Below, piece after piece: positions 1-64,000 of a DNA stretch of 64,000 nt. Position 1 is the first letter of the stretch. Each line of letters starts with the position of its first letter. The notes beneath the pieces were generated by a model that made no database searches, was not told where the DNA came from, and saw only the letters and a program-made list of their open reading frames with translations. The translations under genes were made by a program, and so were the position numbers. The stretch is from Heterostelium album PN500 (taxonomy: Eukaryota; Evosea; Eumycetozoa; Acytosteliales; Acytosteliaceae): contig NW_008805070.1 of assembly GCF_000004825.1 (NCBI RefSeq), forward strand, positions 1,612,001 to 1,676,000. Direction: 5' to 3'.

Positions 1-153
1 GACCACAAAGATCAACTCTATGATTTAATGAGAAAATCCTATCAATTGGTTGCCCCACATTCCTTATCACCTCAAGATAATATTTCTGATGAAAAGATTG
101 TAGAGTTTTATGAAAAGAAATTCTCATTAAAAGATAAAAGAAAGAAAAAATAA
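1..153 (+). CDS. C-terminal end of an unidentified protein
   Basis: The first base starts an open frame of 50 codons that ends in TAA at 151-153. It reads as a basic tail: it begins DHKDQLYDLMRKSYQLVAP and ends in a Lys/Arg-rich run. The pattern 'L-(x)-RKSYQLV' faintly recalls the C-terminus of MmcQ/YjbR-like proteins, but this is too short to name. The gene starts outside the window. About 227 bp of poly-T-rich DNA separates it from the next gene on the same strand. Confidence 0.55.
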   Translation, partial: DHKDQLYDLMRKSYQLVAPHSLSPQDNISDEKIVEFYEKKFSLKDKRKKK

Positions 154-380
154 AGATTGTTAAAACTTAACAAGTTTAATCTATCTATAATTAATTTAAA
201 TCAATCGATCGGTAAAATATATGTGCTCATAAACAATTGAATGTTACTCTATGATCACTTCATCATTTTGCTTTTTTTTTTTTTTGGATTTTTTTTTTTT
301 TTCGAAATTTAATTTTTTTTTAAATGGTTTCATTATCATTTATTTTCTGTTAATTATTTGATCGTTTTCTCTTTATAAAT

Positions 381-1191
381 ATGGAATTAGCTAGATATTT
401 CAAGGGTATTTTACAACGTGGTGTTGGACCATCCATCAGAACATTATATTATACAGGTGAATTGAAGTATGGTAACGTCATCGGAAAAGATGTATTCGGA
501 AACAGGTTAGTATATTATAGAATCTATGATCATGATCAATGAATCGATCAATCGATCTATCAGTCAAACAACAAAACAGTTTATTAACATATATAAAATC
601 ATTATAACAGTTACTTTGAAAATCTAAATGAACCACATGGTAAGAAAAATCAGAATATTAGATGATAAGCATTGTGAACAGACAACTAATGAGATGACTT
701 TTGATTGATCTTCAATTCATAACCTATAGGTAGACACAGATGGGTAGAATATGCCGATCCAGCCAAACCAGAGGCTACTACCGTTCCACCAGAATGGTAA
801 GTAATCAAATTATATATAGGTTTAGCAGAGATAGATTAGATGATAGCAGATTGTTAATAACATTTTAATAATCATTATAATCGATAACATATATATATAT
901 AGGCATTCATGGTTACATCATATTTCAGATAAGCATGGAAACTCACAAGATGTAAATATCATCATATTTATAAAGGAATCATCAATATTGTTGCTTTAGA
1001 ACAATATATCTAATATATCAATTGTTTTTTATTTATTTTAGATGATTTCATTTACTCCACAATACAAGAGAGACCATCTTTCTAATCCAACAGGTACTGA
1101 CGGTGCTTACACACCACCAAACTATTTGTATAACATTGAAAAAGCAAAGGATGCTTATGAAGAACAAGTAGCTGCTCAAAAGAAGAATTAA
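381..1191 (+). CDS. ndufa12: NADH dehydrogenase (complex I) accessory subunit NDUFA12 / B17.2
   Basis: This is a five-exon gene: 381-505, 611-639, 730-796, 903-951 and 1042-1191. All introns are GT..AG, and joining the exons gives one frame ending in TAA. The protein starts MELARYFKGILQRG. It contains GKDVFGNSYFEN, then RHRWVEYADP and PPEWHSWLHHISD, which are the conserved blocks of the B17.2/NDUFA12 family of mitochondrial complex I, followed by a YTPPNYLYN tail. Length, about 140 residues, fits the family. NDUFA12 sits in the peripheral arm of complex I at the matrix side and is needed for assembly or stability of the holoenzyme. The four introns are short (about 90-106 bp) and AT-rich. The ATG at 381 is preceded by a long poly-T tract, typical of dictyostelid promoters. 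Confidence 0.95.
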
Positions 1192-1470
1192 AACTTAATA
1201 ATAATAATCAATACAAAATATATACATAATCGAATTTATTATGCAACAATGTATATTAATTAATAATAAATAAACAAATACACAATTATCTTTTACTGAT
1301 AAACATTGTTTTGTTGACGGAGTAGCTACATGTTGGTTTCTCATAAAAAAAAAAAAAACAATTTTTTTTTAACGATAAACATCGACACTCATTGTGAACA
1401 TACAATCATTTTAATATTATATTTATTTAAATGAACATTAAAAGAGAAAATCAGATTTATCAAAGAAGAG

Positions 1471-1540
1471 AATGATAATATCAAACAATACTCTGAATTA
1501 TTACATCAATATCTAGTCATTTAAGAAGATAAATTAAAGT
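1471..1540 (+). pseudogene. Small relic of the B-box family coiled-coil region
   Basis: Reading the plus strand here gives NDNIKQYSELLHQYLVI, a stop, then EDKLK. This matches the coiled-coil signature of the window's B-box genes (for example EIKQYFEQLHQYLVIEEHKL in the gene at 12.5-14.3 kb). No B-box lies before it and no propeller after it. The rest of 1192-1599 is AT-rich and shows nothing else. Confidence 0.6.
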
Positions 1541-1599
1541 AATATATTATATACACTTAAATATCAAATCAATTAGATAATAATATAAATACATATTTA

Positions 1600-4500
1600 T
1601 TAATTTACTCTTTTTTTATCTGATCTTGACAAATTTCTTAATTTAACGGTTGCCAATTTAAATTCGACGCTATATTTCTTTTTTAATAGGACTACAGTGA
1701 TTACAATGATGGTTACACCAACGACCACACAAACAACGATGACCGGTATCTTCCAATTGATGGTATTCGATGAAGGACTATCGCTACTTGAACTATCGAA
1801 AGCTACTAGTGCACCGAAATTCGGATCGATAACAACCTGTTTCTTAAAGTATGGAATTGTTATTGTTGTCAAGACTTGAAGAGATTCCTTTGTCGATGAT
1901 TTCGAATCTGGTGCAGAGACATTACTGTATTGTACGGTGCCATCAACCAATATTCTATCTGAAAAGAATGCTGTCAACAATAATCCATCTTGAACAATCT
2001 CCATGGTTCTCAGTGATAGAAGACCATTAAATCTACATCCACCAACTTTAGCCTTGATATCTGCTTCATTTAGGAATGAGAGTTCCAGTGTGTTTTGAGC
2101 ACCTCCAAAAGTCCAATTGGAGATGGTTATTACATATTTCATCGAGTTGTTTTGTGCTGTAAAGATGTCACCTTGGAAATTGTATTTAGTTTGATTGGTA
2201 AACACAAGCATTTCTACGTCTATCACCAATTTACTATCGACACTGAATATACCTCTATAGTTATATTGAGGGTAGGTGTTTGGTGTACCAGGCGATGACA
2301 ACAACGTCCAATCTATATCCGAGAATTGGTAAGACTTGATAGTGGCACCATGATCATCCTTTTCCGAGATGGAAACCAATGAAATATTAAATTGGACATT
2401 CCTTGCTGCAGAACCAAGAGTCATGGCGACGGTATCATTCAAAGGTTGTGGAATGTCTGCGTGCAAATCTTCTGCTGCCTCTGGTATTCTAATAGTACAG
2501 TTGACACCAACATATTGATTATTACACATACAGTATCCATTCTGACACTGACCATTGGTTGAATTACAACCGACACAGCCTGGTTCACTTGGTAAATAGA
2601 TGAAACGTTGACCAAAAAACGATTGAGTTAGCATGGTTACTGTTATGTTTAGACTACCATCTGGGCTGGCTACATCCGACGAAAAGTGACAGACAATCAT
2701 ATTTGGTTCAACCAGAAAAGCATCACATGATTTGTTGCCAATTTCGACTTCAAAACTATTTTGGAACAAATAAAAGTTTGAACCAAAGATAGTAACATTT
2801 CCTGGAGTACCAAAATATGTTGAAGTTGCAGACAAGATAGTTGGTGCTTGGTAATAGACGTTAAAGAGGGTAGGGTTACTATTCAGTGGATTGTAAAAAG
2901 CTAAATCCCTTCTTCCTACGCCAGGACCTACTGATATTTCCATTATATATGGATAGGTTTGGGTCAGCATGGTTAAATTCATAGGATCGTTTCCGTTAAA
3001 GTAAATTGTTAAAACCGTTTGAGAGTCATACGACAATGGTGATATAAACTTTCCTGTGACTGTAAAGCTACCACCTTGAACAGGAGGACTGGTTATCTTT
3101 TCGATGATAGGTGTAAGGTAGATTGTACCAACCGTAAATTTAGTACCAACCGATAGACTGTATGTTCCAGATCTGGCGTCATTGGGTAGTGGTACCGTAA
3201 AACTGTCAAATATATGTTGGTTGGTATTGTAGTTGGTTGGTCCAAATCTTGATTTCGAGAGACCCGATATAAATGGAATGGTCAAAGGCATTCCTGGATA
3301 TGTGGTTACATCGCTGAAACCAAGATAGCTACCATTTACTAATAGCTCACTTTGATTATTTGGGTTTACAACAAAGGAGTTTATAATAGGTCCAGGATAA
3401 GAGATCGGTACAGGGAGGGAAGTCATATTTGATTGTAGATTTGAAATGGTTAAATTAACGGTTCCAACAAACTTTGGGAATAACGATAGTGCAAAGGTTT
3501 TTCCATCAACAGAGGAGCAGGGTACATTATATTTTCCATTCAAGTCGGTACTAACCATAGTTGTTCGATCAACGAATATGGTGGAAAGTACAACTTGACC
3601 TGTAACATTTGCAACATTTGGAGTTACACTAGAAATGTATGGTACTAAAATTTGATTGTAAGTAAATTATAATTTTCAAATTTTTAAGTATAAAACTAGT
3701 GTACTTACACCAATCTTCATTCGATTGCCATAGCACATATTTTGATGGTCTCGAATAAATGACAAAAAGACCATTGGTTGCTGTGTTTGGAACAGTTGTA
3801 ATACATGACACAAAGTTTGGACATAAAATATCGTAGGATGCATTTCCAACATTCAATGAAAAATTTCCATTATACAAGTCAAAGTTTGTACCTGTAATTG
3901 TAATTTTATTACCATTCTGAACTACATCATCATCCATAATAGTGATACCTATAAAAATTTTTAATAATTAGAATGATATTCAAAACAAAAAGAATGGATT
4001 TGATTTTGGTTTCATACCTGTATATGTTGAATTTATAACTACATTATTAATTACCGTCATTCCGGTTGAACTTAGAACGTAGTTTATCACTTTTCCAGCT
4101 ACTGGATTGGCGGGTATATCGACTTCAAAGGCAGTGTTATTGGCGTTGATTGACCTGCTAGCTAAATTTAAATTGGTTCCTCCAATTGTAAAGATAGTGG
4201 TTGCTGCTAAATTTACACCAGTAACAGTGACTTTGCTTTCCTCTAATGGTACTCTTAGATTGACGCTGGTCATCCATGAATAGATTGGTGTTGTAAAAGA
4301 ATAGACATTTGAAATTTGCCCGTAACATTCAACTTGGATATTGTATTGTCGATTAGGTACATCTTGTAGCTGACAAGTCATTACATTGGTAGCGGAAATA
4401 ACAAGGTTTATACATGAAATTCCTAATATCGCCACTGGATTCAGAAATGCATATCCTGTTATAGTAAGGTTATTGTTTACATATTGAATCAAAGAAATGT

Positions 4501-4627
4501 TTGGTGGTGGCATTAAATTTACTGAATTACTTTTCTCTATGTAGTCTGCATTGTTAATTGAAATACATGAAAAATTCGAAAGAATAAAGATAAAAATAGT
4601 AATTATATAAATATATTTATTTTTCAT
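1600..4627 (-). CDS. Tiger-like membrane protein with IPT/TIG domains and an EGF-like module
   Basis: Three exons on the minus strand (4627-4018, 3948-3709, 3644-1600) join in frame to 964 residues. The start is an ATG followed by a hydrophobic signal peptide (residues about 1-22, IYIITIFIFILSNFSC). The ectodomain carries repeated Ig-like IPT/TIG modules (for example NKITITGTNFDLYNGNFSL and PGNVTIFGSNFYLFQ). Next comes a Cys-rich EGF-like module (CVGCNSTNGQCQNGYCMCN), then a jelly-roll-like stretch. Near the C-terminus is one membrane helix (IPVIVVCVVVGVTIIVITVV) with a short basic cytoplasmic tail. This order is that of the dictyostelid Tiger/ComC-type surface glycoproteins, some of which (TgrB1/TgrC1) act in cell adhesion and allorecognition. 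Whether this one does is unknown. Many N-x-S/T sites suggest heavy glycosylation. No homologous partner lies head-to-head with it. Confidence 0.85.
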
Positions 4628-5079
4628 TTTATAAATAACTTTATATTGTAGTCTTGATTAAGAAAATCAATCTTTAAAATGGGTGCCTTTTCACTCACCC
4701 AAATTTGTAGAGTATGAAATAGTCAAAAATTAAGTCTAAAAGTTTACCCCTATTGTCTTTTACATCAAGAAGATTTTTTTTTTTGTGATATTTACTTTAG
4801 TTAGTTTATATTTTTTTGTGATATTTACTGAATTCAGAGATTGTGATTTTTATCTTAATTATTTATTTGAAAGGCAAATGGCAAAAGAAAAGTTAGATAC
4901 ACACGTACGTGTATTCAATTAGTAAAATAGTTAAAACTCTAATACTTTGTTTTTATTCAATTTTAATTTTCAAATAGGGAATGATTCTCTTTACAAATAA
5001 GAATTAAAATAGATCAACTTTTAATAATTTTCTATAAAAAATAATATTTAATCGAAATAGTTTATTTAGGTTACTGTAA
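4628..5079. other. AT-rich spacer
   Basis: About 450 bp without a supported gene. It contains a small direct duplication around 4775-4830 (two copies of a run of T followed by GTGATATTTACT). It holds the promoter side of the Tiger-like gene and the 3' side of the pseudogene that follows. Confidence 0.5.
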
Positions 5080-5880
5080 TTATCTACAATCACAATATTA
5101 TTGATGTTGATACTCACCAAGCTCTTATGAGTTTATCATCTTCCAAGAATGGTTCCCATCGATTCTCTTCAATTGAATATTTGAAATTACCATTTTTAAC
5201 ACCACCAAATGAATAAATAAAACTTGAGGTCGATGTTTCTCGATGGTTCACCAAAAAATCTATTCCACCTTGGTAAGAAAAAGTATTGAGAATGTTTGTT
5301 TGTTTGTATCGTAGATGAAGAAGTTTCCATTGTTATCATGACAAGCTATTATTTGTTGAAAGTCAATTTGATGTTTTGTTCACAATTTATTTGTCAAATC
5401 AAACTGAAATAACCTATTCTTCCTGAATGATATTGAATATAATGAACCTTTGAAGATCATTGTTGATTCTTGCAAACCAAACTCTGTAAAATCTTTCGAA
5501 TTTCATTGAGTTGATGTTGAATCGATCGATTCTATCCTTTACATTTAAACCATTTACCAAATAGATATGATCTTGACCATCATAACAAACTGATATAAAA
5601 CAATCACCTTTGATTCCTTTGATATCACCAATATGTTCAAAAGATTTCGATTTAATTGAGAATTTCATCCTTTTGTTTGGGTTCTCTTCACCACCGAATA
5701 CATAGATATATTCGCCAATTGAAACATTCGATTGGTATGTACTGCTAAAATCAAAATCAAACTCAAACTGTTAGATTGAATTGTTGTTTGATGTGTTGAT
5801 AAGTGTTGCTCCTTCTGATTTATGTGTTCAAAAATATATGATTGTTTATCATTGTTGTTTGTTGATAAATCGTTTCGAAA
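5080..5880 (-). pseudogene. Decayed B-box-family propeller gene (propeller part only)
   Basis: The minus strand shows the family's propeller in several frames. The first part is NVSIGEYIYVFGGEENPNK (about 5740-5690). Then an 84-codon open stretch (5668-5414) contains CYDGQDHIYLVNG and RIDRFN. At the 3' end comes the last blade, GVKNGNFKYSIEENRWEPF (about 5230-5140). The frame is broken between these parts, and the B-box and coiled coil are missing. It is a relic of the gene type seen intact at 12.5, 36.5 and 44.8 kb. Confidence 0.85.
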
Positions 5881-6227
5881 CGTAATCTGTCTAATTAATA
5901 TGTTTTGTGCAGATTGCAGTCATACTTGATCAATTACTTGTTTAATAAAAAAAAAAATTGTTTTTTAACAAATCTTTGACCAATTTAAGAAAATATTTAT
6001 GTTGTATGATAATAAAATTGGGCTTAATTCATATTTAATAAAATTAAATCGAATTTAAACTTTAATGATAAATAAAATCATATTTATAATATGTTTCTTG
6101 GGTTTTTATATATTTTTTATGATGTTTATTGATTTATGTTTGATGAATATTGAATAATACAATTATAGAGTAATAATGATAAAAGAATCGGTTGTAGTCT
6201 GGAAGTAATTTAATCTTTTGGTCACGT

Positions 6228-7686
6228 TTAAATTTTGCTGTATTCGAGCTTGCTTTCCAATTTCTTATTGTCACTGACCTTTCTGACAGCCTTGAAAAAG
6301 TCTTCTTCAATTGTATAATCTCTCTCTGCTCTAATAGCAAACATACCGGCTTCAGTACAAACGTTACGAAGATCAGCTGCATTGAATCCATCGGCCAACT
6401 TTGAAATTGCTTCGAAATCTAAAATCATAAAATTAGAACAAAACATATTCAACGACAATAAATATAATAACACATACCGATATCACCATGTTTAGTTATA
6501 CTGGATGCGTGAATCTTTAATACATCGACACGACCAGCTTCGTTTGGCAATGGGATTTCAATCTTACGATCTAGACGACCTGGACGCAAGAGAGCTGGAT
6601 CTAGAACGTCGGGTCTGTTGGTGGCCATGATGATCTTTACTTTCTGGAGGGTGTCGAAACCGTCCATCTGATTGAGCAACTCCATAAGAGTACGTTGGAT
6701 CTCACGATCGGCAGAGGTACCCTCAGAGAAACGACGACCACCGATAGCATCGATTTCATCCATGAAAATAACGCATGGCTGATGATCTCTTGCGTAACCA
6801 AACATCTCACGAATCACTCTGGCACTCTCACCGATATATTTATCTACAATGGCCGAAGAGACAACCTTTAAAAAGTTGGCATCCAAATTGCTTGCAATCG
6901 CTCTGGCCAACAATGTCTTTCCGGTACCTGGTGGACCGTACAACAACACACCCTTTGGTGGTTTAATACCGACTCTAACAAACAACTCTGGTACCAACAA
7001 TGGTAATTCAATAACCTAAATATATAAATAGTAATAGTAATAGAAGAGTTAAATTAGTTAATTTCATTCTATTCTAAAACAAAACTATAGTATAACTATA
7101 TATATAGTGTATACACTAAAAACCACATACCTCTCTTAACTCTCTAATTTGTGAATTTAGACCACCGATATCGGAATAGTTGATTGCGCCTGGGTTCTCT
7201 GTTGTCATGTTAAAGATGATTGGATCGACTTCACGTGGTAGAATCTTTAAGATGGTGAGAGTGGTGAGATCAAGAGTTACACGTGCACCTGGTACTAAAA
7301 GATGTGCCTTATCTTGATAGTTTGAACAACGTACAACATATCTTGGTCCATTACATGCTTTAACAATATCTAATTATTAAATAATAATAATAATAATAGT
7401 AGTTAGTAATGTTTATTATTATTATTATTATTATTATTATAATTTAAAATAAAAAGAAATAGACCATCTACATACATCTTTCCTCATCTAATGATCTTAA
7501 AACTTCACCAATGATTTCACCAATGTATTGAGTTGCCTTGAGGTGATCTTCAGTCTTTGCGTAGTCTTTCTTTAATTTCTTAACGAGTTCATGTGTTTTA
7601 TTGAGACGCAACTCTGCATTCTTGTGTTCGATCAATCTATCTCTGTATGCTTGTAATGCTTGTTCTTTCTTATCTTGTTCTGACAT
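6228..7686 (-). CDS. psmC6: 26S proteasome regulatory ATPase subunit Rpt4 (PSMC6/S10B)
   Basis: Four exons (7686-7476, 7369-7131, 7015-6478, 6418-6228) join in frame to 392 residues, close to the usual 389 for Rpt4. The N-terminal helix is a coiled coil (about residues 5-60). An OB-fold region follows ([18 protein letters not shown]). The AAA+ module has Walker A GPPGTGKT, Walker [15 protein letters not shown], and the second region of homology [20 protein letters not shown]. The ending [16 protein letters not shown] matches the Rpt4 tail and separates it from the other five Rpt subunits. Rpt4 is part of the hexameric ring that unfolds ubiquitylated substrates and threads them into the 20S core. 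All three introns are AT-rich GT..AG. Confidence 0.97.
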
Positions 7687-8234
7687 GTTTTAATATTTAT
7701 TTACTTATTTTATATATAATAATTAATAATTAATAATAGGTTTTAAAAAATAACGATTTTAATTAAAGTTTTAAAAAAAAAAAGATAGATGGTTGATGTA
7801 ATATATTTATTTACAAAAAAAAAAACACAATCAAATGAATAATTTAAAAAAAAATAAAAAATTAATTAAAGTTGATGTTCATTTTAAAAAAAATTTTATT
7901 TTTATTTTTAATTTTGTTTTTTTTGCTCAAATTCTATTAATTTTTTTTTAAAATTTATTTTATTTGTTTCTTTTATGAATATCTTACGATTTATAAATTA
8001 GTTAATGTTAAATTCATTGTTACTTGTAGTTTAGAGTTAAAAACCAAATATTAATTCACTTTATAAAACTTATTTTAAATTTTTTTTTTTTTTTCTTAAC
8101 AGACTTGAATCAGGACCAGAAGTTCATTTATTCTTTTGTTATCAACTTATAATATCAATTTTTACTTTATTTTCAACTTTTATTTTATTTATTAAAAAAA
8201 AAAAAGATAATTTTTGATTTGATTTTTATTTTAC
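7687..8234. other. Homopolymer-rich spacer upstream of Rpt4
   Basis: About 550 bp, made largely of A and T runs. It must contain the Rpt4 promoter. No open frame or RNA gene was seen. Confidence 0.5.
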
Positions 8235-8600
8235 AGTATTAAAAAGTAATTGATCCACACATCTGTCTTTGAAATATATCATGTTGGAAGAATGGCTCGT
8301 ATTGATTGTTTTCAATTGAATATTTGAAATTACCATATTCGACACCACCGAACGAATAGATATAGCTAGAGGTCGGCGATTCTCTATGATACATCAGAAG
8401 AGCACATCCGTGTTATATTTATGAATGATGTCTAATAACAATGATGATGAATCATTATCATATAGTTCTAATAGTTTATCAGTATTTGATTTGATGTTGG
8501 TCGAATAAGGTTTGACTATTTCACATCTATCAAAGATTGTAATGATGAGCTTGTGTTGATGTATACATCAATGGAATACTTGATTTGGATTACTGAAAGG
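8235..8600 (-). pseudogene. Internally deleted relic of a B-box/propeller gene
   Basis: Minus-strand translation of 8400-8250 gives LLMYHRESPTSSYIYSFGG, then YGNFKYSIENNQYEPFF, the last propeller blade of the family. Directly upstream (about 8470-8420) is the linker motif DSSSLLLDIIHK, which in intact genes lies some 300 residues away. The intervening propeller has been lost, so this is a deletion relic. Confidence 0.8.
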
Positions 8601-10099
8601 CACAAGAAGTTATTGGTTTAAAATACAATTCTAATTTTCATCAGTTTCAAGACTAAAGAAAAACTAAAACAAACCCAAAACAATTAAATACTTGAAAAAA
8701 AAAGGATATCAATACATTTTTAAAATGATAAATCAATAACATTATTAGAAGAATAATAAAGGATTAAGGAATTACTTTCACAAATAGTACAAAAACAAAA
8801 AATTTATAGACTCTTCTTCATATTCAAAATGTAAAGGTTTTTAACTGATTTTACATAAACAAAGATATAGTTTTTTTTAAAAAAGTAATTTAACAGATGA
8901 AACGAAAATAAACAAGGAGAGTATAACATAAAGAAAAGTTATTCTTTTAAGGAGTTCCCAATATAGAACAACTTATATTCTATTATTAAGTTGAAAGTGG
9001 TAGATTCAAATTCAATCTTTACTCGATGTAATTTAATATGGACCCAGATCCTTAGACAAACAATCTTAAGCTCTAGATTCCCAGATTTTTTGGAAATTTA
9101 AGAGTATGATATAGATCTGCTAATAAATAAATTTGTTTAACTAATTTTAGTATATTCGACAACTGTACAATACATCTCACTTGTCATCAAATTCAAAAAC
9201 TTAATATGTTTTGAATTTGATGACAATATCTCATAACCTAAAATGAATACTTATCTAAATTTGATATACAAACAACCAGTCAGGACCTGAATGTTTTTTA
9301 AAATTCTTGGGTATTCATGAGATAAATTTACTAGATGCCATTCATTCTAAACTCAATAGAGCTCTAAATACTGTTCATAATGGTGATATGAAATGATACC
9401 TTTTTACTTCCAAAAACTCTATGAATCTTTTCATGAAACAATTTAATCAAATAAACATAAACTATGTATATCTTTATCCTATTATTTAATTTTTAAGAAA
9501 ATAAATTTATATCAATAAAAACAAAAAGTATTTTATTACTTCAGAAATTGCACAAATAACACGGTGAATTTTTGTTTGTTATTTTTTTATTTTTTATAAA
9601 AAGTTAAATGTCTCAATTTTTTAATAAATACAAATCATTTTCAAAGATCTACATTTGTTACTTTCTAAACAAATAAATGGATATATGTCTGATGATTTGA
9701 TACCTGTCCTGTTTCTCAGATTTTTGCTGTACATCCTTGGATTCAACTAATGACCAATTATCTTGACTCCTGACATAATGAACAATCAAGAATCTTTAAT
9801 TTTTTTGTTTGAAACTACTTTCAATGAATATTACCACAAAATTTTTTTTTTTTATTTTTTTTTTAAGATTTAAGAAGTAAAAATTGTTTTATTAAGTTTT
9901 ATATTGGGATGGTGCTTTTTCTTTTTTTTATCAGTTTTTACTTTTCCATAATTTGCAAATTGATTGCTATTTTAATTATTATTATAATTATTTTAGTTAT
10001 TGTTATTTTATAGATTATTAAGTTGATGAGAATACTGATGATTGAATTGGTTAATTGAAAGTGAAGAAATGAAGAAGAGGAAATAATAGTTGGCTGACA
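8601..10099. other. Gene-poor AT-rich region
   Basis: About 1.5 kb with no convincing gene. A short plus-strand stretch near 9315-9400 (EINLLDAIHSKLNRALN) has a protein-like look but is bounded by stops and is not recognised. Confidence 0.4.
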
Positions 10100-10960
10100 T
10101 TTGAGTGGCTACTGGTTATTTAAGTTTGGATTGTAAGTTACTGATACTGATATTTATAATTAATTTCTTTACTGATATGTGCTGTACATATTCATTTATG
10201 ATAGATTCGTCAGATAGTAGGTTGTTTTCGTGGAGAGGAGTACCGCCAAAATAGGATTTACAATAGAATTTCCAGATTTGATTAAAGACAAGTGAAGCAA
10301 GAGTCGTGATGTTGTCCTTTCTTCTTACCAATTGATACGCATCTTCAATAGTCCAATCGAATCGTGTGACAACCTGAAAAGCTGTAAGGATTCAAGAATG
10401 GTGTTAAGACAAGCCAGAAAAGCGAACGAGAAGAACCGGAAGACCAGTGTTTCGTCCATGCTGGTGTTTGTAAAGCGATACATAGGTGAAGATACTGTCG
10501 TAAGATGTGTAGTCGAATTTGGTTGATGGTAGAGATAGTTGGAACTGGACATCAGTTAGTGGTGGAATGCCATGTTGATGATTAATAGGTGGTCGTTGAT
10601 TTGATTCAGAGTGGGTGGCAGACCATCAATCAGAATAGGTTTAGCTGATCTTATTATCCAGATGTTTGAGATGAACTGCCAATCGGTGCCACAGAGTGTA
10701 ACATAGGTTGAGACATGGTGAGGTGATAGATCTGAGATAGCCAACTGGTATAATAACAAACTTTGGAAGAATCAGAGGATGACAGTAGGAATCTGTTGAA
10801 TATCCACACGTGTTGCGCATCCTTACGAGTTGGATGTCCCATATCGAGAAGCCACTACGTAACCATGGTTGTACAGCTCTGTATTTATACTTCTGGGAGT
10901 CAATGAATGGATTGGAGTTGGACGACCACAGGTACCAGTCTTAAGACTGTATGTTATCGA
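10100..10960 (-). mobile_element. Probable non-LTR retrotransposon (TRE-like) ORF2 tail, degenerate
   Basis: This stretch is visibly richer in G+C than its surroundings and reads as protein on the minus strand in two frames with a few stops. Sequences such as WLRSGFSIWDIQLVR, CYTLWHRLAVHLKHLD and SLVFNQIWKFYCKSYF resemble the C-terminal part of LINE-type polymerase proteins. It begins about 90 bp beyond the 3' end of the tRNA-Val gene and points away from it. Dictyostelid TRE3-type elements integrate downstream of tRNA genes at such distances. The family assignment rests on texture and position only. A decayed host gene is the alternative. Confidence 0.35.
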
Positions 10961-11048
10961 GTTTCTTGACTTATTGACACCAGTTGTTTTATAGGGACTA
11001 AAATCAAAACTAAAATGCGCGCATTTTCCCCGCTTTTATTAAAATTTT

Positions 11049-11122
11049 GTATCAAGAATGGGAATCGAACCCATGACCCAAACCGTGTTAAGGTTTTGTG
11101 ATAACCAACTACACCATCCTGA
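11049..11122 (-). tRNA. trnV-AAC: tRNA-Val (anticodon AAC)
   Basis: The minus strand from 11122 to 11049 folds as a 74-nt tRNA. The acceptor stem GTCAGGA pairs with TCTTGAT (with two G-T pairs), and A is the discriminator. The D arm contains GTTGGTTA. The anticodon stem AAACC/GGTTT carries the loop TTAACAC, giving anticodon AAC (valine). The T arm is ATGGG/CCCAT with loop TTCGATT. A-box and B-box (GGTTCGATTCC) promoter elements are intact and there is no intron. The 5' thirteen bases are shared with a 17-bp direct repeat flanking an insertion just upstream (see 11127-12377). Confidence 0.9.
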
Positions 11123-11126
11123 CTAT

Positions 11127-11713
11127 TACTTCTAAATTCTGTCGTGCATATATCTATCTATATTTATTTATTTATTTGTATTAGGAGTCTAAGGTGGTGG
11201 TTATTTAAATACTTTGTACTCTTTTCTCTCTTACTGATTGAATAAGTATAATATATTTATTTATTTAGAACTTCGAAAATAAAAATTATTTAAAATTAAT
11301 TTTTTATTTATTTTTTGATCGTCGTTCACACAGGTCAAAAGTGTGCGCAAGCGCACTTTTGACTCCACTTCTAAATTCTGTCGTGCATATATCTATCTAT
11401 ATTTATTTATTTATTTGTATTAGGAGTCTAAGGTGGTGGTTATTTAAATACTTTGTACTCTTTTCTCTCTTACTGATTGAATAAGTATAATATATTTATT
11501 TATTTAGAACTTCGAAAATAAAAATTATTTAAAATTAATTTTTTATTTATTTTTTGATCGTCGTTCACACAGGTCAAAAGTGTGCGCAAGCGCACTTTTG
11601 ACTCCACTTCTAAATTCTGTCGTGCATATATCTATCTATATTTATTTATTTATTTGTATTAGGAGTCTAAGGTGGTGGTTATTTAAATACTTTGTACTCT
11701 TTTCTCTCTTACT
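11127..11713. repeat. Tandem array of a 239/240-bp unit, about 2.5 copies
   Basis: Copies begin at 11127, 11367 and 11606 and are almost identical; the third stops matching near 11713. Each full unit ends in a near-perfect hairpin (11334-11363 and 11573-11602), with arms GTCAAAAGTG(T)GCGC and GCGCACTTTTGAC around an AA loop. The unit resembles the tandem 'modules' found in untranslated regions of dictyostelid tRNA-targeting retroelements. Confidence 0.9.
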
Positions 11714-12377
11714 AAGTTTTTAAATAACTTTTTTTTAGTAAAGTGGTTTTTCGCACCAAAACCCACTCCTTTCTTTCTTTTATTTTCGAATTTAAATCTT
11801 TTTTCTTTTTTCTCCCTTTTCTACATCTTTTTCTTCCCAGGTATGTTAAGTTAAGATATGTGTACGTGTACCCAGCTTTGTCAACTGGCAGCGACGCTTC
11901 TTACTGGCAGGAGTTGTTAACCTGCTTAGACGCTATCCATGAGGAGTAGTGACCCTACATGCCCGCGCTTGCACTCCGTTAGAACAAGATTAACAATTGG
12001 ATGACCAAAGTTCTTAGATTCACCTACTAATCTACAAGAACACCAAGGACAAGTTTCCCATTTGCCGAGAACGCCGAACCGATGGAGCCAAAATAAAAAA
12101 TCAAAAAACATAGACATCCCTGTCGTCTAGTCTTCAGCTCTTGCACTCAGTTGATACGAACAAAGGAGGGTAATGCCTAAGGTAACGCAAATGGAAGGAA
12201 GGAACTCATGACGAAACGATTAGAACCAATGGGTCACAACCTAATTAAGATCCCTATAGCTAAGCTCGCCTGTCAAACGAGAGTCCATTTAATTTTATTT
12301 TTTTAATCTTAAACCAACTATTTAAATTATTACGGAAATAAAAATGGATCACTCCAAAGAGTGATCACCCACTTTAA
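11127..12377. mobile_element. 1.25-kb element inserted at the 5' end of tRNA-Val, with target-site duplication
   Basis: A 17-bp sequence (ACACCATCCTGACTATT) occurs at 11110-11126 and again at 12377-12393, exactly bracketing this segment. It is a target-site duplication that includes tRNA bases 1-13. The insert starts with 2.5 tandem copies of a 239/240-bp unit, followed by a pyrimidine-rich stretch. Next is a more G+C-rich part whose minus strand encodes WETCPWCSCRLVGESKNFGH plus a further Cys, a C-x2-C..H..C pattern. A hairpin (GATCACTC/GAGTGATC) lies just before the right repeat. Dictyostelid retroelements commonly target tRNA genes; the family here is unresolved (TRE-type non-LTR element or a non-autonomous relative). 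Confidence 0.6.
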
Positions 12378-12494
12378 CACCATCCTGACTATTGATGAAA
12401 TTGTTATTCATTTTCACGTTTTGTTTGTAATTTATTTCATAAATTTTTCTTTTGTTTTTTAAACAATGTTTTATTTGCAAAATTTTGTTTGTAA

Positions 12495-14270
12495 TTAATA
12501 ATATGTTATTGATATAGAAGCACACCAACCTCTATTAAATTTATCCTCTTTAAAGAATGGTTTATGTTGATCTGCTTCGATTGAATATTTGAAATTACCA
12601 TACTTAACACCACCAAATGAATAGATATAACTTGATGTTGATGATTCTCGATGATACATCAAATAAACATCACCTTGTTTTGCCGGGATAGTACTAAGTT
12701 TGATTGTTTTTTGGTTTTCAACATTGTATTTTATAAATCTTCTGATTATATTATCGTATATATAGAAATTTCCATTGTTATCATGGCATGCTGTGTGTGC
12801 TTTAATGTCAATTTGATGATGATTTTTTATAGTTTTACTTGTTAAATCGAATTGAAAAACCAAGTTTTTATCATAAGATATCGCATATAATAAACCTTTG
12901 AAGATCATTGTTGATATCAACGAGTGACCATAGTCTTCAGGCAGTTTATGATATCTCTCAAATTGCATTGTCGTGATGTTGAAACGATCGATTCTATTTG
13001 TTCCAAAACCATTTACCAAATAGATATGATCTTGACCATCATAACAAACTGATATTCCAAAATCACCGTCAATACCTTCCATTTTACCAATATATTCAAC
13101 TGATTTCGATCTAATTGAGAATTTCATCCATTTGTTTGAATTCTTCATACCACCGAATATATAGATATGTTCACCAATTGATATAATCGATTGGTATGTA
13201 CAATAAAAATCATAATCAAAATTAAATTGTTCGATTGAATTGTTGTTTGATATATCTATTAATGTTGCTCCTTTTAATATGTGTGTTGTGAAAATGTATG
13301 ATGATTTATTTTCATTGTTGTTTGTTGTTGTTATTGTTTTTATTGGTGATGACTGTGCAGATATATCATTTTTATTTGCTTTTGTTGGTGATGTTGATTG
13401 GATTGATGTTTCTATTTTATCTATTTTGATTGTCTGATTGATCATAGAATTTAATTGATTGAAATCAAATTGTTTTATAGATAATTCATAGGTTGAATGA
13501 TTTTTATTACTATCTGTGACTTCCGTTGTTTTATTGTATTGATTGTTGTATTTATGAATGATATCCAATAATAACGATGATGAATCATTGTGGTGTTGTT
13601 TAAGAAGTTCATCAATATTGAAATAATTATTATTTTTATCATATTTAAACAATGTTTGATTATTATCTAAAATAAATGATTGTAATGATAAACTAGTTGT
13701 GATTGATTGCATTATTGTTGTTATTGAATAGAGATCTGTTGTATCTTCGATTATTGACTGACTATCATAGCCGTTATCTGCACTATCATTATCATTATTA
13801 TCATCGCTACTACAATTTAATTTATTATTTATATTTATAATATTAACTAAATATTTCAAATTGTTTAAACTATTATCTATTTGATTAATGATTTTATCTT
13901 TATCATTTATGATATCTTTCTTTAGTTTATGTTCTTCAATTACAAGATATTGATGTAATTGTTCAAAGTATTGTTTAATCTCATTCTCTTTTGCTGATAA
14001 TGATTGATATCGAGATGTCGATGCTTTTAATGATTTCCAAATCGATTTCGTAGACTTTATGAATTCTGATTCTGTATTTTCATTATTACTACTACTCTCG
14101 CCAATATTATCAATGATATTATCTAATAATAACTTTATCTTGGTGATATGTAGACAATGGGTGATATGATCTGGTTGTTGCTCACAATGTTCGAGAATGC
14201 AAGCTGAACACATCAGTTCATTGCATTTTTGGCAAATAAATTGGATTTTATGATCGTTTTTACACTTCAT
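12495..14270 (-). CDS. B-box zinc finger / coiled-coil / kelch-like propeller protein, intact
   Basis: Single-exon gene, 591 residues. Residues 3-39 form a B-box type zinc finger (C-x3-H, then C-x2-C-x4-C-x2-C-x3-H) with slightly short first spacing. Residues about 60-160 are a coiled coil containing SIWKSLKASTSRYQSLSA and YFEQLHQYLVIEEHKL. A Ser/Asn-rich linker with the motif SSSLLLDIIHKYNNQ follows. From about 320 to the end lies a propeller of roughly 45-residue repeats with kelch-like marks: GEHIYIFGG, CYDGQDHIYLVNG, NRIDRFN, YIYSFGG and GNFKYSIE. The layout is TRIM-like without a RING. It is divergent from the next gene (about 600 bp apart), which has the same fold but no coiled coil. 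Function is unknown; B-box proteins often act as scaffolds or ubiquitin-ligase partners. Confidence 0.88.
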   Translation of the reverse strand: MKCKNDHKIQFICQKCNELMCSACILEHCEQQPDHITHCLHITKIKLLLDNIIDNIGESSSNNENTESEFIKSTKSIWKSLKASTSRYQSLSAKENEIKQYFEQLHQYLVIEEHKLKKDIINDKDKIINQIDNSLNNLKYLVNIININNKLNCSSDDNNDNDSADNGYDSQSIIEDTTDLYSITTIMQSITTSLSLQSFILDNNQTLFKYDKNNNYFNIDELLKQHHNDSSSLLLDIIHKYNNQYNKTTEVTDSNKNHSTYELSIKQFDFNQLNSMINQTIKIDKIETSIQSTSPTKANKNDISAQSSPIKTITTTNNNENKSSYIFTTHILKGATLIDISNNNSIEQFNFDYDFYCTYQSIISIGEHIYIFGGMKNSNKWMKFSIRSKSVEYIGKMEGIDGDFGISVCYDGQDHIYLVNGFGTNRIDRFNITTMQFERYHKLPEDYGHSLISTMIFKGLLYAISYDKNLVFQFDLTSKTIKNHHQIDIKAHTACHDNNGNFYIYDNIIRRFIKYNVENQKTIKLSTIPAKQGDVYLMYHRESSTSSYIYSFGGVKYGNFKYSIEADQHKPFFKEDKFNRGWCASISITYY

Positions 14271-14877
14271 GATAATTTTTGTTTTATAATTTTGTTATAA
14301 AAAAACAAATAAATTTATTATTTTATATATATATATCGTTTATATTTTATTTTATATAAGTATAAAAGTATTAATATATAAAATAAAATATAAAAAAAAA
14401 AAAACCAAATTAAACTTGAAACAGCACTTTTTTTTTAAATTAAATTTTTAACATACCTATTAAAAAAAAGCCTATAATTAGCTCTGATCAAAACAAGTGT
14501 TAGTTCAAAATTTGTTTTTTGAAAATGTGTTAGTTTTAAATAATAATATTAATTATAATTATTAGTAATAAATTAGATAATTATCACTCCTACAGTGTAA
14601 ATTTCAAGAATCATTCTACAAATTGAGGAAAGTTGGTGTTTCTTAGAGATAAACGAATAAAAATATAAAATTTTAATGCACGAACTAACCCAAAAAATAA
14701 AAAATCATAATTTTTTGATATCCAAGAAAGATATTTTTAAATATCTTTGCAAAACTCAAAAAACCATTAAAAAATTAAATAATTTTTTAGATTTTTTTCA
14801 AAATAATCTTTGTTTTATAGCAGAAAAATTTTGAAGGTTTTACATTTTATTTATTTTGTAGAACGAATAATTATAGA
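14271..14877. promoter_or_regulatory. Divergent intergenic region between two B-box genes
   Basis: 607 bp lie between two head-to-head B-box/propeller genes. It is AT-rich with a run of A near 14390-14405 and must carry both promoters. No further element was recognised. Confidence 0.5.
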
Positions 14878-15909
14878 ATGACAACTAAATGCACAAAACA
14901 TTCAAAGACATTAAAATATATTTGTCATAAATGTAATATATTGATGTGTTCAGCATGCACTCTTGATCATTGTAAACAACAACTTGATCATACTATTCAT
15001 TGTGAACTAGTAGATAATAATAGTAATAATAATAATAACGAAAATAAAGATGAATCACAATTATCAAAAACAATTCAAAATAAATTAACAATAGATAATA
15101 ATAATAATAATAAATCATCATATATATTCTCGACACACCGTCAAAGAGGTGTAACACTTATCAACACAACAAACAACAACGTAATCGAGCAGATCAAGTT
15201 GGATTATGATTTTCATTGTACGACTTCATCGATTGTCTCGATTGGTGAACATATCTATGTATTCGGGGGCCAAGGAAATCCATTGAAGTGGGTGAGGTTC
15301 TCAATGAGATCGAAATCGATTGAGCTCATTGCCAATACCGAGGTGATTGAGGGTGGTGCATTTATAGCTGCTTGTTACGACGGCCAAGACCATATCTATT
15401 TGATGGGCGGTAATCCTAGAAACGATCGTATCGATCGATTCAACATTAGGACCTTGCAATTCGAAGCCTATCATAAATTACCGTGGGTGTTCGACGATTG
15501 CCAAGTATCGACAATGATCTACAAAGGTTCGTTATATATAGTGCCATACGATGATCTCTATGTATTCGAATTCAACTTGGCCAACAAAACGATCGTAGAA
15601 CACAGGATTGCCACCTGCGCCATTTCAGCGTGTAACGACGGCAATGGTAATTTCTTCATATTCAATAAGGACCAATTCATCAGATACAACGTCGAAACCA
15701 GACAATCGACTAGGCTCAGCCAGATTCCTGTCAAAAGAGGTAATCTAATGTATATTCGAGAATCGGAGACATCAAGCTATATCTATTCAATGGGTGGTCA
15801 TGAAATTGGTAATTTCAAATATTCGATTGAAGAAGATAGGTGTGAACGATTCTTTAGAGATGACGATTTCAATAGAGATACATGTGCATGTGTATCAATT
15901 ACATATTAA
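14878..15909 (+). CDS. Short B-box/propeller protein lacking the coiled coil
   Basis: Single exon, 343 residues. The B-box is textbook: C5-x2-H8-x7-C16-x2-C19-x4-C24-x2-C27-x3-H31, then His38. After only about 30 Asn-rich residues the propeller starts (SSYIFSTHRQRGVTLINT). It keeps all blades: GEHIYVFGGQGNPLKW, CYDGQDHIYLMGG, DRIDRFN, YIYSMGG and GNFKYSIE. The coiled coil and the LLLDIIHKY linker of the other members are absent. Codon use in the propeller is visibly richer in G/C at third positions than in neighbouring copies, suggesting that this copy is old or selected rather than a fresh deletion. It is likely a functional minimal member. Confidence 0.87.
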   Translation: MTTKCTKHSKTLKYICHKCNILMCSACTLDHCKQQLDHTIHCELVDNNSNNNNNENKDESQLSKTIQNKLTIDNNNNNKSSYIFSTHRQRGVTLINTTNNNVIEQIKLDYDFHCTTSSIVSIGEHIYVFGGQGNPLKWVRFSMRSKSIELIANTEVIEGGAFIAACYDGQDHIYLMGGNPRNDRIDRFNIRTLQFEAYHKLPWVFDDCQVSTMIYKGSLYIVPYDDLYVFEFNLANKTIVEHRIATCAISACNDGNGNFFIFNKDQFIRYNVETRQSTRLSQIPVKRGNLMYIRESETSSYIYSMGGHEIGNFKYSIEEDRCERFFRDDDFNRDTCACVSITY

Positions 15910-16199
15910 CAAATAATTTAAAGTTAACCAATCTCAACAATAATAAGACAAAATATATAAATAAATAAAGAGTATTTCAATATTTAAAGAATTATTAATA
16001 ATAAATAAAATTTCATATATAATAATATCAAAGGGTTTCTATGATTTATTAATAGTATTAATACATCGTTTTTATTAAATAATAATCGTTTTTTGTTGTT
16101 TATTATTATAAATGATTATATATAATTGATTTTAGAGAATATACTTCTTACACAAGTTCTTTTTATATCGAAATAAACATAGACAACCAGCTCTCCAAT

Positions 16200-17060
16200 A
16201 GTGGTCATTTAGATTACATATTTGAACTTCATTCAATCTACCCGGGTATCTAAACATTCAGAAAGACATTTGAATACTTTGCTTCTACCAAGAAGATTCT
16301 CAACAATCACACGATACTTTGAATGTAAATTCGATAAAGGCATTTCAATTCCACCAGTGTTTATAATATTGAAAGCCTCCATTCCTCTAAAACCATTGTC
16401 ACCCAATAAGATCTCCTTTGTCAAGATATATGACGCCACTCATGGTATGTGAATAATGGCATCATCTTTAACTCTACCAGGAAAGGCCTTTGACATGTAT
16501 TAGATTGTACCAGAAGCGATAGATACAATAAACAATCTAGTGATACTATGTTGCTTTTTCTTATCTGAATAAAACAATATCCAATCTTAAGTCAAGTGGC
16601 TATTCAATTCTTACTTCTGTACCATCCACTGAACCAATAATATTATCGTTACAGAAATAAAACTTCACTATCTCTATTTGATAGATCAGAATTATAACTA
16701 TCAGTTCTTTGTATAGAGTTAGAGTGTGTGTATCGATTTATCAATGTAGGTTGAGGAGGAGATATTCGTTTGTATAAACTCTACTTGATAAATATTCAAT
16801 CATGGCCATTTTAACTCTATTAACTGTAGTTCTTGAGATCCTAAATAAAAATCCTGTATGTAAACATTGTGATTATTATCCTATCAAATGGTCGTAGGAA
16901 TTTAGTGGAGTTTGGATGGGTCAACGGATTATGAACAAGGTATTCATCTAGAATAATATCAATGCTACTTTTTGATACACCAACTAACTGAATCTTTTAT
17001 CTGGTAAATTGTAGAGTTCTATAACTACCTTATTATTACACAAAAAAAAAAATTAAAATT
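16200..17060 (-). mobile_element. Relic of a DDE-type (IS5/PIF-Harbinger-like) DNA transposase
   Basis: Minus-strand reading in shifting frames gives the ordered blocks of DDE_Tnp_4 transposases. A helix-turn-helix-like part is ISRTTVNRVKMAMIEYLS (about 16840-16780). The first catalytic Asp block is IIGSVDGTEVRIE (about 16655-16615), followed by YYSDKKKQHSITR-like and GRVKDDAII. The second Asp block is LLGDNGFRGMEAF (about 16410-16370), and the last block is LHSKYRVIVENLLGRSK (about 16335-16285). Stops and frame shifts make it inactive. Terminal inverted repeats were not found. Confidence 0.75.
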
Positions 17061-17382
17061 AATAAACAAAAATCATTCAAAAATTAACATTAACCACATA
17101 AGGTTTCAAATTGGAATGATCAGAACAACCTTGGAGTTGTTTGTAATGAACAATCAGAGTTTCGACTATTACATATAAATGCACATTAGTATGTTATAAT
17201 TGTTAATTTATTATTCGAATATTATTAACAATACTATAATATAGTCATCATGATGTAGCATTCAAAACTCATTCTATATATAATCTTGACCCCCAAATAT
17301 TCAAAATAATCATATCAGTCCCCATCCACCAAACTTTATTGTAGAAGTACTCTCTTACAACCCTCATTCTCAGAATAACAGA

Positions 17383-17619
17383 TTGGATTTTCAACAAGTT
17401 AAAATGATTGACTGGATAATGGCAGGAGTTGAATCTGGGATATTGAATGATGGACCCGATCGTAATATACATCTCTATTGCAGAACCAATCTACTTGTAA
17501 ATCAACACCACCCAAATGTACATGGTCAGATAAATGCTGTCAACAATGAAATTAATCAGATACAATATGATATCCAACTGTTGCAACAGGAGCTTAATAG
17601 ACTTCCGCCATTGGAGTGA
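17383..17619 (+). pseudogene. Unidentified open frame carrying one arm of the inverted repeat
   Basis: A 78-codon frame starting at 17383, with a Gln/Leu-rich coiled-coil-like end (NEINQIQYDIQLLQQEL). It has no upstream signals that stand out and no downstream exon. The product is not recognised. It could be the C-terminal piece of a mobile-element protein or a chance frame. Confidence 0.25.
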
Positions 17620-17723
17620 TTGTAGTTTGTTCTGAAGATCTAGGGTTCCTTGAATATTTAATTGAGCAGAACGAGGCGGAAGTCCATTAAGCTCCTGTTG
17701 CAACAGTTGGATATCATATTGTA
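17561..17723. repeat. Inverted repeat, 49-bp arms
   Basis: Bases 17561-17609 and 17675-17723 are reverse complements of each other with one mismatch; 65 bp lie between. The left arm sits in a plus-strand open frame (17383-17619) ending in a Leu/Gln-rich stretch (QLLQQELNRLPP). The mirrored arm yields the same peptide on the minus strand. It could be a fold-back element or an inverted duplication within a coding relic. No known family was recognised. Confidence 0.85.
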
Positions 17724-18317
17724 TGAATCCTATTCCTGAGCGTCCTGGTGTATCATTTAGAACTGTTCCTCTTCAATATAATAATAAAACAAAAAGCATT
17801 TTTTAGGATATCTTTATCTATGTTATTTTTTTTTTGATAAATTAAAATAAATAATGAAAAGAGGAAAATAAAAAGTGTAGGTTGGGTTTTATCACGATCT
17901 AAATCACAACAACCCATTTTATTGCTATAAAAAGCAAATATATAACTACTTTATTTTTTTTTTAGTATTATTTTTCTTTTTTCAATCAATTAGATTTGTG
18001 TGATATTACAACTAAAAATAAATAATCCCCAATACAACATGTAAAGCACATTAGTATATATATCTAATTGTGAAAGATCATCTTTATTCAGTTGTGTTTG
18101 ACCTTAAAGGTGAATCGACACCTGAAATCGTTTTATTTAAAACAAATAAAATTACCTAAAAAAAAGAAATAAAAATTCGCATTATAGCATTATTCGGGTG
18201 AAAATCAAGATCTTTTTTTCTTTTTAACAATGATGAAATTTAAATTGTTTATTTTCATTTTAAATTAATCAAAACCATTTTTTTTCATCATTTTGTTATT
18301 CTATAATTTTTTATTCA

Positions 18318-18461
18318 ATGATACAATCAAAAAATCAATATACAACGAGTGAAAGTGATTCACAAGATTTGGAGCTGACTTTTGACAATGACTTTAATGA
18401 GACTGTACACCAAGGATCTATTCAAGAGGAATTATTTGGGTCTTTAACATTTGGAAAATGA
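18318..18461 (+). CDS. Small acidic open frame, unidentified
   Basis: ATG to TGA, 47 codons, with an acidic Ser/Asp/Glu-rich product (SESDSQDLELTFDNDFNET). A poly-T promoter-like tract lies upstream. There is no homology that I recognise and no clear downstream exon. It may be the first exon of a decayed gene. Confidence 0.2.
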   Translation: MIQSKNQYTTSESDSQDLELTFDNDFNETVHQGSIQEELFGSLTFGK

Positions 18462-18559
18462 TTATAGTTGGCACCGAACCGTAATTACTTTAGAGTAGGT
18501 TGTAGCACCTGGAAGAATCGGACAATGATAACTATCTACCTTCATCACTAAAGTCATTC

Positions 18560-19317
18560 AACATAGGCAATTACAAGATATTGATGTAATTCTTCAAAGT
18601 GTTGTTTAATCACATTCTCGGCTAATGATAATGTTTGACATCGATGAGATGTCATTGATTTTAATGATTTCCATATATATTTGATTGTTTTTGATAACTC
18701 TGATTCTTCATCATCATCATCATTATCTTTGCTATTATTATTATTACTGTTTTACCTATTCTCAGCACATAAATCAAGAGGAGCAACACTTATTAACTTA
18801 TAAGACAACGATTCAGTCAAAGAATTCAATATTGATTATGATTTTGAATCATAAAGACAATTAAATTCAAAATTTTTGATCGCTCTAACAATCTACAACT
18901 TACGCAATCAACAATGATCTTTAACGATTCATTATATTCAATACCATTCAGAGAGAATATGATGATTCAAATGGATTTGACTAATAGAACGTTTACTGAA
19001 AACAAAATCGACGTCGATTATGAAATTAGACCAATCTCTGCATGTAATGATAACAATGGAAATATCTTTATTTACGATATTGAAAACAAACGATTCATCA
19101 AATACGATGTTGAAACCAAACAATCAATCTTATTTCTCATGTTGAAGCTTATGAGATGAATTTAGTGTATCATCAATCTCAAGTTATATCTATTCTTTGA
19201 TTGGTGTAGATTCAGGTAATTTCAAATATTCAATCGAAGACAATCAATGGGAAACATTCTTTAGAGATGACAAATTAGAAAGAGAATATTGTGGATGTAG
19301 ATCAATTAAATATTAAT
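18560..19317. pseudogene. Rearranged B-box-family relic: coiled coil on minus, propeller on plus
   Basis: From 18730 down to 18565 the minus strand reads as the family's coiled coil (IWKSLKSMTSHRCQTLS and HFEELHQYLVI). Beginning at about 18745 the plus strand reads as the propeller (HKSRGATLIN, then LYSIPFRENMMIQMDLTNR, DNNGNIFIYDIENKRFIKYD, GNFKYSIEDNQWETFF) down to TAA at 19315. The two parts of one gene type thus lie in opposite orientation, with the B-box and blades 2-3 missing. An inversion or two independent fragments explain this. Confidence 0.8.
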
Positions 19318-20056
19318 AAACTATCAATTTAAAGTTATTAAATGGTTATTTTTTAATCCCTTCTCTTTTTTTTTTAATCCTAGACTTTTAATTAGTATTG
19401 TCAGTTAAAATAAATAGTTATAAGTACATTTTATTAATAATACTGTAAAAGAGTTTAACAAACTTACAATAATTGTTCTCTATAACTATTGCTGCTCAAA
19501 TTAAAGTTGTAATTCTTCCTTTAAGTCAAAGATTTCAATCTAAAGAAAAACACCTTAACATGTAGATATTACAATATTAAATATATATACTTAGTGTAAT
19601 AACTTTAAAACCTAATATCAATAGTTGCGATATCTTACTTGATTGTTTTTTGGTGCCAATCTTAACAAACTTGAAGAAACTACTTAAGTATGAATAGAAT
19701 AGAAATCAATATCAATAAGATGGTTGATGTCTCTTAGTTTGGTGTGAGACTATTTGTTGAAGTATCATAGAGAATCATAAATATCCTTAATATTTATAAC
19801 AACTAAAGTAAAACTAAAAGAATATGTGTTCATATCCTATTTAAAAAAATTTTCTACCTACCTTCATAATTATTTTTGGGTTTTTTTGACATCATTAAAC
19901 AATAATTTAGTTTGTGTAAATACATACATCAAAAAAAATTTGAATTTCAAAAATTATTATTAAATATATATACTGATAAAATTTTATTTATATTCTAATT
20001 ATCTGTTATACTATTTATTATATATCAAAAAAAAAGGTTTTAATTTTGTATAAATT
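19318..20056. other. AT-rich spacer
   Basis: About 740 bp with no supported gene or RNA. Scattered short frames only. Confidence 0.4.
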
Positions 20057-20301
20057 AGGTGCAGTAAGATTTAAAGTAGAGGAAACAGGTGAAAATGTGG
20101 GACATCATTATTTCGATTTACAGGACCAAGGAAAATAGAGATAAATCATAAAAAAGTAATTTAATATTTAATTTCATTTAAAATTTATTTATTAATTTTT
20201 AATATTAGGATAAAACTTTTTTTGATAGAATAGTATCTTCATTTGCTCAAATCTTACCTACATTTTCTCCAGTTTCCTCTACTTTAAATCTTACTGCACC
20301 T
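20057..20301. repeat. 245-bp fold-back element with 42-bp inverted arms
   Basis: 20057-20098 and 20260-20301 are inverted copies of each other (two mismatches), separated by about 160 bp of AT-rich DNA. The size and structure are those of a MITE-like or fold-back element. No flanking direct repeat was obvious. A CAG/CAA-rich tract (about 20370-20450) follows it. Confidence 0.75.
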
Positions 20302-20737
20302 TTTGATCAAAGTAGTTTGTGGACTCCTTGGTACAGAATTAATATATCCCTTGTTCGTACAATCATCAAACAACAGTAGCAACAACAACAACAGGCCTAA
20401 AAAAGATTAATAAAAACAACAACAACACCAACAGCAACAACAACAATAACCATTCTACGCAAAGAACCAATTAATGTTGAGACATTGAAGTGAGAATCAA
20501 AAATATCTATCAATCTGTTCATAAAAAATTTCAAGATTGAAAATAAACTTTTTTATTTATTAAAAGTATAAAACAGTGATAGTTTAATATTTTAATATTT
20601 TTTGGAATCCATTCTAACCTTCTTTATTATTTATTTAAAAAAATATCAAGACAGTATATTAAAATTAGATAAAATAAGTATACTTATTAACCAATAATTA
20701 ATAAGTATAAAAAAAACCCAACACACATAAATTAATA

Positions 20738-20951
20738 ATGGAGCTGAATATCATGAGTAATGGCTGTGAAAGCGAAAATAGTGAAGTTGAAGGTGGCAAT
20801 AGCAATAATGTAAGTTATATTTCGATTAGAAAGAATCATTTTAATAAATACTAAAATCAAACATTAATAGAATGCTTTAGATAAAGAAAATATATCTAGA
20901 ATGAAAGGTCATGATGGAGAGAGTGATATTGTGGGAATTGGAAAAAACTGA
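20738..20951 (+). CDS. Possible small two-exon gene, 50 residues
   Basis: Exon 20738-20809 ends at a GTAAGT donor. An AT-rich 61-bp intron ends in TTAATAG, and exon 20871-20951 continues in frame to TGA. The product is hydrophilic and acidic (MELNIMSNGCESENSEVEGG at the start, ending DIVGIGKN). The good donor and frame continuity favour a real transcript, but there is no recognised homology. The short length leaves a chance model possible. Confidence 0.3.
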
Positions 20952-21099
20952 CAAAAGGTTATTCAATTGTTATTATCATGGTAATTTCAATTTAAAAATA
21001 GTGACCAATTTGATGTATATTGTTAACTAACAACAATTTTTTTATAATGATTTGTTAAAACTATTTCAAAAATTCGTAAATAGTTATTATATTTTTTTA

Positions 21100-23447
21100 T
21101 TAATAAGCTCTTCTCCTTTTCTTCTTTTTTTCTCTCCTTGACTTTTGAGGTGTTGTCGTGGTTTGTGTTGTTGTTGTAGTAGTTGTACCGTCAGAGGCTG
21201 ACGATGGTGTTGGAGATGGAACCACTTTATTTTTTTGTTTATTGGTGTTTGTTCCTCGCTTTAAAAATAATAAAATTCTCCTCATTATATCTCTCTTTGA
21301 ACCTGTTGATCTTAATGAATTTAATTTACAATATGCTTTTAGATCTGGTGCATGGAATCTAGATATTAATATTTTATTATACAACAGTGATTAATTGGTT
21401 AGTAATTTAGTTGATAATAAGAGTGAGGGTATTAATATACTTACAAAGTATGAAGTTGTTCTCTTGAAATTCCTTTAACTATCAATGACAATGGGTTCAT
21501 GGTTGATTCGGTTGGTTTTCTCTTTCTCTTTGGTTTTGCTTGTTGCTCTACTCCCTCATCTGATTCCTCGTCGTCCGAATCCTCTTGATCTTCATTGTTT
21601 TCGGCACCGGACTCTTCTTCATTGTCACTGTTATCGCTGCTCTTTTCATCGTTATCGGAATTCTCATCGTCTGATTCCTCGGCATCGACATTCTCCTCTT
21701 CGTCACTGCTGCTCTCTACTACTGGTGTACTTTTCTTTGATGGTGTCATCTCCTTCATAGCCGTACGGCTAGGAAGAACGGGTTTCTCTTCATGCTCGAC
21801 ATTGACTTGTTCATCATCGGAATTAAAGTACTTCATATTCAATTTCTGTTTTCTCTTTACTCTTCCAAATGCATTTAACTCTGGTCTTGCATCTTCTTCC
21901 ACTATTTTCTTTTCTTTAATTGATTGTTGCTTTTGTTGTTTTTCTTGTTGCTGCTGTTGTTGCTGTTGCTGTTGTAATTTTTGTTGTTGTTGTTGATATT
22001 TAGTTAATTTAATAGGACTGGAAGTTGTTGATGTTGCTGAGGAAGATGAAGATGATGACGAAGATGCTGCCGCCGCTGCTGCTGCCGCTGCCGTAGTGAT
22101 AGTTGTTGAAAAGTTTTTAAGAGGTATCTTTACCTTTGTTGTACCGGTAAAGTTGTTCGCTGCTGCTATAGCTGCTGCTGTAGATGCTCTTCTATTAGGT
22201 GTAGAAGTGGTAGTAGTATTTGTTGTGGTAGTTGATGATGATGATGATGGTGTTGATGGTGTTACTGGTGTTACTGGTGCTGTTGTTGTTGGTGGTGGTG
22301 ACGGAGTTGACTCTTCCTCTTGGTCCTCGATCATAGTCTCTGGTGTGGAGTGTGGCGACAACGATATTATAGACAACTCTAACGGTGATCCATCATCGCT
22401 ATCCTCCTTCTCTGCACTGTTCAACTGTCTAAAGTTAAAGATAGTCTCCAATATCTTATCGATAATCAACTCCTTGCTTCCAACCTTGTTAATCTTCAAA
22501 CCTTCGGCCACAGCACGAACCACCGGTGCCTTTACATTCTTCAAAAACGACTCTGTTCCTCTCATTATTATTTCATCTTTTATCTTATTACTTATAGTTA
22601 TTGTTGTTGCTGTTGCTGTTGTAGTTGTATTAGTTGTCGTCGTCGTCGTTGTTGTTGCTGTTGTTGCTGGTTCGGTATAATCTAACTTTAAAGATTGACA
22701 ATACTGTAACTTCATTGAATCGTCAGAGTTGTCGAGTAACCAGTTAATTCCTCTACGTTTGATGTGCGACGATAGGAGTTGGTAGAAAGAGAGACGATGT
22801 TCGTCGGCGGCAGCAGGATCGACGCGCAGGAATGCATGGTTGACGAGCACCTCTGGCGAGCCGAGTAGCGAGAGTAACGCCGGGTAGATACTGGGTTGCA
22901 GACATCCGGTAAAGTCATCGATACCAGTGAAACCGATACACTCATTGACGACGTGTAGTAACTTTAACTTTGGTACTTTCTCTATGGTCTCGTCAATCGT
23001 TAGATGGTACATCTGACTGACCGACTTTATACAATTGACTATCGTTTCCTTCGGTACTTGCGAGAACAACCGAACAATCTCTGAATCCTTCAATATAAAC
23101 AGCACACCACTACCACCGTGCAGTGATGGTGTATTGCCAATTGAACTAGATGAATTTATCAATTGACTAGATGTCAGAGATGTTGTATTCAGTACTGGTG
23201 TTGTTGAACTAACTGTTGTTTGTTGTTTATTTTGATTTTTATTATTATTATTGTTATTACTATCATCATCATTACTATTATTACTATTATTACTACTACT
23301 TTCTGTTTTTAAATCAATATTCATTTCATTTTCATTTTTATTATTTTTATCTATATTTTTATTATTATCATTATTATCTATACTATTTATATTGTTATCA
23401 TCTTTACTATTATTATTACTATCTATAGAATTTGATGTATCTTTCAT
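21100..23447 (-). CDS. SAP-domain protein with acidic and polyglutamine tracts
   Basis: Two exons (23447-21445 and 21358-21100, intron 86 bp) join in frame to 753 residues. The N-terminus is Asn/Asp/Ser-rich. Residues about 110-250 form a helical domain (FILKDSEIVRLFSQVPKETI, LLHVVNECIGFTGIDDF). Around 300 there is SAP-like helical sequence (VRAVAEGLKINKVGSKELII). The middle holds poly-Thr, poly-Ala, poly-Ser and poly-Gln runs and then a strongly acidic region (SDDEESDEG) followed by a basic stretch PKRKRKP. Splicing creates a SAP motif across the junction: LHTLFHAPDLKAYCKL, then SLRSTGSKRDIMRRIL. The tail is Thr-rich and Lys/Arg-rich. SAP motifs bind AT-rich scaffold DNA, so a nuclear chromatin role is likely. 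It is head-to-head with NPRL2. Confidence 0.8.
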
Positions 23448-23624
23448 TTTAACATATTATTATATTATATATATATCGTCGAGTGTATGTTTGTTACATT
23501 TAAATTATTATTAAAAATGATATTTTTTTTTTTTTTTAGAAAATTGCAGTATTTTTTTTTAAATTTTTTTTTTTGGTTTACAAAATTTAATAAATGACTT
23601 CAAACATATCATATAATATGATCA
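23448..23624. promoter_or_regulatory. Divergent promoter region, SAP gene / NPRL2
   Basis: Only 177 bp separate the two start codons. It contains TATATATATA (about 23466-23475) and two long T runs. A shared bidirectional promoter is likely. Confidence 0.55.
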
Positions 23625-25083
23625 ATGGAAGGACCCATTAAATGTATATTCTATAGTGAATTTCATAATATATATGGTACAAAGATATTTTATCAATATC
23701 CTGAAGGGTAGGTAGTTAACTATAATTATTATATTTATTTATTTTTTATTTTTTTTATTTTTAATTAATAAAATAAATGTAGATTAGATATATATATATA
23801 TGATGTTTAACTTATAAGTTTTTTAATTAATAATATAGATTTATAGCTAATGATGTATTTGAAGGATTTGCCGAGTTTATTATACCGAAACCAAAGTTGT
23901 GTGGAAAAGTAATCACTTTGACTGCATTCGACTATAAGATACTTGGTTATCCAGTGTTATTACAAGATGTAAAATATCATAGAAATGCATTACTATTCAA
24001 CTTGGCAATGGTATTCGATAAACATACAGATACAACTATCTATCATAATATAATAAGAAAGTTAGGTACAATACTTAGAACATTAGAGGTATGTATAACC
24101 ATAATCATTATAAATAGAGATTTATAGTTAATTAACTTTAAATTTTAATGTTTGTTGTTTATTCTACTAGACAGAAACAGAATACTTATTTAATCAATCA
24201 AAAGTTAGAGATCAACCAGATCTATTAAAGATTCTAGAGACTTTGTATATAGAGTTGAATAGCTATGGTGAGAGCACTATAACGGTGGACGATGCCAACA
24301 CTATCAACGTAAAGCTATTCAACAAACCACCTGAACCAATAGAGATACTAGACCATCAAGTACCTGTACTCATCGAAGAGATCGACACTTCCAATGCATC
24401 GGAATGGGATCTAACACTACTACAGATACTACCGTATATCGACGGTGTCAACTATGTCAGTAGAATATCAAAACTAACTGAAATCGATATTAATCTTGTT
24501 AAATCTTGTATAAAACATTTAGTGTAAGTGTTTATAATAAATATGTAATACTTATTTTTTATTAACTAACTAACTAATTGATTGATAATTTATATATAGA
24601 TATTATAGTATTGTTAAAATGGTTGATATATTTCAATATTCAAATATATATAATCCAACACCGTTGATAAGAAAATTGGCATCGAATTTAGATATGCAGA
24701 GTGAATGTTCAGCGTTTATAACAACACCTGGCAGTACGATTTGCTCGTTCGAGACGATCTTCATGTTGTATGCCAATATGAGTACCGATACACCGTTCAG
24801 AGAGTATTGTACAGAGAATGAATTGACGTCGTTGGGAATAGATGAACGATCTTTTATTATATTCGGTGTCATCAATGGATTCCTCAGAAGAAAACAGAGA
24901 TATCCAATTCTAAACAATCTTAAATTGTTGGAGAAACTACCTCAGAACGATAAGAAACGATTATTAAATGGTAACAAGAGCTTCGATGAAATTTGTTGTA
25001 TATTATCGGTTGGAATGGATGTAGTAGAGAAGTTACTGTCCGAGATAGCAGAGCCTGATCAATATACTGTTATTTGGAAATAA
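23625..25083 (+). CDS. nprl2: NPRL2, GATOR1 complex subunit (nitrogen permease regulator 2-like)
   Basis: Four exons (23625-23707, 23839-24088, 24171-24523, 24600-25083) join in frame to 389 residues, the expected size. Conserved blocks in order: CIFYSEFHNIYGTKIFYQYP (longin-like N-terminus), YHRNALLFNLAMVFD, WDLTLLQILPYIDGVNYVS, KMVDIFQYSNIYNPTP (winged-helix region), SFDEICCILSVGMD and the terminal WK. NPRL2 with NPRL3 and DEPDC5 forms GATOR1, the GTPase-activating complex for Rag GTPases that turns off TORC1 when amino acids are scarce, at the lysosome surface. In a social amoeba, starvation is the trigger of development, so this gene is of physiological interest. The first ATG in frame with the conserved block was chosen. 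Confidence 0.95.
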
Positions 25084-25289
25084 ATAATACTTTGATGTAA
25101 AAGATATTTATAATTGATTGATTATTAAATTTGGTCGAAATCAAGTTGTTTAATTAATAATCGATTAATACTCAAAAAATTGATAAATATTTGGAAGTTC
25201 ATATATAAGTTTCAATAATTATCTAAATCAAAAAAAGTTTTTGGAATCATCAGAATCTTTTAAATCTATACAACAAACTCATAGATTTT

Positions 25290-25690
25290 AGAATAACAAT
25301 TCTTCTCCAACAACTGAATCGATGAATTCATTGCACCGACCAACAAACATTTTTTATCATGTGTTAAATAGATTGATGATAATGCATCTAATTAATAGAT
25401 GTATTAGTTTTATTTTTATACTCCATTAGTTGTTAGTGACTTTGTTATCATTGTTTTGGGTTGTGTTTGTTGTTCTTGTGTTTGATGATGATGATGTTGA
25501 TGATGTTGAATTATCTCATGTAGTTGTTGGTAGAGACTAGTAGTATCGCTTGGTGATTGTGTTTTTAACTGGTGGTTGTTTTTCATCTTTTTACCTACGG
25601 GTGTAGTTGTTGTTCTGTTTGTTACTCTTGTGTTTGATGATCTTGTTGTTGTTGTTTTTGAATTTTGTTAAAATATAATCTCATGTAGTT
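25290..25690 (-). pseudogene. C-terminal relic of a WD40-like gene with a Gln/His-rich linker
   Basis: Minus strand from about 25390 to 25290 reads DALSSIYLTHDKKCLLVGAM, then SSIQLLEKN, which looks like one WD40 blade. Upstream (about 25680-25430) an open frame reads TTTPVGKKMKNNHQLKTQS, SLYQQLHEIIQHHQHHHHQ and NGV before a stop. A GT..AG stretch of about 34 bp between them does not keep the frame. The 5' part of the gene is absent, replaced by the fold-back element at 25.7-26.05 kb. It may be a gene end left after a rearrangement. Confidence 0.4.
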
Positions 25691-25708
25691 GTTGTAGGTG
25701 TTGTTGTT

Positions 25709-26048
25709 GATATTATCGTCGCATTAACAATAATACATTAACAGCAACCGATAATCTCTAGAAGAAAATCGAAGACATTTACTAGCTGAATGAGGCAAGA
25801 AACTATATCTGTATTGGTGCCATAAACAGTTCTCACTTATGGGTTCAATAGAAGACTAGAGAAAAGGGTAGAGCTTAGAGTATTTCCATCATGGTCTGAT
25901 ACTACAATTAGCAACAAAATCATTCGTGAAGCCGAACTTACTGATTTACAGCTAAGAGTCGAGGAAACTGGCCAATCTTTTTCATTCGATTTTCTTCTAG
26001 AGTATCGGTTTCTGTTAATGTATTTTTTATTATTGCGACGATAAAATC
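25709..26048. repeat. 340-bp fold-back element with about 65-bp inverted arms
   Basis: 25709-25773 and 25985-26048 are inverted copies with small indels; both contain TTATCGTCGCA, ACATTAACAG and CTAGAAGAAAATCGAA or their complements. About 210 bp with no open frame lie between. This fits a MITE/fold-back element. No target duplication was certain. It abuts the 5' side of the WD40-like relic. Confidence 0.75.
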
Positions 26049-26358
26049 TAGTAATTATCGATCCTCTTAAATCTCTGTGCCAACGATGATTAAACTTTTC
26101 TATCGTAGCATTTGAAAGTACTAATCAAAAAGGATAGTACACATTCCTAAAAAATTTTATAAAAATTTTAAAATGTTAGAGAGAATTTTGAAAGAAATCT
26201 AAAAAATTATATATAAATTGAAACAATAACTAATAGTAATTATTTAAAACCTTTATTTAATAATCTAATATAGCATAAAATAATATTTTAAAATAAAAGA
26301 TAAAGGTTTTTATTAATCCAATTGAATTTTAGTAACTAATTTAGTTGAGTGTTATATT

Positions 26359-27991
26359 TTAAAATGTGATAGATACAGATGGATAACCATATCTGTCATA
26401 TTTATCATCTTTTAAGAATGGTTCCCATTGTTCCTCTTCAATTGAATATTTAAAATTACCATATTTAGCACCACCAAATGAATAGATAAAACTAGATATT
26501 GATGATTCTCTATGATACATCAACAATGCATTATCATTCTTTGAAGGAATAGCATTGAGTTCGGTTACCTCTCTTTCTTCAACATTGTATTTGATGAACC
26601 GTTTGTGATTTTGATCGTAGATGTAGAAAGTACCATTGCTATCGTGACATGCCGAGAACGATGCAATGTTAATTGGATGATATTTTTTCTTTCTTTTATC
26701 CGTCAAATCCAAATGAAAAATATTATTTACATTGAATGGTATGCTATATAAAGAGCCTTTATAAATCATTGAAAATATCTGTGTTCCGTATGGTGTGGGC
26801 AACAAGCAATTCTCAAATTTCATTGTCTTGATGTTAAATCGATCGATTCTATTATCTACATTGACACCATTAATCAAATAGATATGATCTTGACCATCAT
26901 AACAAACTGATATGCAATAATCTCCTTCGATTCCTTCGATTTCACCGCAATGTTCAACTGATTTCGATTTAATCGAGAATTTCATCCATTTATATTCATT
27001 GTCATAACCACCGAATACATAGATATATTCACCAATGGAAACAATCGATTGGTATGTATAAATATTATTATAACTTAGTTTGAATTCTTCAATTGAATCG
27101 TTGTTTGTAGTGTTGATAAGTGTTACTCCTTCTGATTTGTGTGTTGTGAAAATATATGATGATTTATTATCTTTAACAATTTCGAATTCTTAGATCGAAT
27201 GGTTGTTTATCGATGCTAACGATGTAGCAATCTTTTCTAATTTGATTGATTGTTTGATGATTGATTTCAGTTGGCTGAAATCAGGTTGTTTTATGATTAA
27301 TTTATAATCTTCCGATGAATGGTTATTGTTATATTGAAGTGATTTGATTTTTGTATTTATTAATGATATCCAATAATAATGATGATGAATCATTGTTGTG
27401 TTGTTTGATAAGTTCATCAAAATTGAAAGGATCATGATGTTCATTGAACAATGTTTGATTATTATCAGTGATGAATGATTTTAATGTTGAACTTGTCAAG
27501 ATTGATTCCATTATTGTTGTTGTAGAATATTGTTCTATAGTATCTGTAACTATTGATTGATTATCATAACTATTACTACTCGCATAAATGTTATCTTCAT
27601 TATCAGAACTACTATCATCGTTATTACTGTTATTTAATTTATTATTTATATTTATAATTTGAACTAAATATTTCAAATGATTAATATTATTATCTATTTG
27701 ATTAATGATAATATCTTTTTCATTGATTATATCTTTCTTTAATTTATGTTCCTCAATGATTAGATATTGATGTAATTTTTCAAAGAATTTCGATATCTCA
27801 TTCTCTGTTGATGATAATGATTGATATCGAGAAGTCGATGATTTTAATGATTCCCACACTGATCTAATGGTTTTAGGGAAATGGAATTCTTCTTCATTAT
27901 TATCATGATCGCTATCGTTACTACTATCAGTTTCAGTCTTCCTATTTAATGATTGCAGAGACTGCTGCGTTGGCTGTACTCTACTATCCAT
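26359..27991 (-). pseudogene. B-box-family propeller gene without B-box, frame disrupted
   Basis: From 27991 the minus strand encodes a Ser-rich start and then the coiled coil (SVWESLKSSTSRYQSLSS, FFEKLHQYLIIEEHKLK) and the linker SSSLLLDIINKY. At about 27330 the reading shifts to another frame (DYKLIIKQPDFSQLKSIIKQ), and near 27190 shifts again into the propeller (SSYIFTTHKSEGVTLINTT, GEYIYVFGGYDNEYKWMKF, CYDGQDHIYLINGVN, GNFKYSIEEEQWEPF), ending at TAA 26359. The B-box is missing from the start. No introns explain the shifts. Low divergence from intact paralogs suggests recent loss. Confidence 0.85.
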
Positions 27992-28300
27992 CTTCTATAT
28001 AAAATAATAATAATAAAAAAAAGATAAATATAATATTAATAATTTTTTTTAAATAGGAATAGTGAAAAATGCAGTCTAAACAACGTTACCTTGAAAAAAA
28101 AAAAAGATAAATTTAAGATTTTTTATTAGACTGTAAATTTGTTGTTTCTGAAGTTAATCAAATTCTTCAAACTTTTTAGATCCAATGAAAAAATGTATGG
28201 TAACGTTAAAACAAAATATCTTTGCTAAACCAAATTTTTTTTTTTTTGTTTTCTTCAATTCAAACAATAATCTACTTTATTATATTCTGTCTACAATAAT

Positions 28301-28350
28301 TTAAATAGACTGATGTAAAATATTTATTATAATCTAATTATTCCTTTCAA
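28301..28350. repeat. Copy of a repeated gene-like segment (partner at 43164-43266)
   Basis: 28301-28330 equals 43164-43193, and 28331-28350 equals sequence from about 43246 on. The 43-kb copy has 52 extra bases beginning GTAAGT between the two halves. The copies flank gene relics in both places. Confidence 0.7.
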
Positions 28351-28909
28351 TTTAATAGACTTTATAGATGAAGTGGAATTATAGAGTTTTCAGAGAGCTG
28401 CAGGTGTACCAACACACTATCTACATCAACATGCACCACAACAACAGTAACAACAACAAGAATAGCTAAAAGTTAAACAAGAAAATCTTTACCATTCAAT
28501 AAGTGTTCCCGATACAGAGTTGCTTAAATACAGTAAAACATTTATGATAAGGTTGTATGTATCAGGAAATCTACTATTTTTACTCTTTTTTATCAAAAGT
28601 AAACTTGGTTGAACGATTGTTTGTTATTAAACTCAGAATCAATGTATACCACCATTTTATTTACTTCTCTCTTGAGAACTTATGAAATGAAAAATATCGG
28701 AACACTAACATTCTTTTTTTTCAATTTAGATTTTAGCTTAAGGTTTTAAAGTATAAATAATCTTATTTGTTTGTTAGTTTATCAAATCATAAATCAGTTT
28801 AATATATCAATAATATGTACATCTTTAGTAAGAAGATCCTTATCGTAATTAACACATATCAAACATCACTTTAATCAATAATAAATAACATCAAAAACAA
28901 CAATCTAAA
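28351..28909. other. Spacer with a Gln-rich coding-like fragment
   Basis: Plus strand 28380-28560 reads roughly SFQRAAGVPTHYLHQHAPQQQ-like and then QENLYHSISVPDTELLKYSK, with stops. It may be a decayed exon; the product is not recognised. The rest is AT-rich. Confidence 0.3.
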
Positions 28910-29835
28910 ATGTGAAAAGATAAACCATGTATCAATATTTGTAGTGATTGGTCATGTTGATGCCGGTAAGTAACAATACTATACTTTACTAAATAAGTAC
29001 ATACTTTAAATAAATATTAATATATTAAACATATACTAGGAAAATCAACATTGAGTGGACATTTAATTTATAAATGTGGTGGAGTTGACAAGCGAACAAT
29101 GGAGCAGTATGAACAGCAATCCGCTCAAATAGGGAAAGGGAACTTTGCTTGGGTGATGGACAATCTCAAGTCGGAGCGTGAGCGTGGTATCACTATCGAT
29201 TGCTCTCTCATGAGATTCGACATTGACCGATACGATGTAACGATCATTGATGCTCCAGGCCACAAGGATTTCATCAAGAACATGATCACCGGATCGTCAC
29301 AAGCCGACTGTGCAGTATTGGTTGTCTCCTCGGTCAAGGGTGAGTTTGAAGCCGGTATCGATCGTAAGGGTTCGACTCGTGAGCATGCTCTCTTGGCCTA
29401 CACACTCGGTCCGACAATTGATTTTCGCAGTCAACAAGATGGACGACGAAAAGACAACCAACTACTCAGAGTCACGTTTCAATGAGATTGTCAAGGATAC
29501 ATCCGGTTTCATCAAGAAGATCGGTTACAATCCTGAGAAGATTCCATTCATTCCACTGTCTGCTTGGAATGGCGACAACTGTCGATCCACCAGCGGAATG
29601 CGAAAGATTCGTAGCACAAATCATCGTTGTCAATCATCCCAGTCAAATCCATGTTGGATACACACCGGTCGTAGATTGTCACACCTCACACATTGCATGT
29701 CGTTTGATAAACATTATCGATAAGGTCGATCGTCGTAGCGGTGCTGTCATTCCAAAGGATGAGAACGAACCGTTGTTGAAGACCGGTGACAGTGCAATGT
29801 GTGAATTCCAACCAACGAAACCATGGCGATGATAA
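28910..29835 (+). pseudogene. eEF1A (translation elongation factor 1-alpha) pseudogene
   Basis: The start region reads INHVSIFVVIGHVDAG and is followed by a retained GT..AG intron (about 28965-29039). Then come [57 protein letters not shown] and the NKMD box, all eEF1A G-domain signatures. A stop follows the initiator ATG, the frame shifts near 29410-29430, and about 160 residues of domain 2/3 are missing after SAWNGDN. The reading resumes at [20 protein letters not shown] and ends [17 protein letters not shown]. Because the intron is kept, it is a DNA-level duplicate, not a processed copy. Confidence 0.92.
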
Positions 29836-30270
29836 ATATAAATAATAAAATCTTATATTAAATAGTTTTATAATTTGTTTAAACAATACACAATCAAGGA
29901 ACAACAAAGAGCTGAGGACTATGACAACTAACATTTAATCCGAGTATGGTCAACTAAGAAAAATTATATGCACAACTAAGTCTGGGATCAGTTCCTCCAA
30001 TACCTACTCAGGAAGAGGAAGACCATCTATCCCACCAGCATTTCATAGCAATTTCGATACTGAATCAAATGAGAATTTCAAAATAGAATCGAGAGCTACT
30101 TGAAATCTCTATCAGACCAAAGTATGAAGAGTATAAAGCGAAAACATTCTCAAAACAAATTCTTTGGTTGGTTAACAATGTAGTGGTACCTAGATTGTTC
30201 TAATAAGATTCTCATGTCGGTGTCGTTACAAAAAAGCTACCACTATGTCGATGATAAACAACTCTTCTAG
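29836..30270. other. Spacer with unidentified coding-like debris
   Basis: About 430 bp between the eEF1A pseudogene and the FNIP gene's 3' flank. A plus-strand frame reads SGISSSNTYSGRGRPSIPPA-like before stops. Nothing is recognised. Confidence 0.3.
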
Positions 30271-30561
30271 TTGATAGCTTCATCGGCGGAACTAACAATA
30301 CCCACCAACTATTGAGGATATTACCAGTATAACCAAAACCCAATTTCCAATCAATTGCAAATTATTAGGTAGGATAACATACAGATATTACCAAGTTTAT
30401 TTAAATGATACCAATTAAGATAAAATAATAATTATTATAATTGAAATAAATTGTTTTTTTTAATCTATCTATAAGATTTTTTTTCTTAAATTAATCAAAA
30501 AAGCTATTATCATAATAAAAAAATTAGACAATATTGAATTAAATATCTTATTTAAAAAAGT
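30270..30561. repeat. 3' flank of FNIP gene, shared with 42051-42335 (inverted) and 50954-51105
   Basis: Reverse-complemented, this flank matches the DNA after the FNIP gene at 40.9-42.05 kb. Shared features are the run ATTATTATTTTATCTTAATT, GGTATCATTTAAATAAAC, the TTTGCAATTGATTGG stretch, and TCCTCAATAGTTGGTGGGTA. The first 150 bp also match the flank after 50953. The flank shows that whole gene-plus-flank blocks were duplicated, not just the repeats. Confidence 0.85.
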
Positions 30562-33378
30562 TTATTTCTGTTTTGTTAAAAGTAGAGCAGTGATGAATTC
30601 TCCTGAAATTTGATTGTTATGAGAGTCCACAAAGTCTATCTTTGATAAATTGCGTTTTGAATAATAATCAGGATAGAATTCTTTGATAAATTCAAGTGAA
30701 TCATTTGAATTGGTTAACACCAATGCTTGTATTTTTTGGTTGTCGACACCAAGATAAATTTCAAGTGTTTTTAGATTTGAAAGTAATTTGTTTTCATTCT
30801 TTGAGTCTTTGTGATCTATACCAATAATGAATGTTATCATTGATTGTGGTAAAGTCATTCCAAAATAGCTACTCGTTATATATTTACTAGAAAGCGATAA
30901 TCTCCGAAGTGATGATGGAAGTACACCGACTGATAATATTTGATTGAATTCACAGCCAAACACCAATGATTCAAGTGATTTAGGTAACACACCAACTGAT
31001 AATATTTGATTGAATATATCTCCAAACACCAATGATTCAAGTGATTTAGGTAACACACCGACTGATAATATTTGATCGAAGTAAATTCCAAATTTCAATG
31101 ATTTCAGTGATTCAGGTAACACACCAACTGATAATATTTGTTTGAATCCATCTCCAAACTCCAATGATTCAAGTGATTCAGGTAACACACCGACTGATAA
31201 TATTTGATTGAATCTATATCCAAACTTCAATGATTCAAGTGATTCAGGTAACACACCGACTGATAATATTTGATTGAATATATCTCCAAACTCCAATGAT
31301 TCAAGTGATTTAGGTAACACACCGAATGATAATATTTGATCGAAGTAAATTCCAAATTTCAATGATTTCAGTGATTCAGGTAACACACCAACTGATAATA
31401 TTTGTTTGAATCCATCTCCAAACTCCAATAATTCAAGTGATTCAGGTAACACACCGACTGATAATATTTGATTGAATCTATATCCAAACTTCAATGATTC
31501 AAGTGATTCAGGTAACACACCGACTGATAATATTTGATTGAATATATCTCCAAACTCCAATGATTCAAGTGATTTAGGTAACACACCGAATGATAATATT
31601 TGATCGAAGTAAATTCCAAATTTCAATGATTTCAGTGATTCAGGTAACACACCGACTGATAATATTTGATTGAAATAATATCCAAACTCCAATAATTCAA
31701 GTGATTTAGGTAACACACCGACTGATAATATTTGATCGAAGTAAATTCCAAATTTCAATGATTTCAGTGATTCAGGTAACACACCAACTGATAATATTTG
31801 ATTGAAATAATATCCAAACTCCAATGATTTCAGTGATTCAGGTAACACACCGACTGATAATATTTGATCGAAGTAAATTCCAAATTTCAATGATTTCAGT
31901 GATTCAGGTAACACACCAACTGATAATATTTGATTGAATCCATCTCCAAACTCCAATGATTCAAGTGATTTAGGTAACACTCCGAATGATAATATTTGAT
32001 TGAATCCATCTCCAAACTCCAATGATTTCAGTGATTGAGGTAACACACCAACTGATAATATTTGATTGAATCTATATCCAAACTTCAATGATTTCAGTGA
32101 TCGAGGTAACACACCGACTGATAATATTTGATTGAAATTAGATCCAAATGATAATGATGTCAGATTTGGAGGGAGTGAATTAGATTGCAATGGTTGATTA
32201 AATTCATCACCAAATTCAATTACAGTGATATTGACTGAGCTGTTTTTGAATGTAGTATTTAAATTAAATGTAATTGAATGTTGATCAATGATAGTTTCAA
32301 TATATTGGTTTAATAATTGATTCAATGATTCTCTATGAGAATTATAAATGACATGAGATTGTTTGAGATAGTCAAGATTGGTTAGAGCTTTTTCAATATT
32401 GATTGTGTGAGATTGTGATTTGTTTACCAACTCTGCGTTAGATATAGGTATAGAATTTGACTCTATTATGGATTGCGATGATTTTATTTTTGAGATTGGT
32501 GGTTCGATTTGATTGATATTGGGTATTTTGATTGTGAATTTATCAGATTGTGTTGGTGATAAGGAGTTGATATTGTTGTTATTGTTATTATTGTTACTAA
32601 TGTGTGATTGAAATTGATCATTGTCGTTGTTGTTGTTGTTTTTGCTAGTATGCAATTGGAATTGATTATTGTATTTATGTACGATCTCTACTAATGATGT
32701 AGGTTGTGAATTGTAGTTTTGCAATAATTCCGTATTATCTTTACCATCACTATTGACCATATTCTCATCGATAAATGATTGCAATGATGAAGAATTTGCG
32801 ATTTGTTTTAATAAAGATGCTGTTGAAAACTGTGAAGCTGTATCAGATGATAAATCTCCACTTCCAATTGCATTGCCTATCATCTGACTTTTTATGCTTC
32901 CCATCATATTGATTGTAATATTTAATTCTTTGAGCTCGCATAAATGATCATTGATTAGCTTCTCCAGAGTATTTCTATCTTTATCGATCGATAGCTTGAA
33001 TTTGTTTTTCTCTGCTATTAAGTACTCTTGTAACTCTTTGAAATGTTGTAATGTACTATTCTCGCGATCCGACAGCTCTTGGTATTTGGTTGTTGCCGAT
33101 TTAATCGATTGCCATACAGAATCTCTCTTTGAATATATGAAAGTTGAATAACTATAATAATCATTTTCGACCTTGGCGGATGGTTGGTTATCATTATCAT
33201 AGATACTCTGCATGATATTATCCTCTACTGTATCGATGTGCTGACATTGTTTGGCATGAGTCGGTTCCTCTCTGACATGTATGAAAATACATTGAGGACA
33301 CAACATTTTCATACACACACTACATATGAATTTATATGTTTTATGATGCACTTTGCATCTTTTATCTCTAAAATCCAT
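30562..33378 (-). CDS. B-box / coiled-coil / FNIP-repeat protein, intronless and without the kinase region
   Basis: Single exon, 938 residues. The B-box is C8-x2-H11-x7-C19-x2-C22-x4-C27-x2-C30-x3-H34-x5-H40. A coiled coil follows (about 85-165: SVWQSIKSATTKYQELSD, HFKELQEYLIAEKNKFK). An Asn-rich linker then carries SPTQSDKFTIKIPNINQI and NLDYLKQSHVI. Directly after this comes HRESLNQLLNQYIETI, which in the two sister genes lies after a kinase-like domain and four introns. About 20 FNIP units of 22 residues run from 391 to 831 (FNQILSVGVLPxSLxxLxFG), ending in SSLRRLSLSSK. A conserved 107-residue C-terminal cap ends ITALLLTKQK. FNIP repeats form an LRR-like solenoid in dictyostelids; ligands are unknown. 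It is head-to-head with the truncated gene at 33671. Confidence 0.88.
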   Translation of the reverse strand: MDFRDKRCKVHHKTYKFICSVCMKMLCPQCIFIHVREEPTHAKQCQHIDTVEDNIMQSIYDNDNQPSAKVENDYYSYSTFIYSKRDSVWQSIKSATTKYQELSDRENSTLQHFKELQEYLIAEKNKFKLSIDKDRNTLEKLINDHLCELKELNITINMMGSIKSQMIGNAIGSGDLSSDTASQFSTASLLKQIANSSSLQSFIDENMVNSDGKDNTELLQNYNSQPTSLVEIVHKYNNQFQLHTSKNNNNNDNDQFQSHISNNNNNNNNINSLSPTQSDKFTIKIPNINQIEPPISKIKSSQSIIESNSIPISNAELVNKSQSHTINIEKALTNLDYLKQSHVIYNSHRESLNQLLNQYIETIIDQHSITFNLNTTFKNSSVNITVIEFGDEFNQPLQSNSLPPNLTSLSFGSNFNQILSVGVLPRSLKSLKFGYRFNQILSVGVLPQSLKSLEFGDGFNQILSFGVLPKSLESLEFGDGFNQILSVGVLPESLKSLKFGIYFDQILSVGVLPESLKSLEFGYYFNQILSVGVLPESLKSLKFGIYFDQILSVGVLPKSLELLEFGYYFNQILSVGVLPESLKSLKFGIYFDQILSFGVLPKSLESLEFGDIFNQILSVGVLPESLESLKFGYRFNQILSVGVLPESLELLEFGDGFKQILSVGVLPESLKSLKFGIYFDQILSFGVLPKSLESLEFGDIFNQILSVGVLPESLESLKFGYRFNQILSVGVLPESLESLEFGDGFKQILSVGVLPESLKSLKFGIYFDQILSVGVLPKSLESLVFGDIFNQILSVGVLPKSLESLVFGCEFNQILSVGVLPSSLRRLSLSSKYITSSYFGMTLPQSMITFIIGIDHKDSKNENKLLSNLKTLEIYLGVDNQKIQALVLTNSNDSLEFIKEFYPDYYSKRNLSKIDFVDSHNNQISGEFITALLLTKQK
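30900..32215 (-). repeat. 66-bp FNIP tandem repeat array, about 20 units
   Basis: Each 66-bp unit encodes 22 residues and keeps the gene frame. A four-unit (264-bp) block with unit endings GDI-GYR-GDG-GIY occurs twice in succession (about 31130-31660), showing recent block duplication within the array. Confidence 0.9.
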
Positions 33379-33670
33379 TATTTAATAGTTAATAAAAAAA
33401 AAAAATATGGAAAAAGTGATAATTTTTTGATTTGTGAAAAAAATAAAAATCTAAGTTCAAAACTTTTTAAAAAAAATTAAAAATTAAAATTAAAAAATTA
33501 AAAATTTTTTGAAAATATTTAAATAAAAAAATTTAAATAAAATAAAAATATTAATTTTTTTTAATTTTTTTTGGTTTTTTTTTTTTTTTGATCAATGTCT
33601 TATGGTGATCAAAAAAATAATTTGCACATCAAAGATAAATCTTTTTTATTTTTTTCACTATTTTGTTAGA
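33379..33670. promoter_or_regulatory. Divergent promoter region, FNIP gene / B-box gene pair 1
   Basis: 292 bp between start codons, nearly pure A/T with long A and T homopolymers on both sides. It is equivalent in position and texture to 38242-38492 and 46623-46870. Confidence 0.55.
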
Positions 33671-34579
33671 ATGGTTTGCACAGAGCACAATAAAAAATTT
33701 AAGAGCATATGTTTTGTTTGCAACAAATTATTGTGCACAAGATGTATGCTTGGCCACATAAGAGATCATCCATTGTTTGTAAACCATATAGGAGAAATCA
33801 TAGATTATTTGAATAATTCATTTGAGCACGAAGTATCAACAGATGAACACGTATTCATCAAGAGGAAAAAAGAATCACTATGGAGTGAAATCCAGATATC
33901 AACCAACAGATATAAAACATTATCAACTCAAGAAGAACAAATAAAAAAGTATTTCGAAGAAATATTTAATTTTTTTATGGCTCAGGAGTTTTCGAAAAAA
34001 AGAGAAATAAGAAAAGAGAAAAAGATAATGAAAAGGCATATCAATAATAAAATCGACGAATTAAAAGAGATAGTAAAGATATTAGAAATAAATAATGTAA
34101 TAAACTCAACTAACAATAGTATTAATAGTGAAAGAGTTAAAAGTACAAATGTAGTAGATAACCTATCAGATATCTCAGAAACACATGTATCGACTATAGA
34201 AACTCTAACTAAATCGATTTCAGATAGCAAGTCTCTATTTTCGTTTATCAAATCTAACAGGGAAACTTTATTCTATGTGGATCAAATAGAAATCGACCAA
34301 CTACGTAGCCAACACAATAATGACTTATTATTATTATTGGATTCGCTTCTCAAATACAACACGAAATTCAAAGCTACAGAACCCCTAAAAAACAATAATA
34401 ATAATAATAATAATAATATTAATAACAACATCAATGATCAGCATATTTATAATGAATTTAAGGTATTATTCAATGAAATTGATTTCAAAATTTTCAGGTC
34501 GATCATCCAACAATCAATAACAGTAACATCATCAACATTCCCACAAAACAACACAAATATGACTTACTTTGCTGAATAG
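33671..34579 (+). CDS. Truncated B-box/coiled-coil gene lacking the propeller
   Basis: 302 residues from the ATG at 33671. An upstream in-frame ATG at 33602 exists, but paralogs start just before the B-box. The B-box is C3-x2-H6-x7-C14-x2-C17-x4-C22-x2-C25-x3-H29. The coiled coil contains SLWSEIQISTNRYKTLST and KKYFEEIFNFFMAQEF. The linker has LLLLLDSLLKYNTKF, then FRSIIQQSITVTSSTFPQN. At the point where paralogs enter the propeller (compare TIGLVASTLPPSKTDL in the 44.8-kb gene) the frame ends with NMTYFAE. The stop lies inside a 10-bp-arm hairpin (34564-34587). It could be a functional B-box-only protein or a 3'-deleted gene. Confidence 0.7.
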   Translation: MVCTEHNKKFKSICFVCNKLLCTRCMLGHIRDHPLFVNHIGEIIDYLNNSFEHEVSTDEHVFIKRKKESLWSEIQISTNRYKTLSTQEEQIKKYFEEIFNFFMAQEFSKKREIRKEKKIMKRHINNKIDELKEIVKILEINNVINSTNNSINSERVKSTNVVDNLSDISETHVSTIETLTKSISDSKSLFSFIKSNRETLFYVDQIEIDQLRSQHNNDLLLLLDSLLKYNTKFKATEPLKNNNNNNNNNINNNINDQHIYNEFKVLFNEIDFKIFRSIIQQSITVTSSTFPQNNTNMTYFAE

Positions 34580-34587
34580 CAAAGTAA
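34564..34587. repeat. Hairpin at the truncation point
   Basis: TTACTTTGCT (34564-34573) and AGCAAAGTAA (34578-34587) are perfect inverted repeats with a 4-base loop; the stop codon of the truncated gene is in the right half. It may mark the rearrangement joint. Confidence 0.8.
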
Positions 34588-35099
34588 TCTAGAAATCTAG
34601 CAGGTTATCAGCATTTTTGGCTGGGTCTCTGCTGTGCGCAATCATTACAACAGAACAACAATCAAACCAGTAACCCTTCATTGACAGTTAACACAAACAT
34701 AAACTAATAATTCTAAACTGTACAAATATCGAATTAATATCACACAGCACTGTGGCCAGTTGTAATAGAATGAATAATAATTAAATAAACACTTCACAGT
34801 TATAAGTGTAATTATATCATTTACATTATCTTTAATTTTTTATTAGTTTTTATTTTAATAAAATTTGTATCTAATATTATACACAACATTCTTTGCTGTT
34901 CACACATTTTTTTTTTTTGAATGAAAAAAAGTTCAAATTTTTTTGTGACCACAAAAACCACAAAAAAATTAAAATCAATTAATATCATTCAAAAATTAAT
35001 ATCAGGCAATAAGTTTATTAACGACTTAGAGAAATTCAACACCAAAGCTTCAAATTTTAAATAAAATAATACACATACAAATCATTGTATATTGTTAGA

Positions 35100-36050
35100 T
35101 TAACAAATCAAATTACTTTTTCTCAATATATTTCAAGATAGTGTTACTTCAAAGTTTAGTATGGGTATGGTATTCACTTAAAAAAAGTTTATATTTATAG
35201 ATTACTAATTCTATAGACAATTAAAATATTTGATCAACTAAGATGCCATACTCGTTACTGTACACATATCGCCAAGTAATGATCAGGCTATTGCTATGAT
35301 GGAAATGGGTGAAGGTGGTTCTCTAGAATCTCAAAATTAGGATTAGTTAAGATCACAGTGATTCCACAAGTAAAACGAACGTACTTAGTGCTGGTTTAGA
35401 CAATTCTCACTCATTGGTCAAGACAGTCAAGACAAAGAGCATATCAATGGTAATTAGATGAGTCACACAAATGCCAATTAGAGTGGATCATCCATCGATT
35501 GGAGATAATTTGACATGAACGTGGAGTAATGTATGCTATCACTGACAAACTTAATAATCAACATATAACACCGATAATAATACTTTTTTTTTTTTTGTTG
35601 TTTTTAAATTATAGACTTTTAGTTTTTACCAGCAGAATCTAGACAGTTAGATATATGAATAGCTATAAAGCATTAGTTTTGACGTACACATTCTAGTTGC
35701 TATGTGAGGTGAAAGTCGACTGTCACTGGCGACTACCATGGTAGTCTCTTGTCTACACTTTAATTAAATTAAAGTTCTGGTTTCAATATGATAGCGACAT
35801 GGTCAAAACTAATGCTTTATAGCTAGATTCGCCAGAAAAAGATTAGCTAATTCATTACCAGAGAATGTACCACCGATTTCTTTTTTTACCAGATTCACCA
35901 CCTCATAGTCTCCAGTCATCAACCCAACAGAGATCCAGCGGCAAAACAACTTCAAACTACCTACCCAGACGGCAACACATCTGCTAGCCAACCTCAATCA
36001 AGCCCGATAAAACAACTGTAGCCGAGCACTAATCCCGCCATCAATCATCA
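35100..36050. repeat. Duplicated non-genic block, copy 1 (copy 2 at 43280-43960)
   Basis: Stretches shared with the 43-kb copy include the sequence AACTAAGATGCCATACTCG and its continuation (35237 vs 43427), AACACCGATAATAATAC, TTAGTTTTTACCAGCA with the following 30 bp, and a minus-strand coding-like piece (KKEIGGT..SGN.(L/V)ANLF). A decayed gene probably underlies it; the product is not recognised. In both places the block lies on the 3' side of a minus-strand propeller gene. Confidence 0.7.
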
Positions 36051-36459
36051 AACATGAATTAGACTTCGAGTGTTGTTTGACATCCCTGATTACGATCTAG
36101 ATTCAAACCGATGCTTGTGGATTCACTCCTACCCAATCGCGAATCCATGGAATAGACTAGATAATTTTATTGTTTACTTTGTAGATTGTTCATCCATAAG
36201 TATTGACTAGCTTCTCCAATCATCCTTATATTCAGATTTAAATTCTATTTATTCAGAATATTTGTCAAAATGGTTATGTCGGTGGTTGATTGGTCAAGGA
36301 TACCACAATACTTTTTATAGGATCATTGTGGCAGCCGACTTCTGACAACACTTAAGTTATCATCACCTTATATATTTGACCGGCTATTTAATAAAAAAAT
36401 ATGAAAAAAATACTATCTATCGATTATATCTATAATATTATTTATCCATTTTTATTAGT
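36051..36459. other. Spacer 3' of the propeller gene
   Basis: About 400 bp with no supported gene. Confidence 0.4.
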
Positions 36460-38241
36460 TTAATTAATTTTGTTTATTAAAATAATTGATATAGATCCGC
36501 ACCGAGACCGATAATATTTATCATCTTTAAAGATTCGTTCCCATTCATTATCTGCAATCGAATATCTGAAATTACCATTATCCACACCACCAAACGAATA
36601 GATACAACTTGATGTTTCTGACTCTTGGTGATACATTAAAAATACAATTCCAGACTTAGTCGGAGCTGGGTGTAGATTGTTTGGGCTTAGGTTGATTGTG
36701 TTTTTGTTTTCAACATTGTACTGAATGAAACCTAATTCTGGTTCTTTTGAATGTATGAAGAAGGTACCATTGTTATCGTTACAGGCTGTGTATACTATTG
36801 TACCAATATGAGAAATAGCCGTTGTTTTGTTTGCAATATCAAATTCTATAATAAAATCCTTGTTGAATGGTATTGTGTATAGTTTACCTTTGAAGATCAT
36901 CGAAGATACTTGTTGACCGTGATGGACAGGCAGTTTATGATATTTTTCAAATTTCATTGTCTTGATGTTGAATCGATCGATTCTATTTGTTCTAAAACCA
37001 TTTACCAAATAGATATGATCTTGACCATCATAACAAACTGAAATAGCCCAATCACCTTCAATTTCTTCAATCTTTGTGTTGTCGTCAGAGATTGATTTCA
37101 TATCGCCAATATGATCAATTAATTTCGATTTAGTTGAAATCTTACACCATTTAGTTTGATGGCTAGAACCACCGAACACATAGATATATTCATTGATTGC
37201 AATTATTGAAGCATAGGTTTGCTTAAAGCATCGTCCAAAAGATAATTGTTCGGTTGAATTGTTGTTTGATGTGTTGATAAGCGTTGCTCCTTCATCTTGG
37301 TGGGTGGTGAATATATATCTTCCTTTATTGTCATTGTTGTATTTTGGAAACAATACATCTATTTTTTTTTTAAAAGAAGAAATGAATTTATTGATAACAG
37401 GCTTTCGAGATAGTTTAATGTTATTGTTGTTATTGTTGTTATTGTTATTGTTATTGTTATTATTGTTATTGTTGTTGTTGTAGTTATTGTTGTTTAGTTT
37501 TTCTGCTGGATTGAATTGCAGACTGTACTTGTGAATAATATCCAATAATAGTAATGATGGTGAATTGTTATGTTGTTGGAGAATGTTATCCATAGTGAAT
37601 GGGGTGGTGTCATTTCTGTGTGGCTGTAGTTGTTGGTCGATAATATTTTGAACATTGAACAATGTTCTCCTATGATTTTCCATAAACGTCTGAAGAGACG
37701 GGCATTCGGAAATTGATTTCGTTAGTGTTTCTGTGTCTATTTGTGACATATCTGATTGCCTATCTCCACTATTACTACTATCACTATTACTATTTGTTGA
37801 AGTTGGATGCAACAGCTTACAAGAATCTATTAACTTTACTATCTCTTTTAAATTATTGATATTATTATTGATTTGTTCTTCTAATATTACTTTCTCTTCT
37901 ATTATATTTTGTAATTCGTTGCTCTCTTGAAGAGTAAGGAAATTGTGTAATTCACAGTAAAACTCTCTTATATCTTTCTCGGTAGCTGATAAAGAAAGAA
38001 ATTTTTGGGATAATTTTTTGGCTTCGCTCCATTCTTCCTCCTTTTTCGTTTTGATCAATATAGGTTCTAATTCTGTGTATCCAAATGGATTAGATAAATA
38101 CAATTTGATCTTATCTATGTGATTTATATGCAAAGCTGGTTCCGGGTGTTGAAAGTGCTCAACATAGCACTTTGTGCAAATTAAAATGTTGCATTTAAAA
38201 CATATGCTATCGCAAGTCTTATCATGCTCTTTGCATATCAT
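36460..38241 (-). CDS. B-box / coiled-coil / kelch-like propeller protein, intact (pair 2)
   Basis: Single exon, 593 residues. The B-box is C3-x2-H6-x7-C14-x2-C17-x4-C22-x2-C25-x3-H29. The coiled coil spans about 55-150 (KKLSQKFLSLSATEKDIREF, YCELHNFLTLQES). The linker has SLLLLDIIHKYSLQF followed by an Asn run of about 25 residues. The propeller starts at about 305 (RYIFTTHQDEGATLINTS) and shows NEYIYVFGGSSHQTKW, CYDGQDHIYLVNGFRTNRID, ACNDNNGTFFIHSKEPE and CIYSFGGVDNGNFRYSI. It is divergent from the FNIP-kinase gene 251 bp away. Compared with the 12.5-kb member it has an insertion before the second blade (DDNTKIEEIEG). Confidence 0.88.
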   Translation of the reverse strand: MICKEHDKTCDSICFKCNILICTKCYVEHFQHPEPALHINHIDKIKLYLSNPFGYTELEPILIKTKKEEEWSEAKKLSQKFLSLSATEKDIREFYCELHNFLTLQESNELQNIIEEKVILEEQINNNINNLKEIVKLIDSCKLLHPTSTNSNSDSSNSGDRQSDMSQIDTETLTKSISECPSLQTFMENHRRTLFNVQNIIDQQLQPHRNDTTPFTMDNILQQHNNSPSLLLLDIIHKYSLQFNPAEKLNNNNYNNNNNNNNNNNNNNNNNNNNIKLSRKPVINKFISSFKKKIDVLFPKYNNDNKGRYIFTTHQDEGATLINTSNNNSTEQLSFGRCFKQTYASIIAINEYIYVFGGSSHQTKWCKISTKSKLIDHIGDMKSISDDNTKIEEIEGDWAISVCYDGQDHIYLVNGFRTNRIDRFNIKTMKFEKYHKLPVHHGQQVSSMIFKGKLYTIPFNKDFIIEFDIANKTTAISHIGTIVYTACNDNNGTFFIHSKEPELGFIQYNVENKNTINLSPNNLHPAPTKSGIVFLMYHQESETSSCIYSFGGVDNGNFRYSIADNEWERIFKDDKYYRSRCGSISIILINKIN

Positions 38242-38492
38242 CCTCTTTAAAAATTAATATGCTATACAAAAACTGTTTGTAAAAGAATCTTTTTGTGAAC
38301 ATCGACATTTTTTTTTTTGATCAAAACCAAAAAAAATTAATAAGAAAAAAAAAAAAATTAAAAAAAAATTAAAAAAAAATTAAAATTAAAAATAAAAATT
38401 TTTAATTTTTTTCACCATTTTTTTTTTTCAAAAATAATATCTTTTATTTTTTACATCAACCATACAGTAATCTTTTTAATTAATTAATAACA
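38242..38492. promoter_or_regulatory. Divergent promoter region of pair 2
   Basis: 251 bp of A/T homopolymers between the propeller gene (-) and the FNIP-kinase gene (+). No spacing for two independent promoters is evident. Confidence 0.55.
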
Positions 38493-41400
38493 ATGGATAT
38501 TAGAGAAAAACAGTGTAATGAGCATAATAAAGCTCACGAATTCATATGTTTTTTATGTATGAAAGTGATGTGTCCTTTATGTATTTTTACTCATGTCACT
38601 GAGGAACCAACTCATAGCAAGAACTTTCAACACATCGAATCAGTAGAACCTAAAATCAAGCATAGTATCTATGATCCTGTTAACCAAGCATCTGGCACAC
38701 CTAAGGTTGACAATGATTACAAAAGATATTCATCATTCATACAATCAAAGATAGATTCAATGTGGGAAGCGATCGTATCGTCAACAAACAAGTTTAAGGA
38801 GCTAATGGATAGAGAGGATAGGATACTGCTACACTTTAAAGAGATACATGACTATCTAATTGCACAGGAAAACAAATTTAAGCAGTTGATCGATGAGGAT
38901 AGAAAGACGCTAGAGACGCAAATCAAGGAGAATATGAACGAACTTAAAGAATTAATTATTACAAACAGTATGATGGTTAGAGTAGCTGAAAGTCAAAAGA
39001 TAAGCAATGCAATTGGAAGTGGAAACATCTCGTCTTCAAATTTTAGGACTAAACCAGTTTCAACAGCAACATTATTAGAACAAATTGCCATTTCTTCAGA
39101 ATTGCAATCTTTTATCAATGAAAACGATCAGATTTGGTTCAACAAAGCATTGGATATGAAAGTCTCCGGCATCAGCGATATTGAAGTATTACAACAATAT
39201 AGTTCACCTCCTTCATCATTATTGGAAATCGTTCATAAATTCAATGATCAATTTCAATCACACATTAGTAACAATAATAACAATAACAACAATATCAACT
39301 CCTTATCACCAACACAATCTGATAAATTCACAATCAAAATACCCAATATCAATCAAATCGAACCACCAATCTCAAAAATAAAATCATCGCAATCCATAAT
39401 AGAGTCAAATTCTATACCTATATCTAACGCAGAGTTGGTAAACAAATCACAATCTCACACAATCAATATTGAAAAAGCTCTAACCAATCTTGACTATTTC
39501 AAACAATCTCATGTCATTAATAATTCCGAGAAAACAGATAGATTAATCAATGAAAAGAAGATCTTGAAATTTAGAGCTTGTAGTTTCATGCAGAAATACA
39601 TAGTTTTAGTTTATAATCATTTGAAAGATAAAGATAATGAACAACACAGAAATATCATATTAATTGGAAATATTAATAAGGAAAATGATGAGCTTGAAAT
39701 TCCAGATACAGTCGATACTCAATATCAATTAATAATAATACGTTTCTTTTTATTAACTCCCATATACATATCTTTATACTCAGAGTTATTAAATAAATCA
39801 CAATCATACACAATCAATACTCAAAAAAGTCAATCCATACACGATCTTGACTATTTCAAACAATCACATATCATTAATAACAAACGATATCATTTAATAT
39901 CAAGATTTCCAAACAGTAATAATATCAATGATGTTTTTTTAGTGTGTGGTACTGACAAAAGATTGGTAAGATCATTTTGATATCTATTTAATCAATTAAC
40001 ATTTTATAAGACTAACAAAATCAATACAAAAGTATATTTATAAAAAGATAAACTATAAAGAAAATCAAAAATCTTATGAAAGAGCTGAGAATGAAATCAA
40101 AGCAATGAAATTACTCAAAGATAATCCAAGATTTGTTCAACTAACTGACTATCATCATGATAAAGACAACCAAATCTTTCATATCATCTCTGAATATTGT
40201 GATGGCGATGATCTAGATCAAAAGTATAAACGTTTGACTGATCAAAATCAGTATGTATAAATATAAATATAAAACTTACTTGAATTTTATCGAGATCGGA
40301 TACTAACAACTTTTTTTTAATATAATAATAGAATTTTTGAAGAATCAGATATTATTTATTATATTTTACAACTTTTTAATATTCTTTTGGATCTTGACAA
40401 ACATGGAATTGTTCATTGTGATATCAAACCTTCAAACATATTCATTGATAATACATATAAAACTTTGAATTTGGTTCTCGGTGATTTTGGATGTTGTAAA
40501 TTCATTGATAAATCAACAATCATTGAATATCAAGATACAAAGGTACCTGTCGCGATAACAGGTGATTCCAATCCGGAAAATATTTATGATACAACAATTT
40601 CAAACACACTTATAAATGCAACTGAAATTGTTGGAACTATTGGTTATAGTTCACCAGTAAGTAAATTTATTTTCGTTTAATTAAGTATATTTTTAACCTA
40701 TTTTAACTATTTAACTCCACTAGGAAGCAAAGAACCGACAATATGCACAATCATGTGACATATTTTCAATTGGATCAACGATACTTAAATTATTATGTTG
40801 GTAAATACTCGAATAATCATTTTTATAATATTGTTATCAATCATATATTAACTCGTTATTTTTGAATATTTAAATTGATCAGTCATCAAGATGATCGAAA
40901 TAATCATCAACTATTCCAATCTACTGGTGAAATTATCATTTCAGAATGCAGATATTCAAAACAATTGATTCAATTTATTCATCGATTGTTGGGTCAGAGT
41001 CCAAAGAATAGAGAATCATTGAATCAATTATTAAACCAATATATTGAAACTATCGATCAACATTCAATTAGATTTAATTTAAACACTACATTCAAAAACA
41101 GCTCAGTCAATATCACTGTAATTGAATTTGGTGATGAATTTAATCAACCATTGCAATCTAATTCACTCCCTCCAAATCTGACATCATTATCATTTGGATC
41201 TAGATTCAATAAAATATTATCATCCGGAGTGTTACCTAAATCACTGAAATCATTGGCGTTTGGATATACATTCAATCAAATATTATCAGTTGGTGTGTTA
41301 CCTGAATCACTTGAATCATTGAAGTTTGGAGATATATTCAATCAAATATTATCAGTTGGTGTGTTACCTGAATCACTAAAATCATTATCATTTGGATTTA

Positions 41401-42050
41401 CATTCAATCAAATTTTATCAGTTGGTGTGTTACCTAAATCACTGAAATCATTGGTGCTCGGATATATGTTCAAGCAAATATTATCAGTCGGTGTGTTACC
41501 TGAATCACTTGAATCATTGGTGTTTGGAGATGGATTCAATCAAATATTATCAGTCGGTGTGTTACCTGAATCACTGAAATCATTGGTGTTTGGATTATTC
41601 TTCAATCAAATATTATCAGTTGGTGTGTTACCTAAATCACTTGAATCATTGGTGTTTGGAGATGAATTCAATCAAATACTATCAGTCGGTGTACTTCCAT
41701 CATCACTTCGGAGATTATCGTTTTCTTGTAAATATCTAACGAGAAGTTATTTTGGAATGACTTTACCACAATCAATGATAACACTCATTATTGGTATACA
41801 CAAATACTCAAAGAATGAAAACAAATTACTTTCAAATCTAAAAACACTTGAAATTTATCTTGGTGTCGACAACCAAAAAATACAAGCATTGGTGTTAACC
41901 AATTCAAATGATTCACTTGAATTTATCAAAAAAATCTATCCTGATTATTATTCAAAACTCAATTTATCAAAGAAAGGCTTTTTGGATTCTTATAACAATC
42001 AAATTTCAGGAGAATACATCACTGCTCTACTTTTAACAAAACAGAAATAA
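38493..42050 (+). CDS. B-box / coiled-coil / kinase-like / FNIP-repeat protein (pair 2)
   Basis: Five exons (38493-39965, 40033-40250, 40332-40656, 40724-40800, 40883-42050) join in frame to 1086 residues. The B-box is at 8-40 (same spacing as the 30.6-kb gene) and the coiled coil at about 90-170. A kinase-like domain spans about 470-760. Its glycine loop is degenerate (NDVFLVCGTDKRL); the candidate ATP lysine is in YIYKKI, the hinge in IISEYCDGDDL, the catalytic loop is HGIVHCDIKPSNIF (HCD instead of HRD), the magnesium loop is LGDFGCC, and the activation-segment end is GTIGYSSPE. Nine FNIP units follow (about 783-980), then the conserved cap. Exon 1 also has about 120 extra residues relative to the 46.9-kb gene, bounded by two copies of the NKSQS(H/Y)TIN..DYFKQSH motif. 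Confidence 0.85.
41140..41740 (+). repeat. FNIP repeat array, about 9 units of 66 bp
   Basis: In-frame 66-bp units encoding FNQILSVGVLPxSLxxLxxG, flanked by the diverged first (FNQPLQSNSLPPNL) and last (SSLRRLSFSCK) units that cap every array in the window. Confidence 0.9.
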
Positions 42051-42335
42051 ACTTTTTTAAATAAGATTTTTAATTCAATATTGTCTAATTTTTTTATTTT
42101 GATTAATAGCTTTTTTTGGATTAATTTAAGAAAAAAAATCTCATAGATAGATAAAAAACAATTTATTTCAATTTATTATAATTATTATTATTTTATCTTA
42201 ATTGGTATCATTTAAATAAACTTGGTAATATCTGAATGTTTTCTACCTAATAATTTGCAATTGATTGGGTTTTGGTTAAGCTGGTAATATCCTCAATAGT
42301 TGGTGGGTATTGTTAGTTCATGTACAACCAGAATT
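42051..42335. repeat. 3' flank shared with the other two FNIP genes
   Basis: Matches the reverse complement of 30270-30561 over nearly its whole length and 50954-51105 over the first 150 bp. It marks the downstream edge of the duplicated unit. Confidence 0.85.
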
Positions 42336-43163
42336 TTCAAACTCGAATCATTAAAAAGAAATCTAGTAGAACTGTTTTGTAAAAATTACATAAAAAGTAA
42401 GTAAATCTATTATACAGTTAATTGATATGCATTACGTTTGATAACTTTATCGCTTTAAACTTGTATTCTTTTATCATAAAATAGATATATAATATAATAC
42501 TGTACATTTTGATGTTGGTATTCTGCTAACATAATCATTTTTTTTTTAATGATCATTAAAAAAAAAAAATCTTGGAAAAACATGTTTTAAGTTGGTAATG
42601 TTGGGTACGTATTATCTTAATTGATTGTATGAACAGCTAGCTCTTCCCGATTTTGAACTCACTACAGGGATTCCTACAGTGTTTTGGTCAAAGTAGTTCA
42701 AATGAGGAAACCTACGTCGACTAACCAAATGATGATAGTCAACTTTAATTGAATACTTTAATTATTAATTGAATGTATAAATGTTATATTATCATAAAAT
42801 GAATAGGTTTATAATACTGAAAATATTGAATTTGTTTCTGGTTGATCAACTAATATTAAATGTTGTTTAGATTCATCCATAAAAAAATATTAAGTAACGT
42901 TTAAAAAAAACCAATTTTTTTAATTTTATTAAATCAATTATTATTACCTATCATCTAACAATTCATAAACTTAGTTATTAACATATGAAACAGAATTTGT
43001 ACAAAATAAACAAATAATAGTTTATATCATCTATCACTACTCAAACAGAGATTTAAGAAAGCTAGACACCAAGTCAATCACGATGAGTCATCGTTTCAAT
43101 GCTTATTTTTAATTCACAAGATTAATAAAAGAATGCGAATATTAGTATCAAGCAACAACCAAT
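42336..43163. other. Spacer between duplicated units
   Basis: About 830 bp, AT-rich, with no recognised gene. A slightly more G+C-rich patch (about 42600-42740) has no clear open frame or RNA fold that I can support. Confidence 0.4.
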
Positions 43164-43275
43164 TTAAATAGACTGATGTAAAATATTTATTATGTAAGTT
43201 GTTTTGTTACTTAGTTAGTTTTTATATTATATATATATATATGATAATCTAATTATTTCTTTCAATGCTACAGAA
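43164..43275. repeat. Second copy of the segment at 28301-28350, with an intron-like insert
   Basis: Between the shared halves lies a sequence beginning GTAAGTTG; the right half ends in TGCTACAG. So 43194-43274 reads like an 81-bp intron, and the 28-kb copy lacks its first 52 bases including the donor. Both are old gene pieces. Confidence 0.6.
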
Positions 43276-43279
43276 TTTA

Positions 43280-43960
43280 GAGCAAATAATATGTATAACA
43301 AAAGATAGTGATACTACAAAGTTTAGTTTGGAGGTAAATATTCACAATATAAAGTTTATATTTATTGATTACTAATTGTATAGAGCACATGTACAATAGT
43401 AACAAAAATTTTAATATATTTAATAAACTAAGATGCCATACTCGTTACTGTACACATATCACCAAGGAAATGATCATACTATTGCTTTTATGGAAATAAT
43501 TTGATATGAACGTTGAGTAACGTATGCTATCACTGTGTAACTTAATTATTCACATATAACACCGATAATAATACTTTTTTTTTTTGTTGTTTTTAAAAAT
43601 ATAGACTAGCTTGTTAGTTTTTACCAGCAAAATCTAGACGGTTGGATATATGAATAGTGAGAAAAGATTGGTTTTGTGGGACAGTGTCGCTATCATATTG
43701 AACCCGAATCATTCATTAAAGTCGGTACTCTGGTTTGATCAGTTTAGACAAGAGACTAAAAACTACGATGGTCGCTAGTGACAATCGACTATTCCACCTC
43801 CTATAGAGCACCTAGGTAAGTTGTGTACGTTCCACCTAGCGAATCTAGCTCGCCAGAAAAGATTCGCCACATCATTACCTGAGACTGTATTACCTTTAAC
43901 GATATTAGATGTACCACCGATTTCTTTTTTACCAGATTCACTCCAACCTAGACCACCCAT
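43280..43960. repeat. Duplicated non-genic block, copy 2 (copy 1 at 35100-36050)
   Basis: See the copy at 35.1 kb. This copy keeps a longer minus-strand frame (43960-43775) containing SGKKEIGGTSNIVKGNTVSG and NDVANLF. No family was recognised. It lies 3' of the propeller gene at 44775, the same relative place as copy 1. Confidence 0.7.
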
Positions 43961-44049
43961 TTATGCAGTAACCTTAAGTTATAGATGTGGAAGCAGAATA
44001 TCTATAGGTAATATCTGTACAAGAGCAGAACCATTTTATCATCTCTATG

Positions 44050-44330
44050 GCACCTATGTCTGCAACACTAGGTACAGATGATAGAATAACTTAAGTAGGA
44101 CATTTGCATACTTGGATGTGTTACAGCGAAGCGTGTTGAACAAAGCTATCTCAACTTTAATCAAGCTGATGAATGTAAGGCTAGAGACATGATCACCACT
44201 AATAAACCGAATGCCAAGGTAACTCTCAAGGGCAGTAGAGATAGAGAAGATGGATCGAGAAGAGCCGATGACCCTGACAGTATATTCTCTGATGGCAGAT
44301 TTTAACAAGTCAAACCAACCCAAGAACTAT
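44050..44330 (-). mobile_element. Possible LINE reverse-transcriptase fragment
   Basis: A minus-strand frame of 89 codons contains ALESYLGIRFISGD and LIKVEIALFNTLRCNTSKY, which resemble the 'YLG' plus helix region found after the polymerase domain in non-LTR retrotransposons. It is short and isolated. A chance frame or a host-gene relic is possible. Confidence 0.25.
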
Positions 44331-44774
44331 GTATAGCTCTTCGAAGGATGTTGCTGCAACCTCAAAGTTAAATCAATTTATCTAATTAATAATCAATAAA
44401 AGTCCATATTATAGAAAACAAATCAAACAAATGATCTTTTAGAAATTCAAAACTCTCGTTTGTTACTGATTTCAATTGTTTGATCGGCAGTTGTGATGTT
44501 GATGGTTGTTATTTTCTCCGATCAATACGTTATATCAAACATTGAGCATTTATTAAAAGTATTGTCCTGCTGGGCTCTTAAGAAAGTGTAACTATTATCA
44601 ATTTTTTGTTATTATCTCCTTCGGCGAATGAACTCGTGTATTTCCTGAATACTTTGCTTTTAAATTAAATTATTTTTTTAGTTGATTTCAAATTTAATGT
44701 TGAAAGATAGTATTAATGTACAATATATTATTCAAATTGTAAAATATTTATAATAGGTTTATTTAAATTGTAAA
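44331..44774. other. Spacer 3' of the propeller gene
   Basis: About 440 bp AT-rich DNA with nothing recognised. Confidence 0.4.
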
Positions 44775-46622
44775 TTATTTATTTTTTATTTCCACTGGTG
44801 CTGATGCACACCACAACCTTTCTTTTCCATCTTTTTCATTATTCATAAAGTATTGTTCCCATAGTTTATCTTCAATCGAATATCTGAAATTACCATATTT
44901 AGTACCACCAAATGTGTAGACAAAACTTGATGTTGAAGATTCACGCTGATACATCAGCATCAAGTATGCATTCTCCCGGGTTAAGTCAGGAATTAACTGT
45001 AGATTGTTGGTTACCTTTGGAGTGCTTTCAACATTGTATCGGATGAATTGCACTTCTGGATCTCGTGAATGAATGTAGAACGTACCATTGTTATCGTGAC
45101 AAGCTGTGTATGCTTTAAAGTTAGGGTGAAATTTGGTCTCAACAGTCGTTTTGGTTGCAATATCAAACTCTATAATAAAATCTCTATTGTAAGGTATGGA
45201 ATATAATATACCTTTGAAGATCATCGAGGATACCTGTTGACCATAATCCACTGTAAATTGAAAATATTTTTGATCGAATTGCATTGTCTTGATATTGAAT
45301 CGGTCGATTCTATTGGTTTTGAAACCATTAACCAAATAGATATGATCTTGACCATCATAACAAACTGATATAAAGCAATCACCTTGGATTCCAATCATCT
45401 CACCGAAGATAGTCGATTTATCTTTGATTGAAATCCTGCGCCATTGATTTATATTATTTTTACCACCGAATATGTAGATATTTTCACCAATTGTTATATT
45501 CGATGAATAAGTCATTTTAAAACAATGTCCAATAGCGAATTCCTCGGATTTGTTGTTTGATGTGTTGATAAGAGTGACTCCTCCTTCAATCTTTGTGGCA
45601 TCGTTTGATTGGTACGTAGACATGATGTAGTTTCCTTGTAAATCGGTTTTACTTGGGGGAAGTGTTGACGCCACTAAACCTATTGTTTGTTGTATGATCG
45701 GGCCGAATCTACTGAAATCAATATCCTTAATACATAGCCTAATGTCATTATAGTATTGGTCGCTGTCGAAGTTATTGCTGATTAGGTCTGCTGCTGGGTT
45801 ATTGGGTTCTTTCATGTATTTAAGAATGACATCCAATAATATTGAATCTGTGTCATCTTTGTGAAGTTCTCGTAAAATATTAATAGTATCGTCCACATTA
45901 TGATTGAACAAAGTCTGGCTGTTGGCATTAACAAACGACTGTATATTCGAGCTATTTGAAATTGATTTCGCTATGTATTCTATTGAATATTGTTCGGCTC
46001 GATCTTGACTGGGCTCCTCCTTTGATTTTGTTTCTGATTGACTGCAATCCATATCATCACTACTGTTATTATCTATTGCACCATTTAAGCTGTTACTATT
46101 GTTGTTGTTATTGTTGCTGTTATTATTATTATTGTTATTTGTACTTATTTCACTATTTACTATTGCTATCTTTATAAACTCTTGTAAATCTTTTACTTTA
46201 CTATTGATTTGTGTTTTTAATTTGTCCTTGTTTTCAAAAATGGATCTTTTAAACTTTGCCTCTAGATCTGTAAAGTACTTGTGTATTTTCCTGAAATACT
46301 CTGCTATCTCTTTTTCTGATTCCAACATGTAAAGATATCGATCCGTTGAAATTTTGAGTACTTTCCAAATTGATTCTGCTAAGAACTCGATGAATATTTC
46401 TGATTGATTTTGTTGATTTTGTTGATTTTTTTGATTTTTTTGAAAAAATTTATTTAAATACTCTTTGATATCTTCTACGTCATTTAAATATAAATCTATT
46501 TTATCTAACTGTTCTCGATGAGTTTTTTTGAAATGATCACAAAAACAATGTTGTTTGCAAATCAACTTTTTGCAATGAAAACATATATGAGTGGATTTAA
46601 TATTATGATTTTCACAATTCAT
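44775..46622 (-). CDS. B-box / coiled-coil / kelch-like propeller protein, intact (pair 3)
   Basis: Single exon, 615 residues. The B-box is variant: C3-x2-H6-x7-C14-x2-C17-x4-C22-x2-H25, with Cys26 and Cys28, H30 and H35, so one usual Cys is His or shifted. The coiled coil (about 80-165) contains SIWKVLKISTDRYLYMLE and YFRKIHKYFTDLEAKFK. The linker is Asn/Ser-rich with ILLDVILKYMKEP and FGPIIQQTIGLVASTLPP. The propeller from about 335 has GENIYIFGGKNNINQW, CYDGQDHIYLVNGFKTNRID, ACHDNNGTFYIHSRDPEVQF and VYTFGGTKYGNFRYSIE. It is closest to the 36.5-kb gene (shared HSRDPE/HSKEPE blade), fitting the tandem-unit model. It is divergent from the FNIP-kinase gene 248 bp away. Confidence 0.88.
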   Translation of the reverse strand: MNCENHNIKSTHICFHCKKLICKQHCFCDHFKKTHREQLDKIDLYLNDVEDIKEYLNKFFQKNQKNQQNQQNQSEIFIEFLAESIWKVLKISTDRYLYMLESEKEIAEYFRKIHKYFTDLEAKFKRSIFENKDKLKTQINSKVKDLQEFIKIAIVNSEISTNNNNNNNSNNNNNNSNSLNGAIDNNSSDDMDCSQSETKSKEEPSQDRAEQYSIEYIAKSISNSSNIQSFVNANSQTLFNHNVDDTINILRELHKDDTDSILLDVILKYMKEPNNPAADLISNNFDSDQYYNDIRLCIKDIDFSRFGPIIQQTIGLVASTLPPSKTDLQGNYIMSTYQSNDATKIEGGVTLINTSNNKSEEFAIGHCFKMTYSSNITIGENIYIFGGKNNINQWRRISIKDKSTIFGEMIGIQGDCFISVCYDGQDHIYLVNGFKTNRIDRFNIKTMQFDQKYFQFTVDYGQQVSSMIFKGILYSIPYNRDFIIEFDIATKTTVETKFHPNFKAYTACHDNNGTFYIHSRDPEVQFIRYNVESTPKVTNNLQLIPDLTRENAYLMLMYQRESSTSSFVYTFGGTKYGNFRYSIEDKLWEQYFMNNEKDGKERLWCASAPVEIKNK

Positions 46623-46870
46623 TTATATTGATTTATGATTGAACTAATTTAAAAATAAAAAGGTATAATGTCTTATTAAAAAAAACAGTTTCACACAATG
46701 TCATTCTGAAAAAAAAATTGAAAAAAAAAACAAAAAAAATAAAATCAAGAATTTGAGTTCACAAAAAACGTTACAAAAAACAAATCTGATGACCCAAAGA
46801 AAAAAAATTTTAATCTCAAAATATTTCATTTTTTTTTTCTCTAATTTGTTTATTTATTTTTTTTAACTAT
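46623..46870. promoter_or_regulatory. Divergent promoter region of pair 3
   Basis: 248 bp of A- and T-runs between two start codons. Same arrangement as pairs 1 and 2. Confidence 0.55.
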
Positions 46871-49800
46871 ATGAATATGGATAAAGAGAATAATAATTTA
46901 TGTACTCTCCATCAGAGATCACTAGAGTTCATATGTAATTTATGTAAAAAGTCAATGTGTACGAAATGCATTTCCGTTCATTACAGAGAGGAACCAACTC
47001 ATCTCGATCACTGTCAGCACATTGACGCTAAAGATGATCAACATATTGATAATAATAATAATAATGATAGTCAATCATCTTTTAATAATAGAGTAGAGAG
47101 TGACTATGATAGATATTATTCGTTCATAAAGTTAAAGACAGCATCAGTTTGGGAAACGATTAGGTCATCAACTACGAGATATCAAGATCTATTGGATCGA
47201 GAGAACAAGTTATTACAACATTTCAAAGAGTTAAAAGAGTTGTTGGAAGCTGAGGAAAGTAAAGCTAGGCTATCGATCGACAAAGATAGAGAGGAACTAG
47301 AGAAGCAAATCAATATGAGTATTAACGAATTAAAAGAATTAAATATTACGATCAGTATGATGGGTAGAATATTTAAAAGTCAAAAGATAGGCAATATAAT
47401 CGATGATACCGACAATATATCTTCATCTCTGCAGTTTTCAACAGCAAATTTATTGAAACAAGTTGCCAGCTCTTGCTCATTGGAATCATTTATCAATGTT
47501 GATAATCAAACATTGTTCAATGATAATCAGATTGAAATTCCTCAAAGCTACAGTTCACCCCCTTCAACATCATTGTTGGATATCGTTCATAAATACAATG
47601 ATCAATTTCAATCACACATTAGTAACAATAATAACAATAACAACAATACCAACTCCTTATCACAAACACAATCTGATAAATTCACAAATAAAATACCCAA
47701 TATCAATCAAATCGTACCACCAATCTCAATAAAATCATCGCAATCCATAATAGAGTCAAATTCTATACCTATATCTAACGCAGAGTTGGTAAACAAATCA
47801 CAATCTCACACAATCAATATTGAAAAATCTCTAACCAATCTTGACTATTTCAAACAATCATATATCATTAATAACAAACAATATCATTCAATATCAAGAT
47901 TTCCAAACAGTAATAATATCAATGATGTTTTTTTAGTGTGTGGAACTGACCAAAGATTGGTAAGATCATTTTGATATCTATTTAATCAATTAACATTTTG
48001 TAAGACTAACAAAATCAATACAAAAGTATATTTATAAAAAGATAAACTATAAAGAAAATCAAAAATCTTATGAAAGAGCTGAGAATGAAATCAAAGCAAT
48101 GAAATTACTCAAAGGTAATCCAAGATTTGTTCAACTAGCTGACTATCATCATGATAAAGACAACCAAATCTTTCATATCATCTCTGAATATTGTGATGGC
48201 GGTGATCTTGATCAAAAGTATAAACGTTTAATTGATCTGAATATGTAGGTATAAAAACATAAAATATTTGATTCTTATAGAGATATGGATTAATATTATA
48301 CTAACCACTATATTTAAATATAATAGAATCTTTGAAGAATCAGATATTAGTAATTATATTTCACAACTTTTTAATATTCTTTTGGATCTTGATAAACATG
48401 GAATTGTTCATTGTGATATCAAACCTTCAAATATATTCATTGATGGTGGTAGTTTGATGCTTGGTGATTTTGGATGTTGTAAATTCATTGATGAATCAAT
48501 ATCCATTGAATATCAAGATGCAAAAGTATTTTTTGAGCTACCTGTTGTCATAAAATATCCAACTATATCTAATATGAATTCAAATTCACTTATAAATGCA
48601 ACTCGTGGAACTATTGGTTATATTTCACCAGTAAGTAAATTGTTTTTCGTTTAATTAAGTATATTTTTAACCTATTTTAACTATTTAACTCACTAGGAAG
48701 CAATCAAACGACAATATGCACAATCATGTGACATCTTTTCAATTGGATCAACGATACTTAAATTATTATGTTGGTAAATACTCGAATAATCATATTTAAA
48801 ATATTGTTATCAATCAGATACTAACTCGTTATTTTTGAATATTTAAATTGATCAGTCATCAAGATGATCGAAATAATCATATACGATTCAAATCTACTGG
48901 TGAAATTATCATTTCAGAATCCAGATATTCAAAACAATTGATTCAATTTATTCATCGATTGCTAGATCAGAATCCAAAGAATAGAGAATCATTGAATCAA
49001 TTATTAAACCAATATATTGAAACTATCATCGATCAACATACAATAAGATTTAATTTAAACACTACATTCAAAAACAACTCAGTCAATATCACTGTAATTG
49101 AATTTGGAAATGAATTTAATCAACCATTGCAATCTAATTCACTCCCTCCAAATCTGACATCATTATCATTTGGATCTAATTTCAATCAAATATTATCAGT
49201 CGGTGTGTTACCTGAATCACTGAAATCATTGGTGTTTGGACTTGTCTTCAATCAAATATTATCAGCTGGTGTGTTACCTAAATCACTGAAATCATTGGTG
49301 TTTGGATTTTATTTCAATCAAATATTATCTGTCGGTGTGTTACCTGAATCACTAAAATTATTGGTGTTTGGAGATAGATTCAATCAAAAATTATCAGTCG
49401 GTGTGTTACCTGAATCACTGAAATCATTGGTGTTCGGAGATGGATTCAATCAAATATTATCAGTCGGTGTGTTACCTAAATCACTTGAATCATTGGTGTT
49501 TGGATATAGATTCAATCAAATATTATCAATCGGTGTGTTACCTGAATCACTGAAATCATTGGTGTTCGGAGATGGATTCAATCAAATATTATCAGTCGGT
49601 GTGTTACCTGAATCACTTGAATCATTGAAGTTTGGATATTCATTCAATCAAATATTATCAGTCGGTGTGTTACCTGAATCACTTGAATCATTGGTGCTTG
49701 GAGATGGATTCAATCAAATATTATCAGTCGGTGTGTTACCTGAATCACTTGAATCATTGAAGTTTGGATTTTATTTCAATCAAATATTATCAGTCGGTGT

Positions 49801-50953
49801 GTTACCTGAATCACTAAAATTATTGGTGTTTGGAGATAGATTCAATCAAATATTATCAGTCGGTGTGTTACCTGAATCACTTGAATCATTGAAGTTTGGA
49901 TATGGATTCAATCAAATATTATCAGTCGGTGTGTTACCTGAATCACTTGAATTATTGGAGTTTGGATATGCATTCAATCAAATATTATCAGTCGGTGTGT
50001 TATCTGAATCACTGAAATCATTGGTGTTTGGAGATGGATTCAATCAAATATTATCAGTCGGTGTGTTATCTGAATCACTGAAATCATTGGTGTTTGGATA
50101 TGCATTCAATCAAATATTATCAATTGATGTGTTACCTGAATCACTTGAATTATTGGTGTTTGGATATGCATTCAATCAAATATTATCAGTCGGTGTGTTA
50201 CCTGAATCACTGAAATCATTGGTGTTTGGAGATGGATTCAATCAAATATTATCAGTCGGTGTGTTACCTAAATCACTGAAATCATTGGTGTTCGGAAATA
50301 GATTCAATCAAATATTATCAGTCGGTGTGTTACCTGAATCACTTGAATCATTGAAGTTTGGATATGCATTCAATCAAATATTATCAGTCGATGTGTTACC
50401 TGAATCACTTGAATCATTGGTGTTTGGAGATGGATTCAATCAAATATTATCAGTCGATGTGTTACCTGAATCACTGAAATCATTGGTGCTTGGATATTCA
50501 TTCAATCAAATATTATCAGTCGGTGTGTTACCTAAATCACTTGAATCATTGGTGCTTGGAGATGAATTCAATCAAATATTATCAGTCGGTGTACTTCCAT
50601 CATCACTTCGGAGATTATCACTTTCTAGTAAATATCTTACGAGTAGTTATTTTGGAATGACTTTACCACAATCAATGATAACATTCATTATTGGTATGCA
50701 TCACAAAGACTCAAAGAATGAAAACAAATTACTTTCAAATCTAAAAACACTTGAAATTTATCTTGGTGTCGACAACCAAACAATACAAGCATTGGTGTTA
50801 ACCAATTCAAATGATTCACTTGAATTTATCAAAGAATTCTATCCTGATTATTATTCAACACGCAATTTATCAAAGATAGGCTTTGTGGATTCTCATAACA
50901 ATCAAATTTCAGGAGAATACATCACTGCTCTACTTTTAACAAAACAGAAATAA
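46871..50953 (+). CDS. B-box / coiled-coil / kinase-like / FNIP-repeat protein, longest array (pair 3)
   Basis: Five exons (46871-47959, 48027-48244, 48327-48630, 48697-48773, 48856-50953) join in frame to 1261 residues. Intron positions and phases match the 38.5-kb gene. The B-box is C11-x2-H14-x7-C22-x2-C25-x4-C30-x2-C33-x3-H37-x5-H43. The coiled coil is at about 85-170. The kinase-like domain (about 340-640) has IISEYCDGGDL, HGIVHCDIKPSNIF, LGDFGCC and GTIGYISPE, with YIYKKI as the likely lysine strand. About 23 FNIP units (about 648-1154) and the cap ending LLLTKQK follow. A basal Ser/Thr-kinase (NEK-like) character is suggested by the EYC-GGDL hinge; the HCD loop and poor glycine loop leave activity uncertain. 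Confidence 0.85.
49110..50640 (+). repeat. FNIP repeat array, about 23 units of 66 bp
   Basis: In-frame units, largest array in the window. Most differences between units fall at the same few positions (E/K before SL, K/E after SL, V/K/E before FG, and the two residues after G). First and last units are the conserved caps. Confidence 0.9.
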
Positions 50954-51105
50954 ACTTTTTTTAAATAAGATTTTTATTTCAATATTGTCTAATTTTTTTT
51001 TATTATGATAAAGAAATAAAAATCTCATAGATAGATAAAAAAAAAAATTTTATTTTATTTTATTATAATTATTATTATTTTATCTTAATTGGTATCATTT
51101 AATAG
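50954..51105. repeat. 3' flank of the FNIP gene; right edge of the duplicated unit
   Basis: Matches 42051-42215 and the reverse complement of 30400-30561, then diverges after GGTATCATTTAA (about 51100). This places the right breakpoint of the segmental duplication. Confidence 0.85.
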
Positions 51106-51297
51106 GAGGATACAAAAGGATTGCTGATGAAGACTGGGCATCTGGATATCCCAACTTTCTGGAACTCTTGAGGCTAAAAGTGACCCACTTGGTAGTGCTA
51201 TAGCTCCGCAACTAATCAATATTCTTGTGATTGTATTGTATTGCCATCGGTACCCTTGAAGTTGGTGTTTGTTGATTGCTCTGAGGTTCGGTAAAAA

Positions 51298-51720
51298 ATG
51301 AGTGACTCAGAGTCAGAAGCTTCAATATCAACAACCACAACATCATCTTCTTCTTATTCAATATTAGATACTTCAAAGTTCAAATCACACATATGGAAAC
51401 ATTTCCAATTAAGATGTTTCTCAGATGGATCCAGAAAAGCAGTTTGTAGTATTGGACATTGTAAATATTCCTTTACATACGACGTTGGACATAGCCAGAC
51501 CAATTCAGGCTCTAATCACCTCAAAAAGAAACATCCAAACCTGGATGGCCAAGCAAAGATTTCAAGTAATGGAGAAATTAGTTTGTCATTTCGAGAGAAG
51601 ATGATTAGGTGGATTGTTAAAAGAAATCACCGGTCGTTGTTAAGAAATCACCGGTCGTTGTTAAGAAATCACCGGTCGTTGTTAAGAAATCACCGGTCGT
51701 TGTTAAGAAATCACCGGTGA
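51298..51720 (+). CDS. BED-type zinc-finger protein fragment with a 21-bp in-frame repeat
   Basis: 140 residues. A Ser/Thr-rich start is followed by a BED-like finger (about residues 27-80): KSHIWKHFQLRCF, then C-x4-C, and H..H in SGSNHLKKKH. BED fingers are DNA-binding modules found at the N-terminus of hAT transposases and of domesticated host genes. After residue 100 the frame runs into five copies of a 21-bp unit read as RNHRSLL. A shift of frame would read the same DNA as KKSPVVV. No transposase catalytic domain follows within the next kilobase, so this is a fragment or a small domesticated gene. Confidence 0.55.
   Translation: MSDSESEASISTTTTSSSSYSILDTSKFKSHIWKHFQLRCFSDGSRKAVCSIGHCKYSFTYDVGHSQTNSGSNHLKKKHPNLDGQAKISSNGEISLSFREKMIRWIVKRNHRSLLRNHRSLLRNHRSLLRNHRSLLRNHR
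51622..51720. repeat. 21-bp minisatellite, five units
   Basis: Units share AAGAAATCACCGGTCGTTGTT, with the palindrome ACCGGT near 51629, 51650, 51671, 51692 and 51713. The last unit changes to CCGGTGA, creating the stop codon. Confidence 0.9.
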
Positions 51721-52963
51721 TATATAACAACTCATTGTCTTTAATTTATTATTTTTTTTACCTAACAATATCATTGGCCTAATGACTCTATGATCTCTTT
51801 TCAGATCATTGTTGTCACTTTTCGAATATAATGTTAATTTTAATAATATAAAAACAAATATATTTAAATTCAATTCCTTTCAAATATCATATTGTGAATA
51901 TTAAATCACCAAGAATAATAAATATCAAGTTTTTCCAATATCGAATTCATAGCTACTAATAATTATTGTTGAATGTATTTCGAAAAAATAAATAATCAAA
52001 ATATAATAATACAAACTATAAAAGCCTGCAAATGAACTCTAGAGGCATAAGTAAATAAAAAAAATTTTAAAAAATAATTTTAATAGTGATTAAAATGAAC
52101 AATCATTAACCATTCTTGATCAATTTAAGAATAATAATAATCTTCAAGTTGTTAATATCACCCATAAACAGGTGTTGAACTATTACAATAATAATAATAT
52201 TACCCCTTTATCAGTATGCTAATACCTGAGAGATTACAACTAGGCAACTAACTTTAAACAAATGAAACTTTCATACCCTGGTTTACCATTGATTTGTTTG
52301 CACACAGTCGGTCAGAAACTCTGTCGATTATGAAAAAAAACAACAAAAAATTACACTTTTCAACAAACTAAACAATCAAACAATCAAACTAAACAAGACA
52401 TCAACTAAAAAAAACAAAAAATCTTTTTCTATCACTTATATTACAATAATGGGTTGTAATTTTCTCACTATTACACTTCGCAACAAACGTCAAAACTAAA
52501 TATCATGAAGTAATTTGTGATCCCTTATTTTAGGAGTTTATTTAGTTTGGTGACTTTAATTTTTATTTTTTTAACTAACTGATTTAAATTCTTTGTTTTA
52601 GAGATTGATGGGCTTTAAAGGAGTCACCCCCATTCAGATCTTTGTATAAATCAACAACATACCAAAAATGAAAAAAAAAAAAAAAACACAAAAAAAAAAA
52701 AAACACAAAAAAAAAAGAAATTATAAATGATCAAACCCCACACCAAATGGTGAGATATTATTTGAATTACATAAAAAACTAATTAAATTAAATAATCTTT
52801 TGCACAATTTTAGTGAATTATTATTTTCATTTAAAGAAAAGACTTTAGGATCAAACTATTTAAACCTAATCTTTTAAAAGAACAACAGACAACTTACTTA
52901 ATTTAATTTTTTTCATCTTCTTTATTCAAACAAATAATTATCTAATTTCATTTCTATAACAAA
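51721..52963. promoter_or_regulatory. Long spacer and annexin promoter region
   Basis: About 1.2 kb without a supported gene. Close to the annexin start are A-runs broken by single C (52672-52712) and a GTATAAATC TATA-like box near 52645. Confidence 0.4.
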
Positions 52964-54011
52964 ATGCAAGCACCAACCGTACCATTTGCCTGTTACACTC
53001 CATTCTCAATTGCTCACGATCTCAAGAAAGATGCTGATATGTTGAGAAAAGCAATGAAAGGAATTGGAACTGTATGTATAGATTGTTTATAATTAACCAA
53101 TATTTATTTAGTATGATAAAGAAGTAAAGTTTATTAATTGTTCTTTTTCTTTTTAGGATGAAAAAACTTTGATCACTATTCTTGCTAATCGTAATTGGGA
53201 AGAGCGTGCCGGTATCATCAGAGAGTACACCACTCATGTCGGTAGAGATTTGATTAAGGATATTAAGTCTGAGACCTCTGGTAACTTTGAGAAGGGTTTG
53301 GTTGCACTCTTGACCGATCCAGCCATCTTTGACGTCGAAGCTTTGATCAAGGCAATGAAGGGTGTCGGTACAAACGAAGCCGTCCTCACAGAGATCCTCG
53401 TCACCAGAAACAACGCTCAAAAGGCAAGAATCTCCCAGATCTACGCCACCCAAACCGGAAAGTCGTTGAAACATGCCATCTCCTCAGAGACTAGCGGTGA
53501 CTACAAGCACCTCCTCGAAGAACTCTTGGATCCACGTGACGAGTCGTGGATTGTCGATCCAGCACGTGCCGCCGTCGACGCCGAAGCACTCTACCACGCC
53601 GGTGAAGGAAAGATCGGAACCGACGAGAAGACCTTTATCAAGATCTTGGCCAACCGTAACTTCCTCCAGATTCGTGAGATTGCCAGAATCTACGAGACCA
53701 TCCACAAGAAGCACTCCTTGGAGAAGGCAATCGAGAGTGAATTCTCTGGTGATATCAGATCGGCACTCAAATCGATCGTTCTTTTCTCACAGGATTCATT
53801 CGCCTACTTTGCACGTGTACTCCACAAATCGATGGCCGGTGTCGGAACCAACGATGAAACACTCATCAGAAACGTTGTATACTGTCAACCATTCATCACC
53901 GCCGTCTCCAAGGCATACCATGTTGTCTTTGGAAAGACTCTCCAATACGACATCGAAAAGGATTGCTCCGGTGACTACAAGAAATTATTAATCGATATTG
54001 TAACTGTTTAA
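52964..54011 (+). CDS. Annexin
   Basis: Two exons (52964-53071, 53157-54011) join in frame to 320 residues. The four annexin repeats are clear, each opening with a type II calcium loop: MKGIGT(DE), MKGVGTNE, GKIGTDEK and MAGVGTND. Each contains an acidic coordinating residue about 40 residues later (for example TSGNFEKGL, TSGDYKHLL, FSGDIRSAL, CSGDYKKLL). The protein would bind acidic phospholipids in a calcium-dependent way at membranes. The N-terminal head is short (MQAPTVPFACYTPFSIAHD), unlike the long Pro/Gly/Tyr/Gln-rich head of D. discoideum annexin VII. Codon use (C-ending codons, AAG) is strongly biased, suggesting high expression. The intron lies after the first calcium loop. Confidence 0.96.
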
Positions 54012-54229
54012 ATTAAATCAAACTCGAAACAAAACAAAAAAAAAAATACAACATACATAATATTCAATCATTTGGATTTGACAACAAATAATAATTTTAA
54101 TCATTCCAAATCAAATATAATAATAATAATAACAACAAAAAAGATATAATAAAAAAAATTGTAGAAAATTTTGTAAAATATAAATATATTAGCTTATATT
54201 GTGCTTTTTTATTGGGAGTTATCTAAGTT

Positions 54230-54970
54230 AATAAAATGCAGCGTCATTGAGACCAATGGTGACTATGAGAAGTGTTTGGTTGCGTTCTTGACCATCCAGC
54301 TACTTCAGACTCTGATGCTCTCAACAATGCGATGAAAAGTATTGGTACAAACAACGAAGTCCTCACAGAGATCCTTGTCACCAGAAACAACACTCAAAAG
54401 GCAAAAATTACCGTGATCTACCGGTCAAAGCCCAAAAGTCTTTGAATTATGATATTTCCTCATCAGAGACTAGCGCTGACTACAAGAATAGCCTCGAATC
54501 ACTCTTTGAGTCACGTGTCGAGTCGTGGATTGTCGATCAAGCAAGTGCTGGTGTCGACACTGAAACCCTTGTACAAATCCGTTGAAACAAAGAAATTACC
54601 GACTTTATCTTGTCCGAAACTTCCTCCAGATTCGTGAGATCGCTAGAATCTACGAGACCGTCCACGAAAAGCGGTACTTGAGAAGGCAATCGAGGGTTCG
54701 TTCCCTGGAAATATCTGATCAGGCCTCAAATTGATTGTTTCTTTCTCGCAAGATTCATTCGACTACTTGCATTTTTACTACATAAATCGATAACCAGTGT
54801 CGGAAACAACATTGAATCTCTCATCAGAAACATTGTATACTGTCAACCATTCATCAATGAAGTCTCCAAGGCATACTCGGTTCTCTTTGGAACGGATCTC
54901 AAAATGGCCATTCAAAGCAAGTACTCTGGTACGTTCAAGAAATTATTACTTGATCTTGTAACTGTTTAAA
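54230..54970 (+). pseudogene. Annexin pseudogene, tandem copy
   Basis: Downstream and in the same direction, DNA clearly derived from the annexin gene but with many indels: MKSIGTNNEVLTEILVTRNN-like (about 54330), VESWIVDQASAGVDTE (about 54517), NFLQIREIARIYETV-like (about 54615), and an intact tail YSGTFKKLLLDLVTV ending in TAA (54967-54969). The first repeat and the 5' exon are missing. Confidence 0.92.
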
Positions 54971-54999
54971 ATCAAACATAAAAAAACAAAAAAGCTACT

Positions 55000-55150
55000 T
55001 TGCATGTATACTCTAATCGATGGACGGTTTATAATTACTCTGGTGAATCCCAAATTTTTAATCGAAATTGTAACAGTTAAATAAATCAAACTAAAAAAAA
55101 ACAATTCTAATTAATCATTTTGGATTTGATAACAAATAATAATTTTAATC
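55000..55150 (+). pseudogene. Third annexin remnant: 3' end plus 3' untranslated region
   Basis: 55005-55082 recalls the last exon end (YFACILxSM-like, then YSGE..., NCNS stop). The following DNA, about 55103-55145, matches the 3' untranslated sequence after the intact gene (54066-54110: ATTTGGATTTGA, AACAAATAATAATTTTAATC). So the duplicated unit included the downstream flank. Confidence 0.8.
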
Positions 55151-56116
55151 ATTTCTGAATCCATTGTTAACAAATAATAAATGATTGCTAAAATATAGAA
55201 AAAATATTATTTTTCATTAAACTTTTCCTTTTTTTTTTTTTTTTAAAAAAAAATCTGTTCAGTTTTTTTTTTCTTTTGGTGAACATACACTTTTGTTTTA
55301 TTTTTAGTTTACATTTTTCATATGACTCACAAAAAGTTCAAAAAATAATTTTTTTCTTTTTTTAAAATGGCGATTTTTTGGGAACTTGAAAAAAAAACAA
55401 AATTTTTTTTTAATGACATCAAGTAATCGTTGATTTGTTGTCATTTACATGTTTCAATTTCAATTCAAAAATAAAAAAAAACCCCCCCTTTTGCACTAAA
55501 ACAAATCAATTTGTTTAACATTGAAATTTAATTTATTTTATTCAAAATAATGCGAGGACCTTCGGAAGAAGAATGAAACCACAAAACAACACACTCTACA
55601 AACAATAAAACAAAACAAACAACATTAAAATTCAGATTTCTTTTCTAATTTTTATTTTTAAATATAAAAAATAAATATATATATCTTTGTTGTTTATTTA
55701 TTTATTTATTTTATCTTATCTCCTGTTTCACTTCACTAAAAAAAGTTGGTGGTAAATTTTATTTTATTTTATTTATTTATTCTTTATAAGCAGCACAGTA
55801 GTAGATTCACACGACACACACATTCATTTACAATTAAACACATAATTAAAAACCACACGCATACCAATCAACTTCAAATTCAAATTTAATTAAATTCAAA
55901 ACTCTTGATTTACATTTACTTATTTACTAAATCTTTTCTTTTAAACATAATATATATATAAATAGAAAAAGGTGTTTATCATCTAATTATTAATATCATC
56001 AATTATTTATACATTTAAACTTTAATTCATCATTCATTCAGATAATCACAAAAATTATATACAATCAATCATATAGATAGTTACATAAACAGATAAATAA
56101 ACAATATATATATATA
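55151..56116. promoter_or_regulatory. Homopolymer-rich region upstream of HMG-CoA lyase
   Basis: Nearly 1 kb of A/T runs, with one unusual run of seven C (about 55483-55489), and TATATATATATAAATAG about 55951. It carries the promoter of the gene that follows. No gene was seen. Confidence 0.4.
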
Positions 56117-57383
56117 ATGTATTCAATATTTAATGCATGTAAAAAGAGTAGATTACTTAATAGTAATCTATTAATCAATAAGAATATTAATAATAATAGT
56201 AGATCATTCATTACAGTAGTTACTAATCCAATTACATTAAAACAAGATGTTAAAACGTAAGTCAATTACTTAATCATAGGCAATGTTTACGATTTCAATT
56301 CACATTCATTTATTAAAACATCATGATTAAATGTATTATAGATTCGGACCATTCCCAGAGTATGTAAAGATTGTCGAAGTAGGTCCAAGAGATGGTTTAC
56401 AAAATGAGAAACAAATAGTACCTACCAATGTAAAGATCGATTTAATCAATAGATTAGCAGGTACTGGTTTATCAGTAGTAGAAGCAACTTCATTTGTATC
56501 ACCAAAATGGGTACCTCAAGTAAGTATCAAGATTATGATAATAGCCATAAAATTATTGAAAATACAAAAAGTAACAATACTGTTAACAGTATATTAATAT
56601 TAATTTTTATAAATTTAAATAATTTATTTATTTATTTAGATGGCAGATTGTAAAGAAGTTATGGCAGGAATAAAACATGTACCGGGAGTTTCATATCCAA
56701 CACTGACACCGAATTTGCAGGGATTTAAATCGGCATTGGAATCGGGTGCAAAAGAAATCGCGTTGTTTGCGGCGGCATCCGAAAGTTTTTCGAAAAAAAA
56801 TATCAATGTCACCATCGAGGAAAGTTTGGCACGCTACAAAGATGTTTGTGACGCAGCAAAGGAAAACGATATAAAGATAAGAGGTTATGTTTCTTGTGTT
56901 CTGGGATGTCCGTACGAAGGTCGTATCTCTGTGGAGAAGGTAGCAGAGGTATCGCGTAAACTCTATGAGTTTGGATGCTACGAGATATCGCTGGGCGATA
57001 CCATCGGTATTGGAACGCCCGGTGCCACTTTCAAGATGCTCTCGGCGGTGTCGAAAGAGATTCCTCTCGCCAATTTGGCGGTGCATTTCCACGATACCTA
57101 CGGACAGGCACTGGCAAACATTCTGACGGCGTTGCAGTTTGGTGTGAGCACTGTCGATAGCTCGGTGGCTGGTCTCGGTGGTTGTCCGTACGCAGTGGGC
57201 GCCTCTGGTAACGTAGCGACCGAAGACGTTCTGTATATGATGAAGGATTTGGGAATCGATTGTAAAGTGAACCTCGACAAGGTCTTGGACATCAGTCTAT
57301 GGATATCGGACATTCTCGGTAAGACACCAAGCTCCAAAGTATCACTAGCACTCTCCCACAAGAATCAAAGAACCTGTAAATAG
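56117..57383 (+). CDS. HMGCL: Hydroxymethylglutaryl-CoA lyase, mitochondrial
   Basis: Three exons (56117-56256, 56342-56519, 56640-57383) join in frame to 353 residues. The first about 45 residues are Asn/Ser/Arg/Lys-rich without acids ([15 protein letters not shown]), as expected of a mitochondrial presequence. The DRE-TIM barrel follows: [12 protein letters not shown] (catalytic Arg-Asp), [49 protein letters not shown] (metal-binding His pair) and [19 protein letters not shown] (the signature loop with the active Cys). The enzyme cleaves HMG-CoA to acetoacetate and acetyl-CoA, the last step of leucine breakdown. The third position of GASGN is preceded by Val where many homologues have Lys or Pro. 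Confidence 0.96.
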
Positions 57384-57872
57384 ATAAACAACAAACAAAC
57401 AAAACAATAATCATAAATCATAAATTTAGAAATTTATTCAATCAAACAAAAACGTCATCAAATCAAACAAAAGCGTAATATTTCGAAAAACAACAACAAT
57501 AAAACAATATTTAAACTTCCAAACATTTATGGAAAGAATAATTATGATAACGAATAAATAATAAATCAAATTATTTAAATACTTTAGCATTTTATCATTA
57601 TTAATCTTTCTTTGTTATAACATTTTAAATATATCTGATTAATAATGAAATTCCAAACAGATAATACTCCACACAAAATGTAATAGCTATTTTTGTTTAG
57701 AAATATGTGATATCTTGAAACTCCTACAAAGTAATTTAAATGACAACTTAGGGTGTCTTGTATGTAATTGTATTTTTGTGTTTATAATAAAAAAAAGAAG
57801 GAAAGCAAATATAAATAGAAAAAAAGGGGTGTTTTGTTTTGTTTTATTTATTTGTTATTCATTATCTTCTTC
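57384..57872. other. Convergent spacer between HMG-CoA lyase and spermidine synthase
   Basis: About 490 bp holding the two 3' ends; AATAAA-like signals occur on both strands. Nothing else seen. Confidence 0.5.
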
Positions 57873-59155
<1,283 letters not shown>

Positions 59156-59739
59156 ATGTCACAACAACAAAAAGATGAAGGATTTATTAATCCAAATCCC
59201 GTTGTTTATAGTAAAGATGAATCAGAGAACAATAGTAGTTTGTATAATGAGAGATTCACAGAGGATGAAGAGACACCCGATGATTTCGATGTCTATGAGA
59301 TCTTTGATTTGGTTAGAGATATAAACGATCCAGAACACCCGCTGACATTGGAGCAATTGAATGTAGTGAGACACGAGAACATAAAGATCGACATCAGCAA
59401 CAATATCATTCGATTATATTTCACACCGACCGTACCACACTGTTCAATGGCAAACATCATCGGACTTTCCATCAAAGAGAAACTCTCTAGAAGTTTACCA
59501 CAACGTTTCAAAGTAGATGTAAAAGTTACTCCGGGAAGTCATTCATCTGAACAATCTGGTAATTATCGATATCGATATCGATATCAATTTTTTAAAATAT
59601 AAATACATATTAACCGAGTAAAACAATATTTATAGTAAATAAACAACTAAATGATAAAGAAAGAGTTTCTGCAGCTTTAGATTCAAGTTCATCAATTTTA
59701 AATGTTGTAAACGAATGTATAAAATTACCAATCGAATAA
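59156..59739 (+). CDS. ciao2B: CIAO2B / MIP18 (FAM96B), cytosolic iron-sulfur assembly component
   Basis: Two exons (59156-59558, 59636-59739) join in frame to 168 residues. After a hydrophilic head, the MIP18 (DUF59) domain runs [20 protein letters not shown], then [18 protein letters not shown] (with the conserved reactive Cys), [20 protein letters not shown], and, across the splice, [17 protein letters not shown]. The product, with MMS19 and CIAO1, delivers Fe-S clusters to cytosolic and nuclear proteins such as DNA polymerases and helicases. The tail [13 protein letters not shown] fits the family. The unspliced frame runs to a different stop at 59602. Confidence 0.95.
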
Positions 59740-59849
59740 AATTTAGAATAAGATCATATATATTACATAAGAAAAGGAAAAGAAAACACTAACCTCAAAT
59801 TTAGTAAAGTTCATTTATTTATTTGAATGAATAAGATTTATTTATTTAA

Positions 59850-60060
59850 TATTAAATCGATCTATTCTATTCGTGGAATGTTTACCAAGTAGATGTAGTC
59901 GGCGCCATCGTAACACACCGATATAAAATAATCAATATCAATCACCACTACCTCGCCGATGTGCTCGATAGACTTTGATTTAGCCGATAGTTTACACCAT
60001 TTGTTGGCATTGTAATAACCACCGAATATATAGATGTGTTCGCCTTTTCTAAAAAATTAA
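59850..60060 (-). pseudogene. Propeller fragment of the B-box family
   Basis: Minus strand reads GEHIYIFGGYYNANKWCKLS, then SKSIEHIGEVVVID, CYDGADYIYLVN and RIDRFN: blades 2-3 only. It ends within 200 bp and nothing of the rest of the gene is nearby. Higher G+C at third positions than in other relics. Confidence 0.85.
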
Positions 60061-60427
60061 ATATATTTGCAAATATTCAAAGATATGAAAGGGTTTGTCA
60101 ATCAAAATGCATTTTTGTTTGTAAACTGTTAACTATTCATTGATTTTTTTTTATTAATTCTTTGTTCTTAGATCAAAAAATAGTTGGATTGTTTTAAAGA
60201 TATGCTTAGAGTTGATTGTTTTTGCTGAAGATTATTTTTGAAATAGAGTATGCACAATGTAATTACTCGTATGTTTAAATGTTAAAATAAAAACACTTAA
60301 ACAAAACCCTTGTTTAAAAATCACTTTAAAAAAATAAAGTTTGGTTTTTGATCAAAAAAAAGTTATATTCTTTTTTTTAGATTTTTATTATTTTATCTTT
60401 CACCATTCAAAGAGTAAACAAATAAAA
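60061..60427. other. AT-rich upstream region of the next B-box gene
   Basis: About 370 bp with poly-T/A runs; an in-frame ATG at 60341 is less likely as start than 60428. Confidence 0.4.
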
Positions 60428-62113
60428 ATGAACATTTGTTCAAATCATAAAAGAACATACGAATTGATTTGCTGTGATTGCAATGTTTTGATGTGTTCAG
60501 CATGTACACCACAACATAGACTTCATTTATTCTATCATATCGATGGAATTAAATCAGAGATTAACAGTAGTAATAATAATAATAATAATAGTAATAATAG
60601 CAGCAATATACCATCATTACTCGATATTCAATCAAATATAAAAACAACATTCGATTCACTAAGGTCAGCAGTCAAAGAATATCAACAATTACAACAAACA
60701 GAAGATGAGATATCAAATAGATTCAAAGATTTGCATGAATTCCTTGTTTTAGAAGAACACAAACTAAAGAAACCGATCATCGACAACAAAGAACATTTGG
60801 AACAACAAATCAAAAGTCAAACAACAATCATGAAATCATTGAATTTAATGAATCATCAATTAAATAATCTGATTTCTGATGATACTGATAATATTCAACA
60901 AGATCAATCAACAAAAACAACGACATCATCATTATCAGCAGATACAACCGATTGTTATCAAATATCAACAATAATGACATCAATATCACAATCTTCAAGC
61001 CACAACGAATTCATTCAAAACAATAATACATTGTTCAATTTGAATGATAATCGATACTCAATCAATAAAATTGATGACCATTCATTGTTAAATGTTATAC
61101 TTGAACACAACAATACATTGAAATCAAACAATCACAACAATATAAAACACAACCAACCACAACAATACCAACTGATTACCAATGATCAACAACTTAATCA
61201 AATAAAAAGCCAACTGCAATCAACATTCAAACTTGTATCACAACAGCAACAACAACAACAACCAAAAAAACAATCATATATTTTATCAACAGATACCACA
61301 GGTAAAATATCGGTAATCGATATAACCGATCATAATAATATTCATTTCACACAACAAGACATCCCAACTTTCAATAGCACTTTGTATTATTATTGTTGTA
61401 CTATTGTTGGTAACCATTTCTATAAATTTGGAAGTACAGGCATGGGCAGAGTCCTAAAATATTTCAGATATTCAATCGACAACCAAACATTTGATGAAAT
61501 TAAAATGAAAGGTATTGAAGGGTGCTGTGCTGTGTCGGTTTGCTATGATGGTAAAGATCATATCTATTTGATGGATGGTTTCAACAAACCAATACTACAT
61601 ATCTACAGATTCAACATCAACAGCTCAACATTTGAAGAATATTCCACTGCCAATATATCAAGTCAATACTACCATCATTTAACTTTCCACTTCAACAACT
61701 GTATTTATAGCTTTATACCAGATGCTAAAAAGATTGTTAAATTCGATATAAAAACCAAAAAAACAGTGGAATTCGACTTACCTATCGAATCGCAATATTT
61801 ACAACAACGAGCGGCATGTACCGATGGCAAAGGTTATTTGTTTTTTCTATCTGATACCAGATTTCAACAGATCAATATTGAAACCAATGAAATTACAAAC
61901 TTGGATAGATCTACAGCAGTTATTGCGAATATGAAAATGAACTGCCATAATTTGATTTATCATCAATCAAATGATCAAAAGAGATACATCTACTCACTCC
62001 AAGGGAAGGATAAAAATTTTAGATATTCATTCGAACACAATAAATGGGAATCAATATTACAAAATGACCAATCGAATAGAATACATTGTGCAAATACTCT
62101 GTTTCATATATAA
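60428..62113 (+). CDS. B-box / coiled-coil / propeller protein, diverged member
   Basis: 561 residues from the ATG at 60428, chosen because the B-box begins three residues later as in paralogs; an open frame extends upstream to 60341. The B-box is C4-x2-H7-x7-C15-x2-C18-x4-C23-x2-C26-x3-H30. The coiled coil contains SLRSAVKEYQQLQQTE and RFKDLHEFLVLEEHKLKK. The linker is Asn/Gln-rich with LLNVILEHNNTLK. The propeller from about 300 is more diverged than in other copies: NHFYKFGSTGMGRVLKYFRY, CYDGKDHIYLMDGFNKP, YIYSLQGKDKNFRYSFEH. It defines a separate subgroup, with its own decayed copy at 62.84 kb. Confidence 0.87.
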   Translation: MNICSNHKRTYELICCDCNVLMCSACTPQHRLHLFYHIDGIKSEINSSNNNNNNSNNSSNIPSLLDIQSNIKTTFDSLRSAVKEYQQLQQTEDEISNRFKDLHEFLVLEEHKLKKPIIDNKEHLEQQIKSQTTIMKSLNLMNHQLNNLISDDTDNIQQDQSTKTTTSSLSADTTDCYQISTIMTSISQSSSHNEFIQNNNTLFNLNDNRYSINKIDDHSLLNVILEHNNTLKSNNHNNIKHNQPQQYQLITNDQQLNQIKSQLQSTFKLVSQQQQQQQPKKQSYILSTDTTGKISVIDITDHNNIHFTQQDIPTFNSTLYYYCCTIVGNHFYKFGSTGMGRVLKYFRYSIDNQTFDEIKMKGIEGCCAVSVCYDGKDHIYLMDGFNKPILHIYRFNINSSTFEEYSTANISSQYYHHLTFHFNNCIYSFIPDAKKIVKFDIKTKKTVEFDLPIESQYLQQRAACTDGKGYLFFLSDTRFQQINIETNEITNLDRSTAVIANMKMNCHNLIYHQSNDQKRYIYSLQGKDKNFRYSFEHNKWESILQNDQSNRIHCANTLFHI

Positions 62114-62839
62114 CCTTTAAATTTCCAAGAGAATAAATCATTTCAAAAATAATATTCGACTTACACTTTATCAGATCTTAAAACAGTAGAATTTTGTTTT
62201 AAAATAATAGTATTGATCCATTATAAATAATATAATAAAAATTTAATTAATATTTAAACTTTTCGCAACACTATACTCATTTCATTAATCTTCATTCGAT
62301 TTTTACTTTAAATTTTATATCGATAAAGATTTAATGATTACCACTACTTTTAATATTAATGCAATTCCTCTATCGCAACTTGGATCCCATCTCTCATATG
62401 AACTTGTTTTATAAAAAGACACTAGTAAAATATGGACATAACTATGCTGAACTAAAAAATAGCCACTTTTCTGAATCTGGAATCTACAAACACAACATCT
62501 AGTATTACTATGAAAGGCAATCAACAAAACATTTTTTCTTCTCAATTTGCGAAGATATATTCAAGGTAAAACCGGAATCTCTTGATCTTGTCGGAGTTGT
62601 TGGGTCTATTGTAGCTACAGTTCCTTAATCCATAGCTCATTTCTACAATGTTAATCCTATCATTCCACCAACCTCCTCAGTTTTATCTGTAATTTGATAC
62701 CCAAGACCTGTGATTTCATAGATCTTTCATAATATCTGGTTCTCAAATCAAATAAAACACTTTTTACGAAAGGATGTAAGGTTTTTTAGATAACAGATGA
62801 AAGTTGTTTAGTAAATTTTTTTTACAGTTGAATATTATC
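62114..62839. other. Spacer with no recognised gene
   Basis: About 725 bp. Mixed short frames on both strands; none could be supported. Confidence 0.4.
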
Positions 62840-63312
62840 ATTAAAATTGATTTGTTATGATTGCAAAGTTTTGATGTGTTCTGAATGTACACCACAACAC
62901 AGACTGCCTTTACATCTTTATACCAGAAGTTAATAAGATTATCAAATTCGATATAATCACAAAAAAACCAAATTGCCAGTTCAATTACCAATAGAAATTC
63001 CTAGTCCCATACATAGAGCCGCACGTACCGATGGCAAAGGTAATTTGTTTGTTCTAATTTATATATATATATGGATTTCAACAGATAAATATCGAAATCA
63101 ATGAAATTACAAACTTGGATAAATCTACACCACCCACGAATGTGAAAATATACAATCATAATATGATTTACCTCAATCAAACGATATATTTACTCATTCC
63201 AAGGAAAGGATCTGAATTTTAGATATTCATTCGAACTAAATAAATGGGAATCAATATTGGAAAATGACCAAGCCAACAGAGTGGGTTGTGGAATTTCTCT
63301 ATTTCAAAAATA
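62840..63312 (+). pseudogene. Internally deleted copy of the 60.4-kb gene
   Basis: Begins KIDLLxLQ-like with VLMCSECTPQHRLPL-like (B-box end) and passes straight to the late propeller: RAARTDGKGNLFVLI, QINIEINEITNLDKST, RYSFELNKWESILENDQANR. It ends SLFQK before TAA (63310-63312). The coiled coil and first blades are missing and the frame is shifted at several places. It is a tandem relic. Confidence 0.85.
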
Positions 63313-63491
63313 ATACCTAATACTCTTAGCTTATCTTTTAAAGTATTAATTAAATAAAACCTTATTGTATCAATCATTTCTTTGATCAAAATAAAAACAA
63401 TTTATTTTTTTTTTTTTTTAAACTGAACTTCTACTTTTCAATTTCCAATTATCACAATTAGTAAAAGATAAAATAGTTATAAAAGCTGACA

Positions 63492-64000
63492 ATGAAATGT
63501 TCAGAGCATAATAGATCACATGAATTTCTATGTTATAAATGTTATAAGTTAATGTGTTCAAAGTGCACAATCAATCATAGTAAGAATCATCATGATCATA
63601 CCGACCAGTACGATCATATAGATGATATCAGACAATCTTTAAGCTCTATTTTCGACACTGATGATGACATTATAGATCATCTTAATATAGACATTAAAGA
63701 AAATGATAATAAGAGTGACAATAATAATACATTCATAAAAAGAAAGATATTATCGATTTGGAGATCACTCAGATTATCAAGCAAGCAATTCGGTGATCTA
63801 CAAAAGACAGAGACTGATATATCACAACACTTTGAACAATTACATCAATATCTAGTAATAGAAGAACATAAATTAAAGAAAGATATTATCAACCAAAAAG
63901 ATACAATCATTAATCAAATAGATAATAGTATAGAACATTTAAAACATTTAGTTAATATTATAAATATTAATAATAAGTTAGATAATAATAAACAAGATAA
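63492..64000 (+). CDS. B-box / coiled-coil protein, runs off the window
   Basis: The start MKCSEHNRSHEFLCYKCYKL gives a B-box C3-x2-H6-x7-C14-x2-C17-x4-C22-x2-C25-x3-H29. The coiled coil follows (SIWRSLRLSSKQFGDLQKT, HFEQLHQYLVIEEHKLKK, QIDNSIEHLKHLVNII). The frame is open to the last base. A propeller is expected beyond the window. It is most like the 12.5-kb and 26.4-kb members. Confidence 0.85.
   Translation, partial: MKCSEHNRSHEFLCYKCYKLMCSKCTINHSKNHHDHTDQYDHIDDIRQSLSSIFDTDDDIIDHLNIDIKENDNKSDNNNTFIKRKILSIWRSLRLSSKQFGDLQKTETDISQHFEQLHQYLVIEEHKLKKDIINQKDTIINQIDNSIEHLKHLVNIININNKLDNNKQD

Follow-up and report, generated by a model that had tools for sequence, protein, structure and literature searches.

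We found that a divergent gene pair, made up of a Kelch-propeller gene and an FNIP-side gene that are both of the B-box/coiled-coil type, occurs four times within about 44 kb of the Heterostelium album genome. As judged from its sequence, each unit is a mosaic of an old head (the propeller gene, the promoter, and the FNIP-side B-box/coiled coil) and a young cassette (a poly-Asn linker, a kinase, FNIP repeats, and the 3' flank). Three of the pairs (A, B, and C) lie in the analyzed window of 64 kb (contig C9, positions 1612001-1676000); the fourth, D, lies 6 kb past its end and was absent from the first-pass annotation. The genome that we searched comprises 39 contigs and 32.9 Mb. The anatomy of these paired, mosaic units is well supported by the comparisons detailed below. 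Our best reading is that of a TRIM-like pair in which one partner would be a place where C-terminal domains are repeatedly fused. We consider it fairly probable that the pair was copied to its four locations, that the B lineage captured a young cassette, which then spread, and that the products are RING-less, TRIM-like receptors with FNIP variety.

Inspecting the reading frames and splice models confirmed the three head-to-head B-box pairs previously claimed for the window, with gaps of 292, 251, and 248 bp (Table 1). Comparing the stretch with itself, as had been proposed, revealed homology on the expected strands: 32339-34324 aligned with 39526-37609 (minus, 69.8%), covering both N-termini and the gap and lying outside the FNIP repeats; 30289-31422 aligned with 42319-41193 (minus, 90.2%); and 39763-41708 aligned with 47764-49684 (plus, 87.9%), the B and C cassettes being collinear at 88% identity across 1.96 kb. 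The genes are thus related beyond their repeats. In contrast, the promoter homology postulated alongside was not recovered: alignments among the promoters were no better than those of shuffled sequence (six comparisons, 60 shuffles each, z -0.2 to 1.6). On the 3' side, the cassettes end at about 30289 (A), 42319 (B), and 51102 (C). In the predicted splice models of B and C, with four introns each, every intron falls within the kinase region; two splice sites are weak (a GTAGGT donor in C intron 2 and an AAG acceptor in intron 1). Downstream of 34.58 kb, a search for a remnant of the copy A propeller returned chance-level matches only.

Several neighbors were also observed in the window. About 200 bp past the end of the shared 3' flank of copy C begins a BED-type zinc finger-like ORF (51298-51720, plus strand), recognized by eye, with a terminal short tandem repeat and no Pfam match. 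The same family is represented by further genes, with a B-box and/or Kelch, at 12495-14270 (minus), 14878-15909 (plus), 60428-62113 (plus), and 63492-64000 (plus).

Table 1. Features of the four head-to-head pairs (window positions, unless contig C9 is given)
Feature	Position	Strand	Size and content	Basis
Copy A FNIP-side gene	30562-33378	-	938 aa; B-box/coiled-coil head, two abutting poly-Asn linkers, 20 FGxxFN repeats, no kinase	ORF
Copy A intergenic gap	33379-33670		292 bp, 11% GC	
Copy A propeller gene, ends before propeller	33671-34579	+	302 aa; B-box, coiled coil	
Copy A exchanged cassette	30289-32623	-	linker, FNIP, 3' flank; no kinase	change-point and flank alignment
Non-genic block of B	35135-35898		dispersed low-copy repeat	
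Copy B B-box/coiled-coil/Kelch-propeller gene	36460-38241	-	593 aa	Kelch_6 7.3e-19; B-box from alignment and Cys/His pattern
Copy B intergenic gap	38242-38492		251 bp, 14% GC	
Copy B FNIP-kinase gene	38493-42050	+	5 exons, 1086 aa, 9 FGxxFN repeats	splice model
Copy B FNIP-kinase exons	38493-39965, 40033-40250, 40332-40656, 40724-40800, 40883-42050	+		splice model
Copy B cassette, inferred donor lineage	39242-42319	+		
Copy B joint, head linker/FNIP-kinase sequence	39397-39440	+		genome DNA search
Non-genic block of C	43302-43941		dispersed low-copy repeat, same as that of B	
Copy C B-box/coiled-coil/Kelch-propeller gene	44775-46622	-	615 aa	Kelch_6 1.2e-12; B-box from alignment
Copy C intergenic gap	46623-46870		248 bp, 17% GC	
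Copy C FNIP-kinase gene	46871-50953	+	5 exons, 1261 aa, 23 FGxxFN repeats	splice model
Copy C FNIP-kinase exons	46871-47959, 48027-48244, 48327-48630, 48697-48773, 48856-50953	+		splice model
Copy C cassette	47596-51102	+		
Copy D propeller gene	C9 1682246-1683982	-		
Copy D FNIP-side gene	C9 from 1684264	+	gap to propeller gene 281 bp	

Examining the rest of the genome revealed such close pairing, among the matches listed, at this locus only. We merged the B-box/coiled-coil 5' ends found by a search with the propeller protein (74 of 93 rows used; the 19 left out were short and most of them N-terminal) and by a search with the FNIP-side head (150 of 153 matches listed). The search scores best candidates only, and the 149 merged 5' ends may include a few that are pieces of one and the same gene. 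Among the matches listed, the only head-to-head neighbors less than 1 kb apart were A, B, C, and D, whose 5' ends span 1.645-1.684 Mb of C9; head-to-head pairing as a rule of the B-box family was thus rejected. Most neighbor pairs within 10 kb, among the same matches, were tandem (42 of 56, one being the two fused B-boxes of D), with nine divergent and five convergent.

The FNIP-side and propeller-side heads of partners are homologous to each other (24-32% identity). In a midpoint-rooted tree of 34 rows (25 propeller-family loci, the paired heads, and the fused half of D), the four FNIP-side heads grouped together (100/100), with B and D as sisters (99/97), and so did the four propeller-side heads (99/94). 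The latter sit on branches of 0.85-1.93, compared with an end-branch median of 0.3, and the propeller-side B and C rows were flagged as long; with this and the midpoint root, deeper placement in the tree is unsure. Since the only close head-to-head pairs found are these four, all at this locus, and both head types group in the tree, the pairing looks like the outcome of one founder event that was subsequently copied.

Co-regulation of the partners had been suggested together with the pairing. As the promoters show no conservation above shuffled sequence and close head-to-head pairing was found in these four cases only, what the sequence offers in its favor is the orientation and the similar gap lengths (248-292 bp); the partners may share a function and be co-expressed. 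A non-genic block had likewise been described as common to B and C. There, parts of it are indeed collinear (76-97% alike), but fragments recur on C3, C5 (two places), and C11 too, and we therefore regard it as a dispersed low-copy repeat. The possibility that the block is a known RNA gene was rejected, the only Rfam match at gathering thresholds being a tRNA at 11.05 kb. This tRNA-Val gene (anticodon aac) is directly followed by a perfect direct repeat (11128-11474 versus 11367-11713; 347 bp, 100%, offset 239), together occupying 11049-11713.

The two halves of each unit differ markedly in age. Between copies, dS is 0.47-1.02 for the FNIP-side heads and 0.47-0.97 for the propeller genes overall (N-termini, 0.59-0.97; propellers of B, C, and D, 0.47-0.88). 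Among the cassette segments of A, B, and C, it is 0-0.14: 0-0.03 for the linker, 0 for the junction, 0.05-0.10 for the stretch before the FNIP repeats, 0.03-0.05 for the tail, and 0.14 for the kinase (B-C), with the FNIP arrays outside this measure. A likelihood change-point placed the edge immediately 5' of the coding poly-Asn tract, with 185/707 differences to its left versus 0/256 to its right for A-B, 209/684 versus 6/261 for A-C, and 237/696 versus 7/267 for B-C (0/500 permutations in each comparison). Copy D served as a control, and no comparable edge was found for A-D (33/500 permutations) or B-D (154/500). For C-D, the change-point was also reached in 0/500 permutations, but it lies near nucleotide 222, with 0.42 versus 0.27 of positions differing and no near-identical side, and is thus a different edge.

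The unit is not a simple tandem duplication, given that in A, B, and C the heads far exceed the FNIP/kinase half in age. Accordingly, the first-pass annotation was right about a duplicated divergent pair, as evident from both head groups in the tree and the four pairs, but its simple tandem unit of about 8 kb was an incomplete reading. A plain tandem duplication of that unit could still be reconciled with the young half if diversifying selection had acted on the B-box halves; order and orientation are kept, the propeller-side branches are long, and dN/dS reaches 0.74. However, it is synonymous divergence that rises severalfold or more at the edge, which selection at the protein level would not cause. 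We thus rejected this explanation on synonymous sites and consider it very improbable.

Different genes have been joined to the same kind of FNIP-side head. Behind the FNIP-side head and the same linker, copy C continues into a 5'-truncated FNIP-kinase, copy B into a 5'-truncated FNIP-kinase together with a nearly complete second FNIP-kinase N-terminus that has lost its own start codon, and copy A into FNIP repeats with no kinase. In copy D, the head is fused in frame, right after KSSQSI, to a B-box/propeller gene that is whole except for its start codon, and the fused protein has no FNIP or kinase match in Pfam. The fusion site lies just after KSSQSI both for the FNIP-kinase (A-C) and for the B-box/propeller gene (D), and the captured gene lacks a start codon in both B and D.

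We next consider where the FNIP-kinase part came from. A survey of FNIP sequences typed 39 rows representing 38 loci (one row per locus, two for one gene), and a survey of kinases typed 41 loci, each from the best 150 of 205 matches; in the latter, eleven places were set aside because their kinase matches were weak, partial, or generic (C5:924638 and C2:387278, among others). Among the matches listed, a kinase lies upstream in 29 of the 39 typed FNIP rows (28 loci). The B-box head described here was found at A, B, and C only among the listed FNIP loci, and at B and C only among the 41 typed kinase loci; the other 39 gave no upstream B-box match to the copy C head used as query, a search that a very different B-box could escape. 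All four stand-alone FNIP-kinase 5' regions that we read begin with MN...IE...D.L and show no B-box in the frames read. This N-terminus (MN...IE...) is internal and start-less in B and absent from C and A. Two kinase-less FNIP genes have F-box-like N-termini, below the Pfam cut-offs. The cassette stems from a family of at least about 40 kinase loci.

The joint in copy B can be followed at the level of single bases. A 301-base probe across it had 16 matches genome-wide. Its 5' side was matched by A, C, and D (D covering bases 25-198), and its poly-Asn part, weakly, by two places on C24. On C11 and C35, nine places with stand-alone FNIP-kinases matched the 3' side only (starting from base 198, 228, 233, or 240). 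In copy A, the start of its own linker (NNQFQLHTSKNNNNND) abuts the NDQFQSHIS linker common to B and C. This double linker is best read as a non-allelic joint between an own and an imported linker, the alternative being an internal duplication. The D linker is 0.43-0.50 in dS from those of A, B, and C. Between D and B, the dS of head (0.47) and linker (0.43) are alike, whereas the heads of A and C are more distant from D (0.86 and 0.87) than their linkers (0.43 and 0.50). Hence, the linker of the cassette is of the B type and was most likely passed on to A and C; this comparison covers 51-52 linker codons. Under our preferred reading, the cassette would have been captured on the B lineage after the split of B and D, and would then have reached A and C via ectopic recombination or gene conversion.

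A different history could place the cassette on all heads before they diverged, with in-place gene conversion keeping A, B, and C alike and D losing its cassette through a deletion that fused its head to the neighboring B-box/propeller gene. The collinearity of the B and C cassettes would fit this scenario. So would the fused part of D with its 3' flank, which is collinear with window positions 22.4-27.9 kb, downstream of copy A, as a deletion of the FNIP tail predicts. However, the divergence between the B and D heads (dS 0.47) is far older than that among the A-B-C cassettes, the fused protein of D shows no FNIP or kinase by Pfam, and the abutting linkers of copy A are easier to obtain through a non-allelic joint. 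We regard this history as somewhat unlikely. 

The region collinear with D contains a gene of its own, E (26359-27994, minus strand), a frameshifted propeller gene with no B-box. It is inverted and collinear with the fused half of D (71% alike) and its 3' flank, which together lie at C9:1685401-1688430; pieces of that flank lie at 22.4-25.1 kb of the window (78%, 90%, and 98% alike). A head linker in gene E, which would make the D fusion ancestral, was sought in its frames and by comparison with D, and none was seen. Between copy A and gene E, elongation factor 1-alpha-like fragments in several frames were recognized by eye at 29021-29830, likely a pseudogene.

The FNIP arrays differ in length between copies. 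All FGxxFN repeats (20 in A, 9 in B, and 23 in C) are spaced 22 residues apart, and the flanks of the arrays are nearly identical. Over the 52 repeats, the highest entropies belong to the two residues between FG and FN (2.32 and 3.14), which form 21 different pairs; repeat residues 16, 19, and 22 are variable too. The codon-position entropies of these two residues are 1.55/1.14/0.14 (repeat residue 3) and 1.54/1.86/1.19, third bases being less variable than the first two. This suggests that selection has favored variety at an exposed FNIP face. It agrees with a previous description, available to us in part, of the xx of FGxxFN as the most variable residues (PMC9525666).

Most B-boxes at the locus score below the Pfam cut-off (24.1 bits) or have no match. 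Those above it are in the propeller gene of copy A (24.9 bits, scored on a slightly longer ORF from 33602) and the second B-box of D (26.9 bits). The FNIP-side B-boxes fall below (A, 18.8; C, 17.1; B, 14.4 bits), and the propeller genes of B and C gave no Pfam B-box match at E 0.01, their B-boxes resting on aligned cysteines and histidines. Both of these genes score above cut-off for Kelch_6. An AF2 model of the copy C propeller protein, built from five window sequences (mean pLDDT 58), resembles the Keap1 Kelch domain (Foldseek E 1.4e-11, TM 0.72 by target); ten-residue pLDDT means are 57-90 in its propeller part, and two long helices (73-98 and 103-161) are predicted at a pLDDT of just 35-52. 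On the FNIP side, copy A scores 529.7 bits for FNIP, with no Pfam kinase match. Copy C matches Pkinase (PF00069; 2.1e-36, 126 bits), and copy B aligns to this kinase along 264 codons. FNIP repeats follow the kinase in both B and C; in B, an ORF that lies within the last exon scores 111 bits for FNIP.

TRIM proteins combine a B-box, a coiled coil, and a variable C-terminal domain. A similar layout is predicted here, with the difference that Pfam detected no RING finger in the proteins scanned, whose reading frames begin at the B-box. TIG and NB-ARC domains had no Pfam match in the pair proteins either. Elsewhere in the window, a gene at 1600-3558 (minus strand) has TIG and ComC supersandwich matches that pass the cut-off, plus a weak EGF-like one; such an architecture recalls tgr or ComC genes.

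From this anatomy we infer how the pairs might work. The B-box/coiled-coil heads of both partners would oligomerize, the Kelch propeller and the FNIP solenoid would offer target-binding surfaces, and the kinase would provide the signaling output; FNIP arrays, hypervariable at the xx of FGxxFN, would alter what gets recognized. Since copy A has neither propeller nor kinase, the full function cannot apply to every pair.

Copy A, with its cut-off propeller gene and missing kinase, may instead suggest that the locus is decaying debris of a turnover-prone family, its copies and fusions neutral and mostly non-functional. The frameshifted gene E (26.4-28.0 kb), which has no B-box, would be in line with this, and so would the dN/dS of the kinase (0.65 for B-C) and of the tail after the FNIP repeats (1.95 for A-B, 1.97 for B-C, and 0.47 for A-C, all based on few changes), values that do not clearly indicate strong constraint on the young cassette. 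However, the spliced frames of B and C stay open over 1086 and 1261 codons, each with a single, terminal stop, and the kinase motifs HCDIKPSN and DFG can be recognized by eye. Moreover, dN/dS is 0.34-0.74 for the propeller genes, 0.32-0.43 for the FNIP-side heads (calculated as the ratio of the dN and dS values), and 0.46 for the fused half of D compared with the gene at 12.5-14.3 kb. We thus find it unlikely that the locus is mere debris.

Returning to the captured cassette as the preferred explanation, the locus represents a datable amoebal case in which conserved paired heads apparently captured C-terminal domains and exchanged them, the joint being seen at base level. Replacing or exchanging the tail between copies while the front ends diverge resembles the reshuffling of some immune and self-recognition genes. 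A bolder and rather unlikely proposal is that the FNIP-side head and its poly-Asn/KSSQSI linker serve as a landing pad, where the output or bait domain of one partner is swapped at a coding Asn tract, so that the pair would be the amoebal equivalent of the integrated-domain NLR pairs of plants. If so, coding poly-Asn tracts, which are common in dictyostelids, would be joints for domain shuffling. The locus offers a testable evolutionary role for such tracts.

Our literature search, which was thin on subscription journals, found no published account of this locus by title or start of abstract; the sources compared below were available in part. The components have known relatives. AreA (DDB_G0279871) of D. 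discoideum also combines a B-box and FNIP in one protein; it interacts with Atg101, its loss raises autophagic flux, and it was proposed to restrain autophagy (PMC4554924). AreA differs in also having DUF4559, and the available part of that source names no kinase or head-to-head pair. In P. pallidum, an orthologue group termed "Zinc finger, B-box domain and FNIP repeat-containing protein" counts 206 (PMC4334915), and FGxxFN repeats were linked to kinase domains (PMC9525666). The cassette described here belongs to the same FNIP-kinase family, in which the four stand-alone 5' regions that we read start without a B-box. FNIP genes have also surfaced in social contexts: an insertion in the D. discoideum FNIP gene chtB produced a social phenotype (PMC3559258), and one FNIP gene was listed among chimera-related genes (PMC4118049).

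The nearest precedents for the arrangement are the tgrB/C locus (PMC12324515) and the MIC1 NLR pairs of grasses (PMC5819176). The allorecognition genes tgrB and tgrC of Dictyostelium similarly form a diverging pair with one short putative shared upstream region. Ours is a second likely dictyostelid locus with diverging pairs that were copied and recombined. Theirs, however, encode TIG-domain membrane proteins, whereas the genes described here, known from sequence alone, encode B-box/coiled-coil proteins with Kelch, kinase, and FNIP domains. In the head-to-head MIC1 pairs, one partner repeatedly takes up domains from elsewhere at a single point just behind a 43-residue motif, for which transposition or ectopic recombination was proposed (PMC5819176). 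Here, too, different domains were fused at one site, after KSSQSI, but no NB-ARC was found, the four copies lie in one genome, and just two kinds of genes were captured (FNIP-kinase and B-box/propeller). The pairs are thus alike to both precedents in arrangement and turnover, and a member of neither.
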